Below, piece after piece: positions 1 to 64,000 of a stretch of DNA of 64,000 nucleotides. The position numbers and the translations under genes were made by a program. The notes beneath the pieces are model-generated. The model had not been told where the DNA came from. It saw only the letters and a program-made list of their open reading frames with translations, and ran no database searches. Source of the stretch: Malus domestica (lineage: Eukaryota; Streptophyta; Magnoliopsida; Rosales; Rosaceae). Where the stretch lies: the NCBI RefSeq assembly GCF_042453785.1, contig NC_091671.1:6270001-6334000 (forward strand). The letters are read 5' to 3'. Each line of letters opens with the position of its first letter. Position 1 is the first letter of the stretch.

Positions 1-385
1 CGCTACTCCGCCCATGGTGTGTCTCCTTCCAGTGGTGCACCTTGGTGTTGGGTGGTTTTTAAAGTGCGTTTAGCACTATTTGGTAGGATTATGGAAGCGC
101 TTTTTGCGCAGGTGGCTCGCTCACCCCCCATATTCGGTTCATCCAGTTTGTTCGTGGGTTCTTTCTCTTGGTGGTGGTGACGGATTGGCGATGGCGGCAC
201 AACTGGCGTGGTGGAGTTTGTTTTCTTTCAGATCTAGGATTTTTGTTGATGTAAGCTTGCTCTTTATGAGCTTGTCGGTTGTTTTTACTTGTAGCTTTTA
301 CTTGTATTTGGCTTGCCTCCGGGCCTTCCATTTCTTGTATTAGTTTTTATTTATGAAAGTTCTCAGTTTGTCCAAAAAAAAAAAA
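1..385 (+). mobile_element. LINE-like 3' end with poly(A), cut by window edge
   Basis: A non-coding, T/G-rich stretch ends in a run of 12 A at about 374-385. Directly after the run, sequence resumes that is shared with the other UGT repeat units (386-491 matches about 18487-18595 and 28510-28600). An abrupt join of foreign sequence, ending in poly(A), to an otherwise repeated unit is what a 5'-truncated LINE insertion leaves. No reverse-transcriptase reading frame is visible in the part inside the window, and the 5' end and its target duplication lie outside. A processed transcript tail is an alternative. Confidence 0.4.
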
Positions 386-491
386 CTACTCCAAATTAGG
401 GGGTAGGTTTTGCTGGGGAAGTTCTAGAAACATTTATACTTTGTGTTGGAAATGTTTCACTTAATTTTCTCTGCAGTATTGGACTTAGGCG

Positions 492-885
492 TGTTATAAA
501 TATTATGTGGATGGTCCACATGAATAGTTTGTTACTATTTATGCACAATATTTTCACTATTCATTTGTGGAAAATTTGTAAAGTGAATAGTGCTTTATTT
601 TGTTTATATAAAGGAAGAAGATGAGATGAGAAAGAGAGTTCACGGGAAAGAAAGAGAGGAAGGAAGGAAGAGGAAGAGAGAGAAGGAAAAGGAAGAGAGA
701 AAATAGAGGAAGATAAGAGGAGATAATAGAGAGAGTTATCTTTGTACTCCTATTATTTCAAATTATAATGAAAGCACCACTGCTGCCCCGAGGACGTACT
801 CCAGTCACACTGACTGTAGAGGAACCTCGTAAATTTTGTGTCTTGTTTCATTTATTCCACTGCACCCACAGTCGATTTTACAACA
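492..885 (+). repeat. 5' LTR of the 492-6658 element
   Basis: 394 bp, begins TGTTATAAAT and ends TTTTACAACA. It contains a TATATAA box near 604, a long purine-rich (GA) tract at about 612-735, and the sequence CGTTATCAGCACGAG just beyond its 3' end, where a primer-binding site is expected. Confidence 0.85.
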
Positions 886-3800
886 CGTTATCAGCACGAG
901 AAGCTCTCATGTCAGTGGAAAGCACAACGCCACAAATCCTATTCACCTCCTTCAGCTGGAATCTCACAGATAAGAAACAATTTTCATTTCATCTTCAAAT
1001 CTCAGTACAATTGATTTTCTTGAAGCAACTATATATATTGTTGTATGACTGTATATCATCCTTTGCAGAAGCAAAAGAGTACATACTCAAAATTCGTAAA
1101 GAATTTGACAGCCATTTAAACAGCCTCTGAACTCCAACTTGCGGACCTCGGATTAAAATACTTTCTTCTTGAAAGTTGTTCGTCCACTCAGTATCTACAA
1201 CATATCAAAATTTCAGAAAACTTTAACGGTTCGATCGTTGCAGATGTCTGAAATACTAAACCAGTTTCCAATTTCCGCAGAAAACTGGACAGCCACCTTA
1301 TGAGTACCATAACTCTATTTCTGTAGCTCAAATCGAAATTGTTTCTTCACGAAAGTTGTTTGGTATCCTCTTATCCATATCATACTAAAATTTGAACTAA
1401 ATCTAACGGTTTGAGCTTCTCATAAGTTGCAGACACTCTTGACTCCAAAACTTATGGGAACCGTTTCGACTTTTTCGAAACTCACCGGAGGAGGAACACC
1501 AATTGGAACTTATTGTTACTATTAGTTACTGAGTAACCAAAATGACTTCGAACTGTGAAATAATAATAAAAATAAAAGGGATGAAACAAAAGAAGTGGCA
1601 GACCAAGAAAATGAAAAAGCAAAACATGAGGACTTAATCATTGCATTTTCTGTTTTGGCATATTTATGTGCATGGTGTCGGTTTAAAGCCCATGTCACAA
1701 GTTCTATTTATTTAAAGCAATTTATTTATAGTGGGTATAATTATTACCCTTTGCTTTAAAGCTTTGATATTTATGTGAATGGTGCTGAATCAAAGCCCTT
1801 GTCATAAGTTTTATTTACTTTAAAGCAATTTATTTACCATGGACGGTTTTACCGCCTATTGCTTTAAGTTTTGATGGTGCTGAATTAAAGCCCTTGTCAC
1901 AAGCTTTATTTACTTAAATGCAATTTATTCATTATTGCTGGAATTACCGTCTATTGCTTTAATTTATTTATTGTACTTATCTTTTGTTACTATGAGTATA
2001 TACAGGACCTGAAGTTCCTTGATCAGATCAGAACCTGCAGTTTCTTGATCCTCATCATATAAAATGATTGGACCCGAAGTTCCATCATACAAAAGGATCT
2101 GGCATGAAGTCCTTTGATCCTGAAGATCAGGACATGAAGTTCCTAGATGAGTACCGTAAGTTTGAAGTGCCGCAATGCCTCAACTTAATTATAATAAAGG
2201 ACATAAGAGTCTCAGTTCACAGACTATTAAACAAGGACCAGAAGTTCCTCATGTCTATACTCAAAATGGTTTAGCAGAAGCATTTATTAAGTAGGTGAAA
2301 TTAATTATCAACGCTCTGCTCATGAAAACGAAATTGCCAATTTTCTACATGGGAACATGTAAACTTTACATGATGCATTATTAATTCGGTTGAGACATGT
2401 TACCGACCATCAATACTTCTCAGTAGAACTCGGGTTTGGGAACCAGCCAAACATTATACATTTACGAGTTTTTGGTTGTGTTATCTATGTGTCTATTGCA
2501 CTACCACAACGTACTGAAATGAGGCATCATCGTAGATTAGGCATTAAAGTTGAACACCATCTATCATTCAATATTTAGAACCCTTGATTGGGGATATGTT
2601 TACCGCATGTTTTGCGGACTGTTATTTTGATAAGACAATTTTCCCGCTGTTAGGGGGAGAAAATATCGTTCCAGAAAAATGATGAGAAAAGACCGTTCCA
2701 GAAAAACGAAGAGAATTTGTCTTATTTTGATTCACGAAGCAATCAATGAGAAAATGAAATATGAATAATTGAATGATGCAACGAAAGTGATGAAATCATA
2801 TATATTTACTGCAAATGTGCCTACAAGAATTGATGTCTCTGTTGGATAAAATAATGAGACAGTAAATGATTTATCTGTTGCACGCCTGAAGCATGGCAGA
2901 TTTTTAGACTCAAAAGGTTCAGTTATTCGAAAGAAGAATAATATGGCACTACTGAACTATTGCATTCCCGAAGCATAATTGTTGCATGCCAGAAGCATGA
3001 CAGTCGCCGCATGGATACACGTCCCAGATAGGACAATCCACAGACATGGGAATGTTGATGTCTCATACATGAAGCATAATAAACATATAGGTTCCAATGA
3101 CTCAACTCCCGGAAATGGAGATTAAAATCCAAGCTCTATAACGCTCAAGAGGAGGTTATGATCCACATTCTCTCAATTATGACTATCTTGGAAGAGATAG
3201 CGTCATGCCCTTGAAGAGGCAATGGATATCCAAAGAAATGAAAAGCTTTTATGCATGCGCATGCACAGGAGAATATGGGATCACGGATTGATGATAACCA
3301 ATGGTAATTTTGGTTTTTACAAGTAGCTACTAAATTCATCAATGAGCTGTGTTAATATTGAGTCACGTTCTTTTGTTCGTCGACAAAAGAAAAATTATTG
3401 GCCAAAATGGAGAAAGGCAATTCCATTACAATTTTGTAAGAACGTGGGCAAATGAATCTATATATATTTGAATACAATACAAATAGCCAAATGATATTGA
3501 ACCAAGGAGGTTATATATGGGCATTTGTAATACAGTGTAATACACTTACATGATATGACACAAGGTTGTAAACGAGTTCATATGAATGGAGAATTATATA
3601 CGAAGGGTTGTGAGTCGCCCACATTATATCTCCATAAGTAAATCCCTCAAGTATACATGGGAGCAAATTGCTCTGTATAAATTCCAAAGGAAAATGTGTC
3701 ATGAAGTGTAGAAAATCCTTGAAGGATTCAAATTGCTTGAAGTAAGCCCCTGAAGGGTAAAGCATAAAATATATACTCAATATCAATGGATGATATAAAT

Positions 3801-4279
3801 TGCCTTAGTGAGTACTATCATTATGATATTGTTGCAACATACTAAAATCTCTTGCAAGAGTCAATGACATTAAATTAGAACTCTTGAAGAGTTGATGATA
3901 TTAAATTGGGACTCCTGAAGAGTCTAGAAAAATTATAAAGTGTTGAAGGAATTATTGTCTCGAGCTGCAGATTGAACAATCTACCAACACGAATCTTATC
4001 CATGATATTTATGATATTAAAAGAACCATATGGATTGAAGATTATGAGTTAAATACTCATATGATGAAGACACTAAGAATAAACATTTATCTTCGTGAGG
4101 GTAAAGATAAATTAATATTTGGTCCAGAAGTACCACATCTTAGTGAAGTATATGCTTTATTGTATTTGGCACAATACATTGAATGAAATAAAGCTTATTT
4201 ATTAATATTTCCAAGAAATTACAGATATATACATACACATGAGTTAAAACAAACAAACAGGATGAAGCATTCACAAAGG

Positions 4280-4888
4280 TTACTCATGTGCAGCCTCAGT
4301 ACTCGAAAGTACCCCAGAAGGGGGAGGCACTGGAGATTGATCATGTGGCACCCCAGTACTTAGCAAAACACCAGAAGGGGAAGGCATCAGTTGCTTTCGG
4401 AATCTAGCAACGAACCTCTGGTGATCACTTTGAATCCGACTTTCGGATTCCTGCAGTTGGACGAGCTTTCTTTTCATGCTCGTAGAGTAACTATTTGCAA
4501 GCACGTGTAACACCCTATTCTCGTGCTTGAGCCCTCTGATCTCTTGTTTAAGACTTGCCACCTCCGCCATCAATGATTCAACTTGGCGAGTTTGAGCAAG
4601 TAGGCGTTGGCCCATATTGGAAACAGAGCCAGCACACTGAACACTGAGAGCCAAGGAGTCTTGAACGGCCGACTCTTCAGACCGTTATGAAAGGATCTTG
4701 TTATCCGTTGGAGTGAGAAGATTTCTAGCTACCACAGTAGCGGTTATGTTATTCTTCATCATAGAGTCCCCAACCGTAAGAGGACCATTAGAAGATAAGA
4801 AGGACGTGCGCCATATATTATCCTGACGCTGCTCGTCTGTATCACTCCTAAGACTCAAATCTAAGCAAATGTTAGATGGGCAAGTCAT
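4280..4888 (-). other. Antisense reading region inside the copia-like element (coiled coil)
   Basis: On the minus strand the element carries a reading region of about 200 codons, opposite in sense to pol. It includes a stretch rich in heptad-like leucine, lysine and glutamate (around MAEVASLKQEIRGLKHEN), predicted by eye to form a coiled coil. The region ends in a proline/serine-rich tail. I recall similar proteins as common hypothetical entries in Rosaceae, but cannot check. It is not uninterrupted here. It may be an antisense frame belonging to this family or a captured host fragment. No function is assigned. Confidence 0.4.
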
Positions 4889-6264
4889 TTTTCAGAAATG
4901 ATGAAGGAAAAACAGAGGTCAAATAAAATTTCAGAAGTTCAAGAAGGTGGAAATTTCTCAGGCAGCAACTTTATGAGCATACTCTTGAATGCAATTGATG
5001 TCTCTATAAAAGAAGAGGCAACAGAGCCGCTTGTTCAAAGATCAAAGCGACACGGCTCTCCGAATTTCAAAAAGCCAGATTTTCCTGAATAAAGTTCGTT
5101 GGCATTTTTCAGACGTAATCCCAGCTTTTCAGATGTCGCGTGCAATTTTGTCAAAGATCTCTAACAAAGTTGAAAACGCGTAAATCTTACTGTTCTATTT
5201 ACACCACAGTTGCTGACAAGAGTAAAAGCACAGCACCACCACTTGCTATTGAGAAATCTCTATATATGTCGACCTCTGTTCTCCATAACAAGGCAGACCT
5301 GCAACACTGCAAGAATGCCTAACTCTTCCTCATCTCCGAGAATGCATCTTCAACATAGCATCTCGAAATACTTAGTTTTCTTCCTCTCTGAGAATACCTC
5401 TTCAAACATGTTACACCAGAGCAAGATTATCACATATCTTCAGGGACCAGAGCAAGATTATCTCATATCATGCAATCTCCCTGTCATTTCCTTTGTCCTT
5501 GTTCTTGCCTGCGAAGACAAGGATAAAGAAAGCAATATGTCGGAACCTCCACTCAAACTCCCGGTAAGGAACCGACTGCTTGGAACCTTTCCTGATTGCT
5601 TACCTAATGTTGCTCTCGAGTAGCCATCTTCAACGGTTGGAGCTGGGTCTCCAGTCACCAAGAAGTGATGAACCATCCAAATGCAAGGGTTTGCATTCCA
5701 CTTCTGCACCAGGGGACAAATCCTACAAGAGAAGATGCCACATATGCATGGGGGAAAAAGCAGTGAAAATACTACTTAAGTAAGGGGAGCAAGTAAGGAA
5801 AGTGAAAATGATGCATTGAAGCATGTGGAGACAAGTGCAATGAACATATGCTGATTCATCCCCAACTAAGCCGACTATCACTTGTCACGTGAAGCTCCTC
5901 ATGGTCCAATTTCATTCAAGATCAAGCCTCGAAGGTCCTTGAAGAAATCACAAGTCCGATTCAAGATCAAGTGTTCACTACTCTTGAATCAAATTCCGCT
6001 CCAGATAAAAGGAGTAAATTCAGACCTTTGGATGCTAGTCTAGCAGAAAGTCCTACAACCCAGTTCAAGAAAAAGCCTGTGGAAAGTTAACAACAAGTAA
6101 AGCAACTCTTTCAGCAACTCTTCTTACTAAGAGACTAAAGCAGAACGATCAACGATCAACCTAAATGATTTGAAATCAGGGGGAGATACTCATCAGGGGG
6201 AGCATTCAAAACAGATCAAGATTTTAACGAGTCAATCGAAAACTTGTGGCCATCCAAGGGGGAG

Positions 6265-6658
6265 TGTTATAAATATTATGTGGATGGTCCACATGAATAG
6301 TTTGTTACTATTTATGCACAGTATTTTCACTATTCATTTGTGGAAAATTTGTAAAGTGAATAGTGCTTTATTTTGTTTATATAAAGGAAGAAGATGAGAT
6401 GAGAAAGAGAGTTCACGGGAAAGAAAGAGAGGAAGGAAGGAAGAGGAAGAGAGAGAAGGAAAAGGAAGAGAGAAAATAGAGGAAGATAAGAGGAGATAAT
6501 AGAGAGAGTTATCTTTGTACTCCTATTATTTCAAATTATAATGAAAGCACCACTGCTGCCCCGAGGACGTACTCCAGTCACACTGACTGTAGAGGAACCT
6601 CGTAAATTTTGTGTCTTGTTTCATTTATTCCACTGCACCCACAGTCGATTTTACAACA
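6265..6658 (+). repeat. 3' LTR of the 492-6658 element
   Basis: Same length and nearly the same sequence as 492-885. It is preceded by a polypurine tract and followed by the AGGCG target duplication, after which the interrupted UGT repeat unit resumes. Confidence 0.85.
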
Positions 6659-6663
6659 AGGCG

Positions 6664-8739
6664 ATATTTATTATGTGATTTTTGGACCCAAGACTCCCTT
6701 ATTTGATTATTCACTTAATCTTGTTAGTTAAAGGTGCTTTTCTTCTATTATACAAAGCTCAAAGAACACATCTATTCTACAGTCTACTTAACGTGGCCAC
6801 GCCTAATATTTTGACTTTAGCAAGTTTAAGATCCAAGTGAATGAAACAAAAAAAAAAAAAAAAACCAAAAGATCAATCGAAATTTAAAGAAACACGGTAC
6901 AAAAATAGACATGTTCATTAAATTTATTTTGTGGATGAGAATTAAGAACAAGAAAATTCAAAGTCAAAGTATTAAAAAAAGGATATTTTCTCGTTTGAAA
7001 AACCTATTGTGATTATTTTTTTTACTATAAACATTAGAACCGTCCGTTACTATATATATAAAAAAAAACAATTGACTAGAAAAGTTTGAAAAAACTTGAA
7101 TGTCACAATTTTTTTTTATATTTCTAAGTGATGGAAAAGAAAGAATATCTTTCACATATCCACCAAGTGTCACAACTATTTTTTAAATGATATAAAGAAA
7201 GATGTCTTTGTTCTCAAAAGAAACGCTCCCCCTTAATGAATTTTTATAATGGTAATGCAATGATGTGTCATCAATATAAAGTAAGTAAATTAATTAACAT
7301 TTAAATAATAATACAATCATCAATAATCATATCATTTAAATTACAAAATTTTAATTTAAAATGATCAATTGATTTGGTCAAATGCAGTTGATGGTGGTGA
7401 TGCAATATCCTACAAGATATTGCATAGACTTTTCGCGTGGTTAGCCAAAAAATTAAACTTTTATGTGTTTTTGTTTGGCTAGCTTTCTTGTTCTTCCTGG
7501 CTGTTGCCACAGACTTTTCGCATCTATCACTACTAGAAAAAATGGGATGTGAACTAGTGGGGTCATGTGCCCAGTCTTGCCTTGGCTAGGAGATATGTTT
7601 TTAGCTTGTTGGAAAAACGGTGCGTCAAATCAACCATCTCCTTTAACTAACAATGATGTAGGAATTGACAGAGTACGTAAGCAATGATGTAGGGGAGGGC
7701 CATATAATATTTAAGTTTTATATATATATATATACATCCTTTTGCCGTACTCTTTTTCCCATTTTGCAGTTTAATGCAATTGAAGGTGGTAATGCAATGT
7801 CCTACAAGATAATGGTGGTTAGGTACCATCTAGCCAGAAAATTAAGAGTCCGTTGGATATCTTATTTGAAATTTTTTATTATTTTTTAAAACATTTCTTA
7901 ATAACATTTTTTGAAAATAATTTTCTTTAAGACTTAAAAATTTGATTGGTTTGCGATTTAAAAATTTTACATCTTACGACTTAAACTAGATAAAAAGATG
8001 GAATCACATGAGAGGGAGAAATAGAAGAGAGGAGGAAATAAAGTAATAGATGATTGAAAGAATTATAAAGAAGGGAGATGATCGGACAAGATAGAGAGGA
8101 AGATGAGTGGGAGAAAGAATCAAAAGAATGAAGAAGATTGGAGAATAGACAAAAAAGGTAAAAGAAAAAAAAAAGTAGACAAGAGAGATAGATTTGGAGT
8201 GAGAAAGGAGGATGGAAACAAAAGAAATGAGTGAGTGTAAGTTTAAAAATTCTATAAACTTATTTTTTATGTTTTTAGAGAATATACTATATTTTTTAGT
8301 TAGTTTTGTTTAGTTTTTAAAAATAATCATACGAAACAAATTTTTAAAATCTAAAACTTGAAAATTATTTTTAATATAAAAAATTGAATTTAAGTAGAGT
8401 AAGTTATAAACATTTATTTGTTTTTTGTATCGCCAGTTTTTCTGTTCTTGTTGGTTGCTGCCGTAGTCTTTTGACTCTTTTCGCATCTATCACTACTAGA
8501 AAAACTGGGACAAGAACTGATGGGCTTATATTCATTGTGGTGGGCTGAGTATATTGGTTTTATACCACATTTATATTAAATATTTTGGCAGTAGGACCAA
8601 CTAATAAATGTGAGTTTTATTTTTATTAAAAATTGTTACAAATATAGTATGAAAAATGTGATAAAAATAATATTTTTGTAGTTTTATTTGAGCGTGGGGG
8701 CATGTACCCAGTCTTGCCTTAGCTCAGAGAGGTCTTTTA
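6664..8739. other. Spacer of UGT repeat unit I, no gene seen
   Basis: AT-rich DNA that matches, piecewise, the spacers in front of UGT-B (18590-21630) and UGT-C (28590-29890). No coding gene is supported. It includes an A-run near 6848, purine-rich GA stretches near 7990-8230, and a displaced UGT promoter copy at about 7655-7770. The spacer is useful mainly as evidence that the array arose by tandem duplication. Confidence 0.6.
7655..7770 (+). promoter_or_regulatory. Displaced copy of the UGT71 core promoter
   Basis: This stretch, running from GACAGAGTACGTAAGCAATG through the CCATATAATATTTAAG block and the TATATA run to TTTGCAGTTTAAT, matches the region directly upstream of UGT-B (21630-21735). 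No UGT follows. After the shared AAT the sequence switches to another repeat found near 20600. It is a rearranged relic and is unlikely to drive a gene. Confidence 0.55.
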
Positions 8740-9155
8740 GAGCAACTCCACCCTTGGAGCCCTCCCCCTGACAATCCATTATTGAATCCACCCTATTAAA
8801 CAGTAACTGCCTTTAATGAATAGTAACTACCATTAATGAACAGTAATTACCTTTTGCATCTCCACCCTTGGAGCCCTCCCCTGGCAATAAGTAATAAAAT
8901 AATAGTTTTTTTTGTTTGTTTAAATAATATAAAATAATAAAAAACAGGGAAATGGGGCTGTAGGGCCTCGGGCTGACACAAAAAACAATAAAAAAATGCC
9001 TTGGCCCTCGGGCTGCAGACTTGTCAACTCTCCACCCCCTTGTGCTCGGGCTCCCACCCTCACTCGGGCCCTCCATGGCTGGAGAAGAATCAACCGGCCC
9101 TCGGGCCCCTTCCTGCAGCCCGTCCCCCGAGCAAAGTAGAAGGCTGGGGTTGCTC
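8740..9155. mobile_element. PIF/Harbinger-type non-autonomous element, 416 bp
   Basis: Terminal inverted repeats begin GAGCAACTCCACCC and end GGCTGGGGTTGCTC, and are flanked by the 3-bp duplication TTA at 8737-8739 and 9156-9158. The empty site exists in paralogous spacers, where TTTTAGTGTGTC is uninterrupted at about 21496 and 29753. A 3-bp TTA/TAA duplication with this kind of end is characteristic of PIF/Harbinger. No transposase frame is present. A related element lies at 27215-28170 and a third, split one at 48346-52245. Confidence 0.8.
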
Positions 9156-9434
9156 TTAGTGTGTCGAAAACAAACGTTGCATTAAGTGTAATAATAACTA
9201 ATTGAAATTTCTTTTTTTTTTAAGTTCTAACCAATTGTATTATAAAAAAAAATGAGAAAATTTGAAATAGGTTCAATTTTATAGATCTACTTTTAAAATA
9301 TGGCTAATTTTTAATGATTTTTTACTTTTGAAATAAATCTAATTTTTAATTATTTTGAACCTATATCAACAGATCTCTATAAAAATTAGTGTAGCCGTAC
9401 TGTTGATATTGAAAAATATATCCCAGCCGACAAA
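9156..9434. other. AT-rich spacer, nothing recognised
   Basis: Continuation of the UGT-A upstream spacer, similar to about 21500-21630 and 29760-29890. No reading frame, RNA gene or clear element was seen. Confidence 0.6.
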
Positions 9435-9505
9435 ATAGACAGAGTACGTAAGCAATGATGTAGGCGAGGGCCATATAATATTTAAGTTTTATATATATAC
9501 ACGCA

Positions 9506-9714
9506 CCAGGATCCTCGCCGGATCCATTCCTTAGGGATCCTAGAGATCCCGCAATCTTATCCGTTCATTATATATCGTGCGGTCAGTTTTCATTAGGTAT
9601 TATTTACTTTTGAATTTTAAAATTTAAAATTTAAATAATTTCTAACCGCACGATATACGATGAACGAATAGGATTGTAGGATCCCTAGGAATGGATCCGG
9701 CGAGGATCCTGGTC
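9506..9714. repeat. Foldback MITE, long inverted repeats
   Basis: Inverted arms begin CCAGGATCCTCGCCGGATCC and end with the complement (GGATCCGGCGAGGATCCTGG). The arms are about 70-80 bp with an AT-rich loop. TATATATAC occurs on both sides (about 9492-9500 and 9717-9725), which would fit a 9-bp Mutator-type target duplication. The site is uninterrupted in the UGT-B promoter. The whole element could form a strong hairpin. Confidence 0.7.
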
Positions 9715-9764
9715 CATATATATACATCCTTTTGCCGTACGCTTTTGCATTTTGCAGTTTAATA

Positions 9765-9977
9765 AGGGTCTGGCCTCATTGTCCCCGTGTTTTTTTGTGC
9801 TTTTTTATTGCGTTCGTTATTAAGTCATGTCAACATGTTATATTATTTTATTTATATTATAAAGATAATAAGATAAAAATAAATAGTAATATAAAATATT
9901 GACATGGTTTAACTGTGATCATATAAATAGAAGAGTATAGGAGGACACGAAAACAAGAAGGGTAGACAATCTTGCCC
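9765..9977. mobile_element. hAT-like MITE in the UGT-A promoter
   Basis: 213 bp inserted into the sequence GCAGTTTAATACG, flanked by a perfect 8-bp duplication GTTTAATA at 9757-9764 and 9978-9985. An 8-bp duplication fits hAT. The ends are imperfect inverted repeats and the interior is partly foldback. The uninterrupted site is present before UGT-B (about 21726-21735) and UGT-C (about 29998-30008). Related copies lie at about 19945-20110 and 33412-33632. Confidence 0.75.
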
Positions 9978-10105
9978 GTTTAATACGTAGTTCAAATTAA
10001 GCATTTTTATCCAATGGAAGAACATGACTATATTTATGTCTGTGGTTGATGTGCGAAGAAAGTAGAAAGCAGAAACCAGAAAGAGTGAAAGAACAACCGA
10101 GAAAG

Positions 10106-11921
10106 ATGAAGAAAGTGGAACTCGTGTTCATCCCATCACCAGGAGCAGGCCACCATCTACCAACGCTGCAATTCGTTAAGCGTTTGATCGATCGCAACGA
10201 CAGAATTTCGATCACCATTCTTGCCATCCAGTCATACTTCCCAACTACTCTAAGTTCATACACAAAATCGATTGCAGCCTCAGAACCCCGAATCCGATTC
10301 ATTGATGTCCCACAACCTCAAGATCGACCTCCGCAAGAGATGTACAAGTCACGAGCACAAATCTTCTCTCTTTACATTGAGAGTCACGTCCCCAGTGTCA
10401 AGAAAATCATCACCAACCTCGTCTCCTCTAGTGCTAATAGTTCAGATTCGATTCGTGTTGCTGCTTTGGTAGTTGATTTATTCTGTGTGTCCATGATTGA
10501 TGTGGCCAAAGAACTCAATATTCCTTCTTATCTTTTCCTGACAAGCAATGCAGGATATCTAGCTTTCATGCTCCACCTTCCAATTCTTCATGAAAAAAAC
10601 CAGATTGCTGTTGAAGAATCCGATCCCGATTGGTCAATCCCAGGTATGTTTGTGACAATCACAAGTGTTTTTTAATGCGTTTAACATGAAAAGTCATAAG
10701 GGTTTCTGAGTCATAAAGACTTCTGGAGAAGCACATGCAAGTGGTTTCTTCACGAAGCATTTCAAGTCATTTTTCAGGAAGCAATTGACTTTTTAATAAA
10801 CAAAAATCAGCATGTCATATGAAATCATTTCTAGCATAGATGTTTAGAGTAAAAGTGCTTTCTGCAAAATGAAATTTCACTGTATCAAACGAGTACAATG
10901 CTATCTCCACCAAAAAAGACCAACATGTCCAATGTTTAAAGATGCGCCCCCTTAGACTTCATTGCAGTTGAAAAGTTGTGATTTCTTGGAGTTTGATTCT
11001 TGCACTGAAAATTTTCGACACTTAGGTATTGTCCACCCGGTTCCTCCAAGAGTTTTGCCTGCGGCTTTGACAGATGGTAGGCTCTCCGCTTACATCAAGT
11101 TGGCTTCAAGATTTAGAGAGACTAGAGGCATTATAGTAAACACATTTGTAGAGTTAGAGACACATGCTATCACATTGTTTTCCAATGACGACCGAGTCCC
11201 TCCAGTGTACCCAGTCGGGCCAGTGATCGACCTGGATGACGGTCAGGAACATTCCAACCTAGACCAGGCACAGCGCGACAAGATCATCAAATGGCTTGAT
11301 GACCAGCCTCAGAAATCTGTTGTGTTTTTGTGTTTTGGTAGCATGGGAAGCTTTGGGGCAGAGCAAGTCAAGGAAATAGCTGTAGGGCTTGAACAAAGTG
11401 GGCAGAGGTTTTTATGGTCCCTGCGCATGCCGTCACCCAAAGGCATAGTCCCAAGTGATTGCTCAAATCTTGAAGAAGTTTTGCCAGATGGGTTCTTGGA
11501 GAGGACCAATGGGAAGAAAGGGTTGATATGTGGGTGGGCCCCACAGGTGGAGATCCTGGCCCACAGTGCAACCGGAGGGTTCTTGTCGCACTGCGGGTGG
11601 AACTCGATATTGGAGAGCTTGTGGCATGGCGTCCCTATTGCGACGTGGCCCATGTATGCAGAGCAGCAACTCAATGCTTTTAGGATGGTGAGGGAGTTGG
11701 GGATGGCGTTGGAGATGAGGCTGGATTACAAGACAGGCAGCGCTGATGTGGTGGGGGCGGACGAGATTGAGAAGGCTGTGGTTGGTGTGATGGAGAAGGA
11801 TAGTGAGGTGAGGAAGAAGGTGGAAGAGATGGGAAAGATGGCTAGAAAAGCTGTGAAGGATGGAGGGTCTTCATTTGCTTCTGTTGGGAGATTTATTGAG
11901 GATGTGATTGGTCAGAATTAG
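10106..11921 (+). CDS. UGT71K: UGT-A: UDP-glycosyltransferase, UGT71 family (2 exons)
   Basis: Exons 10106-10643 and 11026-11921 give 477 residues, normal for family-1 plant UGTs. The intron (382 bp, GT-AG) splits Gly180 in phase 1. In the N-terminal acceptor domain, His16 of PSPGAGHH is the expected catalytic base and Asp124 of LVVD its likely partner. The C-terminal donor domain holds a full 44-residue PSPG box at 350-393, starting WAPQ, with HCGWNS, and ending AEQ. A terminal Gln usually means UDP-glucose. The expected activity is O-glucosylation of small phenolics or hormones in the cytosol. From memory it resembles apple UGT71K1, reported on phloretin, but the subfamily and substrate are inference. 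It carries GHHLP where B, C and D have GHLV. ATG 10106 (MKKVEL) is chosen because it aligns with the other copies; an in-frame ATG at 10049 would add 19 residues. A dead OTP81-like gene lies tail to tail downstream. Confidence 0.93.
10677..10895. repeat. MITE-like insert in the UGT-A intron
   Basis: About 215 bp bounded by GCGTTTAACAT and TGTATCAAACGA, which are imperfect inverted ends. It is also present in the introns of B and C and absent from D, whose intron is only 175 bp. Internal pieces (AGAAGCACATGCAAG, AAAAGTGCTTT) are of the kind found in plant hAT-like MITEs. The target duplication was not resolved. Confidence 0.55.
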
Positions 11922-12401
11922 GGTTTTAAGTAGTATGGGTTGTTAATTTTTTAAGTTTAAGAACTCATGAATGTACTAATTTTTCCTTGTTCTTGTATGT
12001 TGATTATGAATTTATCAGCTTGTAATTTATATGTTTTAGTTCTACAATGATAAATCAAACAAAACGATTTTGTAAATTTGTTAGGAAAGAGGGTTTTGGA
12101 GTTTGTGATATTGAGCCTCCACGTTGTCGGATGAGATTTAAGTTCAACTCTCGCGGATGAAAGTAGTTGAATAACATTGCTTACAGAAAACGGGATTTTG
12201 GTTATCACATATTAATCAATGACATAATGCATATTAAGGATGGTTGGGAACCATATGAAAAATATAGATCAAGAAGCTTCCAGAGGTTTTACAAATTGAC
12301 TTCATTTCTTGCAGACCAAGAGCTTCAGTTTATCATTTATTCATTTCTTGCAGGCCATCCTTGCTAGCAAATCAACCATCTCCTGCAACTAAAAGTCAAT
12401 G
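11922..12401. other. 3' flank of UGT-A
   Basis: Likely 3' UTR and terminator region followed by spacer. Sequence from about 12000 (TTATGAATTTATCAGC) recurs after B (25787 on), C (about 32038) and D (about 35568). No gene is seen before the PPR pseudogene begins. Confidence 0.6.
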
Positions 12402-13834
12402 CTAATGAAGTTTCAATCTTGCTGTTAACGTTTTCGGCTCCAACTCAAGCATATGGCTACACGCCTTTTCAGCAAGCTGAACATTCCCATGAAGTCCAAA
12501 GGCCCGAAGAACAGCCCCCCATACAGAAGCAGTAGGAGCTATTGGCATTTTCTCAATCAACTCTATAGCTTCCTCCAGATTTCCAGAACAACCTAAAATA
12601 TCGACCATGCAAGCATAGTGCTTTACACCAGGCACAACCCCGAAAACTGGCTCCATTTGAAAGAGAAACGTTCTTCCTTCGTCCACCAATCCAGCATGGT
12701 TGGTGAGTGTCATGGAATTGGGCTTCACCTTGGTTTCTAGCATTCTTGAGAAACAATCCAATGCATCCCTCCCTTTCCCATGCATTGCCAGAGCAGCAAT
12801 CATAGCACTCCATACGAACACATCTCTTCTTTCCACTGATTTAAACACCTCAAGTGCCTTATCCAGATCCCCACACTTTGCATACATGTTGATAAGCGAG
12901 GTTGTGAGGTGACAATTCATCTTCATACCCTGCTTCTTTGTGTAAACATGTATCAACCCACCAAGACAATTGCTCTCAATTGAGCACAGGCTGCCAGAGT
13001 ACTAACTAGAGTGACATCGTCAGGTTTCTGGCTCTTCCTTTTCTGCAAGTCATGAAAATCGCCAAAGCCTCCTTTGGCTTGTCACTTTGTTCATAAGACG
13101 AAGTGAGGACATTCCATGCAGCAATGTCTTGACCAGGCATTGCAGCGAAAACCCACCAAGCCTCATCATAATTTCCTGACTGAGCATACCCATCAAGCAT
13201 TGTAGTCCACGAGAAAATATCCTTCTCCGGCATCCTATCAAACAATCATTTCGCTTCCTCAATACTCCCACATATCACATACATATCAAGCATAGCATAG
13301 CATTGTTCAAAGTCAAGTTCTCTCCAATTTCATTCCTTTCAATACACGAACAAATCCACCTCCCAAACTCCAAATCCACCTTCTTTGCGCAAGCTGACAA
13401 CACACTCACCATCATCACATCATTCGGCTTCACATTCTCCGCCTCCATCTCCGTAAACAACTCCAAGGCCTCCTCTGGACAATTCCCTTGCGCAAAAGCC
13501 GTGATCATAGAATTCCAAGACACAACATCTTTCTTAGTAGTCTTCACGAAAACCTGCCGTGCCAAATCTAAATCCCCGCACGATCCATACAAATGAACCA
13601 GCGAATTGAAAATTTAAACGTCCGAACCAAGCGAGGCCTTTATCACCATGCCATGAAACCCTCTTCCGAGCTCAAAAATCCGGAGCTCTGAAGCCACATT
13701 GATCATAAACGGGTAAGTAAAAAAATTGGAACTTTCCATACAGCGATAAAGCATTTCCAAAATTACAAGGATGCTTTCAGTCGGGTCGGTGCTCGACGCA
13801 TAAGCGTGAATGAGGGTGTTCCAGGAGTAGAGAT

Positions 13835-14273
13835 TGTTAGAATATGAGCATGAGTATGAATTGGTAAACTTGGTTGTAGGATTAGAGATTGAGTAGGAAG
13901 TCTTGTTGGGAATGAATTTGTAAATCCATGTTGTAACTGGACTGCTATTTGGGATGAATTGGTATTCTATATGGATCTTAATAGGAGAATCCTTATAGAA
14001 TTTGGCTAAGATTGTATAGTATATATATGGTGGCCTCTGCTCTTGCAGTGTGTACTCAATAAAAGACTAAGACCTATTATTAGTTGAGAGTCTCGTTCAC
14101 TGAAGAGAGGAGAAGGTGCACCACGACTTTGCTGCAGAAATCAGACATGGCAGCAGCTTCGAACTCTTCTGCAGATATGTTTTCTCTCTGTGCATTGCTT
14201 TATGGTTTATGGTTTTGTGTTTTGATCACGGTAACTTGCTTTGCATGATCCTGGTGTTGTGTTTATTCTAACA
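13835..14273 (+). repeat. 5' LTR of the 13835-17719 element
   Basis: 439 bp, TG...CA ends. It contains a TATATATA run near 14020 and an AATAAA signal near 14058. Confidence 0.85.
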
Positions 14274-14275
14274 TG

Positions 14276-14629
14276 TGGTATCAGAGCCAATCCCTGGCCG
14301 GAAGTGTGCCGATGAGGACGTCGGGCCCCTAAGGGGGGTGGATTGTGACATCCCACATCGGCCAAGGAAGTGATCCTTAAATGTATATTCTCATCCCTAT
14401 CTAGCACGAGGCCTTTTGGGAGCTCACTGGCTTCGGGTTTCGTAGGAACTCCGAAGTTAAGCGAGAAGGAGGTCAGAGCACTCCCAGGATGGGTGACCCA
14501 CTGGGAAGTTGCTCGTGAGTTCCCAAAAACAAAACCGTGAGGGCGTGGTCGGGGCCCAAAGCGGATAATATCGTGCTACGGTGGTGGAGCGGGCCCGAGA
14601 AATGGTCCGCCCCAGGCAGGGATGTGACA
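14276..14629 (+). mobile_element. Cassandra TRIM segment (internal domain + one LTR with 5S-like region)
   Basis: From the primer-binding motif at 14276-14288 the sequence follows the short Cassandra interior to a polypurine tract (AAGGGGGGTGGAT). A 286-bp LTR follows at 14344-14629 (TGTGACATCC...GATGTGACA). The LTR holds a 5S rRNA-like region at about 14410-14530, with box A AGTTAAGCG (14455-14463) and box C GGATGGGTGACC (14487-14498). A second TGGTATCAGAGCC follows at 14632-14644. Only one Cassandra LTR is present and its interior starts exactly at the copia primer site, so this is not a plain nested insertion. Confidence 0.85.
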
Positions 14630-17280
14630 AATGGTATCAGAGCCTTGGGTTCATAAATTATAAGTTCTGTGATTAAAACCAATAGGTTCCAAAACCATAA
14701 ATAATATTGAGGAAAATATATCTTCATTGCCGCGTTAGGGAATCGAACACAGGTTCTAGTATAATGCCTTGCGAATAACGAAAAAACATGTTTGAAAAAT
14801 ATAACCTTTTGAATTTCAAAGGATGTTACGGTTGGATTTTCTGCAAATCCAAGGGAAGGGGTTTTCTTTCCGATTGGGTCTTTTCGAGTAAGAACATTAA
14901 CCAACAATACATGCTTCTGAGTTACAATCTTACAACTGATATGATCAATTTGAATGGTTATTCCGCTGCACTGTTTAAAAAATTGGATCTGTGCAAGGTA
15001 TGTTTGATAAATTGCAAAGTTTTATTCTTGCCTTCTTAACGGTTGTTCTGCAAGATTGAGTCCAGGGTTTATATTAGATCTTAAAGGATAAGATTATGAT
15101 AACAAAATCTATATGGATTCAATTGAATTGAAACTGTTTTGCATAAATTTTAGACCTTGGGTGTTCGATCATGTGTTATCCGCAATTATTTTGAAATCTG
15201 CAGATTACTAATGCACCTTTATGTTTTCTGTTAAACCATGAATGATGGTTATCATGCATGAGACATCTCTTGACTGTCTGTTGTTGCATATCTTGTCATG
15301 GTTTTCGCTAAGTTTTGATAAGTCAATTTTTCTATGTATGCTTATCAACTATATGTTGTTAAGTCTATATGTATGATTTATTGATGAGAGTTGTGATGTG
15401 CTAAACTGCAAAAGGAAATCAGGAACCTAACTGGTTCATATTTGTGATTTCTTCTGCAGCATCCGCCATGTCTCTCAAGACTTTGAACTTAGCTTATATA
15501 CCAACTCTCAGCTGAAGGTGTCTTATAATACACAAGACAAGAGTTGGGATATAGATGAGCTCATCGCACAATGTGTTCAAGAGGAGACTCGGCAAAAGCT
15601 AGAAAGAGGCAAGGATGTTGAGACTGTGAATTTTGTGCAAGTAGGAAAGGGGAAGAAATTCAACAATGCTGGAAATAATTCAGGTAAGAATTTCAAGTAC
15701 TCCAAACCTTCTGATAAGACTGGTACTTCTACTAAAATATTTGATATTTCTAAAGGGTCTAACAATCTTAAACCAAAAGTTAAAAATGTTGCCAAGCTTA
15801 AGTGTTTTTTTTCTGCAAAACTCGAGGTCATCTAAGAAAGGATTGTGAATTGTTTAAGGATTATTTGAGAGCTAATGGCAAAGAGGTAGTTAATGTCTGT
15901 GAAGAGTCTTTTGATCAGTGGGAGTAGTTTGTTTTTCTGTTTTACAAAGAGCAATTGCTGCATTAAGGACAATTGGAAAATAAAGTTTGAGAAGTGTTGC
16001 TACTGTGAAGTTCGAAGAGCTGGTGTGGCAGTTTTGTTCTTCTCTAAAGTTAAGTTTATGTTTAGCTAGTTTAATTATCAATTAGTATAATTGTTAGCTA
16101 GGTTTATTGCATTCAGAGATTCAATTTTTGTAATTGATTGGTCTGATATATATATGTTTCCGCTACTGAGTATTGGTACTCATCTAATAAATGGTATGTA
16201 ATTCTTGAAAATCAGATCAGAGACATGAAACATAAAGCTTACATCTTGTATAATTTTAAATTCCTGATATGATGTTTCAATAACAGTCTTTTCCCAAGGC
16301 TCGTTACTTTAAAATTTTAAAGTTTTGCAGTTTTGGATGGTGGTCTTATTGTAGAGGAAGTTTTGTTTGATGCTTTGGAAACAGTTTGGCTGTTTTAAGC
16401 TTATGATTAGTAAATCGTTTTAAGTCAAGGTTATGTTGCTTTCCTATAAGATCGATTTATGTTTTGGTCTTTTTGAAAAGTGGGAGCATATTATGTGATT
16501 GACTGTTTAATATCAGTTTATGTTATGAGTCATATTTGCAGTCTGGATATGTGTGAACTTAGAATCAATACTGCATTTTGGTTGTGGTTTATGATTCTCT
16601 GTTTCCATGTTTTGGAGTGTAATAGAATGATGGTCATAACGATGGATTCTCAGGTGAGGCTCTGCAGTCACTTCTTATAAATTGGAGAAGTTCATGTCTG
16701 AAATTGATCTCATGTTAAAGTGGGAGAAAATGTAATAATATAAACATGAGATTGGGTGTTTTTTTACGGTGAATGGTTAAGTCCAATTAGAATAAGAAAG
16801 CTTTATGAGAAGCTGTGAACAAATCCTTGTTTGTGAAGGGTTCTGTTAAAAATATTTGAACTGATATGGCTTGGAAAACATAAGTTGTTTTCTATAAGGA
16901 TTGTAATAGGAAATCCTTGTCAAGTTATAAGGACATATATATGTTTTGGATTCAGATTGATGCTTGAGAATCTTTGTGATTTGACTTGAGCAGTTGGTTG
17001 AATTCATATATTGGTAATTCTTTATATTGGAATGAATTACTAGTTGATAATTTTACTATCTGTTGGACTTAATTGTTTCGAATTAAGTTAAGGAATAGTG
17101 GGAGTGGATATTTAGGTCCACTGATGTCAATTTGATCATAATGTTATAAGTGCAGATTTAACATAAGCAATCTGAGGGCTTTAGACTGATTATGATGTAG
17201 CTCAAAGGGGCGTAGTGATCACCCTATTATAGTCGTAATCGAACTAGTTTTCTCGGTTCATACTTGCTCAAGTGGGAGAA

Positions 17281-17719
17281 TGTTAGAATATGAGCATGAG
17301 TATGAATTGGTAAACTTGGTTGTAGGATTAGAGATTGAGTAGGAAGTCTTGTTGGGAATGGATTTGTAAATCCATGTTGTAACTGGACTGCTATTTGGGA
17401 TGAATTGGTATTCTATATGGATTTTAATAGGAGAATCCTTATAGAATTTGGCTAAGATTGTATAGTATATATATGGTGGCCTCTGCTCTTGCAGTGTGTA
17501 CTCAATAAAAAACTAAGACCTATTATTAGTTGAGAGTCTCGTTCACTGAAGAGAGGAGAAGATGCACCACGACTTTGCTGCAGAAATCAGACATGGCAGC
17601 AGCTTCGAACTCTTCTGCAGATATGTTTTCTCTCTGTGCATTGCTTTATGGTTTATGGTTTTGTGTTTTGATCACGGTAACTTGCTTTGCATGATCCTGG
17701 TGTTGTGTTTATTCTAACA
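17281..17719 (+). repeat. 3' LTR of the 13835-17719 element
   Basis: 439 bp, about 99% like the 5' LTR by eye. It is followed by the GAGAT target duplication and then by the 5' part of the PPR pseudogene. Confidence 0.85.
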
Positions 17720-18057
17720 GAGATTTGGTTGGGGAATTTGGTCCAACACTTGGCGGGCATAGTCGAGGCTGGAGAAGGAAGAGAGGGCACAGACGGTGAT
17801 AAGCTTGCTGGCGGAGTAGGGGTCGAAGAGAAGGCCTGTACGGAGCATTTGGGAGTGGACTTGCTTCAGCTGCTTGATGCTGGTGCAGTGGTCGATTGAG
17901 GAAAGAGGTGGGTCGCTTGAGAAACGAAGGTCGTTAGTGGCGGTTGGGGATGTAGGGTTTGTGGGTGACGTGGCAGAGATATAAGGGGGTGCTTAGAGTT
18001 GCCATCTCTTCTGTGGTCACTCTCGCACTAGCTGTTTTCACTTGAGGTTTTTTAAAA

Positions 18058-18210
18058 GGAAAACTAATGAAAAAGATTTGAAAGCTTTGAATTTTAACGA
18101 TAAGGACAAAATAAAGGGTAAAGTGAATAGTATTAGGATTTACTTTTTAGTGTAAAAATGTGATTTTTCGTTAAAGTGAACAGTACCGGGAGTTTTTCGT
18201 TAAAGTTCCC
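18058..18210. mobile_element. Mutator-type MITE, copy 1
   Basis: A 153-bp element flanked by the 9-bp duplication TTTTTAAAA at 18049-18057 and 18211-18219. The ends are GGAAAACTAATG and AAAGTTCCC. The interior (TTTAGTGTAAAAATG, ATAAGGACAAAATAAAGGG) is one I know as very common in apple-type genomes. A 9-bp duplication suggests Mutator. A second copy in the opposite orientation lies at 18941-19094. Confidence 0.75.
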
Positions 18211-18219
18211 TTTTTAAAA

Positions 18220-18390
18220 TTCTTTGAGGAGATTCGATCTTGTGAAAACGTTTTTTATGTTCCGCATCGTGAAAACGTTCTTCGATTTAAAATTAACTTT
18301 AGCCGGTTCGGACTAAAAAAACCATCGGTTTCACTTGTTGAGGCAAGAATGCATGACTTGTTAACTTAGATGTAACCCATGCCAAATTAA
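18220..18390. other. Spacer between PPR copy 1 and UGT unit II
   Basis: No gene seen. The start (TTTGAGGAG) matches the start of the spacer after PPR copy 2 and its flanking element (about 28217), which marks the repeat-unit boundary. Confidence 0.5.
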
Positions 18391-18770
18391 TTGTATTTCA
18401 GGCCGAACATGAATCCGTTTGAAGCTACTCATATTGTACTAGAGAAGCCAATGCATGAACAATGGATTCATTTTACCTCCTCACCTAACTACTCGAGATT
18501 AGGGAGTAGGTTTAGGTGGGAAAGTTTTAGAAACATTTCCATACTTTGTGCCGGAAGTATTTCACTTAATTTTCTTTTTAGTTTTGAACTTTGGCGATAT
18601 TTATTATGTGCTTTTAAGACCCAAGACTCCATTATTCGATTATTCACTTAATCTTGTTAGTTATAGGTGTTTTTCTTCTAGTATTCAAGGCTCCAAGAAC
18701 ACAGATGTTCTAATTAATGTGGCTACACCTAATATTTTGAGTTTAGCAAACATAAGATCCGGGTAAATGG
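18391..18770. other. Conserved unit segment, unit II
   Basis: A segment of about 370 bp found in three units: split by insertions at 386-491 plus 6664-6840, here, and at 28440-28760. In unit III it stays open for 106 codons, but the frame is not kept in this copy. I do not recognise a protein. It may be a gene remnant or simply duplicated spacer. Confidence 0.35.
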
Positions 18771-18940
18771 AAAAGAAAAACCAAAAAATCAATTCCACTT
18801 TAATAAAACACGGTATAAAAATAGACCTGATTATGAAATTTATTATTTGAATGAGAATTAAGAACAAGAAAATTCAAAGTCAAAGTATTAAAAAAAATTC
18901 TCGTTTGAAAAATCCACCAAGTTTGACTACTATTTTTTAA

Positions 18941-19094
18941 GGGAATTTTAACGAAAAATTCATGGTACTGTTGACTTTAATGAAAAACCATATTTTTACA
19001 CTAAAAAGTCAATCATGATACTATTCACTTTCCCCTTTATTTTGTCCTTATCGTTAAAACTCAAAGTTTTAAAACCAATTTTATTAGTTTTCCT
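18941..19094. mobile_element. Mutator-type MITE, copy 2
   Basis: The same family as 18058-18210 in the opposite orientation. It begins GGGAATTTTAACG and ends TTAGTTTTCC, flanked by ATTTTTTAA (18932-18940) and ATTTTTTTAA (19095-19104). The empty site ACTATTTTTTAAATGAT is present in unit I at about 7178. Confidence 0.75.
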
Positions 19095-19229
19095 ATTTTT
19101 TTAAATGATACAAAGAAAGATGTATGTTGCCGTATCTTTTCGCATCTATTACTACTAGAAAAAATGGGATGTGAACTAGTGGGCTTAAATTCATTGTATG
19201 GGGCTCGGACTATATTGGTTTTTATTCTC

Positions 19230-19425
19230 AGGAAAGGATTTGGAGAGGATTCTTTCCATCGAATCTAACAAGACACACAATTCGAATATTTGAAATTTGA
19301 TCAAACGGCTAAAGTTATTATAATTTTTAAAGTGGGTCTTTATTTGTAATCGTTAGATCAAATTTCAAAGACCCATATTGTGTGCCTTGGTGAACTTGGT
19401 GGAAAATATCATTTCCCTTGATTCA
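19230..19425. repeat. Foldback MITE-like sequence
   Basis: Opposed arms (GAAATTTGATCAAACGGCTAA near 19290 and AATCGTTAGATCAAATTTC near 19337) could pair. It is flanked by partial matches AGGAAAGGATTTGG and GGAAAATATCATTTCC. The same position in units I and III lacks it. Boundaries are approximate. Confidence 0.45.
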
Positions 19426-19944
19426 CATTGGTTTTATGAGTAACGCTACACTTACTATATTTATATTGTATTTTTTAATAGAAGTATGACTAACCAATAC
19501 ACGTGTATCTCGTCTCTATTAGAAAGTGATATAAATATTGTATGAAAAATATGGTAAAAATAGCATTTTTGTAGTTTTATTTGAGTGAGGGGGCATGTGC
19601 CCAATCTTGCATTAGCTAAGAGAGATTTTTTAGTGTGTTCAGAATAAACAGTGGGGTAAGTGTAATAATATAACTAGTTGAAATTTGCTTTTTCAAAGTT
19701 CCAACCAATTATACTAAAACAATTAGTGTACTGAGTTGCCATTTAGTACTACAGTCAAGTGGTATTCATCTTCACTTGTAAGTGAGATGTCTTAGTTTCG
19801 ATTCTCGTCAAAAATGAGTTTAAACCACATTATTGCTAGCTCATTGTGAGGCTAAATTCACCCTATCTTAATGTAGATAATATCACTCGTTTAAAAAAAA
19901 AAATGTATTGAGACATATTTCTGGCATCGAAAAATTTCTCCCAG

Positions 19945-20110
19945 AGCAGATTCTCTGCCCTCCCACTTCCCATTATCATCTCGCGCTCTTCTGTTTGTGT
20001 GGTCACGGTTAAGTCACATCAACATTTTTTTTATATAGATAATAAAACAAAAATAAATAGTAATATAAAATATTAATATAATTTAATTATGATCATACAA
20101 AACAAGAGAG
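19945..20110. repeat. MITE copy related to the UGT-A promoter insert
   Basis: Shares GTGGTCACGGTTAAGTCAC and AATAGTAATATAAAATATT with 9765-9977 and 33412-33632, but has diverged and its ends are blurred. Confidence 0.45.
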
Positions 20111-20154
20111 TACGCAGAAAGTGGAATGACACCTCCATTTCTTCCAGTGAGATA

Positions 20155-20352
20155 ATTGACAGACTAAGTAAGCAATGATGTAGGAATTGACAGAGTACGT
20201 AAGCAATGATGTAGGGGAGGGCCATATAATATATAAGTTTTATATATACATCCTTTTGCCGTACTCTTTTTTGCATTTTGCAGTTTAATACGTAATTCAA
20301 ATTAAGCATTTTTATCCAATAGAAGAACATCACTATATTTATGTGTGTGGTT
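20155..20352 (+). promoter_or_regulatory. Displaced UGT71 promoter plus 5' leader (relic)
   Basis: From GACAGAGTACGTAAGCAATG to GTGTGGTTGATGT this copies the UGT-B/UGT-A upstream region, including the TATA run and most of the leader. Where the gene should begin it switches to spacer sequence (CTCTGTTCACAAAAGAAG) that elsewhere follows AAAGAGATGT (29101). The join shares GATGT, which suggests a microhomology-mediated deletion that removed a UGT or fused two units. Confidence 0.6.
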
Positions 20353-21629
20353 GATGTCTCTGTTCACAAAAGAAGTGTTCCTCTTTTAATGATTTTTTAT
20401 AAGGGTAATGCAATGACGTGTCATCAATAAAAAAATAAATACTTTAATTAATACTTAAGTAATAATTTAATCATCAACAACTATATTATTCTATTTACAA
20501 AATTTAATTTTAAATTTTAATATCTCTAGTATTACTCTTTTTATAATTACTAAAGTTGCAATATCCTACATGATAATTTCAAATGATCAATTGATTCGGT
20601 CAAATGCAATTGATGGTGGTAATGCAATATCCTACAAGATAATGGTGGTTAGGTACCATCTAGCTAGAAAATTAAGGGCATGGTGTCCTATTTAATTTTT
20701 TTTTATCATTTTTAAAAACATTTCTTAAGAACATTTTTTGAAAATAAATTTCTTTAATACTCAAAAACTTGATTGGTTTGTAATTTAAAATTTTTAAATC
20801 TTACGACTTAAACTAGACAAAGAGAAAGAAGGGAGAAGATAGGACGAGATAGAGAGGAAGATGAGTGAGAGAAAGAACCGAAACAATGAAGAGAATTGGA
20901 GGAGAAACGAAAAAGTTAAAAGAAAAAAAAAGGAAAGAGAAAGAAGAAAAGAGAGAGATAGATTTGGAGTGTGAAGGGATGATGAAGAGAAAAGAAATGA
21001 GTGAGTTTAAGTTTAAAAATTCTAAAAACTCACTTTTTATATTTTTAGAGAATAGACGATATTTTTTAGTTAGTCTTAAGTTCAGTTTTTTAAAATAGTT
21101 ATACCAAATAAGTTTTTAAAGTCTAAAACTTTAAGATTATTTTTTAATTTAAAAAGTGGAATTTAAGTTGAATACCAAGCCCTAAACTTTTATGTGTTTT
21201 GACTCTTGTTGGTTGCCGACATAGTCTTTTGACTCTTTTCGCATCTATAACTACTAGAAAAACCGGGACGTGAACTGTGGTGGGCTGAGTATATTGGTTT
21301 TATAAGCAACACCGTACTTACCACATTTATATTAATTTTTTTGGCACTAGGACCAACTAATAAATGTGAGTTTCATTTTTATTAAAAATTGATATAAATA
21401 TAGTATGAAAAATGTGGTAAAAATAACGTTTTGTAGTTTTATTTGAGTGTGGGGGCATGTACCCAGTCTTGCCTTGGCTAGCTCGAAGAGGTCTTTTAGT
21501 GTGTCGAAAACGAACGTTGCACTAAATGTAATAATATAACTAATTAATTTTTTTTAAATTCTAACCAACTGTATTATAGAAGTTAGTGTAGACATATTGT
21601 TGATATCGAAAAATTTCTCCCAGCGACAA
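20353..21629. other. Spacer of UGT unit II
   Basis: AT-rich DNA with a purine-rich region (about 20815-21000). It is repeated in part at 7200-8700 and 29110-29880. No gene seen; the short frame at 20865-21098 is low-complexity purine sequence. Confidence 0.6.
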
Positions 21630-21869
21630 AATAGAGAGTACGTAAGCAATGATTCATGGGAGAGCCATATAATATTTAAGTTTTATATATATACATCCTT
21701 TTGCCGTACTCTTTTTCGCATTTTGCAGTTTAATACGTAGTTCAAATTAAGCATTTTTATCCCATAGAAGAATATCACTATATGTATGTGTGTGGTTGAT
21801 GTGCAAAGAAAGTAGGAAGTAGAAAGTAGAAAGTAGAAACCAGAAAGAGTGAAAGAACAACCGAGAAAG
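21630..21869 (+). promoter_or_regulatory. UGT-B core promoter and leader
   Basis: An uninterrupted form of the conserved block: CCATATAATATTTAAG near 21666, a TATA run at about 21684-21693, then TTTGCAGTTTAATACG and a leader of about 150 bp. The leader has several upstream ATGs, including a 7-codon frame at 21799-21822. The transcription start is inferred only. Confidence 0.5.
21799..21822 (+). other. Short upstream ORF in the UGT-B leader
   Basis: ATG followed by six codons and TAG, 47 bp before the main start. An equivalent frame is at 30073-30096 before UGT-C. In UGT-A the same ATG (10049) has no stop and runs in frame into the enzyme. Such frames can lower translation, but no effect is shown here. 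Confidence 0.4.
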
Positions 21870-23688
21870 ATGAAGAAAGTGGAACTAGTGTTCATCCCAG
21901 CACCAGGAGCAGGCCACCTTGTACCAACGCTGCAATTCGCAAAGCGTTTGATCGATCGCAACGACAGAATTTCGATCACCATTCTTGCCATCCAGTCATT
22001 CTACCCAACCACTCTAAGTTCATACACAAAATCGATTGCAGCCTCAGAACCCCGAATCCGATTCATTGATGTCCCACAACCTCAATATCGACCTCCGCAA
22101 GAGATGTACAAGTCACGAGCAAAGATCTTCTCTCTTTACATTGAGAGTCACGTCCCCAGTGTCAAGAAAATCATCACCAACCTCGTCTCCTCTAGTGCTA
22201 ATAGTTCAGATTCGATTCGTGTTGCTGCTTTGGTAGTTGATTTATTCTGTGTGTCCATGATTGATGTGGCCAAAGAACTCAATATTCCTTCTTATCTTTT
22301 CCTGACAAGCAATACAGGATATCTAGCTTTCATGCTCAACCTTCCAATTCTTCATGAAAAAAACCAGATTGCTGTTGAAGAATCCGATCCCGATTGGTCA
22401 ATCCCAGGTATGTTTCTGACAATCACAAGTGTTTTTTAATGCGTTTAACATGAAAAGTTACAAGTGTTTCTAAGTCATAAAGACTCTTTCTGGAGAAGCA
22501 CATGCAAGTGGTTTCTTCACGAAGCATTTCAAGTCATTTTTCAGGAAGCAATTGACTTTTTAATAAACAAAAATCAGCATGTCATATGAAATCATTTCTA
22601 GCATAGATGTTTAGAGTAAAAGTGCTTTCTGCAAAATGAAATTTCACTGTATCAAACGAGTACAATGCTATCTCCACCGAAAAAGACCAACATGTCCAAT
22701 GTTTAAAGATGCGCCCCCTTAGACTTCATTGCAGTTGAAAAGTTGTGATTTCTTGGAGTTTGATTCTTACACTGAAAATTTTCGACACTTAGGTATTGTC
22801 CACCCGGTTCCTCCTAGAGTTTTGCCTGTGGCCTTGACAGACGGTAGCTGCTCCGCTTACATCAAGTTGGCTTCAAGATTTAGAGAGACTAGAGGCATTA
22901 TAGTAAACACATTTGTAGAGTTAGAGACACACGCTATCACATTGTTTTCCAATGACGACCGAGTCCCTTCACTGTACCCAGTCGGGCCAGTGATCGACCT
23001 GGATGACGGTCAGGCACATTCCAACCTAGACCAGGCACAGCGCGACAAGATCATCAAATGGCTTGATGACCAGCCTCAGAAATCTGTTGTGTTTTTGTGT
23101 TTTGGTAGCATGGGAAGCTTTGGGGCAGAGCAAGTGAAGGAAATAGCTTTAGGGCTTGAACAAAGTGGGCAGAGGTTTTTATGGTCCCTGCGCATGCCGT
23201 CCCCCAAAGGCACCGTCCCAAGTGATTGCTCAAATCTTGAAGAAGTTTTGCCAGATGGGTTCTTGGAGAGGACCAATGGGAAGAAAGGGTTGATATGTGG
23301 GTGGGCCCCACAGGTGGAGGTCCTGACCCACAGTGCAACCGGAGGGTTCTTGTCGCACTGCGGGTGGAACTCGATCTTGGAGAGCTTGTGGCATGGCGTC
23401 CCTATTGCGACGTGGCCCATGTATGCAGAGCAGCAGCTCAATGCTTTCTGGATGGTGAGGGAGTTGGGGATGGCGTTGGAGATGAGGCTGGATTACAAGA
23501 CAGGCAGCGCTGACGTGGTGGGGGCGGACGAGATTGAGAGGGCTGTGGTTGGTGTGATGGAGAAGGATAGTGAGGTGAGGAAGAAGGTGGAAGAGATGGG
23601 AAAGATGGCTAGAAAAGCTGTGAAGGATGGAGGGTCTTCATTTGCTTCTGTTGGGAGATTTATTGAGGATGTGATTGGTGAGAATTAG
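21870..23688 (+). CDS. UGT71K: UGT-B: UDP-glycosyltransferase, UGT71 family (2 exons)
   Basis: Exons 21870-22407 and 22793-23688 encode 477 residues. The intron is 385 bp and splits Gly180, as in copy A. The catalytic His16 (PAPGAGH), Asp124 and a complete PSPG box (350-393, WAPQ to AEQ, HCGWNS present) are all in place, so it should be active, most likely with UDP-glucose. Differences from A are scattered: FYPTT for YFPTT near residue 44, QYRPP in the acceptor-side loop, EVLTHSA in the PSPG box, and Trp for Arg after LNAF. ATG 21870 is the only in-frame start; an upstream short frame ends in TAG. A 2.0 kb solo LTR begins 80 bp past the stop and may fall in the 3' UTR. The acceptor substrate cannot be read from sequence. 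Confidence 0.93.
22440..22660. repeat. MITE-like insert in the UGT-B intron
   Basis: The same insert as in UGT-A (10677-10895) and UGT-C, at the same place in the intron, bounded by GCGTTTAACAT and TGTATCAAACGA. Confidence 0.55.
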
Positions 23689-23768
23689 GGTTTTAAGTAG
23701 TGGTTGTTAATTTTTTAAGTTTAAGAACTCATGAATGTACTAATTTTTCCTTGTTCTTGTATGTTGAT

Positions 23769-25781
23769 TGATGCGATGAAAGTTAAGCACGCACATTAAA
23801 CCCTATTTTGACAATTGTAGTATATGTATAAGTACGGATTATTCTGGACCGGGGATTAGGAGGGATTGCTAATCTAAACTAAACTGACTTACAAAAAGAA
23901 ACTTAAAAACACTTAACTAGACTCTATAGACTCAAAACACTTAAAAACACAAACTAAAACAAATTCTAACTAATTAGACACACTAAAGTAAAGGGGAATT
24001 GAGTTTTGGACGAATTTGAAATAAACAAGCAAGTTATAAAACTAGGCAGATTCTAAAATGAATTTGAGAAATAAAATGATGGATGAATTAGTTAGAGGTC
24101 CATTCTTCACACATGACACTCTTGTACATGAATCGATTTCCAATTGCTTTTTAATAAACTATTATGCTGAACACCCCAGATTAACCGTGATGCACAAATT
24201 AACCATCAGATTTTCATTTACTCATTGAATTGGATGAATGCATGCGACAACCTAAATCATTATCTAAAAGTCCCCTATATGAATGCATAATAGAGATACA
24301 ATCAGAGATCATTACGTTCAATGAAAATCATAAGTGTTGACGAGGCAATTATAACTATGAATGCATGATACAATTGCCAAGAATTCAATTAACGTGATTG
24401 TGATAAACAACCTTTACTACTCATGAATATAAACTTGTAACGATTAGGTGAAACTCATTTATATTCTAGCATCTAATTCATGCATGAAAATTAAGTATGC
24501 ATCCTTAATAAACATACAAGAATCAGTTATGAATAAAATAGATAATTGAATTGCAATCACAACTTATCAAATCACAATTGGAAGAAATCAATTCATATCT
24601 CAAGCATGTTCATGGCTTCAAACTTCCCCCTAACTAAATGGGGGTTTAGCCACTCATAATTGCAACAAAATCAGAAAATGAATTTAACATTGAAAACAAA
24701 AGAAAGAAAACACTTAAACGCTCAAACGATTCAAGTTGACAGCACGCACGTCCAAGCATTTTCTTTTCCTTCCTTTACTACGGCACAAGGTGTTGGTAAA
24801 TGTTTGAAGGTTTGTTTGTATGGAGGAATGGATGTAAATATGAATGGATGTGTTTGGATGAAGGTTGTATTGAAATGGGAGTGAATGATCTAAAAAAATA
24901 TATGAACTAAATTTATGTTACACACACACTTCCTTTTATAGAGGAAGTGCAAGACAATGGAGGGGGACATAGAGTGGTGTTGAAATGATTCAAAGGTGAA
25001 AGTGAAGTAATGATGCAAAGGTGAAAGTGAAAGTGAAGTAATGATGCAAAACATGGGTAAAATGGAGTGGTGTTGAAATGATTCAAAGGTGAAAGTGAAA
25101 GTGAAGTGGTGTTGAAATGATTCAAAGGTGAAAGTGAAGTAATGATGCAAAGGATGAGGGGTAAAATGGAGTGGTGTTGAAATGATTCAAAGGTGAAAGT
25201 GAAGTAATGATGCAAAGCATGAGGGGTAAAATGGAGTGGTGTTGCAACAATGAATGCAAGTAGGGAACATGAATGATTGTGCACATGGTAGAGAAAGGAA
25301 AGAGAGGTGGAATGGTGTAGAAATGAGTCAAGGGTTAAGGTGGATTGATGATTGATGCAAGAAATTTGGAATGATGGAGGGAACAAGGGTGGTGCTCGGC
25401 AATGAGTGAATGAAATAGACAAGGAATGTTGTTGGAACTTAGGGACATTGAGGATTAGGAAAGATTAGATCAAAATAAGGTAATCTTGACTCATGTTTCT
25501 TCTTTGGTTGCTGAGCTCTTTGTCATTAATTATTCTTTATTTTTAACACATTTCAAGCCTCTTTATTCTTCAATTTCGTCCATCCACCTTGCTCCATGCA
25601 TGTGCTATCCATTCCAAGCCCAAAACTGCTCCAAAATGCAGCAAAATTGTACCTTATTGCTTTATAAGGCCTATGGACCTACAAACACACGAAAATAACT
25701 TAAAATACATAATTAACTAAGAAATAACAACATAAATGAATGAGAACAAGCTAACTCAGTTGCATAAATATGCTCCTATCA
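23769..25781. mobile_element. Solo LTR, about 2.0 kb
   Basis: The insert begins TGATGCGATG and ends CTCCTATCA (TG...CA, with short inverted TGAT/ATCA ends). It is flanked by the duplication TTGAT at 23764-23768 and 25782-25786. The empty site GTATGTTGATTATGAATTT is present after UGT-A at about 11996. There are no internal primer site, polypurine tract or coding domains, so this is one LTR left after recombination of a large LTR element, probably gypsy-type. A minisatellite lies within it. Confidence 0.7.
24965..25245. repeat. Minisatellite in the solo LTR
   Basis: About five imperfect copies of a unit built from GTGGTGTTGAAATGATTCAAAGG, GTGAAAGTGAAG and TAATGATGCAAAG. The unit length varies from roughly 35 to 60 bp. 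On the minus strand it yields His/Phe/Thr-rich open frames that are an artefact of the repeat. Confidence 0.75.
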
Positions 25782-25984
25782 TTGATTATGAATTTATCAG
25801 CTTGTAATTTATATGTTTTAGTTCTACAATGATAAATCAAACAAAACGATTTTGTAAATTTGTTAGGAAAGAGGGTTTTGGAGTTTGTGACATTGAGCCC
25901 CCACGTTGTCGGATGAGATTTAAGTTCAAATCTCGCGGATGAAAGTAGTTGAATAACATTGCTTACAGAAAACGGGATTTTGTA

Positions 25985-27179
25985 AATTCATCTTCATACC
26001 CTGCTTCTTTGTGTAAACATGTATCAAGCCACCAAGACAATTGCTCTCAATTGAGCACAGGCTGCCAGAGTACTAACTAGAGTGACTTCGTCAGGTTTCG
26101 GGCTCTTCCTTTTCTGCAAGTCATGAAAATCGCCAAAGCCTCCTTTGGCTTGTCACTTTGTTCATAAGACGAAATGAGGACATTCCATGCAGCAATGTCT
26201 TGACCAGGCATTGCAGCGAAAACCCACCAAGCCTCATCATAATTTCCTGACTGAACATACCCATCAAGCATTGTAGTCCACGAGAAAATATCCTTCTCCG
26301 ACATCCTATCAAACAATCTTTTCGCTTCCTCAATGCTCCCACATTTCACACACATATCAAGCATAGCATAGCATTGTTCAAAGTCAAGTTCTCTCCATTT
26401 TCATTCCTTTCAATACAAGAACAAACCCACCTCCCAAACTCCAAATCCACCTTCTTTGCGCAAGCTGACAACACACTCACCATCATTCGGCTTCACATTC
26501 TCCTCATCCATCTCCTTAAACAACTCCAAGGCTTCCTCTGGACAGTTCCTCTGCGCAAAAGCCGTGATCATAGAATTCCAAGACACAACATCTTTCTTAG
26601 TAGTCTTCACGAAGACCCACCATGCGAAATCCAAATCCTCGCATGACCCATAGAAATGAACCAGAGAATTGAGAATATCAACATCCGAACCAAGCGAGGC
26701 CTTTATCACCATGCCATGAAACCCTCTTCTGAGCTTCAAAACTCGGAGCTCTGAAGCCGCCTTGATCACAAACGGGTAAGTAAACTTATTGGGACTTTCC
26801 ACACAGCAATAAAGCATTTCCAGAAGTACAAGGATGCTTTCAGTCGGGTCGGTGCTCGACGCATAAGCGAGTATGAGGGTATTCCAAGATAAGAGATTTG
26901 GTTGAGGAATTTGATCGAACACTTGGCATGCATAGCGAGGCTGGAGCTGGAGAAGAGGGCACAGGTGGTGATAAGCTTGCTGGTGGAGTAAGGGTCGGAG
27001 AGAAGGCCTGTACAGAGCATTTGGACGTGGACTTGCTTCAGCTGCTTGAAGCTGGTGCAGTGGTCGATTGAGGAAAGAGGTGGGTCGCTTGAGAAATGAA
27101 GGTCGTTAGTGGCGGTTGGGGATGGAAGGTTTGGTAGGTGACGTGGCAGAGAGATAAGGTGGGTGCTTAGAGTTGCCAT
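25985..27179 (-). pseudogene. OTP81: OTP81-like PPR editing-factor pseudogene, copy 2
   Basis: The ATG at 27179 opens the same OTP81-like N-terminus (motif FKQLKQVHVQMLCTG, then SDPYSTSKLIT), followed by PPR repeats such as [14 protein letters not shown] and [19 protein letters not shown]. At least two frame changes separate 26766-27194, 26410-26922 and 26077-26364. Everything C-terminal to the repeat at about 25985 is gone: the sequence jumps from the UGT 3' flank (ending ACGGGATTTT) straight into the PPR middle, a deletion of about 700 bp relative to copy 1. The E and DYW regions are absent. The functional protein is a plastid editing factor with an N-terminal targeting peptide; this copy cannot supply it. 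Confidence 0.85.
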
Positions 27180-27214
27180 CTCTTCTATAGTCACTCAAGC
27201 TCGTGGTTTTTTAA

Positions 27215-28170
27215 GAGCAACTCCAGCGTGAGAGCTATTTCCAGGCTATTCACTATTTAATCCATCTAATCAATAGTAATTACCCTTAATAAATAGTAAT
27301 TACCTTAGCAATTGTTTTTTGCATCTCCACCCCTGCACTGAATAACCTTGGCAATTGGCAATAAAATATTAATATATTTTTTTTAAATTAATATTATATT
27401 ATTAATTTATATTTTCTTTTTGGTCTTCCCGAAACTTCTACCATTTATCTTTCGTCTTCCTTCCCACTCTCTCACTCCCCTCCCTTCTCTCCTCTACGCC
27501 CACCTAACCCTCTTCGATCCCCTGCACATCCAACATTCCCCTCCTTCTTCGATTCCACTCTTCTTTCCCCTGATCCTTCCCTACCCTACCCACCTCTAGC
27601 TCACCACCATACCCTAACCCCACCCATTTGACGGCCGGTGGTCAACAAAACCCAGATTTACGGCCAGAGAGTCGGTTTGACGGCGGTGGAGAACAAAACC
27701 CAATGGTCGGAGAAGACGGTGGTGGGGAGCACAAACCAAGCGGCCAAATCAATTTTTTAATATTTTCAATTTTTCTTTAAATTTTTGCGTTGAATATGGC
27801 CTCTGTTATGGAATATTTGGTCTGATTTGGATTTTTTTCTACATTTATTGTGGATTCGGATCCCATATGCCATCAGTCTCGGCGACGAACTTCGGCGAGA
27901 GCTGTTAAGTTTGAAGCCAGAGTTTTACATTTTTTTAATTTTTTATTAATTTTTTTTATATTTTTATTAATTTTATATTATGGATGACGTCGTCCTGACG
28001 TCAGCCCACGTCACATGGCCCTCAGGCTCTCGGGCTGGCAATCCTTGCTGGGCATGTTGCTCGGGCCTCGCCTGTCCCTTGGGCTCCCATACGCTAGACC
28101 CTATCCCCCCAGCAATTTGGCCCTGTTTGCTGGCTTGTCCCTCGAGTAACCTCCCCCGTTGGAATTGCTC
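27215..28170. mobile_element. PIF/Harbinger-type non-autonomous element, 956 bp
   Basis: The ends GAGCAACTCCAGCG and GGAATTGCTC are inverted. The 3-bp duplication TAA lies at 27212-27214 and 28171-28173. The ends and the first 150 bp match 8740-9155 and the split copy 48346-52245. A central CT-rich and GC-rich portion contains no transposase frame. It inserted just upstream of the PPR copy 2 start codon. Confidence 0.78.
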
Positions 28171-28237
28171 TAATTGCTCGAAGGAGGTTGTAGCTTGTGA
28201 GAACGCTCCTTAAGTTTTTTGAGGAGGATTGACCTCA

Positions 28238-28427
28238 TGGAATAAGGATTCTCTCTGGATCCTCAAATCGTGTTCGTACATCGTATATTATGTGGTCAAT
28301 TTTTATCAAGTACTATTCATATTTAATTTTAAATAAAAGTATTTAAAATAATTTATACGATGAATAGACACGATTTGAAGATCTCTAAGATCCTCACGAA
28401 GAAAATCCAGAGAGAATCCTCATTCTT
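28238..28427. repeat. Foldback MITE
   Basis: Inverted arms AGGATTCTCTCTGGATCCTC and AATCCAGAGAGAATCCT, continuing inwards through AAATCGTGTTCG/CACGATTTGAAG, with an AT-rich centre. Related in style to 9506-9714. Confidence 0.6.
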
Positions 28428-28439
28428 TAGACTTAACCA

Positions 28440-28760
28440 ATGAACCTATTTAAAGTGACTCATTTTGTACTAGAGAAGCATGTGCATGAACAATGGATTC
28501 ATTTTACCTTCTTAGGTGGGGAAGTTCTAGAAACATTTCCATACTTTGTGCTTGAAGTATTTCACTTAATTTTCTCTACAGTATTGAACTTTGGCGATAT
28601 TTATTATGTACTTTTAGGACCCGAGTCTCCATTATTTGATTATTCACTTAATCTTGTTAGTTATAGGTGCTTTTCTTCTAGTATTCAAGACTCTAAGAAC
28701 ACATCTCTTCTTGTGGATACACATAATATTTTGAGTTTAGTGAATATAAGATTCGAGTGA
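28440..28760 (+). other. Conserved unit segment, unit III
   Basis: Open for 106 codons here but not in the other two copies. No domain recognised. See 18391-18770. Confidence 0.3.
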
Positions 28761-29892
28761 ATGGAAAAGAAAAAACAAAAGATCAATTCCACTTTGAAGA
28801 AACACAATATAAAAATAGACTTGTTTATAAAATTTATTATATAGATGAGAATCAAGAACAAGAAAATTCAAAGTCAAAACTATTTAAAAAAAAGATATTT
28901 TTTCGTTCGAAAAACGTATTGTGATTATTTTTTTTTTTACAATAATCGTTAAAATCGCCCATTACGATATATAGAAAACAATCGATTTGAAAAGTTTGAA
29001 AATTTTGAAATGTCACAAATTTTTTTTAGTATGTCAAAGTGATGGAAAAGAAAGAATATCTTTTACATATCCACCAAGTTTCTATTTTTGAAATGATACA
29101 AAGAGATGTCTCTGTTCACAAAAGAAGTGTTCCCCTTTTAATGAATTTTTATAAGGGTAATGCAATGACGTGTCACCAATAGAAAGTGACAATAGAAAGT
29201 AAACACATTAATCAATACTTAAGTAATAATTCAATCATCAACAACTACATCATTGTATTTATAAAATTTAATTTAAAATTTTAATCTCTCTAGTATTACT
29301 CTTTTTATAATCACTAAAGTTGCAATATCCTACGTGATAATTTCAAATGATCAGTAGGCGGTAATGCAATATCCTACAAAATAATTGTGGTTAGGTACCA
29401 TCTAGCCAGAAAACTGAACTTTTATGTGTTTTTTGTGTGGCTAGTTTTTCTGTTCTTGTTGGTTGCTGCCATGGTCTTTTGACTCTTTTCGCATCTATCA
29501 CTACAAGAAAAACTGGGACGTGAACTGGTGGGCTTATATTCATTGTGGTGGGTTGAGTATATTGGTTTTACAAGCAATGTTATACTTACCACATTTATAT
29601 TACATTTTTCATGGTAGTAGGACCAACTAATACATGTGAGCCTTATTTTTATTAAAAATAATACAAATATGATATGATAAAAATAACATTTTTTTAGTTT
29701 TATTTGAGTGTGGGGGCATGTACCCAGTCTTGCCTTATAGCTAGGAGAGGTATTTTAGTGTGTCAAAAACAAACGTTGCACTAAGTGTAATAATATAACT
29801 AATCGAATTTCTTATTTTAAAGTTCTAACCAATTGTATTATAAAAATGAGTGTAGCCGTGTTGCTGGTATTGAAAAAATTCTCCCAGCGGCA
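28761..29892. other. Spacer of UGT unit III
   Basis: AT-rich spacer matching units I and II. No gene, and none of the larger insertions found in the other units. Confidence 0.6.
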
Positions 29893-30129
29893 AAATAGAC
29901 AGAGTACTTAAGCAATGATGTAGGGGAGGGCCATATAATGTATTAGTTTAATATATATGCAATCAAATCCTTTTGCCGTACACTTTTTCCGCATTTTGCA
30001 GTTTAATACGTAGTTCAAATCAAGCATTTGTATCTAATAGAAGAAGAACATCACTATATTTATGTGTGGTTGATGTGCAAAGAAAGTAGTAAGTAGAAAC
30101 CAGAAAGAGTGAAAGAACAACCGAGAAAG
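29893..30129 (+). promoter_or_regulatory. UGT-C core promoter and leader
   Basis: The conserved block (AAGCAATGATGTAGGGGAGG, CCATATAATG, ATATATATGC) is uninterrupted. A 7-codon upstream frame lies at 30073-30096. The arrangement is as before UGT-B. Confidence 0.5.
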
Positions 30130-31968
30130 ATGAAGAAAGTGGAACTCGTGTTCATCCCATCACCAGGAGCAGGCCACCTTGTACCAACGTTGCAATTCGC
30201 AAAGCGTTTGATCGATCGCAACGACAGAATTTCGATCACCATTCTTGCCATCCAGTCATCCTTCCCAACCACTCTAAGTTCCTACACAAAATCGATTGCA
30301 ACCTCAGAACCCCGAATCCGATTCATTGATGTCCCACAACCTCAAGATCGACCTCCGCAAGAGATGTACAAGTCACGAGCAAAGTTCTTCTCTCTTTACA
30401 TTGAGAGTCACGTCCCCAGTGTCAAGAAAATCATCACCAACCTCGTCTCCTCTAGTTCTAATAGTTCAGATTCGATTCGTGTTTCTGCTTTGGTAGTTGA
30501 TTTCTTCTGTGTGTCCATGATTGATGTGGCCAAAGAACTCAATATTCCTTCTTATCTTTTCCTGACAAGCAATGCAGGATATCTAGCTTTCATGCTCCAC
30601 CTTCCAATTCTTCATGAAAAAAACCAGATTGCTGTTGAAGAATCCGATCCTGAATGGTCAATCCCAGGTATGTTTGTGACAATCACAAGTTCTTTTGGAT
30701 GCGTTTAACATAATTTTTTTAAGTGTTTCTGAGTCATAAAAGCTCTTTCTAGAGAAGCACATGCAAGTGGTTTCTTCACAAAGCATTTCAAGTCCCTTTT
30801 GAGGAAGCAATTGACTTTATAATAAACAAAAATCAACGTGTCATATGAAATCATTTCTAGCATAGGTGCTTACGAGTAAAAGTGCTTTGCAGAAGAAATT
30901 TCACTGTATCAAACGAGTACAATGCTATCTCCCCCCAAAAAGACAAACATGTCCAATGTTTAAAGACGCGTTGTAACAACATATTTTTAGATTTCATTGC
31001 AGTTGAAAAGTTTCGATTTCTTGGAGTTGGATTCTTACACTGAAAGTTTTCGACACTTAGGTATTGTCCACCCGGTTCCTCCTAGAGTTTTTCCAGTGGC
31101 TTTGACAGATGGTAGCTGCTCCGCTTACATCAAGTTGGCTTCAAGATTTAGAGAGACTAGAGGCATTATATCAAACACATTCGTAGAGTTAGAGACACAT
31201 GCTATCACATTGTTTTCCAATGACGACCGAGTCCCTCCAGTGTACCCAGTTGGGCCAGTGATCGACCTGGATGATGGTCAGGCACATTCCAGCCTAGACC
31301 AAGCACAGCGCGACAAGATCATCAAATGGCTTGATGACCAGCCTCAGAAATCTGTTGTGTTTTTGTGTTTTGGTAGCATGGGAAGCTTTAGGGCAGAGCA
31401 AGTGAAGAAAATAGCTTTAGGGCTTGAACAGAGCGGACAAAGGTTTTTATGGTCCCTGCGCATGCCGTCACCCAAAGGCACAGTCCCAAGTGATTGCTCA
31501 AATCTTGAAGAAGTTTTGCCAGATGGATTCTTGGAGAGGACCAATGGGAAGAGAGGGTTGATATGTGGGTGGGCCCCACAGGTGGATATCCTGGCCCACA
31601 GTGCGACCGGAGGGTTCTTGTCACACTGCGGGTGGAACTCGATCTTGGAGAGCTTGTGGCATGGCGTCCCTATTGCGACGTGGCCCATGTGTGCAGAGCA
31701 GCAGCTCAATGCTTTTAGGATGTTGAGGGAGTTGGGGATGGCGTTGGAGATGAGGCTGGATTACATGACCGGCAGCGCTGACGTGGTGGGGGCGGACGAG
31801 ATTGAGAGGGCTGTGGTTGGTGTGATGGAGAAGGATAGTGAGGTGAGGAAGAAGGTGGAAGAGATGGGAAAGTTGGCTAGAAAAGCTGTGAAGGATGGAG
31901 GGTCTTCATTTGCTTCTGCTGGGAGATTTATTGAGGATGTGATTGGTGAGAGTTGGGGTTTTAAGTAG
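30130..31968 (+). CDS. UGT71K: UGT-C: UDP-glycosyltransferase, UGT71 family (2 exons)
   Basis: Exons 30130-30667 and 31061-31968 give 481 residues. The intron is 393 bp, at Gly180. His16, Asp124 (LVVDFF) and a complete PSPG box (350-393) are present. The stop codon used by A, B and D (GAATTAG) reads GAGTTGG here, so the protein ends VIGESWGFK, four residues longer. Other changes are Cys for Tyr in the PSPG box (WPMCAEQ), RAEQVKK before the donor domain, and MLREL for MVREL. All are tolerated positions as far as I can judge. Likely a glucosyltransferase like its neighbours, with possible small differences in specificity. No PPR copy follows; instead part of the PH1 3' flank appears at about 32490. 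Confidence 0.93.
30700..30916. repeat. MITE-like insert in the UGT-C intron
   Basis: Third copy of the intronic insert. Here the left side reads TTTTGGATGCGTTTAACATAA and looks the least altered. Confidence 0.55.
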
Positions 31969-32489
31969 TATGGGTTGCTAATTTTGTAAGTTTAAGAAAT
32001 CTTGAATGTACTAATATCTCCATGTTCTCGTATGCCGTTTATGAATTTATCAGCAAGTAATTTATATGTTTTCCTTCTACAATGATAAAGCAAACGAAAC
32101 GAGTTTGTAAATTTGTTAGGGAAGAGGGACTTTGGAGTTTGTGACATTTGAGTTCCGACGTTGAATCTCGCCAATAAAGTAGTTGAATAAGATCTCGGAA
32201 AAAAAAAAATGAGAAAAATTGGAGTTGAATAATACTATGCCTATATTAAAAGATTTTGGTTATCACATATTAATCAATGATATAAATGCATATACAAGGA
32301 TAGATGAGAATCATATGAGAAAAGATCAAGAAGCTTCCAGATTTTTACAAATTGACATCTTTTCTTGCAGACCAAGAACTTCAGTTTATCATTTACTCAT
32401 TTCTTGCTATCAAATTAACCATAACTTCACTACCCCAAATCAAACCTATTAATCTCCTCGAAGAAGAAACGAAATGAAACCAACCATCT
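31969..32489. other. 3' flank of UGT-C
   Basis: Matches the 3' flanks of A, B and D (AATTTATCAGC block, then AAGCTTCCAG...CTTGCAGACCAAGA). No gene. Confidence 0.6.
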
Positions 32490-32880
32490 CAGTAATGTCA
32501 ATTATTTGCTAGTAACACGGTGTCGACGCTTAATCCTCTGCGGTTTCAACTAAATTGAAGAAACAATGACACATGTTTGGGTTACATGATGCAAATGAAC
32601 AAATTCGGTATATCCTGTATATCGGTTTCATCATGCTTTAATAGAGATTCAAACAGATTCAACTCAATATTAACAAACTAACAAACTCTTTGCATTTGGA
32701 TGATTAAGTTTAAAATGAGGATTAATATCGTTTTGTTTACGAGGATTTTTACTGAGTGAACGAAATAACATTTTCATTTTGGTGACTTTGATCCAACACA
32801 GTTGATTTCACTAATCCAGACCTATCTTCCTCTAAATTCTCTAAACCATACAATCCTAGTGCAACCAAACTCGAATCTCG
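32490..32880. repeat. Third copy of the PH1 3'-flank repeat
   Basis: From GTCAATTATTTGCTAGTAA to CCATACAATCCTAGTGCAACC this matches 36450-36820, and its later part matches 56410-56625; both of those stand downstream of PH1 genes. No PH1 gene follows here, so the segment was carried along when the C/D unit duplicated, or PH1 was lost. Confidence 0.7.
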
Positions 32881-33411
32881 TCAATGATGAGTTAGTTACC
32901 AATTTGTCCTCCAAGTGGGCTTATAAGTTACATGCATTGTGTGGGGCTGGGACTATATTGATTTTTGATTCACGTACTAGTTTAATACATTAATTACATT
33001 AACATTGAACAAAAGTTTATGCAGTGTGGGGGCATATGCCCACTCTTGGCCTTAGGTAGGTCCGCCAGTGAGAAAAATGAAAATAATAGTAGGTGAGTAA
33101 TGACGTAGGGGAGTAGAAAATTTTCATTGTGACGGGAATACGGATGGTACACCACGTGTTTTTATGTAAGTGGTGAGAAATTTTATTTTTTGAGAGATTA
33201 ATTTTTTAACACACATATCTCACCATTTGTATAGTAACACGTAATGTACCACCTTGTGTAGTGATTACACTGGAAAATCTCTGGTACAGAAGGGCCATAT
33301 AATATTAACACATGCAATCAATCCTTGTTGTTTATTTCTGTCCTTTAATTATGTATATTATTGTATTAATGCGTAATTCAAATTAAGCAGTATAATATAA
33401 TTTCTCCGGTG
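32881..33411. other. Spacer upstream of UGT-D
   Basis: Rearranged fragments of the UGT unit spacer (GTGGGCTTATAAG, GGGGGCATATGCCCACTCTTGGC). No gene seen. Confidence 0.55.
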
Positions 33412-33632
33412 TGAGGCAGATTGTTTGCCCCTGTATAGATGCCCTTCTAATCTTCTTTTATTTTGTGTGGTCACGGTTAATTCACGTTCATATTTTATAT
33501 TAATTTTTTTATAATGATAATAAGACAAAAAATAATAAGAATATAAAATATTGACGTGATTTAACCGTAACTGCACAAATAAAAAAAATAAAAAAGGTAT
33601 CTAAACAAATAGGAGGGTAGACAATCTTCCTT
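33412..33632. repeat. MITE copy related to the UGT-A promoter insert
   Basis: Arms GCAGATTGTTTGCCCCT and GGGTAGACAATCTTCC with the shared core GTGGTCACGGTTAATTCACG / TTGACGTGATTTAACCG. It has the same architecture as 9765-9977. Confidence 0.55.
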
Positions 33633-33689
33633 TTTTGCCCACTCTTGGCGTTAGGTAGGTCCGTCAGTGAGAAAAATGACAATAATAGT

Positions 33690-33874
33690 ACGTGAGCAAT
33701 GACGCGAGGGAGGGCCATATAATATTAAGTTTAACAAATGCGGTCAATCCTTTTTCTGTACTCTTTGTCTCCTTTTCACACTGTTTATGTTATTTGATTA
33801 TGTATATTATTGTTATAATGCGAAATTAAGCACTATGATATAAACCAGAAAGAGTGAAAGAACAAGTCAGAAAG
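33690..33874 (+). promoter_or_regulatory. UGT-D upstream region
   Basis: Keeps GAGCAATGACG and GGGCCATATAATATTAAG but lacks the long TATATATA run of B and C, and the leader is shorter. The only short upstream frame is ATG ATA TAA at 33835-33843. Expression control may differ from the other copies. Confidence 0.4.
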
Positions 33875-35486
33875 ATGAAGAAAGTGGAACTAGTGTTCAT
33901 CCCAGCACCAGGAGAAGGCCACCTTGTATCAGCACTGCAGTTCACAAGGCGTTTGATCGATCGCGATGACAGAATTTTGATCACCATTCTTGCCATCCAG
34001 TCACCCTTCCGGACCACTATAAATTCATACACAGAATCGATTGCAGCCTCAGAACCCCGAATCCGAGTCATTGATGTCCAAGAACCTCAAGATCATCAAC
34101 CTCCACAAGAGACGCACCAGTCACCAGAAAAATTCATCTGTCTTTACATTGAGGGTCACGTCCCCAATGTCAAGAAAATCATCACCAACCTCGTCTCCTT
34201 CAATGCTAATAGTTTGGATTCGATTCGTGTTGCTGCATTGGTGGTTGATTTCTTCTGTGTGTCCATGATTGATGTGGCCAAGGAACTCAATCTTCCTTCT
34301 TATCTTTTCATGCCAAGCAATGCAGGATATCTAGCTCTCATGCTCCAACTTCCAATTCTTCATGAAAAAAACCAGGTTGCGGTTGAAGAATCCGATCCCG
34401 AATGGTTAATCCCAGGTATGTTTGTGACAATCACAGGTGCTTTTGAATTAACCCCTTTAGCACCAACAAGACAAAAGTGTTCAATGTTTAAAGACACGTT
34501 GTAACAGCAAATTTTTAGACTTCATTCCAATTGAAAATTTTTGATTTCTTGGAGTTGGATTCTAACGCTTTGAAAATTTTCGACAACTAGGTATTGTCCA
34601 CCCGGTTCCTCCTAGAGTTTTGCCGATGGCTTTGACAGATGGTAGCCGCCCTGCTTACATCAAGTTGGCTTCAAGATTTAGAGAAACTAGAGGCATTGTA
34701 GCAAACACATTTGTAGAGTTAGAGACACATGCTATCACATTGTTTTCCAATGACACCCGAATTCCCCCGGTGTACCCAGTTGGGCCAGGGATCGACCTGG
34801 ATGACGGTCAGGCACATTCCAACCTAGACCAGGCACAGCGCGACAAGATCATCAAATGGCTTGATGACCAGCCTCAGAAATCTGTTGTGTTTTTGTGTTT
34901 TGGTAGCATGGGAAGCTTTAGGGCAGAGCAAGTGAAGGAAATAGCTTTAGGGCTTGAACAAAGTGGGCAGAGGTTTTTATGGTCCCTGCGCATGCAGTCA
35001 CCCAAAGGCACAGTCCCAAGTGATTGCTCAAATCTTGAAGAAGTTTTGCCAGATGGGTTCTTGGAGAGGACCAATGGGAAGAAAGGGTTGATATGTGGGT
35101 GGGCCCCACAGGTGGAGGTCCTGGCCCACAGTGCGACCGGAGGGTTCGTGTCACACTGCGGGTGGAACTCGATCTTGGAGAGCTTGTGGCATGGCGTCCC
35201 TATTGCGACATGGCCCATGTATGCAGAGCAGCAGCTCAATGCTTTTAGGATGGTGAGGGAGTTGGGGATGGCGTTGGAGATGAGGCTGGATTACAAGACA
35301 GGCAGCGGTGACGTGGTGGGGGCGGACGAGATTGAGAGGGCTGTGGTTGGTGTGATGGAGAAGGATAGTGAGGTGAGGAAGAAGGTGGAAGAGATGGGAA
35401 AGATGGCTAGAAAAGCTGTGAAGGATGGGGGGTCTTCATTTGCTTCTGTTGGGAGATTTATTGAGGATGTGATTGGTGAGAATTAG
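33875..35486 (+). CDS. UGT71K: UGT-D: UDP-glycosyltransferase, UGT71 family (2 exons)
   Basis: Exons 33875-34415 and 34591-35486 give 478 residues. One extra residue lies in the QDHQPPQET loop near position 74. The intron is only 175 bp because it lacks the MITE-like insert of A-C, and it is in the same phase. His16 (PAPGEGH), the LVVD aspartate and a complete PSPG box (WAPQ to AEQ, HCGWNS) are present. The acceptor half is the most diverged of the four ([24 protein letters not shown]), while the donor half is nearly identical to the others. Gene conversion or a recent shared origin of exon 2 would explain this. It is the best candidate for a different acceptor range. It lies nearest PH1. Confidence 0.93.
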
Positions 35487-36449
35487 GGTTTTAAGTAGTA
35501 TGGGTTGCTAATTCTGTAAGTTTAAGAACTCATGAATGTACTAATTTTTCCATGTTCTTGTATTCTGTTTATGAATTTATCGGCTAGTAATTTATATATT
35601 TTCGTTCTACAACGATAAATCAAACGAAACTAGTTTCTAAATTTGTTCGAGAAGAGGGTTTTTGGAGTTTGTGCGTGACATCAAGTCCCGACTTTGTTCA
35701 AGTAGGTTCTGAATTTAAATCTCGCAAATGAAAGTAGTTGAGTAAGGTTGCTTACTGAATAGACAGTTGAGAAAAAATTCGAGTTAAATACCATGCCTAG
35801 GTTGAAAGTTTTTGAGTATAAGGATAGATTGGAACCATATGAGAAACATATAACAAGAAGCTTCCAGTTTATCAAATTGACATCAATTCTTGCAGACCAA
35901 GAACTTCAGTTTATCATTTTCTCATTTTTAGCTATCAAATCAACCATAGCCTCACTCCACCAAATCAAACCTAGTGATCACCCCAAACAAGAAACGAAAC
36001 GAAGCCTACCATCTCAGTAATGATTTTCCCAAACTGTAACCAAACAAATAAAATTGGTTTAGTTCGATTCGGGTGAGCCAGAATGTTGGTTTGGATTGGT
36101 TAGCGACTCACTGGACGAATCAAAGTACGGGATTTATTGAATGACCAAGAATTTTGTTGAGTTGGAGGCCGAAGTTTGTAGGTTAGGTCCTAACCCATTC
36201 CTATGAGAGGCGAATGCAGTACTTGTTCTACATGAGTTTCTTCCCGTGGCTAGAAAAACCTTCTTTTTACAGCTCACTACATAAGTGAACCAAGTCAACA
36301 GTCTCCCCCACACCTCTGCAACTAAAACCCTATGCAAACGCAGTTTCAATCTTACTGTTAACATTTTTAGCTAAGCATCTTGGTTGTATTCAAGGTTGAG
36401 ACTTGTTCGACGCTTCAAAACATACTCCAAAATCACATTTATATGCAGT
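35487..36449. other. 3' flank of UGT-D and spacer
   Basis: Begins as the usual UGT 3' flank. Near 36310-36370 a stretch (CTCTGCAACTAAAACCCTATGC...CTTACTGTTAACATTTTTAGCT) matches the region that borders the C-terminal end of PPR copy 1 (about 12375-12440), so only the edge of a PPR unit remains. No gene. Confidence 0.55.
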
Positions 36450-37378
36450 AACGTCAATTATTTGCTAGTAATCACACTGTTGAAACTTGATCATCTGCGG
36501 TTTGAACTAGATTGAAGAAAAACTGACACATGTTTGGGTTACATGATGCAAACGAACAAATGCGGTATATCCTGTATACGGCTACATCATGCTTTAATAG
36601 AGATGCAAACAGACTCAACTCAATACTAACAAACAAACTCTTTACACTTGGATTTGGATGATTAAGTTTAAAATGAGGACTAAAATCGTTTTGTCAATGA
36701 GGATTTTTATGGAGTGAACGAAATAACATTTTCATGGCGACTTTGATCCAACACAGTTGATTTCCCAACCTATCTTCCTCTAAATTCGCTAAACCATACA
36801 ACCCTTAGCAACCAAATTCGACCAGATGCGCTCTGTTAGCACCTTTATAAAGTTCACACAGCAACACAAAACTTCTCAAAACTAGTTGTATAGCTACAAA
36901 CACGAAGACAACACGACTAATAAGGTTGATTCAACTCCAAGACATCGAAATTCCTTGACCAAAGCACAGAAATTCAAAAACTATACCGACAATCTTGATC
37001 GAAAAAACACTCGTAAAGCATCCAGTTTCATGGAAAATGTAACTCTATTCACTCCAAGAATGCAAATTCTACAAGCACCAATAAGTGAACACAGCTAACA
37101 CAGAATCAAGACTCCATTTTCACAATTTACAACACCAAAGTTTAAACCTTTTGGCAAAAATCATACGAATTGCCCTTTCAATCACACAAAATATCATCTA
37201 CATACGAAAAAAGCAACAGAGAAACAAAATTCAGCCTACATTGTCCAAATTCGACAGCAAGAAAACAAGAAAAGCTCCGATTTTTATCAAACACGACAAC
37301 TATTACATCAAGTTTAAGGGGAAAAAACACAAATTATAGTCATATTATTACTGTACCATGAAAATCGAGAGTTTATGA
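36450..37378. other. 3' flank of PH1 copy 1 (duplicated block)
   Basis: Matches 56410-57194 over most of its length. No independent gene; short open frames here are not conserved between the two copies. Probably contains the PH1 3' UTR. Confidence 0.55.
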
Positions 37379-37816
37379 TCACTGTCGGCTACTATCGTAA
37401 TCGACGACCTCGGAATCCGCGAGCGATCTGGAGTGCTGGACGATGGACCGTCCGATCGAGTTGATCCACTCCTCCTTCTCCTTCTCCGAATCGGCGATGA
37501 AGTACATCGTATCATGATTAGTGGTGGAGAGCTCGAAGGCGCACGGCTTGTGCACCACGTCCTCGGCGCCCTTCACCGTCAGGCACGTGCCGACCGGGAT
37601 CACGCCGCGCGGCGTCGACGAACGGGTCACGTAACTATCCTTGAACCAGAACAGCTTCCCCTGTTTCAAGACGAACCAGCGGCGCCGCCACGTCTTGATG
37701 TAATCGCCTTGTTTGGTCAGCCAGGTGGCGCGTTCAGGGTTGGACCAGAACTCGATTCCGGTGTAGTCTTCCGGGCTCGGTTCTTGGCCCGTAGCCGCCC
37801 GCCACAGGCCCTCCAT
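37379..37816 (-). CDS. PH1: PH1-type pleckstrin-homology protein, copy 1
   Basis: A single-exon gene of 145 residues, the usual size of plant PH1. The PH domain spans about residues 28-125: LTKQGDYIKTWRRRWFVLK is the basic beta1-beta2 loop that contacts phosphoinositide head groups, and Trp117 of EEWINSIG is the invariant helix tryptophan. The N-terminal MEGLWRAATGQ and C-terminal SEVVDYD tails are typical of the family. Arabidopsis PH1 (At2g29700) binds PI3P and acts on late endosomes, from memory. It lies on the strand opposite to UGT-D, tail to tail. It differs from copy 2 (57195-57632) by one residue (Glu12/Asp12). By eye about ten base differences exist, nearly all silent, so both copies appear selected. 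Confidence 0.93.
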   Translation of the reverse strand: MEGLWRAATGQEPSPEDYTGIEFWSNPERATWLTKQGDYIKTWRRRWFVLKQGKLFWFKDSYVTRSSTPRGVIPVGTCLTVKGAEDVVHKPCAFELSTTNHDTMYFIADSEKEKEEWINSIGRSIVQHSRSLADSEVVDYDSSRQ

Positions 37817-38624
37817 TTTTTTACTTGGGCGGCGCGTGAGGTGGGTTTGTGTGGGCAGAGTTGAGGAATTGGTCGGAAGTGAGACCGCGGAGGGAGAGAA
37901 AGGTTTTATGTTTTTCTGTCCGGAAACAGAAACCGGTTTTTTGTTTGTTTAATTTCGCAAACCGAGACGGCCGGTTGATATCAAACGCTGTTCTGTCCCG
38001 TTGTGACCGCGGTTCAATTTGCTTAGGTGGCTTTGAAGCTGTGTACGTGGTAACATGTGTGCTACTAGAAAGGTCGCATGTTACAAGAACACTAATCTAC
38101 ACTAAATAAATCGAAGGGGCTGTTTGAATTCGAAATACAGTAAGTTGAAGATAAAGACTTTAACTACTAGAATGATTGATTACTTTCACTCGTAATCTAA
38201 ATCTTTTATTTTCGTAATGTAAAGTTTTGAAACACATTAATGCATAAATGAATTTTATTGTGAGTACATGCGAAGATAAAAGTAAATGAGAGCATTGATC
38301 CCTTGCAACACAATAGAATGTTTGGTTCATGAAATTAACAGTTCTTTAAAGTTGGTATATGAGTTACCGACTACTATTACATTTTAGAGATATTTTTGTT
38401 CATTTGTAACTGAAATTTTTTAGGCATGGATGACGAAAACGTTATATATTTGTTGAGTTCAATGCCTAATTATTGATGACACATTGTGTGGCTTAGCTCA
38501 ATCTTCTCTTCCCTTAGAGTAGAACATCCTCTACCCCGCTAAGGTAGAATGTCATTGAACGTGCTTAATTTAAAAAATTTTATGTACAAGTTGGCAATAA
38601 AACTGATGTTCCGCATTTTGTCAA
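37817..38624. other. PH1 copy 1 promoter side, duplicated
   Basis: Upstream of PH1, strongly matching 57633-58400. It includes the likely 5' UTR and promoter (minus strand). The 86-codon plus-strand frame at 37849-38109 recurs in copy 2 (57666-57926), but I read it as a by-product of duplication. Confidence 0.5.
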
Positions 38625-38745
38625 GAGAATTGTTATTAGCACTCCAAAATTAGCATAATACACTCCTCCTAAGTGTAATTTTTTTACTAATTATAAAAAA
38701 TTTGGAGTGAAAAATGAGATCTTTAGAATGCCAATAACAATTCTC
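38625..38745. mobile_element. hAT-like MITE, 121 bp
   Basis: The ends GAGAATTGTTATTAGCA and CCAATAACAATTCTC are inverted. The 8-bp duplication TTTGTCAA lies at 38617-38624 and 38746-38753. Confidence 0.8.
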
Positions 38746-39949
38746 TTTGTCAAATTTAGATATCAATTTCATTGGACTTCTAATTCAAATACCAAAACAA
38801 CAATATCATCACAATTCAAGACCAATACTCCATTTTTCTTTTATAAAAGTGAAGAGTTTCAATATTAATGCATTAAGTCTCATTCTCATGGTTGTTGAAC
38901 TTCTAGAATTTTGGTTTTTTCTTTGTGGAAATTCAGGGTGAAACGAAAGGGATATGTGAGGAAAAAGCTTCGAAGGAGATAGTTGAATTGATGGTGATTG
39001 GGAGAAGTAATGCTGCATTAGTGTAATAGTATTAGTAGATTTGGCCAAACCTTTTCATTTCAAGTTTCATGTGTCTTCTATGTTTGGGTGGAATGAGTCC
39101 AATGCATATTTCTTAATTCTTTAAATCTTTATGTTTGTTACATTCGTAGAATACAGCTGATACATCTGTAGAATATTGTTGTTCGATACCATGTTCATGA
39201 CACAAGGTAGAGAATGATTGATTCACATATTTAGTACCCTTGTCACTTTGGAAGACCATAACGATAGAATAAATATGTTACAAACCATGGCAACAAAGTA
39301 TTTAAAGTGAAGAAAAAAGTAAAAACCTCATAGATGGTGGAAGAAAGAGACAAATGATAAAGCTCATCTTTACTGGAGGTCTGAAAAGTAACACGCTGGT
39401 AAGTAAGTCATAAGTTTGATAAATGTGAGGAGCAAGGACAAAGAAGATTAAATTATCTTGGGTGAAACGAGCAACAACAAAAAAAAATACAAAGGCCGGG
39501 AAGAAAAAAGACAATGCAAAGATGAAAGTTAAGAATCAAGAGAAAGAGGAAGGGTGCCGATGTGGGTAATGTACATAGTATTGCCTACCCAAATAAACAT
39601 TAGAAGGAGAAGGACCCGCATAGCGCTCCATAGAGCAACCAAAGACGATCGACTCGTCATGGGTAAATCGACTCGGCTAAAAGTCCGAACTACAATCCTG
39701 ACAAATAAGGCAGTTTGGCAAATGGGTAACACCTGCCAACGTGGGTCAGGCTGTTGTTCAAACTGGGTTACAGCAAAGGGTGCAGACCGATCAGACCCAC
39801 AGTACCTGTGCCGACCACCACCACTAGAATTAAATTATTGACAAGTGAAATCCAAAAAGTACCAAAAAATGATGTAAAGATTTTTACTTTATAAGAACGA
39901 GTGGTTCTCATGTGTTGTAGATTTGTAACGCGCTTTTATTTCTACATAA
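38746..39949. other. Spacer with weak retroelement traces, no gene
   Basis: On the minus strand, about 39120-39270 reads like a copia integrase fragment (VFQSDKGTKYVNQSF), and about 39540-39830 may be related debris. This stretch is longer than its counterpart before the intact CNL gene (58400-58700). The last 110 bp (39838-39949) match 58596-58705 and are the far 5' flank of the CNL. Confidence 0.35.
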
Positions 39950-39954
39950 GTCAT

Positions 39955-42900
39955 TAGTAAGGATAGTTTATCGTGATTTTCTGTTGTAATTTGTTATTGG
40001 ACAATTATAAGACAGTTAGGATAGTTATAGGTCTGTTTTGATGAGTAGTCAAATGTATAGCTATCTGTATAAATATCAAATGTACTCTAATTATTTTCTA
40101 ATGAAAAACATTTCTCAATATGGTATATTTTGCCTCTGTCTCACGACCGACTTCAATCCTCTTCGATCCTCTTCCTTCTTGCATCTTTCCTCTCACGCTT
40201 CCATTCTTCTTCTCTCTGTAACCCTAATTTCTCAGCAATGTCGTCTGCTTTTCCTCCATCCTCTGATTCCGCACCACCAGTTCATCCCTCTTCGGTGACA
40301 AATCTATGTCCTAATTCCTCTGGCACCGCCTCTACAACTTCAATTACAATTCAGAATATCGGCTTAATGGTTCCGATCAAACTCACTACCACCAACTATC
40401 TCACATGGAGTGCATTGTTTGCTTCAATTTTTCGATGCTATATTCTTACCAGCATTGTTGATGGCTCTATTGAAGCTCCACCTAAAGTCATTAGAGATTC
40501 ATCTGGTAATCCGATCTTGAATCCTGAGTACATTGCTTGGTTTGAGAATGATCAAAATATTCTCATCTAGATCAACTCAACTCTCTCTGAATCGTTGATT
40601 CCATATAATGTTGGTGTAAATTCATCCCGAGAGCTATGGTTTAAGCTTGAATCGCGCATTGCAGCGGCCTCTTAGTCTCACATTCATGACCTTCGATCTC
40701 GCATTCGCAACATTTACAAAGGAGAATCCACCGCTGTTGATTATCTTCAACAAATTAAAGAGATCTTTGATGCTCTTACCATAGCCGGAGCTCCGGTTGA
40801 GGACTCTGAACTGATTCTGTTACACTCCATGGCCTGCCATCCGAGTATGATTCCTTTATTGATGCGATTCAATTCCGTCTCGGTTCTACAACAATTGATG
40901 AGCTTCATGGCTTGCTTCTGAGCAAAGAAATTCAACTTACCAATCGCAAGAAAGCTACTACTTCCTCTGGTGTTTTTCAGGCTTTCAATTTGAATCTTGG
41001 ATCATCATCTAGAATTTTACCTACACCGATTTCCAATTCTGGTTTTCACGTCTTTCTTGCTAAGAATTCATCTCATTTCAATCAGTATCAAGGCCGTCCT
41101 CAAGATCGAAATCAATTAAACCCTAGGTTTTCTCAGAATAAGGGAGATTTATCTGGCTATCGTGGCAACACTCAGCGTCCCGCTACAATCAAAGGAATAA
41201 TCGTGGAGGTCGCTCAGGTTCCAATTTCTCTGGGAAAAGAACCACTTGTCAAATATGTCGCCAGTATGAACATGAAGCATCTGAATGCCCTCATCGTATG
41301 AATCCTCAGTTTGGCAATCGAAATTCTTAGATGACTATGTGTGCTAATCCTTCACAGAATGCCTCTCCTTCATGACTTATTGATTCATGAGCTAGCTCAC
41401 TATGACAAGTTCTTTGGCGAATCTCTAGTATCCAGAACCCTACACAGGACCTGAGCAAGTCTACATTGGTGATGACAAAGGTTTGCCTATCTCTAATTCT
41501 GGTTCTTCATACATACATACTCCTCATCATCGTTTTGCCTTGAATAATGTGTTACATGTTCCTTATTTAAAGCAAGATTTACTCTCTGCAAATCAATTTA
41601 CACTTGATAATGGGTGCTCAATTCATCTATATCATTTTCACTTCACTATGAAGAATCTTACTTCTGAGATTACGCTTTTTAAGGGACCTGTGCAAAATGG
41701 TTTTTATCCATTCTCTACATCTGTCAATGCTAGTTCACATAAGCTTTTTGCAGCAACTGTCAAAGCTTCCCCAGGGATTTGGCATCAAAGATTGGGCCAT
41801 CCCTCTTTCAAAGTTTTACATAAACTTGTTTCTCAGTCTAGTGTTCTTCTTACTACTAGTATGAATAAAACTTTTTGTCCTAATTATGCCTTGGGTAAAA
41901 GTTCAAAACTGCCATTTGTATCAGCTTCTAGTGTTACAACTAGACCATTGGAACTTTTACACACATATTTTTGGGGTCCAGCTCCACTTCTCTCTGTATC
42001 TGGTTATAGGTATTATCTTTTTTATAGTGGATGATTTCACTCGATATAGATGGTTCTTTCCTATCAAATGTAAATCTAAGGTATTCAAACCCTTTGTTGA
42101 ATTCAAAGCTCTTGCTGAATCTTTGTTAAATACTAAGGTTGTTACTCTGCGATCTGATTTTGGAGGTGAACTTCTTAGTTCTGTGTTCACTCAATATCTT
42201 AAAGACAATGGTATTCATCATCAACTATCTTGCCCTCACACACCTGAACAAAATGGTTGTGTAGAGCGCAAACATAGACATATAGTGGAAATTACTCGAA
42301 CGCTTTTAGCTGCTTCTAATGTTCCTTATATTTACTGGGTTGAAGCATTCTCCACAGCAGTTTATCTTATAAACAGATTGCCTACCATGGCCAGATCCTG
42401 TCCTTGGGAACAACTCTTTAGCAAGTCTCTAGATTATACAACACTTAAAGTGTTTGGGTGAATGTGTTTTCCTTGGTTAAAACCATATGCAGCTTCTAAA
42501 GTAGAACCTAAAAGTAAGCCGTGTGTCTTTCTTGGCTATAGTCTCAATCATAAGGGCTATAGATGTCTTGACATTCAATCCAAAAAAGTCTATATCTCGA
42601 GGCATGTCATATTTGATGAACTGACCTTCCCATTTCTTCAAATCTCTCAGGTTTCACCTTCTTTATCCTCAGCCCCTACTCATTCTTCTCAAATACCTTC
42701 AACCCTCACCTTCACCAAGCTCACTGCAGCACCTTACCCTTCTCCACCTATCAACCAAATTGTACCTTCCCTTAACCAATCATCTTCACCTCAACACACT
42801 ACCTCTCCCAACTCCATCTCTACTCATTCCTCACCTATACAACCACCCCTACCTCAAAACATTTACCCTATGCAAACAAGATCTAAATCAAGCATTTTTA

Positions 42901-44650
42901 AACCTAAAGCCTATTCAACCACTAAACACCCTATTCCCTCTTATATTTCTCCAGATTATCTTCCTAGTACTTATCTCCAAGCCTTAAAACACCCTCACTG
43001 GAGACAGGCCATGCAGGAGGAATTTAATGCATTGGTTAACACAAGAACTTGGTCTCTTGTTCCTTCTCACCCATCTTAAAATCTTGTTAGATGTAAATGG
43101 GTGTTCCGAATTAAAAGAAAAGTTGATGGCACTATTGATATATATAAGGCTCGTTTAGTAGCCAAGGGTTTCCATCAACAGGAAGGCTTAGACTACAGAG
43201 AAACTTTCAGTCCTGTGGCAAAACCAGTGACCATAAGGCTTCCTCTCACACTTGCATCTCAGTATGATTGGTTTCTTAATCAGTTAGATGTTAGTAATGC
43301 CTTTTTGCATGGAACTTTATCTAAGAATGTGTTTATGCAGCAACCATCCGGTTTTCAAGACCCTACTAAGCCTAATCATGTCTACAAGTTACACAAGAGT
43401 CTTTATGGACTCAAGCAAGCTCCTAGAGCTTGGCATGAAAGGCTTCATGATGTACTTAAATCTATGGGATTCCATGGCTCACAGAATGATCACTCTCTCT
43501 TTGTCAAGAATGATCATTCTCTGGTGTTTATCCTTGTCTATGTTGATGACATCTTGGTCACAGGCCCATCTTCACAAGCTTGCAATGACACAATAGCTCA
43601 ACTGAGTGCTCTTTTTCCAATCAAGGATCTGGGTTCTCTTCATTTTTTCCTTGGCATTGAGGTCAAAAGGTCATCTTCTGGTATTTTTATATCACAAACC
43701 AAATATATCCTTGACTTGCTTACTAAGACAAACATGGCAGGTGCAAAACCATGTGCTACACATCTCAGTACATCTAAACTGGATCATTCCTCTCCCATGC
43801 TTTCTAATCCAAAAGAGTACATATCCATTGTAGAAGGTTTGCAATACCTTACTTGGTCCAGACCAGATATTTCCTTTGCTGTTAACTTGGTCTGTCAGTT
43901 CATGCATCAACCAAGACAATCTCATTTGCAGGCAGTTAAAAGAATATTGAGATATTTGAAGGGCACACTTGATCTAGGTCTCTGGTTTCCAAAAACTTCA
44001 AGTCCTCTCACTATTAATGCCTTCTCAAATGCTGATTGGGCAGGGTATGCCTTGGACAGAATATCAACAAGATGTTTTTGCATTTTTTAGGGCAACTCTC
44101 TTATTAGTTGGAGTGCTAAAAAGCAAACAACCTAGCTCGATCATCCACTGAAGCAAAGTATCGATCTCTAGCTAACATTGCTGCTGAGATTTCCTAGCTT
44201 TGCAAATTACTTGTTGATGTTAGTGCGTCTCTACCTTGTCTAAATTGTGGTGTGATAACATTTATGCGATTTCCTTAGCCAAGAATCCTTTATTTCATGC
44301 ACAGACCAAACATGTGGAGATTGACTACCATTATATAAGGGAAAAAGTTCTCCTCTAATGTTGTCACTGATCAGTTTGTGTGTTCACATGATCAAATTGT
44401 AGATATCTGCACTAAATCTATATCCAAGTCTTGTTTTCTGTTGCTCAGAGACAAACTATCACTTCGGTTGCCTACGTTCAGTTTGAAGGGGCATATTAAG
44501 GATAGTTTACCTTGATTTTCTGTTGTAATTTGTTATTGGACAGTTATAGGACAGTTATAGGTCTGTTTTGATGAGTTGTCAAATGTATAGCTCTCTGTAT
44601 AAATACTATATGTACTCTAATTATTTTCCAATGAAAAACAGTTCTCAATA
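39955..44650 (+). mobile_element. Ty1/copia element, older, broken
   Basis: Short LTRs (39955-40120, 166 bp; 44494-44650, 157 bp) are flanked by the duplication GTCAT at 39950-39954 and 44651-44655. The empty site AGAAGTCATGACC exists in the paralogous block at about 58703. Parts appear in normal order: gag-like (about 40240-41330), integrase (about 41480-42460), and reverse transcriptase with RNase H (about 43080-44440; motifs SLYGLKQAPRAW and YVDDILV). A primer site TGGTAT follows the 5' LTR. There are around half a dozen breaks. LTR divergence by eye is roughly 7% plus one length change, so it is much older than the elements at 492 and 13835. Short LTRs suggest the Ale/Retrofit lineage. 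Confidence 0.88.
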
Positions 44651-44766
44651 GTCATCACCTTTTAAGTCTACGCGGTGAAGACCAGATTCTTACGCGTCTT
44701 TGATTAGTTGAAATACATTCTCTCAACTGTGTCACAAAATTTCCATTTTCAAAGAAGAGATCGATC

Positions 44767-45045
44767 ATGGCGCTGGCGGTGGTAGGTGGAGCCGCTCTTT
44801 CGGGTTTCTTCCAGCAAGTATTTGTGAAGTTGGATTTTCAGGAGGTCAAGAACTTCATCAGAGGAAAGAAACTGACTGATGGGTTGCTGAAGAAGTTGAG
44901 AATCAAGTTGACGTCTGTCAGTGTTGTTTATGATGATGCCGAGCAAAAGCAATTACGTAACCCACATGTGAAGCTGTGGATGCACGAGCTTAAAAAGGCA
45001 GTCCTTGATGCTGAAGACCTGATCAAGATAGAAGTGTTAATCAGC
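44767..45045 (+). pseudogene. Truncated CNL resistance-gene start (Rx-N fragment)
   Basis: From ATG 44767 this matches the first 90 or so residues of the intact CNL at 58827, including GGAALSGFFQQVFVKLD and YDDAEQKQLRNPHV. The 5' leader (44656-44766) also matches. Around AEDL three residues are missing, and soon after TEVL-equivalent KIEVL the similarity stops, at about 45045. The frame runs on to 45108 through unrelated sequence. There is no NB-ARC or LRR part. A transcript, if made, would encode only a coiled-coil fragment of up to 113 residues. Confidence 0.8.
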
Positions 45046-45269
45046 TCATTACCACGGGTCAACGCTTGTGATATATTGCAATCCATCACGAGCATTGTGC
45101 TTTTTTAGTAATCTGGATGTGATAAAAATCTTAGTTTCTACTACAGACTATGCATGTTGTCAAATGTAAGATAAACACATATTGTGTCCGTGGTAGATTG
45201 AGATCTAACACCACATTCAGTACCACATCGAGGGGATGGATTTGATGGATTATCAGCTTCTTCATCCAC

Positions 45270-45987
45270 CTAGGAGCGAGCCCTTTTTCCGCGAAGATGT
45301 TTTCCACAGTTTACGACAAGATTAGATTGTATTGTTGCATAAGAGTCTAAAATTGCCACTCCATCATTGGTGCGTTTTATTGAAGAATCCGCTTTTAGTA
45401 TTTCCTCCGCAACGTTAAGCAGGAAGTGATTTCTTCCAAACAAACTGTACAACTGCTCAACACTGGGGACAGAGTACACTTGAACATTTCTCCTGTGATC
45501 TCTTTAACCACTCTGAGAAGCATCTGTTGCAGAAATTATGGAAGCAAGGAGCAAGGGTAACAACATCACAGCATATGTTCAAGCAAATGCAGGATTTTGC
45601 ATGCTCGGCATCCATAGAAATCTTTAACTGCTGCTGACAATTTTCAGGACCACGCAATACATTGAACCTGTAGCTAATATCCTTCCTTATTGGGACCTGA
45701 AGTAATTTCACGCAACTGATAACAATAGTGTCTTCAGCTTGGATTACATTCCCGTCAACAACCATTGCATTTGAACTTTAATTTTGTATTGTGGCAGATG
45801 AGTGGTCTGAATTCCTTGTTATCTTGCACCATTTGCATTTGCGGATAGAAGAGAACAAGATCTCTGAGCAAAGTACAATCTCATCTGAACTAATCTGAAC
45901 ATCCAGATATCTCGAGTCTGATGGAACAAGCTTGGCCCAGAATTCTTCACTGGGTTTTGTACCTGAGCTCTCTCCAACCTCTGCCAT
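45270..45987 (-). pseudogene. CHFR: CHFR-like FHA/RING ubiquitin-ligase pseudogene
   Basis: On the minus strand, pieces line up with plant CHFR-type E3 ligases. First come MAEVGESSGTKPSEEFWAKL and the FHA-like stretch (45778-45987). Then comes a RING with cysteines around CICLNICCDVVTLAPCFHNFC and SSVLCPQC (45457-45765), then FGRNHFLLNVAEEILKADSS and DSYATIQSNLV (45270-45479). At least two frame breaks separate them. Pieces that should come from several exons are adjacent without introns, so a retrocopy is likely, although no poly(A) or target duplication was found. The full protein would be a nuclear E3 ligase; this copy is dead. The family call is from memory of plant CHFR sequences. Confidence 0.6.
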
Positions 45988-47182
45988 CCCTTGAATATAT
46001 TCACAAAGGACTCAGGAACTTTTAATTTAGATCTCAAAGATACGTAATCGCCCATCGTTATATTCATTAAAAAAGAAACAAATACAAATATATTCAACTA
46101 TTTATGAGCAACAGCAATTTTAATTTTTAATCATTATACAAAATCTTTACCGCTAATTAGATAATTCATCCAAGTGTGAAAAGAAAACAGATTTGCACTC
46201 AAACAAGACAGATTCATCAAATATGCTATATGAACGGCCCAACCATTTCAACACTGATAAACAGATCAACTTCATGTTTCAGACATCCTACAACTACATA
46301 AATTGGATCGTACAAATTCCAACTAAACGTCAAAAGCTCTTAACTCAGAGCATAACCACATACTAGTAAAATTCATGGAAGATAGTAAGTGCCAATTAAC
46401 AAGAGCAAAAAAAGGCTTGAGGAGAAGGGGTCCCCAGTAGAGGCATCAGTTCTGGCCGGAAATGATACACACGGAACAAATTATGCATATGTATTTCACA
46501 TTTACTTTATGTTCATAGTTTGAACCTCCGTTTATGCAATCTCACGCAATTCTTACCGGAAAACAAGTAGAGAAACCTATGAAAAATTGATAGGTTTCAC
46601 TTGGGAATTGTTTTAAAAACCCTAACAAGAAAACATGAAAAGTTTGCGACTTTGGCCAATAAACAATCAAAGGGGAAAATAAGTCGCAACTTTCACAGGA
46701 TTCTTACATGAAGGATTATTTATTGAGTTATATATTAGTTTGGGAATAACTGGCAGGTTTCAGTTTGGAAAACTGTAAACAATAGCCAAAATTTAACACC
46801 TAATAATGGAAAATGAAAGAAAGTTTGCAACTTTAGCCAAAGTTGCAAACTTGACAGGTTTTAGTATTAGTTTTAGCCCAAAGTGTGTCAACAATTGACA
46901 GATTTTACTTTTACTAGCGAAATCTGTAACAAATAGCCAAAATTTAACCCCTGATGATGAAAATGAAAATAATTTTTTTGCAACTTTAGTCAAAGTTTGA
47001 TCCTTTAACCCCTCCAAGTAGAATTTGAACCAATTCGAGCAATAATTAAACCCATAATTCTAGAGAATGTCATAGTGAACAAGATTTACCAAAATTTCCC
47101 GAATTTAACACAAATTTTCCAGGCATAACAGGAAATTATAAATACCAATAAACAAGAAAAAAATGATGAGAAAAAAGAAATA
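45988..47182. other. AT-rich region, no gene seen
   Basis: Contains several diverged repeats of TTTGCAACTTTAGCCAAAGTTGC-like sequence between about 46640 and 47000. No supported gene or RNA. Confidence 0.5.
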
Positions 47183-47430
47183 CCTGTTGAGAGGAAAAGA
47201 AAGGATGGAAGATCAGATGGGTCAGAGGCCGAAGAAGTTATTTTCAAAGAAGAAGGAGATGATAAAACTTGTTCAGCAAACTGAGTACGGAAGAATGCTC
47301 TCTGATTAATAAACAAACAAAATTTAGAATCAGAGAGAGATGGAGGGAAGTGAAGAGTGATGGGCTTGTTAAGACTGGGCCAGCCAATGCTTTCTTGTAG
47401 TGGGCTGGCTATAAGGTTTGCCCTTGACAA
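47183..47430 (-). other. Possible orphan first exon (organelle-peptide-like)
   Basis: A minus-strand frame rich in Ser, Leu and basic residues (starting SRANLIASPLQESIG). It runs to a good donor-like site, CAACAG followed by GTATTTCTTT, at about 47182. The composition resembles a plastid or mitochondrial targeting peptide. The first in-frame start may not be ATG. No downstream exon was found, so it may be a remnant or chance. Confidence 0.2.
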
Positions 47431-47991
47431 GTTTCGAGCTCTTCTACCTGCGTATATAGGTTGTGCGCACAGGCTGCATATGATTTAGACTAAAAAATCA
47501 GCGTTATATTAAAATTGGACTCAATACATGGAGTGACTCGACTAACATGAATGACGACATTATAACCGGATTCGAACATTATATTAACAAAGTAATTGTG
47601 ACACATGCGCACAACCCATATGCGCAGGGGAGAAATTTTGGACAAGTTTCTACTTGCACTCATGCTTTAGAAACATTATTAGCACTCTTTTTCTCATTGT
47701 GCACTCTCCTATTTAGTTGTGTTTTTAAATTCTTTTTTAATTCATTCAATCTGAAATTCACATATAAACAAAGTATGCAATTGGAGAAGAAAAAAGTTTT
47801 GAATGTACTTCCCCAAAGGTTTTTCCTATCACACTAAATTTCATCATCTTTCCTTATGAACCGTTTAAGAAAATTATCAACCAATATTGTGCTGTACTGT
47901 GTATTCTCTTCACTTCTTCTAAGTGAGAAGTTTTAAGGTTAACTAACTCTTTAAGTAAAATATTATGTATAAAAGACAAAAATGATCTTAG
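47431..47991. other. Spacer, nothing recognised
   Basis: AT-rich. A 96-codon frame at 47547-47837 has no recognisable features. Confidence 0.5.
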
Positions 47992-48116
47992 CCAGACGTC
48001 TGGCAAGAAGATTTTATGAGACAAAGAAATCTGATACGTTAATCCAATCTAACGACTGGAAAAATAAAGATGCTTCCAAATTTTCCAACCCAAAAATCTT
48101 CTTGCCTGACGTCTGG
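47992..48116. repeat. Short MITE with 24-bp inverted ends
   Basis: CCAGACGTCTGGCAAGAAG and its near complement CTTCTTGCCTGACGTCTGG bound 125 bp. The ends contain the perfect palindrome CCAGACGTCTGG. TTAG occurs close to both ends as a possible target duplication. Confidence 0.6.
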
Positions 48117-48729
48117 ATTAGTTCTGTATTGTAACAACCCATCCCTAATTTTACGATTTTATTAAATTTAAATGAGAGAATTGATGAAAATGCCTCTAGA
48201 GGTAAGGACTTTGACTTCGGTTAACCACCGTTTAGAGAGACATATGACTTAGTCTTTTGGCGTATTGGCGTAGTACTCGACGATACGAACGCGTAGGCAT
48301 AAGCGGAATCAAATTTGGAGCTACAATGGAGATTTTACAGACTAAGAGCAGTTACACCGTGTTGGAGGCCCCCTAGGGCTATCCACTATGCTATCCATCC
48401 AGTGAACAGTAACTTCCCTTAATGAATGTTGAGCAAAAATTGTACATAATATGTAAACAAATAATTCACTCGACACAATTTCACCCTCGTTCATTTTTCC
48501 GAAGACGGTTTTATTAATTCGAGTTCGACCCATTCTAGGCTACGTGCCTATTAATTACAACCCTTCTTTTGGAAAGGAATACCTTTTGATTCTAATTTGA
48601 ATAAATCATAACTTGAGGATTTGGGTGTTTGTTTGATTTTGTGACTGCACCTAGGTAGAATCCTAGATTGCCTACGTACCCTCATTGAGAGATTAAGTCA
48701 CTCGTAGTTCCTTGGTATTTGGTACTTGT

Positions 48730-49040
48730 TCGGATTTGATGCCTTTTTTGATACTTGATATGGCTTCATGCCTTTTGATACTTGATACGGCTTCGTGCCT
48801 TTGAGATTTGTTGCGGCTTCGTGCCTTTTGAAAATTTTTCTTCAGCTTCGTGCCATTTTGGTATTTGATAGCAGGAGTGAATTTAGTTTATATAAATTAG
48901 GGATTCGTTTCGGTTTCACGGTTGCATCTAAAATTTTGATATCAGACTGCCTACGTATCCTTAACGGAATCAAACCGGCGTAGTTCATTCATTATGAAAT
49001 GACTTTGTGCTATTTGAAGCGGCTTTGTGCCATTTTGATT
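48730..49040. repeat. Short tandem repeat, about 30-bp unit
   Basis: Variants of GATACTTGATACGGCTTCGTGCCTTTT repeated about five times, decaying to the right. Confidence 0.6.
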
Positions 49041-49799
49041 TGGATTTGGCTTTGTAGAAATTTTGTATCAATTATATGCCAACTGATACGATGAACAAAT
49101 TTACTTTGGAGATCATATCCATTGACTTCACTTGGAAAAATATACCAATTAATTGTTAATCAGTATAAACCCCCTCTGATTGGCAACTTTGCTTTATGAG
49201 GTCAACTTGCTTCGTATTTGAAAGCTTTGCTTCAGATTTTTATTCCGCAAGAGTTCTCTACCAATTTCATTAATAGCTCCTTGGTGGCCATAATTTAGGC
49301 AAGGAGCAGTGGCTTGGCTTTCTTTTTTTTTGCTCTCCACGTGAGCAACCTTAGACTTTATTCACTTTCTTTTCTTTGAAGACTTTGAACTTCACAAGTT
49401 TAAGTAGGACTCCCCATGCAACTAAGAAAAGAAGACCACCTCCACATTACTTTTGATTTGACAAAAGCAACTTTTGTATTTTATTTTATTTCTTTTGGCT
49501 GGATCTCCTCTTCCTTTCAAGTTTTAAACTCATTTTTTCTCTTCTGCACCTATTTAAGGTTTTGTACCCAACTTCTTTCTTCTTCTACTTGAAGACTTCG
49601 AATTTTCTAAGTCCAAATAGGGCTTTCAAGTGGTGATGTTTGGAGAGGAAAACCATATTTTTCCTTTTCATTTGTTTTGAATTTGCATGGAAGACAACTG
49701 ACCATTTTTTTTAAGTGAACACATGCATGATTTAGAAGACAAGTTTCTTCCTCTTCTTCTCTACTGCAGCTTTCCTTTGCAGACTTTGCAATCTCCATT

Positions 49800-50160
49800 T
49801 TTTCCTTATCTTTTGAATCTCTGACACAAAAGACTTTGGGTGGAACTCTTGAACAATAAGTTTTCTTCCTTTCCCTTTTTCTGGAGTTTTTTTCCTTTAC
49901 AAGTCATCTTTTCCATTTTCTTCTTATCTTTCAAATTCTTGACATAAAGGACTTTGGGTGGAGCTCTTGAACAATAAGTTTTATTCCTTTCCCTTTTTTC
50001 TGGAGTTCTTTTCCTTTACAAACCATCTTTTCCATTTTCTTCTTATCTTTCGAATTCTTGACATAAAGAACTTTGGGTGGAGCTATTGAACAACATGTTC
50101 CTTCCTTTCCCTTTTTCTGGTAGCATCTGTCAATTTACTAACTTTTCCTTTGCAAACCAT
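49800..50160. repeat. Tandem repeat, about 119-bp unit, three copies
   Basis: Each unit carries ACTTTGGGTGGA, TTGAACAA, CTTTCCCTTTTTCTGG and CCATCTTTTCCATTTTC. The ACTTTGGGTGGA starts are near 49832, 49950 and 50070. Confidence 0.75.
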
Positions 50161-50539
50161 CTTTTCCTTTGTAAACCTTCTAGACCATAAGTCTCATAGG
50201 AATCCACTCCTTGAAATAGTACTTTGAAAGCATGAAAGCTGGACCTTTTTTCATTGTGGAAAAGACTTGTTTGACTTGTCTTTCTTTTGAGTTTTTGGAC
50301 TACCCAGTGGAGGTAATGGTGTCACCCGTTCTTTCTTCTTTCCTTTGCTTTTGGCTTGTAAATTTTGTCTCCATACTTTTGATTAAACTTTGAACCAATA
50401 TTTAACAGTGAGCAGTCTTGCCAACATATCACTTTCCTCCAGGTGGGAAAACGGTACACGACAGCTATATATTTTGTATAGATTGCTTCCTTCCTGCCTT
50501 TTCCATAGGGACCAAGCTTGGAACTTTGAAGATGCACTT

Positions 50540-50805
50540 GCGGACCGACGAGCATGGATCACTTATTGGAACTTCACGGGGTGGTTTAGACCAACCCGAA
50601 GAAATTCATGGGATTAAACTGCAACGACACGGAGCGGAGCTCTTGGATTTGATCGAAACTTTACAGGGTGGTTTAGACCCCGAAGAAATTCATGGGATTT
50701 AAACTGCAGCGGCACGGAGCGGAGCTCTTGGATTTGATCGAAATTTCACAGGGTGGTTTAGACCCCGAAGAAATTCATGGGATTAAACTGCAGCAGCGGA
50801 GAGCG
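50540..50805. repeat. Tandem repeat, about 86-bp unit, nearly three copies
   Basis: GGTGGTTTAGACC starts at 50580, 50667 and 50752, each followed by CCGAAGAAATTCATGGGATT and a GGAGCGGAGCTCTTGG block. Confidence 0.8.
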
Positions 50806-52464
50806 GAAGTGGTGATTTCGTTGGCTTTGTTGGACTGCAACTCGAGAATGCTGGGGAGTGGGAAAAGTTGAAGAAGCAAAGTGCTTCTTTTCTTCCTACA
50901 AAGCAGAAGAAGGAAACAACCCAAAAAATTAAATGAGATGGTTTTATACCTTCAAATGTTGTGTAGCTTTTCCTGCCTTTTGTTCTTGCGTGTAGCTCTT
51001 GATTTCTTCTTCTTCTTTTTTTTTCCTTTGTTGTGCCTTTGCTCTCTTGCTTTGCCTCTCTGTTGTCTTCTCTGTGCTTCTCAATTTCTGCAGTGTCTCC
51101 TCTCTTATTTCCGTTTCCCCTCAATTTCCACTGCAACTGATGCCTATTTATAGGCATCATAGGAAGCCTCTGGAGCCTTTACGTGGGAGATAGAGGCCAT
51201 ATTTTTCGCCACCCTCTCCCACTGACTGTGTAACCTCCCACGTCTCTACAAAAAACCTTCCATATCTTGCAGAAAACTTTCCACGTTTTGCAGAAGATGG
51301 GGAGTTTTGCTCCACGTTGTAGGAAGAAACATGTGTTTTCTTTTCTCCCTTTATATATATATATATATATTTTTTTTTTTTGTTCCTGTTTTCTTCTTTG
51401 TCAACTTGGATTTCCAAGTTTAAGACTTCACGTGGGTGGTCCTCTTCTTTTTCCCCTTTTTCTATTATTATTTTTTTAATGCATGTATGGGATCTGGAAG
51501 CATTCAAAGCATGCATGGCACTTGGATGCGGTGGGTTTTTTTTTTTCAACAAACAGTAACCGCCTTTTGCATCTCCACCCCTACACTGAATAGCCCTGAC
51601 AATTGGCAATAAAATATTAATATTTTATTTATTTATAAAATAATACAAAGATAATTAAAAAATGACAAAGCAAAGAGCAGCATTTGACTCTCTATCTCTC
51701 TCTCTGTTGAAATGAAGATCACCAACACCCGCCACCACAAACACAAAGCTTATCCTCCTCCACCCCCAAGCAATCCACAAACCCACCACAAACGGCAGAA
51801 TCCACCGCATGTGGCTCCTCTTCTTCTTCACCTTCTTCACCCTTACATTCACCCTCACTCTCATCAGCACCACCATCCCTCAAACCCTCCCCACCTCCTC
51901 ATTCACCCCCACCTCCGTACTCCCCCTCCCACCCGCCGTCCTAGACGCACTTCTTCACTACGCCATTTCATCATTAAATACCTCGTCAGCACCCCACATG
52001 TCCTAGTCGGAACTCACCTCCATATCCTCCTCCCTCACCCGCTTCTGAACCTGACAGAAAAAAAAATTAAAAAAGGCGTCTGACGTCAGAACCACCTTAG
52101 GCGCTCGGGTCGGCATGAATCCACGGGCCTGGCGCTCGAGCTTGCTCGGGCCCCCTCGCCAGCCAACGCTAGACTTCCTCCCTCGGGCAATCAGGCCCTG
52201 TGCTGAAGCCTGTCCATCGAGCAAAAGCTCCCGCTAAAGCTGCTCTAACGAATGTGAAATGCGATTTGGTAATTTTATGTTTAGAGATACTTTGTATTAT
52301 TTTGTGAGCCACGTGGGGCCCATACCCTATTTCTGCTCTGTCTCGTGTCCCCTCTTTGAGAAGTCTCGGATCTCTCTCTTCTCTTTCCATTTTTTTTTCT
52401 TCTTTCTTTTTCTTTCTTTTGCCATCTTTTTCATTTCACTCTCTCTCTATTTCCCTCATACTCT

Positions 52465-54130
52465 TTTATTAGGGAGAATGACAAGTCATCTAAGTCTGCT
52501 ACTGTTAATAATTCTGTTACTGTAAATTAACTGATTGTATTAGTTGTGATTAGTTAAGATAGTTATAAAGTAGTTAAGGGTATCTATGTAAATAGCCAAA
52601 GGCTATATATATTCCTAGACAATGTGTAAAGTTCTCAGTCAAGTAAATACAATCAAGAAAACTTACTGTTGAAGTTTTCTGTTTCTCAATCAATTGGACA
52701 TTAGTAATGCCTTTCTTCATGGAGACTTAAAGGAGGATGTCTACATGCAACAACCCCCTGGTTTTGTTGATCCCTTACACCCTACATATGTGTGTAAGTT
52801 GAGGAAATCGTTGTATGGCCTCAAACAAGCTCCTCGAGCTTGGTTTGATAAACTGTTCCAAGCTCTTCACTCTCTTGGATTCACCCAATCATCCTCAGAT
52901 GCTTTTTTATTTGTTCTCAATGGTCCTCAGTTAGTCATTGTCCTTGTCTATGTTGATGACATTCTTGTCACCGGACCCTATCCTCACCTCTGTCAACACT
53001 TCATTCAGCAACTTGGGGCTCAATTTCCAGTAAAAGACCTTGGTCTTCTTCATTATTTATTGGGATTAGAAGTACATCGATCTTCACAGGGTATATTTCT
53101 CCATCAAACAAAGTATTTATTGGATCTTCTCAAGAAAACAAATATGGAGGGTGCAAAACCTTGTTGCACTCCCCTTGGCTCTAAGAAATTAGATCACAGT
53201 GGCCATTTTCTGTCCAATCCTACTGAATATCGCTCCATTGTTGGTGGTTTACAATATCTTACTTGGACTAGACCCGACCTTGCTTTTGTTGTGAACCAAA
53301 TCTGCCAATTCATGCATGCTCCCAGGGAACAACATCTCCAGGCAGCAAAAAGGGTTCTCAGATTTCTCAAAGGCTCTATCTCACATGGTGTGTGGTTCAC
53401 TAAAGGTTCTGTCCATCTTTCTGCCTACTCGGATGCCGACTGGGCTGGCTGCACAATTGACAGGAGATCAACCACTGGTTATTGTGTATTTTTGGGTTCC
53501 AATCTTATCAGCTGGAGTGCCAAGAAACAAAGTACTGTTGCAAGGTCCTCTACAGAGGCTGAATATCGCTCCTTAGCTCACACAGCTGCTGAGATAACTT
53601 GGGTTTGCAAGATTCTCAAAGATCTGCACTATCATTTCTCTACATTCCCTACTCTTTGGTGTGACAACATATCAACAATATCTTTAGCATCTAATCCTGT
53701 CTTTCATGCTCGAACAAAGCATGTTGAGATCGATTATCACTATATTAAAGAATTGGTTTTGGCTCAACTTCTCAAAGTCAAGTTCATCTGCAGTGAAGAC
53801 CAATTAGCTGATCTTCACACCAAGTCTCTGTCTAAAACCAGATTTAATTATCTGTGTTCCAAGCTTCCCATTGGCCTCATTTCTGATCCCCCTTCTCGCT
53901 TGAGGGGGTGTATTAGGGAGAATGACAAGTCATCTAAGTCTGCTACTGTTAATAATTTTGTTACTGTAAATTAACTGATTGTATTAGTTGTGATTAGTTA
54001 AGATAGTTATAAAGTAGTTAGGGGTATCTATGTAAATAGCCAAAGGCTATATATATTCCTAGGCAATGTGTAAAGTTCTCAGTCAAGTAAATACAATCAA
54101 GAAAACTTACTGTTGAAGTTTTCTGTTTCT
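52465..54130 (+). mobile_element. Partial copia element (LTRs + RT/RNase H only)
   Basis: LTRs of about 222 bp (52465-52686 and 53909-54130) share all but about three or four positions by eye. Between them is only the later half of reverse transcriptase and RNase H, readable from about 52694 (DISNAFLHGDL, SLYGLKQAPRAW, YVDDILV, YSDADWAG, STEAEYRSL). Gag, protease and integrase are absent, so the element is incomplete although the part present reads cleanly. A polypurine tract (TGAGGGGG) precedes the 3' LTR. No target duplication was confirmed. It sits inside the outer gypsy LTR. Confidence 0.8.
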
Positions 54131-56070
54131 ATATCTTTTCTCTTCTTGATGAACCTCATCAACCATAACCACCACCACTTGCCGTCCCTCCGGTGAATTT
54201 CACGAGGACCACCACTGACTGCTGTGACTTGTTCCCCTTTGTAACTCTCTTAACTTATCTCGTCTATCTCTCTCTGCAAGTGTAGAGATGCCAAAACCAG
54301 TCACCCTCCACTCCTCCAACGAGCCACCTTACCAGACTACCACTACTCGATCAACCACCAAACCCCAATTGAGATCGCAGCTCCCTGGGCGTGCACGGAT
54401 AGGTTAGGTCCGTTTCGAAATTGATTTTCTCCAGCGCGACTCCGTCATCCTCAGCCTAGGTAAGCTTTGAGGACCATCATTTCTCTTCCTCTTAATGGAA
54501 TGGTTTGATTTCTAAGTTCCCATGTGAAAAGTGAACGTGTTTTGATGCAGGAAATCTTGGGGGGGGGGGGGTTTTCCCCAAATTTCTAGAGATTTAAAAC
54601 CATATGCCACTTGCAAGATGTTTTTCCGGCCATCTCAAACCGCAATTTGTCCCCGTGATGGTATGATCATACTCTCCTCATTACAAGCTTCACATATATA
54701 GATAGAACACTGAAAATGGCTAGGTTTTTAGCTAGAAATTAGCTCTGAAAATTGGGGGAAAAACCTGAAAAATCTGCAGAACTCGCAAGGAAGGCGAGTA
54801 CAGTCGTACTCGCAGACGCATGGGCGTGCATGGACGCGTGAGGGTGGTCGGAGCGTGCGGCAACGCGTGGAGGAACCCGAGGTCCCGCCTTAGGTTTCTC
54901 GACGTGCCGAACCCGAATCCGCTGTCCGTTTTCCAAAATTCGATCATTTTAAAATAGTTATTTTATTAACCATACTTTGTACGCAAAATATGTTTATACA
55001 TTAGTACGTTAAATATTTACGTTAATGGTTTCGTTTCTAGGTGAATCGCAAGGATCTTCGAAACCCGCGAGGTGGGTTCGACCCTACGACATGATCTGTG
55101 AGTGGGTCTTTGCTTGAAATATTATATATTTATTTAGTTTCCAATTATATATTTAATAACAAATTTTCTACGTACGCCTAAATTATATTAACGTTTATAA
55201 GAATTAGCGTATTGACGAAATTTACAAAATTCTGTTAAATCCTATGGAATGCACAGGTATGCATACTTTATGGGATTTTTATTTACGGCCATGATTAATA
55301 TTTATTGACTATTATTATGTCAACGCGAATTATCGATTTACCATTGCATGACGACTATATTTACAATATTTGTTAATCGTGTGTTATACTGGTGTTTGTA
55401 CTCGCTCGTGCCAGGGCCATGCTTTACATATACGTTCACATCGCACCGTACGCTCACTTTGGATCCATTGTAGGTGCCAGTCCTGTCCTAGATTGCAATA
55501 GGCAATTAGAACTCGTATGCGATGTGTATAACGCCAGTCTTCATGTGATTGTAGTACTAGAGCGTAAATCATTATTACACCCAGTCATGTTCATGTCAGA
55601 ATATCCTTGCATGAACTCGTGTGTCAGCATATGTCAATGAGCACTCAATATGATATGTTTATTTCTACGAGATTTGATGATTTCTAGAAGTTATATGCTT
55701 ATTTACGAATTTTAATATCATTTTAAGTTCTCAAGACGTTGCAGGCTACGGTAAGTATTTTCATACTAAACGTAATATGTATATTCGGAAACTATACTTA
55801 TTTTACAGCGAGGGGTTATTACATTTTTAAAAGGTTTTACTAAACTTTATTTTCAGGTCTACTCACCCTTGTTTTTCGCCCTTCCAGGTTCTAGTAGCTG
55901 AGCTTTCGTATCGACGAGGATTCTTGGCAAATCTTAGTACTGAAGATTACCTATGATTGTATAATTCTGAATTCACTCTATTGTACTTTACTTATGCTCT
56001 AACATCACGTGTGGAATGGGTTCATCATGGTGCCATGGAAGTCACTCTTGTGGATAAGGGATTATAGAAC

Positions 56071-56409
56071 TCGTTTGGAAGTGTTTTTAAAATGACTAAA
56101 AACGTTTTTAGTGAAAATGTTTTTGGTATCATGGTGTTCTATTCTTATACAAAACCAGTTGTTGAAGAAGTTCGAGGTCCTCCCAATTTCAAAATGGTAA
56201 TGAAAAGGTGATTAAATGACTCAACCGTCATTGCAAACGTATGTTAACTTTCAACCTCGAGGAAATTTTTCATACTTTCACAATTACAACATAAAGGTTG
56301 TTTGGTATCTTTCTTGAATCTAATTTTTTTTTTTTTTTTTGAAACTAATGAGTATTTTGTAATTTAGCTACATTCATTTTTTTTAATTATTATATTTAAA
56401 TCAAAAAAT
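56071..56409. other. Spacer, no gene
   Basis: AT-rich with a T-run near 56328. Joins the nested stack to the second PH1 block, whose match to 36600 on begins about 56405. Confidence 0.5.
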
Positions 56410-57194
56410 TAGATTCAACTCAATATTAACAAACAAACTCTTTAAACTTGGATTTGGATGATTAAAGCTTAAAATGAGGATTAAAACCGTTTTGTTAATG
56501 AGGATTTTTATGGAGTGAACGAAATAACATTTTCATGGCGACTTTGATCCAACACAGTTGATTTCACGGCCTATCTTCCTCTAAATTCCCTAAACCATAC
56601 AATCCTTGTGCAACCAACTTCGACCAGATCCGCTCTGTTAGCACCTTTATGAAGTTCACACAGTAACACAAATCTTCTCAAAACTAGTGGTATAATTACA
56701 AACACGAAGACAACACGACTAATAAGGTTGATTCAACTCAAAGACAGAGAATTTCCTTGTCTCAAGCACAGAAATTCAAAAACCATACCGACAATCTTGA
56801 TGGAAAAAACACTTGTACACCATCCAGTTTCATGGAAAATGCAACTCTATTCAACTCCAAGAATGCAAATTCTACGAGCACGGATAAATGAACACAGCTA
56901 ACACAGAATCAAGACTCAATTTTCACAAATTACAACATCAAAGTTTAAACCTTTTCACAAAAAATCATACGAATTGCCCTCTCAATCACACAAAATGTCA
57001 TCTACATTACGAAAAAAGCAACAGAGAAACAAAATTCGGCCTACATTGTGCAAATTCGACAGCAAGAAAACAGTAGAAGCACCGATTTATCAAACAAAAC
57101 AACTATTACACCAAATTTAAGGAAAAGAGAAGGAAAAAAAAAACACAAATTATAGTCATACTATTACTGTACCATGAAAATCGAGAGTTTGTGA
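56410..57194. other. 3' flank of PH1 copy 2 (duplicated block)
   Basis: Matches 36600-37378 closely. No independent gene. Confidence 0.55.
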
Positions 57195-57632
57195 TCACTG
57201 TCGGCTGCTATCGTAATCGACGACCTCAGAATCCGCGAGCGATCTGGAGTGCTGGACGATGGACCGTCCGATCGAGTTGATCCACTCCTCCTTCTCTTTC
57301 TCCGAATCGGCGATGAAGTACATCGTATCATGATTAGTGGTGGAGAGCTCGAAGGCGCAGGGCTTGTGCACCACGTCCTCGGCGCCCTTCACCGTCAGGC
57401 ACGTGCCGACCGGAATCACGCCGCGCGGCGTCGACGAACGGGTAACGTAACTGTCCTTGAACCAGAACAGCTTCCCCTGTTTCAAGACGAACCAGCGGCG
57501 CCGCCACGTCTTGATGTAATCGCCTTGTTTGGTCAGCCAGGTGGCGCGTTCCGGGTTGGACCAGAACTCGATTCCGGTGTAGTCTTCCGGACTCGGGTCT
57601 TGGCCCGTAGCCGCCCGCCACAGGCCCTCCAT
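57195..57632 (-). CDS. PH1: PH1-type pleckstrin-homology protein, copy 2
   Basis: 145 residues, single exon, identical to copy 1 (37379-37816) except Asp12 for Glu12. The PH domain at about 28-125, with the basic KTWRRRW loop and the EEWINSIG helix, is complete, so phosphoinositide binding is expected. The upstream 0.75 kb is shared with copy 1 and probably gives similar expression. It lies 1.2 kb from, and divergent to, the intact CNL gene, as copy 1 stood before the truncated CNL copy. The ATG is fixed by homology and by the MEGLW start. Confidence 0.93.
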   Translation of the reverse strand: MEGLWRAATGQDPSPEDYTGIEFWSNPERATWLTKQGDYIKTWRRRWFVLKQGKLFWFKDSYVTRSSTPRGVIPVGTCLTVKGAEDVVHKPCAFELSTTNHDTMYFIADSEKEKEEWINSIGRSIVQHSRSLADSEVVDYDSSRQ

Positions 57633-58826
57633 TTTTTTTGCTTGGGCGGCGCGTGAGGTGGGTTTGTGTGGGAGGAGTTGAGGTTTTGGTCGGAGGTGAA
57701 ACCGCGGAGGGAGAGAGAGGTTTTATGTTTTTCTGACCGGAAACAGAAATCGGTTTTTTGTTTGTTTAATTTCGCAAACCGAGACGGCCGGTTGATATCA
57801 AACGCTGTTCTGTCCCGTTGTGACCGCGGTTCAATTTGCTTAGGTGGCTTTGAAGCTTTGTACGTGGTATCATGTGTGCTACTAGAAAGTTCACATGTTA
57901 CAAGAACACTAATCTACACCAAATGAATCAAAGGGGTACTGTTTATATCGAAAGTATAGTGAGTTGAAGATAAAGATTCTAATTACTAGAATGATCGACT
58001 ACTTTCACTCGTTATCTAAATCATTTATTTTCGTAATGTAAGGTTTTGATACACATTGATGCATGATTGAATTTTATTGTGAGTACATGTGAAGATAAAA
58101 GTAAATGAGAGCATTAATTGATCCCTTGTAACACAATAGAAGTTTTGGTTCATGAAATTAACAGTTCTTTAAAGTTGGTATATGAGTTATCGACTACTAT
58201 TACAGTTTAAAAATATTTTTATTCACTTGTAAATGAAATGTTTTAAGCATGAATGACAAAGACGTTATATATTTGTTGAGTTTAATGCCTAATTAATTAT
58301 GACACATTTTGTGGCTAAACACAATTTTCTCTTCTCTTAGAGTAGAACATCCTCTACCCCGCTAAGGTAGAATATTATTTAACGTGCTTAATTATTACGT
58401 ACAAGTTGGAATGTATTGGAGTTATGGCGCCAAGGAGGGCCTCGGAGCAGGCCAGCTGGGCTGAGAAAAATGGGGCAGAAAATTGGGCCGAACAGAAGCA
58501 AAGGGCTGCGCCAGTTTTTTTCAATGGGCATGTTGCCAATGATGCTGGACTGGGCCCGCAGCATTAAAGGGCCGACCACCACCACTAGATTTAAATTATT
58601 GACAAAATCCAAAAAGCACCAAAAAATGAGGTGAAGATTTTTACTTTATAGAACGAGTGGTTCTCATGTGTTGTAGATTTGTAACGCGCTTTTATTTCTA
58701 CAGAAGTCATGACCTTTTAAGTCCACACGCGGTGAAGACCAGATTCTTCTGCGTCTTTGGTTGGTTGTTGTGATACATTCTCTCAACTGTGTCACAAAAT
58801 TTCCATTTGCAAAGAAGAGATCGATC
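57633..58826. other. Divergent intergenic region between PH1 copy 2 and the CNL gene
   Basis: Up to about 58400 it matches 37817-38560 (PH1 promoter side). From about 58596 it matches 39838-39949 and 44656-44766 (CNL 5' flank). The GC-richer piece at about 58410-58590 is not shared. No gene; the CNL promoter must lie here, but no motif is called. Confidence 0.55.
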
Positions 58827-61800
58827 ATGGCGCTTGCGTTGGTAGGTGGAGCCGCTCTCTCGGGTTTCTTCCAGCAAGTATTTGTGAAGTTGGATTCTCA
58901 GGAGGTCAAGAACTTCATCAGAGGAAAGAAACTGACTGATGGGTTGCTGAAGAAGTTGAGGATCGAGTTGATGTCTGTCAATGCAGTTTATGATGATGCC
59001 GAGCAAAAGCAATTACGTAACCCACATGTGAGGCTGTGGCTGCACGAGCTTAAAGGGGCAGTCCTTGATGCTGAGGACCTACTGGACGAGATCAAGACAG
59101 AAGTGTTAAGGCGGAAAATTGAAGCTGAATTTGGAAGTAGCACAAGCAAGGTACAAGACCTCATCTCTGCTTCTTTGCATGCTTTTGATGAGTCTGTAGA
59201 CACCAAGATAGGGGAAATTCTTGAGACGCTAAGCTTCATTTCAAAACAAAAAGATGCCTTTGGTTTGAAAGAACGCTGTAGTCGCAGAATCTCACAAACA
59301 TTGCCTTCAACTTCTTTGGTAGAAGGCTCTGATGTATATGGAAGAGATCATGAGAAGGAAACCATCAGTCAATTGTTGCTATCAGATGATGTTACTTGTA
59401 ATAAGATTGGCGTCATTCCCATCGTGGGCATGGGTGGGATCGGAAAGACCACCCTTGCTCAGCTCTTATACAATGATGATAGAGTGAAGCAGCAATTTGA
59501 GCTCCAGGCATGGGTTTGTGTTTCTGATGAATTTGACGTTGTTAAGATCACACAAACAATTTATGCATCAGTCACTAAACAAACCTCTGATACCACAGAC
59601 CTAAACCAGCTTCAAGTCAAACTCAAAGATGCTTTGGCGGGGAAGAAGTTTCTTTTTGTTCTTGATGATGTTTGGAACGAGAATTACAATATTTGGTGTT
59701 CCTTGAAACGCCCCTTCGAGTCTGGAGCTCATGGAAGTAAGATCATTGTCACCGCAAGGAATGGTGGTGTTGCATCTACGATGGGTACTCTTCAAACCCA
59801 CTATTTAGAGCACTTACTTGAGGAAGACTGTTGGTCTTTATTTGCAAAACATGCCTTCAAAGATGCAAGTGTTATTGTAGATCCAAATCTGGAGGTAATT
59901 GGAAGACAAATTGTTAGCAAGTGTAAAGGCCTTCCTTTAGCTGCAAAATCTCTCGGTGGTCTCTTACGCTCTGAACCAAATGTGGAGGAATGGGAAAATG
60001 TGCTAAAAAGTGACATATGGGAGTTGTCAGATGAGAAGATTGAAATTCTGCCGGCTCTATGGCTAAGCTACCAGTACTTGTCCCCAGTGCTGAAGCGTTG
60101 TTTTGCTTATTGTTCGATATTTCCCAAAGATTATGAATTTGACAAGTCTGAATTAATTTTGTTGTGGATGGCCGAAGATCTTTTGCAACCCCAAAAGAAG
60201 ACTAGGTTGGAAGATGTTGGAAAGAAATACTTTGATGATCTAATCTCACGGTCATTTTTTCAATACTCATCTTCAAATGATTGTTTCATCATGCATGATC
60301 TGATGCATGATTTGGCGACTTACGTATGTGGGGAATTCTGCATTAGATTGGAAGACCACGACTTCTCATTGGATGTTGTGAGCAAGGGTCGTCATTTTTC
60401 TTATATGCAATATTCATCTAATGTTGATTATGAGAGATTTGACACTATTTATGAAGCTAAGTATCTGCGCACCTTCATTCTTGGCGATCTCTATTCATTG
60501 CCGACAGTACGAGTTGATCTCCTTATAGTGCTACAGTGTTTAAGAGTTCTCAAACTCGGAGGGGATGATATCAGCAAGTTGCCTGATTCAATTAGCAACT
60601 TGAAGCATCTACGGTACCTAGACTTGTGTAACACTCCAATCCAGAAATTACCGGACACGGTATGCAGTTTGTGTAATTTACAAACGTTGTTGTTGTCAAA
60701 TTGTACATTTCTAGCTGAGTTGCCCACCGATTTGAGAAGACTTATCAACTTGCGCCATCTTGATTTCAGAGGTACGAAAATAAAAAAGATGCCCCCCCAC
60801 ATGGGCAAGTTGAAAGATCTCCAAACATTTGGAGGTGAGTTTGTCTTGAGCAAAGATGCTGGGGGATACATTGATGAGTTAAAGGGGTTTCAGCATTTGA
60901 GTGGAAATCTTCATATTTCAGGGCTTCAAAATATCACACGTGCTGAGGATGCTTTGGAGGCCAAACTGAGGGACAAGAAGCTCAGTGAAATACATTTGAA
61001 ATGGGAAGGTGACACTGCTGATTCTCAAAACGATTGCCGAGTGCTGGGCAACCTGCAGCCCGATACAAACCTAAAAGTACTGGTTATAGAAGGATACGGA
61101 GGTACAAAGTTTCCAGGTTGGTTAGGAGATGAGTCTTTCTCTAATCTCATCACTCTCCGACTTGAGACTTGTGGATATTGTTTCTTCCTGCCAGCATTGG
61201 GGCAGCTACCATCCCTCAAAAGGCTTGAAATTTATGGGTTGAATGGAGTGGAATCAGTGGGGTCTGAGTTTTATGGGGGAATTAATACTGCATTTAAATC
61301 TCTGGAGTTTCTGAGTTTCCACAGTATGCGGGAATGGCAAGAGTGGTGTTTCCATGGAGGTGAAGAAGAAGGCGGACATTTTCCTAATCTTTGCGAGCTT
61401 CGTCTGCATTGGTGTCCCAAACTAACGGGGAAAATACCGTTAGACTACTTCCCAAGACTTGAGCTGCTAAGTTTGCAGGAAGTTAATATCGAATCCCTTG
61501 CTTGCTCTCAAGAATGCAATAAATTCAATATTGAACTCCCATCCCTCCGTGTGTTGGAAATATCAAATTGCCCGAATCTAGTATGTTTTGTGGGTGGTGG
61601 AGTGTTGCTTGCGCCCAACTTGAAGGAGATATATATGTGCCGTTTTAAAAACTTGTGGTCAATGCCAGAAGATATGCAAATCTTGCTCCCATCTCTTCCA
61701 TCTCTGTCCATAGAAGGGTGTAAAGAATTTAAATCATTTCCGGAAGAATCTAAATTCCCATCCCTCAAAGATTTGAAGATAATGAATTGCCCAGAATTCA

Positions 61801-63344
61801 GGTCACTGCCAGAGGAGATGCACGCCTCTCTCCCGTCTCTTCAGTCTCTGTCCATAAAATGGTGTAAAGAATTTAAATCATTTCCGGAAGAATCTAAATT
61901 CCCATCCCTCGATTATTTGGAGATAATGGAGTGCCCAGAATTCAGGTCACTGCCAGAGGAGATGCACGCCTCTCTCCCGTCTCTTCAGTCTCTGTCCATA
62001 CACGGGAGTAAAGAATTTAAATCATTTCCGGAAGAATCTAAATTCCCATCCCTCGATTATTTGGAGATAATGGAGTGCCCAGAATTTGTGGGTTTCCCCC
62101 ATGGAGGAGGACTGCAAGCGCCCAACTTGAAGAAGATGGAAATCAATGGATGTAACAAATTCAGGTCACTGCCAGAGGAGATGCACGCCTCTCTCTCGTC
62201 TCTTCAGTTTCTGTCCATAGAAGGGTGTAAAGAATTTAAATCATTTCCGGAAGAATCTAAATTCCCATCCCTCAAAGATTTGAAGATAATGAATTGCCCA
62301 GAATTCAGGTCACTGCCAGAGGAGATGCACGCCTCTCTCCCGTCTCTTCAGTCTCTGTCCATAAAAGGGTGTAAAGAATTTAAATCATTTCCGGAAGAAT
62401 CTAAATTCCCATCCCTCGATTATTTGGAGATAATGGAGTGCCCAGAATTCAGGTCACTGCCAGAGGAGATGCACGCCTCTCTCCCGTCTCTTCAGTCTCT
62501 GTTCATAAAAGGGAGTAAAGAATTTAAATCATTTCCGGAAGAATCTAAATTCCCATCCCTCAAAGATTTGAAGATATGGGAGTGCCCAGAATTCAGGTCA
62601 CTGCCAGAGGAGATGCACGCCTCTCTCCCGTCTCTTCAGTCTCTGTTCATAAAAGGGAGTAAAGAATTTAAATCATTTCCGGAAGAATCTAAATTCCCAT
62701 CCCTCAAAGATTTGAAGATATGGGATTGCCCAGAATTCAGGTCACTGCCAGAGGAGATGCACGCCTCTCTCTCGTCTCTTCAGTATCTGTCCATAGAATG
62801 GTGTAAAGAATTTAAATCATTTCCGGAAGAATCTAAATTCCCATCTCTCTCGTCTTTGTGTATAAGGTATTGTCCAGAATTGGAATCATTTCCGGAAGGG
62901 GGATTGTCTAAATTGCGTTCACTCGAAATCGTGGGATGTAAAAAACTGATGGCAAACCGTATGCGGTGGGGTCTACAAACATTCACCTCTCTCGAAAGCT
63001 TGCATGTCGGCTTCTCAGGATGTGAAGAAGAAGAAATTGGCGAATCATTTCCAGAAGAGGGGCTGCTGCCAACCACTCTCACTTCTCTCAAAATCTTCCA
63101 CCATCCGAATCTGAAAACAATTGACGGCAAGGAGTTAAGACACCTCATCTCTCTCGTGATGTTGAAGATTTGGTTTTGTCCTCGACTCCAGAGCTTGCCA
63201 GATGAAGGGCTACCCACTTCTCTTTTTGTTCTAGATATCCGCCAGTGTGATTTGCTAACACAACGGTGCCAGAGAGACACGGGAGAAGACTGGGCCAAGA
63301 TTTCTCACATCCCCAACGTAGTGATTGATTACGAAGAGATATGA
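58827..63344 (+). CDS. CNL immune receptor (coiled-coil NB-ARC LRR, RPP13-like-1 type)
   Basis: A single exon of 1505 residues. The Rx-N coiled coil covers about 1-130 (AEDLLDEI in place of EDVID). NB-ARC covers about 165-500: P-loop GMGGIGKTT 201-209, kinase-2 LFVLDDVW 276-283, GSKIIVTAR 303-311, GLPLAAK 368-374, CFAYCSIFPKDYEF 425-438, and MHD 489-491. LRRs run from about 560 to the end, with a recent 48-residue tandem array at about 941-1350. All nucleotide-binding motifs are intact, so it should work as an ATP/ADP-switched intracellular receptor that triggers cell-death defence; the pathogen is unknown. ATG 58827 (MALALVGG) is preferred over an upstream non-ATG extension because the truncated paralogue at 44767 starts at the same place. 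It is longer than the usual 1100-1400 residues because of the LRR array. Confidence 0.93.
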   Translation: MALALVGGAALSGFFQQVFVKLDSQEVKNFIRGKKLTDGLLKKLRIELMSVNAVYDDAEQKQLRNPHVRLWLHELKGAVLDAEDLLDEIKTEVLRRKIEAEFGSSTSKVQDLISASLHAFDESVDTKIGEILETLSFISKQKDAFGLKERCSRRISQTLPSTSLVEGSDVYGRDHEKETISQLLLSDDVTCNKIGVIPIVGMGGIGKTTLAQLLYNDDRVKQQFELQAWVCVSDEFDVVKITQTIYASVTKQTSDTTDLNQLQVKLKDALAGKKFLFVLDDVWNENYNIWCSLKRPFESGAHGSKIIVTARNGGVASTMGTLQTHYLEHLLEEDCWSLFAKHAFKDASVIVDPNLEVIGRQIVSKCKGLPLAAKSLGGLLRSEPNVEEWENVLKSDIWELSDEKIEILPALWLSYQYLSPVLKRCFAYCSIFPKDYEFDKSELILLWMAEDLLQPQKKTRLEDVGKKYFDDLISRSFFQYSSSNDCFIMHDLMHDLATYVCGEFCIRLEDHDFSLDVVSKGRHFSYMQYSSNVDYERFDTIYEAKYLRTFILGDLYSLPTVRVDLLIVLQCLRVLKLGGDDISKLPDSISNLKHLRYLDLCNTPIQKLPDTVCSLCNLQTLLLSNCTFLAELPTDLRRLINLRHLDFRGTKIKKMPPHMGKLKDLQTFGGEFVLSKDAGGYIDELKGFQHLSGNLHISGLQNITRAEDALEAKLRDKKLSEIHLKWEGDTADSQNDCRVLGNLQPDTNLKVLVIEGYGGTKFPGWLGDESFSNLITLRLETCGYCFFLPALGQLPSLKRLEIYGLNGVESVGSEFYGGINTAFKSLEFLSFHSMREWQEWCFHGGEEEGGHFPNLCELRLHWCPKLTGKIPLDYFPRLELLSLQEVNIESLACSQECNKFNIELPSLRVLEISNCPNLVCFVGGGVLLAPNLKEIYMCRFKNLWSMPEDMQILLPSLPSLSIEGCKEFKSFPEESKFPSLKDLKIMNCPEFRSLPEEMHASLPSLQSLSIKWCKEFKSFPEESKFPSLDYLEIMECPEFRSLPEEMHASLPSLQSLSIHGSKEFKSFPEESKFPSLDYLEIMECPEFVGFPHGGGLQAPNLKKMEINGCNKFRSLPEEMHASLSSLQFLSIEGCKEFKSFPEESKFPSLKDLKIMNCPEFRSLPEEMHASLPSLQSLSIKGCKEFKSFPEESKFPSLDYLEIMECPEFRSLPEEMHASLPSLQSLFIKGSKEFKSFPEESKFPSLKDLKIWECPEFRSLPEEMHASLPSLQSLFIKGSKEFKSFPEESKFPSLKDLKIWDCPEFRSLPEEMHASLSSLQYLSIEWCKEFKSFPEESKFPSLSSLCIRYCPELESFPEGGLSKLRSLEIVGCKKLMANRMRWGLQTFTSLESLHVGFSGCEEEEIGESFPEEGLLPTTLTSLKIFHHPNLKTIDGKELRHLISLVMLKIWFCPRLQSLPDEGLPTSLFVLDIRQCDLLTQRCQRDTGEDWAKISHIPNVVIDYEEI
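61647..62874 (+). repeat. 144-bp (48-residue) LRR tandem array inside the CNL gene
   Basis: The block CCAGAATTCAGGTCACTGCC or its equivalent starts at 61791, 61935, 62079 (changed), about 62154, 62298, 62442, 62586, 62730 and 62874. Spacing is exactly 144 bp except for one 75-bp step at 62079-62154. Each unit encodes two LRRs (CPEFRSLPEEMHASLPSLQ and CKEFKSFPEESKFPSL). Variation is concentrated at a few codons, such as IKWC, IHGS, IKGC, FIKGS and IEWC. Confidence 0.9.
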
Positions 63345-63477
63345 TTTGCAATGGTACGTAATTCATCAACGTGCGTTTATGTGTTTATATACGATCTGGC
63401 TGTGTAAATTTTAAATCATAAATATGTTTCAAATGTTAATGTTCACATAATAACAAATTTTACAGGTACTCTTGTCC
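63345..63477. other. Immediate 3' flank of the CNL gene
   Basis: Probable 3' UTR; no other signal seen. Confidence 0.4.
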
Positions 63478-63700
63478 CATATAAACTTGAAAGTATTTGC
63501 GATAGAAAGATACGGAGCTACAAAAATTCCAAATCGGTTAGGAGATGACTTGTTCGTTCTCTCATCTTGTTACTCTTCGACTTGTGGATTGTGAACATTG
63601 TTTTTCAATGCCAGCATTGGCACAGCTACCATCTCTCAGAAGGCTTGAAACTGATGGGTTAAATGGAGTGGAATTGTTCCTCTTTTCTTATTGTGTCTTA
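63478..63700 (+). pseudogene. LRR remnant of a second CNL copy
   Basis: Matches the CNL gene around 61060-61255 (TTGGTTAGGAGATGA, GCCAGCATTGGGGCAGCTACC-like, then AGGCTTGAAA and GGGTTAAATGGAGTGGAA) at perhaps 75-80% by eye. At least one frame break is present, and it ends where the CNL continues SVGSEFYGG. It is an isolated fragment, either from an adjacent lost gene or from unequal exchange. The rest of the window to 64000 shows nothing recognisable. Confidence 0.6.
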
Positions 63701-64000
63701 CGGTGGTTCTATTATACGACAGTTTTTGAGCTCTAGTTTTCGAATTTCCTTTTTCAAGTTTGTTTCCAAATTATGTCTATTGAGAGGTAGATTTTGGTAC
63801 TTTGTGGGAATTCAAATGTTTGGTTTGTAAAATATGGAGGATGATTTCGTTTCTGTTGGACTGTGAATCTATGATCATGCTTGAATGTTGTAAGACCAGA
63901 GTATCGAAAACCTCTGTTGTTAACTAATCTATCTCAAGCGGTCTAAATTCGATTTGTTTAATTAGTATTGCAAGATGATCTTATCTACTAATCATGTCTT

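What the first reader, a model, noticed from the sequence alone, without database searches (positions are those of the whole stretch)
10106..57632. PH1 - UGT71 cluster - OTP81 neighbourhood shared with Arabidopsis
Three unrelated gene families sit together here: a PH1-type gene, four UGT71-type genes and OTP81-like PPR copies. From memory, At2g29700 is PH1, At2g29710-At2g29750 are UGT71 genes and At2g29760 is OTP81. If correct, the cluster has stayed together since the rosid split. That both fixes the gene identities and raises the question of why a glycosyltransferase cluster stays next to a plastid editing factor.
Basis: partly seen in the sequence, partly recalled or inferred. Interest (0 to 1): 0.75.

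Follow-up and report, generated by a model that had tools for sequence, protein, structure and literature searches.

The report
Old gene neighbourhood, broken editing-factor copies
This stretch of plant DNA holds a small family of sugar-attaching enzymes beside genes that also neighbour such enzymes in Arabidopsis, which looks like ordinary inherited gene order; the copies of the chloroplast RNA-editing gene here are broken relics, so nothing suggests that the genes stay together because they work together.

Summary
The span carries four intact UGT71-type glycosyltransferase genes (one phase-1 intron each), two intact PH1-type genes and two OTP81-like PPR copies, in 48 kb of TE-rich plant DNA. 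Papers place the Arabidopsis counterparts at consecutive locus numbers: At2g29700 PH1, At2g29730/40/50 UGT71D1/C2/C1, At2g29760 QED1/OTP81.

New here: both OTP81-like copies are broken. Copy A lacks the C-terminal quarter, carries frameshifts and stops, and is split by a young 3.9-kb LTR retrotransposon. Copy B is shorter. No match to the editing-domain tail was found in the window. They share frameshifts and lie in repeated [UGT-> <-PPR fragment] units, so they look like relics carried along by UGT tandem duplication. The linkage persists here without a working editing factor beside it, which argues against a functional reason for it. Both PH1 copies remain under strong constraint.

Orthology to Arabidopsis was not tested directly: no plant genome was searchable, and the OTP81, OTP82, PH1, UGT71C1 and UGT71B1 comparison sequences were recalled. 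A UGT73 array at a conserved syntenic position across rosids is already published. Ordinary conserved microsynteny with a modest twist; interest low to moderate.

The parts
10106..11921 (+). UGT71-type gene A; exons 10106-10643 and 11026-11921, intron 382 bp GT-AG phase 1, 477 aa
   Evidence: PSPG box
21870..23688 (+). UGT71-type gene B; exons 21870-22407 and 22793-23688, intron 385 bp, 477 aa
30130..31968 (+). UGT71-type gene C; exons 30130-30667 and 31061-31968, intron 393 bp, 481 aa (stop of the other copies not present, 4 extra residues)
33875..35486 (+). UGT71-type gene D; exons 33875-34415 and 34591-35486, intron 175 bp, 478 aa; the most diverged copy
12429..13834 (-). QED1/OTP81-like PPR pseudogene A, 3' piece, equivalent to recalled OTP81 residues 94-567; frameshifts and stops, no E/DYW tail
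17720..18005 (-). PPR pseudogene A, 5' piece with the start region
13835..17719 (.). LTR retrotransposon inserted in PPR pseudogene A; LTRs 13835-14273 and 17281-17719 (4 of 439 sites differ), 5-bp target duplication GAGAT
25983..27179 (-). QED1/OTP81-like PPR pseudogene B, ends at the equivalent of recalled OTP81 residue 400; frameshifts, 8-bp deletion
37382..37816 (-). PH1-type gene, copy a, 145 aa, single PH domain
57198..57632 (-). PH1-type gene, copy b, 145 aa, one amino-acid difference from copy a
36611..38594 (.). duplicated segment holding PH1 copy a, 91.7% to 56411-58409
56411..58409 (.). duplicated segment holding PH1 copy b

Best explanation
This is an inherited gene neighbourhood (PH1 - UGT71 - QED1/OTP81) that has expanded locally. 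A unit made of a UGT71 gene and a 3'-truncated QED1 gene facing it was duplicated in tandem, and the PH1 end was duplicated too. The UGT and PH1 copies stayed intact. The QED1 copies are passengers that decayed by frameshifts, deletion and a recent LTR-retrotransposon insertion. The UGTs most likely attach glucose to small acceptors (inferred from UGT71 relatives). PH1 most likely works as the PI3P-binding endosomal protein known from Arabidopsis (inferred). The adjacency has no functional cause: it is ancestral order that nothing has broken. Shown: gene content, intactness, lesions, repeat units. Inferred: orthology, ancestry, enzyme function.
For: UGT: 4 of 4 copies intact with GT-AG splice sites and PSPG boxes; copy C matches UGT71G1 at 475 bits, against 302 bits for the first match below the top six rows; 50-53% identity of the four copies to UGT71G1. 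PH1: 145 aa, PH domain; 78-79% to recalled At2g29700; Ks 0.099, Ka 0.003 between copies. PPR: 52-58% to recalled OTP81 in five pieces of copy A and 45% over the long piece of copy B; the control, recalled OTP82, gives 38% where OTP81 gives 58%, 32% where it gives 54%, and 31% on copy B's long piece. Arabidopsis adjacency by locus number from papers. Repeat units: UGT A and B with flanks 96.4% alike, UGT 3' flank 12000-12200 = 25782-25982 at 98.5%, PPR 12914-13835 = 25985-26898 at 93%. The copies keep the 5' end and lose the 3' end, unlike a retrocopy (inference). Frame changes at the same places in both copies. A UGT73 array at a syntenic position, found in Arabidopsis and Prunus, is published (PMC13336362, passages seen), so the kind of thing is known.
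Against: No plant genome could be searched, so reciprocal best hits and gene order in Prunus, Vitis or Fragaria are untested. The PH1, OTP81, OTP82, UGT71C1 and UGT71B1 sequences used were recalled, not fetched, and only one control editing factor was tried. UGT71 genes sit at several Arabidopsis loci and PH1 has a paralogue (both recalled), so only the PPR leg points to one locus. PPR A/B divergence is a mosaic, 11-13% in much of the 5' part and 1-2% near the 3' end, so gene conversion could have copied some shared lesions. CTF2B was not seen: no FAD-monooxygenase family among 20 translated pieces scanned, though most frames of the window were not scanned. Here PPR copies lie between UGT genes, not outside them as the Arabidopsis numbering implies.
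Confidence: 0.77

Rival explanations
1. The linkage is kept by selection: UGT71, PH1 and QED1 form a functional cluster, co-regulated or co-inherited for a shared role.
For: Three unrelated families are linked in two distant plants (window; Arabidopsis numbers).
Against: Both QED1 copies in the window are broken, and the cluster persists. The known roles (endosomal PI3P binding by AtPH1; plastid RNA editing by QED1) share no evident pathway with glycosylation. CTF2B also sits inside the Arabidopsis block.
Confidence: 0.04
2. The PPR copies are not QED1 but pieces of another PLS-class editing factor that was captured near the UGTs by transposons, so the Arabidopsis match is chance.
For: Plants hold hundreds of PPR genes (established knowledge); TEs are abundant here; the OTP81 sequence was recalled and only one control factor was tried.
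Against: 58% against 38% identity for OTP81 and OTP82 over the same stretch; the match of copy A runs in order from residue 19 to residue 567, and copy B's N-terminus matches from residue 1; linkage to UGT71 and PH1.
Confidence: 0.1
3. The repeated UGT/PPR and PH1 segments are an assembly artefact in which two haplotypes were joined head to tail.
For: A heterozygous tree genome is possible (species unknown); UGT A and B are 96.4% alike.
Against: Silent divergence of 0.05-0.11 between UGT copies and 0.099 between PH1 copies is high for alleles; four UGTs with different flanks and insertions, not two blocks.
Confidence: 0.07

Closest known systems
Arabidopsis block At2g29700 (PH1) - UGT71D/C genes - At2g29760 (QED1/OTP81)
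   Same: Same three families; PH1 on one side and PPR copies in the other half of the UGT run
   Different: Here PPR copies lie between UGT genes and are broken, PH1 is duplicated, no CTF2B was seen in the pieces scanned, and an NBS-LRR gene adjoins PH1
UGT73 tandem array at a conserved syntenic position (PMC13336362, passages seen)
   Same: UGT array at a shared position, reported in species including Arabidopsis and Prunus persica
   Different: Different UGT family and neighbours
UGT71B6-like cluster of Prunus mume, Pm014833-Pm014848 (PMC6274698, section 2.7 read and passages)
   Same: UGT71-type genes with near-consecutive gene numbers (10 of 12) in a rosid tree
   Different: Its neighbours are not given in what I saw, so identity with this locus is unknown
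Putative non-functional QED1 of Nicotiana tabacum (PMC9750133, section read)
   Same: QED1 relic where the factor's main target sites are gone
   Different: The tobacco gene still encodes a QED1-like protein but is not expressed; here two truncated, frameshifted copies

Membership tests
UGT family 71 | 44-residue PSPG box | tested here: met
   4 of 4 copies
UGT family 71 | More than about 40% identity to family members (naming rule, recalled) | tested here: met
   50.4-53.0% to UGT71G1 taken from the PDB match; 43-47% to recalled AtUGT71B1/C1
UGT family 71 | Nested in the UGT71 clade of a tree with UGT72 and UGT88 | not tested
   No tree built; only the score gap, for copy C
UGT family 71 | Glucosyl transfer activity | not testable with these tools
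   Needs enzyme assay
QED1/OTP81 | 15 PLS-class PPR motifs (PMC9750133) | tested here: inconclusive
   Copy A covers residues 19-567 of recalled OTP81 in several frames; copy B stops at 400; motifs not counted one by one
QED1/OTP81 | C-terminal E1, E2 and DYW domains | tested here: not met
   No match to the 171-residue tail of recalled OTP81 better than E=0.21 in the window, nor to the 142-residue tail of recalled OTP82 better than 4.6
QED1/OTP81 | Closer to QED1 than to other editing factors | tested here: met
   58 v 38% against one control, OTP82; both query sequences recalled
QED1/OTP81 | Editing of matK-214 and rpoB-811 | not testable with these tools
   No plastid genome or RNA held
PH1 | Short protein with a single PH domain | tested here: met
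   145 aa, PF00169 73.3 bits in both copies
PH1 | Orthology to At2g29700 rather than its paralogue | tested here: inconclusive
   78-79% to recalled PH1; paralogue not compared; PDB best matches are animal cytohesin PH domains
Conserved microsynteny with Arabidopsis | Same families adjacent in both genomes | tested here: met
   Window; Arabidopsis locus numbers
Conserved microsynteny with Arabidopsis | Reciprocal best hits and matching strand order | not testable with these tools
   No plant genome collection; own genome not held

The most novel reading that the evidence does not exclude
The lineage has lost QED1, and these two relics, at the gene's ancestral address beside UGT71 and PH1, are its fossils. 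The plastid genome of this plant would then carry T at matK-214 and rpoB-811. The gene's death would have let its remains be swept along by UGT tandem duplication.
Probability: 0.2. Interest if true: 0.45.

Novelty: new member of a known kind. Interest (0 to 1): 0.25.

Why it matters
It helps to anchor the identity of the UGT copies and shows that the linkage outlives the editing-factor copies found here, so it is better read as inherited order than as a functional cluster. If the plant lacks an intact QED1 elsewhere, the locus maps the loss of a multi-site editing factor to its remains and makes a clean prediction about the plastid genome. If an intact QED1 lies just outside, it is a textbook by-product of tandem duplication.

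Tried and rejected
No own genome is held. PH1 and a UGT copy A exon-2 frame were sought in bacterial/archaeal genomes and viral contigs in case plant DNA contaminates them; 0 confirmed relatives in each of 4 scans; the PPR copies were not sought there. A functional-cluster reading was rejected because both PPR copies are broken. A retrocopy origin for the PPR copies was rejected because the 5' end is kept and the 3' end lost. A novel intron in the UGTs was considered and dropped: a phase-1 intron at aligned residues 150-200 is described as highly conserved in UGTs (PMC9498546, passages seen), and this one is phase 1 at residue 180 or 181 of the raw protein. Against that, the same passages say 17 of 53 group E poplar UGTs have introns but lack the conserved one, and I did not map the position on an alignment. 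Literature for QED1 in Rosaceae: one paper holds both words, unrelated by title and abstract start; the QED1 paper's main text has 0 occurrences of six Rosaceae terms. Its supplements were not tried (supplement look-ups are capped at 0).
Full report
What was checked. The finding says that a PH1-type gene, four UGT71-type genes and OTP81-like PPR copies sit together between 10106 and 57632, as in Arabidopsis. The window has 34-41% G+C in 4-kb steps, introns, copia elements and plant gene families. ARAGORN found no tRNA genes and no whole genome is held for it.

UGT genes. Four copies lie on the + strand. Each is two exons with a GT-AG intron of phase 1 (382, 385, 393 and 175 bp) and splices to 477, 477, 481 and 478 aa without a stop. 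All four have the 44-residue PSPG box ending in Q. Copy C matches Pfam UDPGT and, among PDB chains, UGT71G1 best at 475 bits. The first six rows, which include UGT71G1 twice and UGT71AP2, score 405-475 bits; the next scores 302 and hydroquinone glucosyltransferase 272 (60 of 108 matches shown). The four copies are 50.4-53.0% identical to UGT71G1, 46-47% to recalled AtUGT71C1 and 43-44% to recalled AtUGT71B1. Copies A and B are closest (Ks 0.048), then C (Ks 0.075-0.078 to A and B), then D (Ks 0.096-0.111). Ka/Ks over the six pairs is 0.38-0.61, so constraint is present but loose. The phase-1 intron near residue 180 fits the conserved UGT intron described for eudicots (PMC9498546, passages seen), though the same passages say that 17 of 53 poplar group E UGTs have introns but lack it.

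PH1 genes. There are two, both minus strand and 145 aa, with one PH domain each. They differ by about 9 synonymous and 1 non-synonymous changes (Ks 0.099, Ka 0.003), so both look strongly constrained since duplication. The duplicated segment is 2 kb at 91.7%. A second stretch, 44650-45040 against 58705-59109 at 90%, continues the duplication into the start of an NBS-LRR gene. Recalled Arabidopsis PH1 is 78-79% identical. The PDB search with copy b gives animal PH domains, cytohesin-3 first, which names the domain and not the gene. From recall, Arabidopsis has a PH1 paralogue, At5g05710; a literature search gave 0 occurrences of that number in the 20 listed of 26 papers, so it was not compared.

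PPR copies. A tblastn of recalled OTP81 finds two copies on the minus strand. Copy A begins at 18005, is interrupted at 17720/13834 by an LTR retrotransposon with a 5-bp target duplication and LTRs differing at 4 of 439 sites, and ends at the equivalent of residue 567 of 738, so 23% is missing. Copy B runs from 27179 to 25983 and ends at residue 400. Identity is 52-58% in five pieces of copy A and 45% over the long piece of copy B, which crosses out-of-frame stretches. Both query sequences are recalled. The reading frame changes near residues 274, 352 and 383 in both copies, and both carry the same short sequence repeat at the first of these. Private lesions are in-frame stops in A and an 8-bp deletion in B. 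No match to the 171-residue OTP81 tail better than E 0.21, or to the 142-residue OTP82 tail better than 4.6, was found in the window, so no E/DYW domain appears to be here. The PDB search with the open 199-aa piece gives a synthetic PPR-DYW protein first.

How the array was built. UGT A and B with flanks are 96.4% alike. The stretch 12000-12200 after UGT A reappears 2 kb after UGT B at 98.5%, next to PPR copy B, and the PPR copies are 93% alike over 922 bp. This gives units [UGT -> <- PPR fragment]; in unit B a stretch equivalent to 12201-12913 is missing and about 2 kb is inserted. Divergence between the PPR copies is a mosaic: 4% in the first 150 columns, 11-13% over the next 450, 5% over 300, then 1-2% towards the 3' end. 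That suggests an older duplication with later homogenisation, and it weakens the inference that every shared lesion predates the duplication. The older part is about as diverged as UGT D from the rest and as PH1 a from b, so one early phase of expansion is possible (inference). The 5' end of the PPR gene is kept and the 3' end lost, the opposite of a typical retrocopy, so the copies arose at DNA level (inference).

Arabidopsis side. From papers: PH1 is At2g29700 (PMC12680889, passage); UGT71D1 At2g29730 and UGT71C1 At2g29750 (PMC6838055, passage); UGT71C2 At2g29740 (PMC5451403, passage); QED1/OTP81 At2g29760 (PMC9750133 and PMC8774829, passages); At2g29720 is CTF2B (PMC3743015, passage). UGT71D2 as At2g29710 is recalled; no held paper gave that number (0). 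Consecutive locus numbers mean adjacency (established convention). Gene strands in Arabidopsis were not available.

What it means. The simplest account is inherited gene order with local UGT expansion. A published case of the same kind is the UGT73 array at a shared syntenic position, reported in species including Arabidopsis and Prunus persica (PMC13336362, passages). In Prunus mume, UGT71B6-like genes also cluster (10 of 12 numbered Pm014833-Pm014848; PMC6274698, section 2.7 and passages), but their neighbours are not stated in what I saw. AtPH1 binds PI3P and affects where NRAMP1 sits (PMC12186567, passage); QED1 edits five plastid sites in Arabidopsis (PMC9750133). No shared pathway is apparent, and the PPR copies here cannot make the full factor, so adjacency is not evidence of joint function.

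The open point of interest. [quoted passage not shown] Whether this plant still has an intact QED1 cannot be told from the window. If not, these are fossils of that loss; if so, the duplication model would put the intact gene left of the window (inference). A search for QED1 with Rosaceae found one unrelated paper, and rpoB-811 or matK-214 occur in one held paper only.

Limits. No plant genome could be searched; five comparison proteins were recalled; one control editing factor was used; no tree was built; the species is unknown.

Noticed in passing
58827-63341: Open NBS-LRR gene of 1505 aa (Rx_N, NB-ARC, R13L1-type LRRs) whose LRR end holds near-identical 144-bp units (91-95% matches), a recent in-frame repeat expansion.
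   Followed up: partly
44650-45105: Truncated copy of the same NBS-LRR gene's start (Rx_N), next to a copia element at 39955-44650, continuing the PH1 duplication.
   Followed up: partly
490-6658: Direct repeats of 396 bp (2 differences) about 5.8 kb apart, likely LTRs of a young non-autonomous retrotransposon; no Pfam domain in 3 of its open frames scanned.
   Followed up: partly
52467-54130: A copia reverse-transcriptase frame flanked by 220-bp direct repeats (3 differences) only 1.4 kb apart, an unusually short element.
   Followed up: no
34416-34590 against 10644-11025: UGT D's intron is about 210 bp shorter than in A-C, a possible marker of an insertion in the A-C ancestor.
   Followed up: no
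12429-13834 and 25983-27179: Mosaic divergence between the two PPR relics, 13% falling to 1-2%, suggesting gene conversion across the UGT units.
   Followed up: partly
32490-32874: A piece of the region 3' of PH1 also lies after UGT C (86% to 36446-36821; its part 32655-32874 85% to 56411-56623), so a PH1-side fragment was once duplicated there as well.
   Followed up: no
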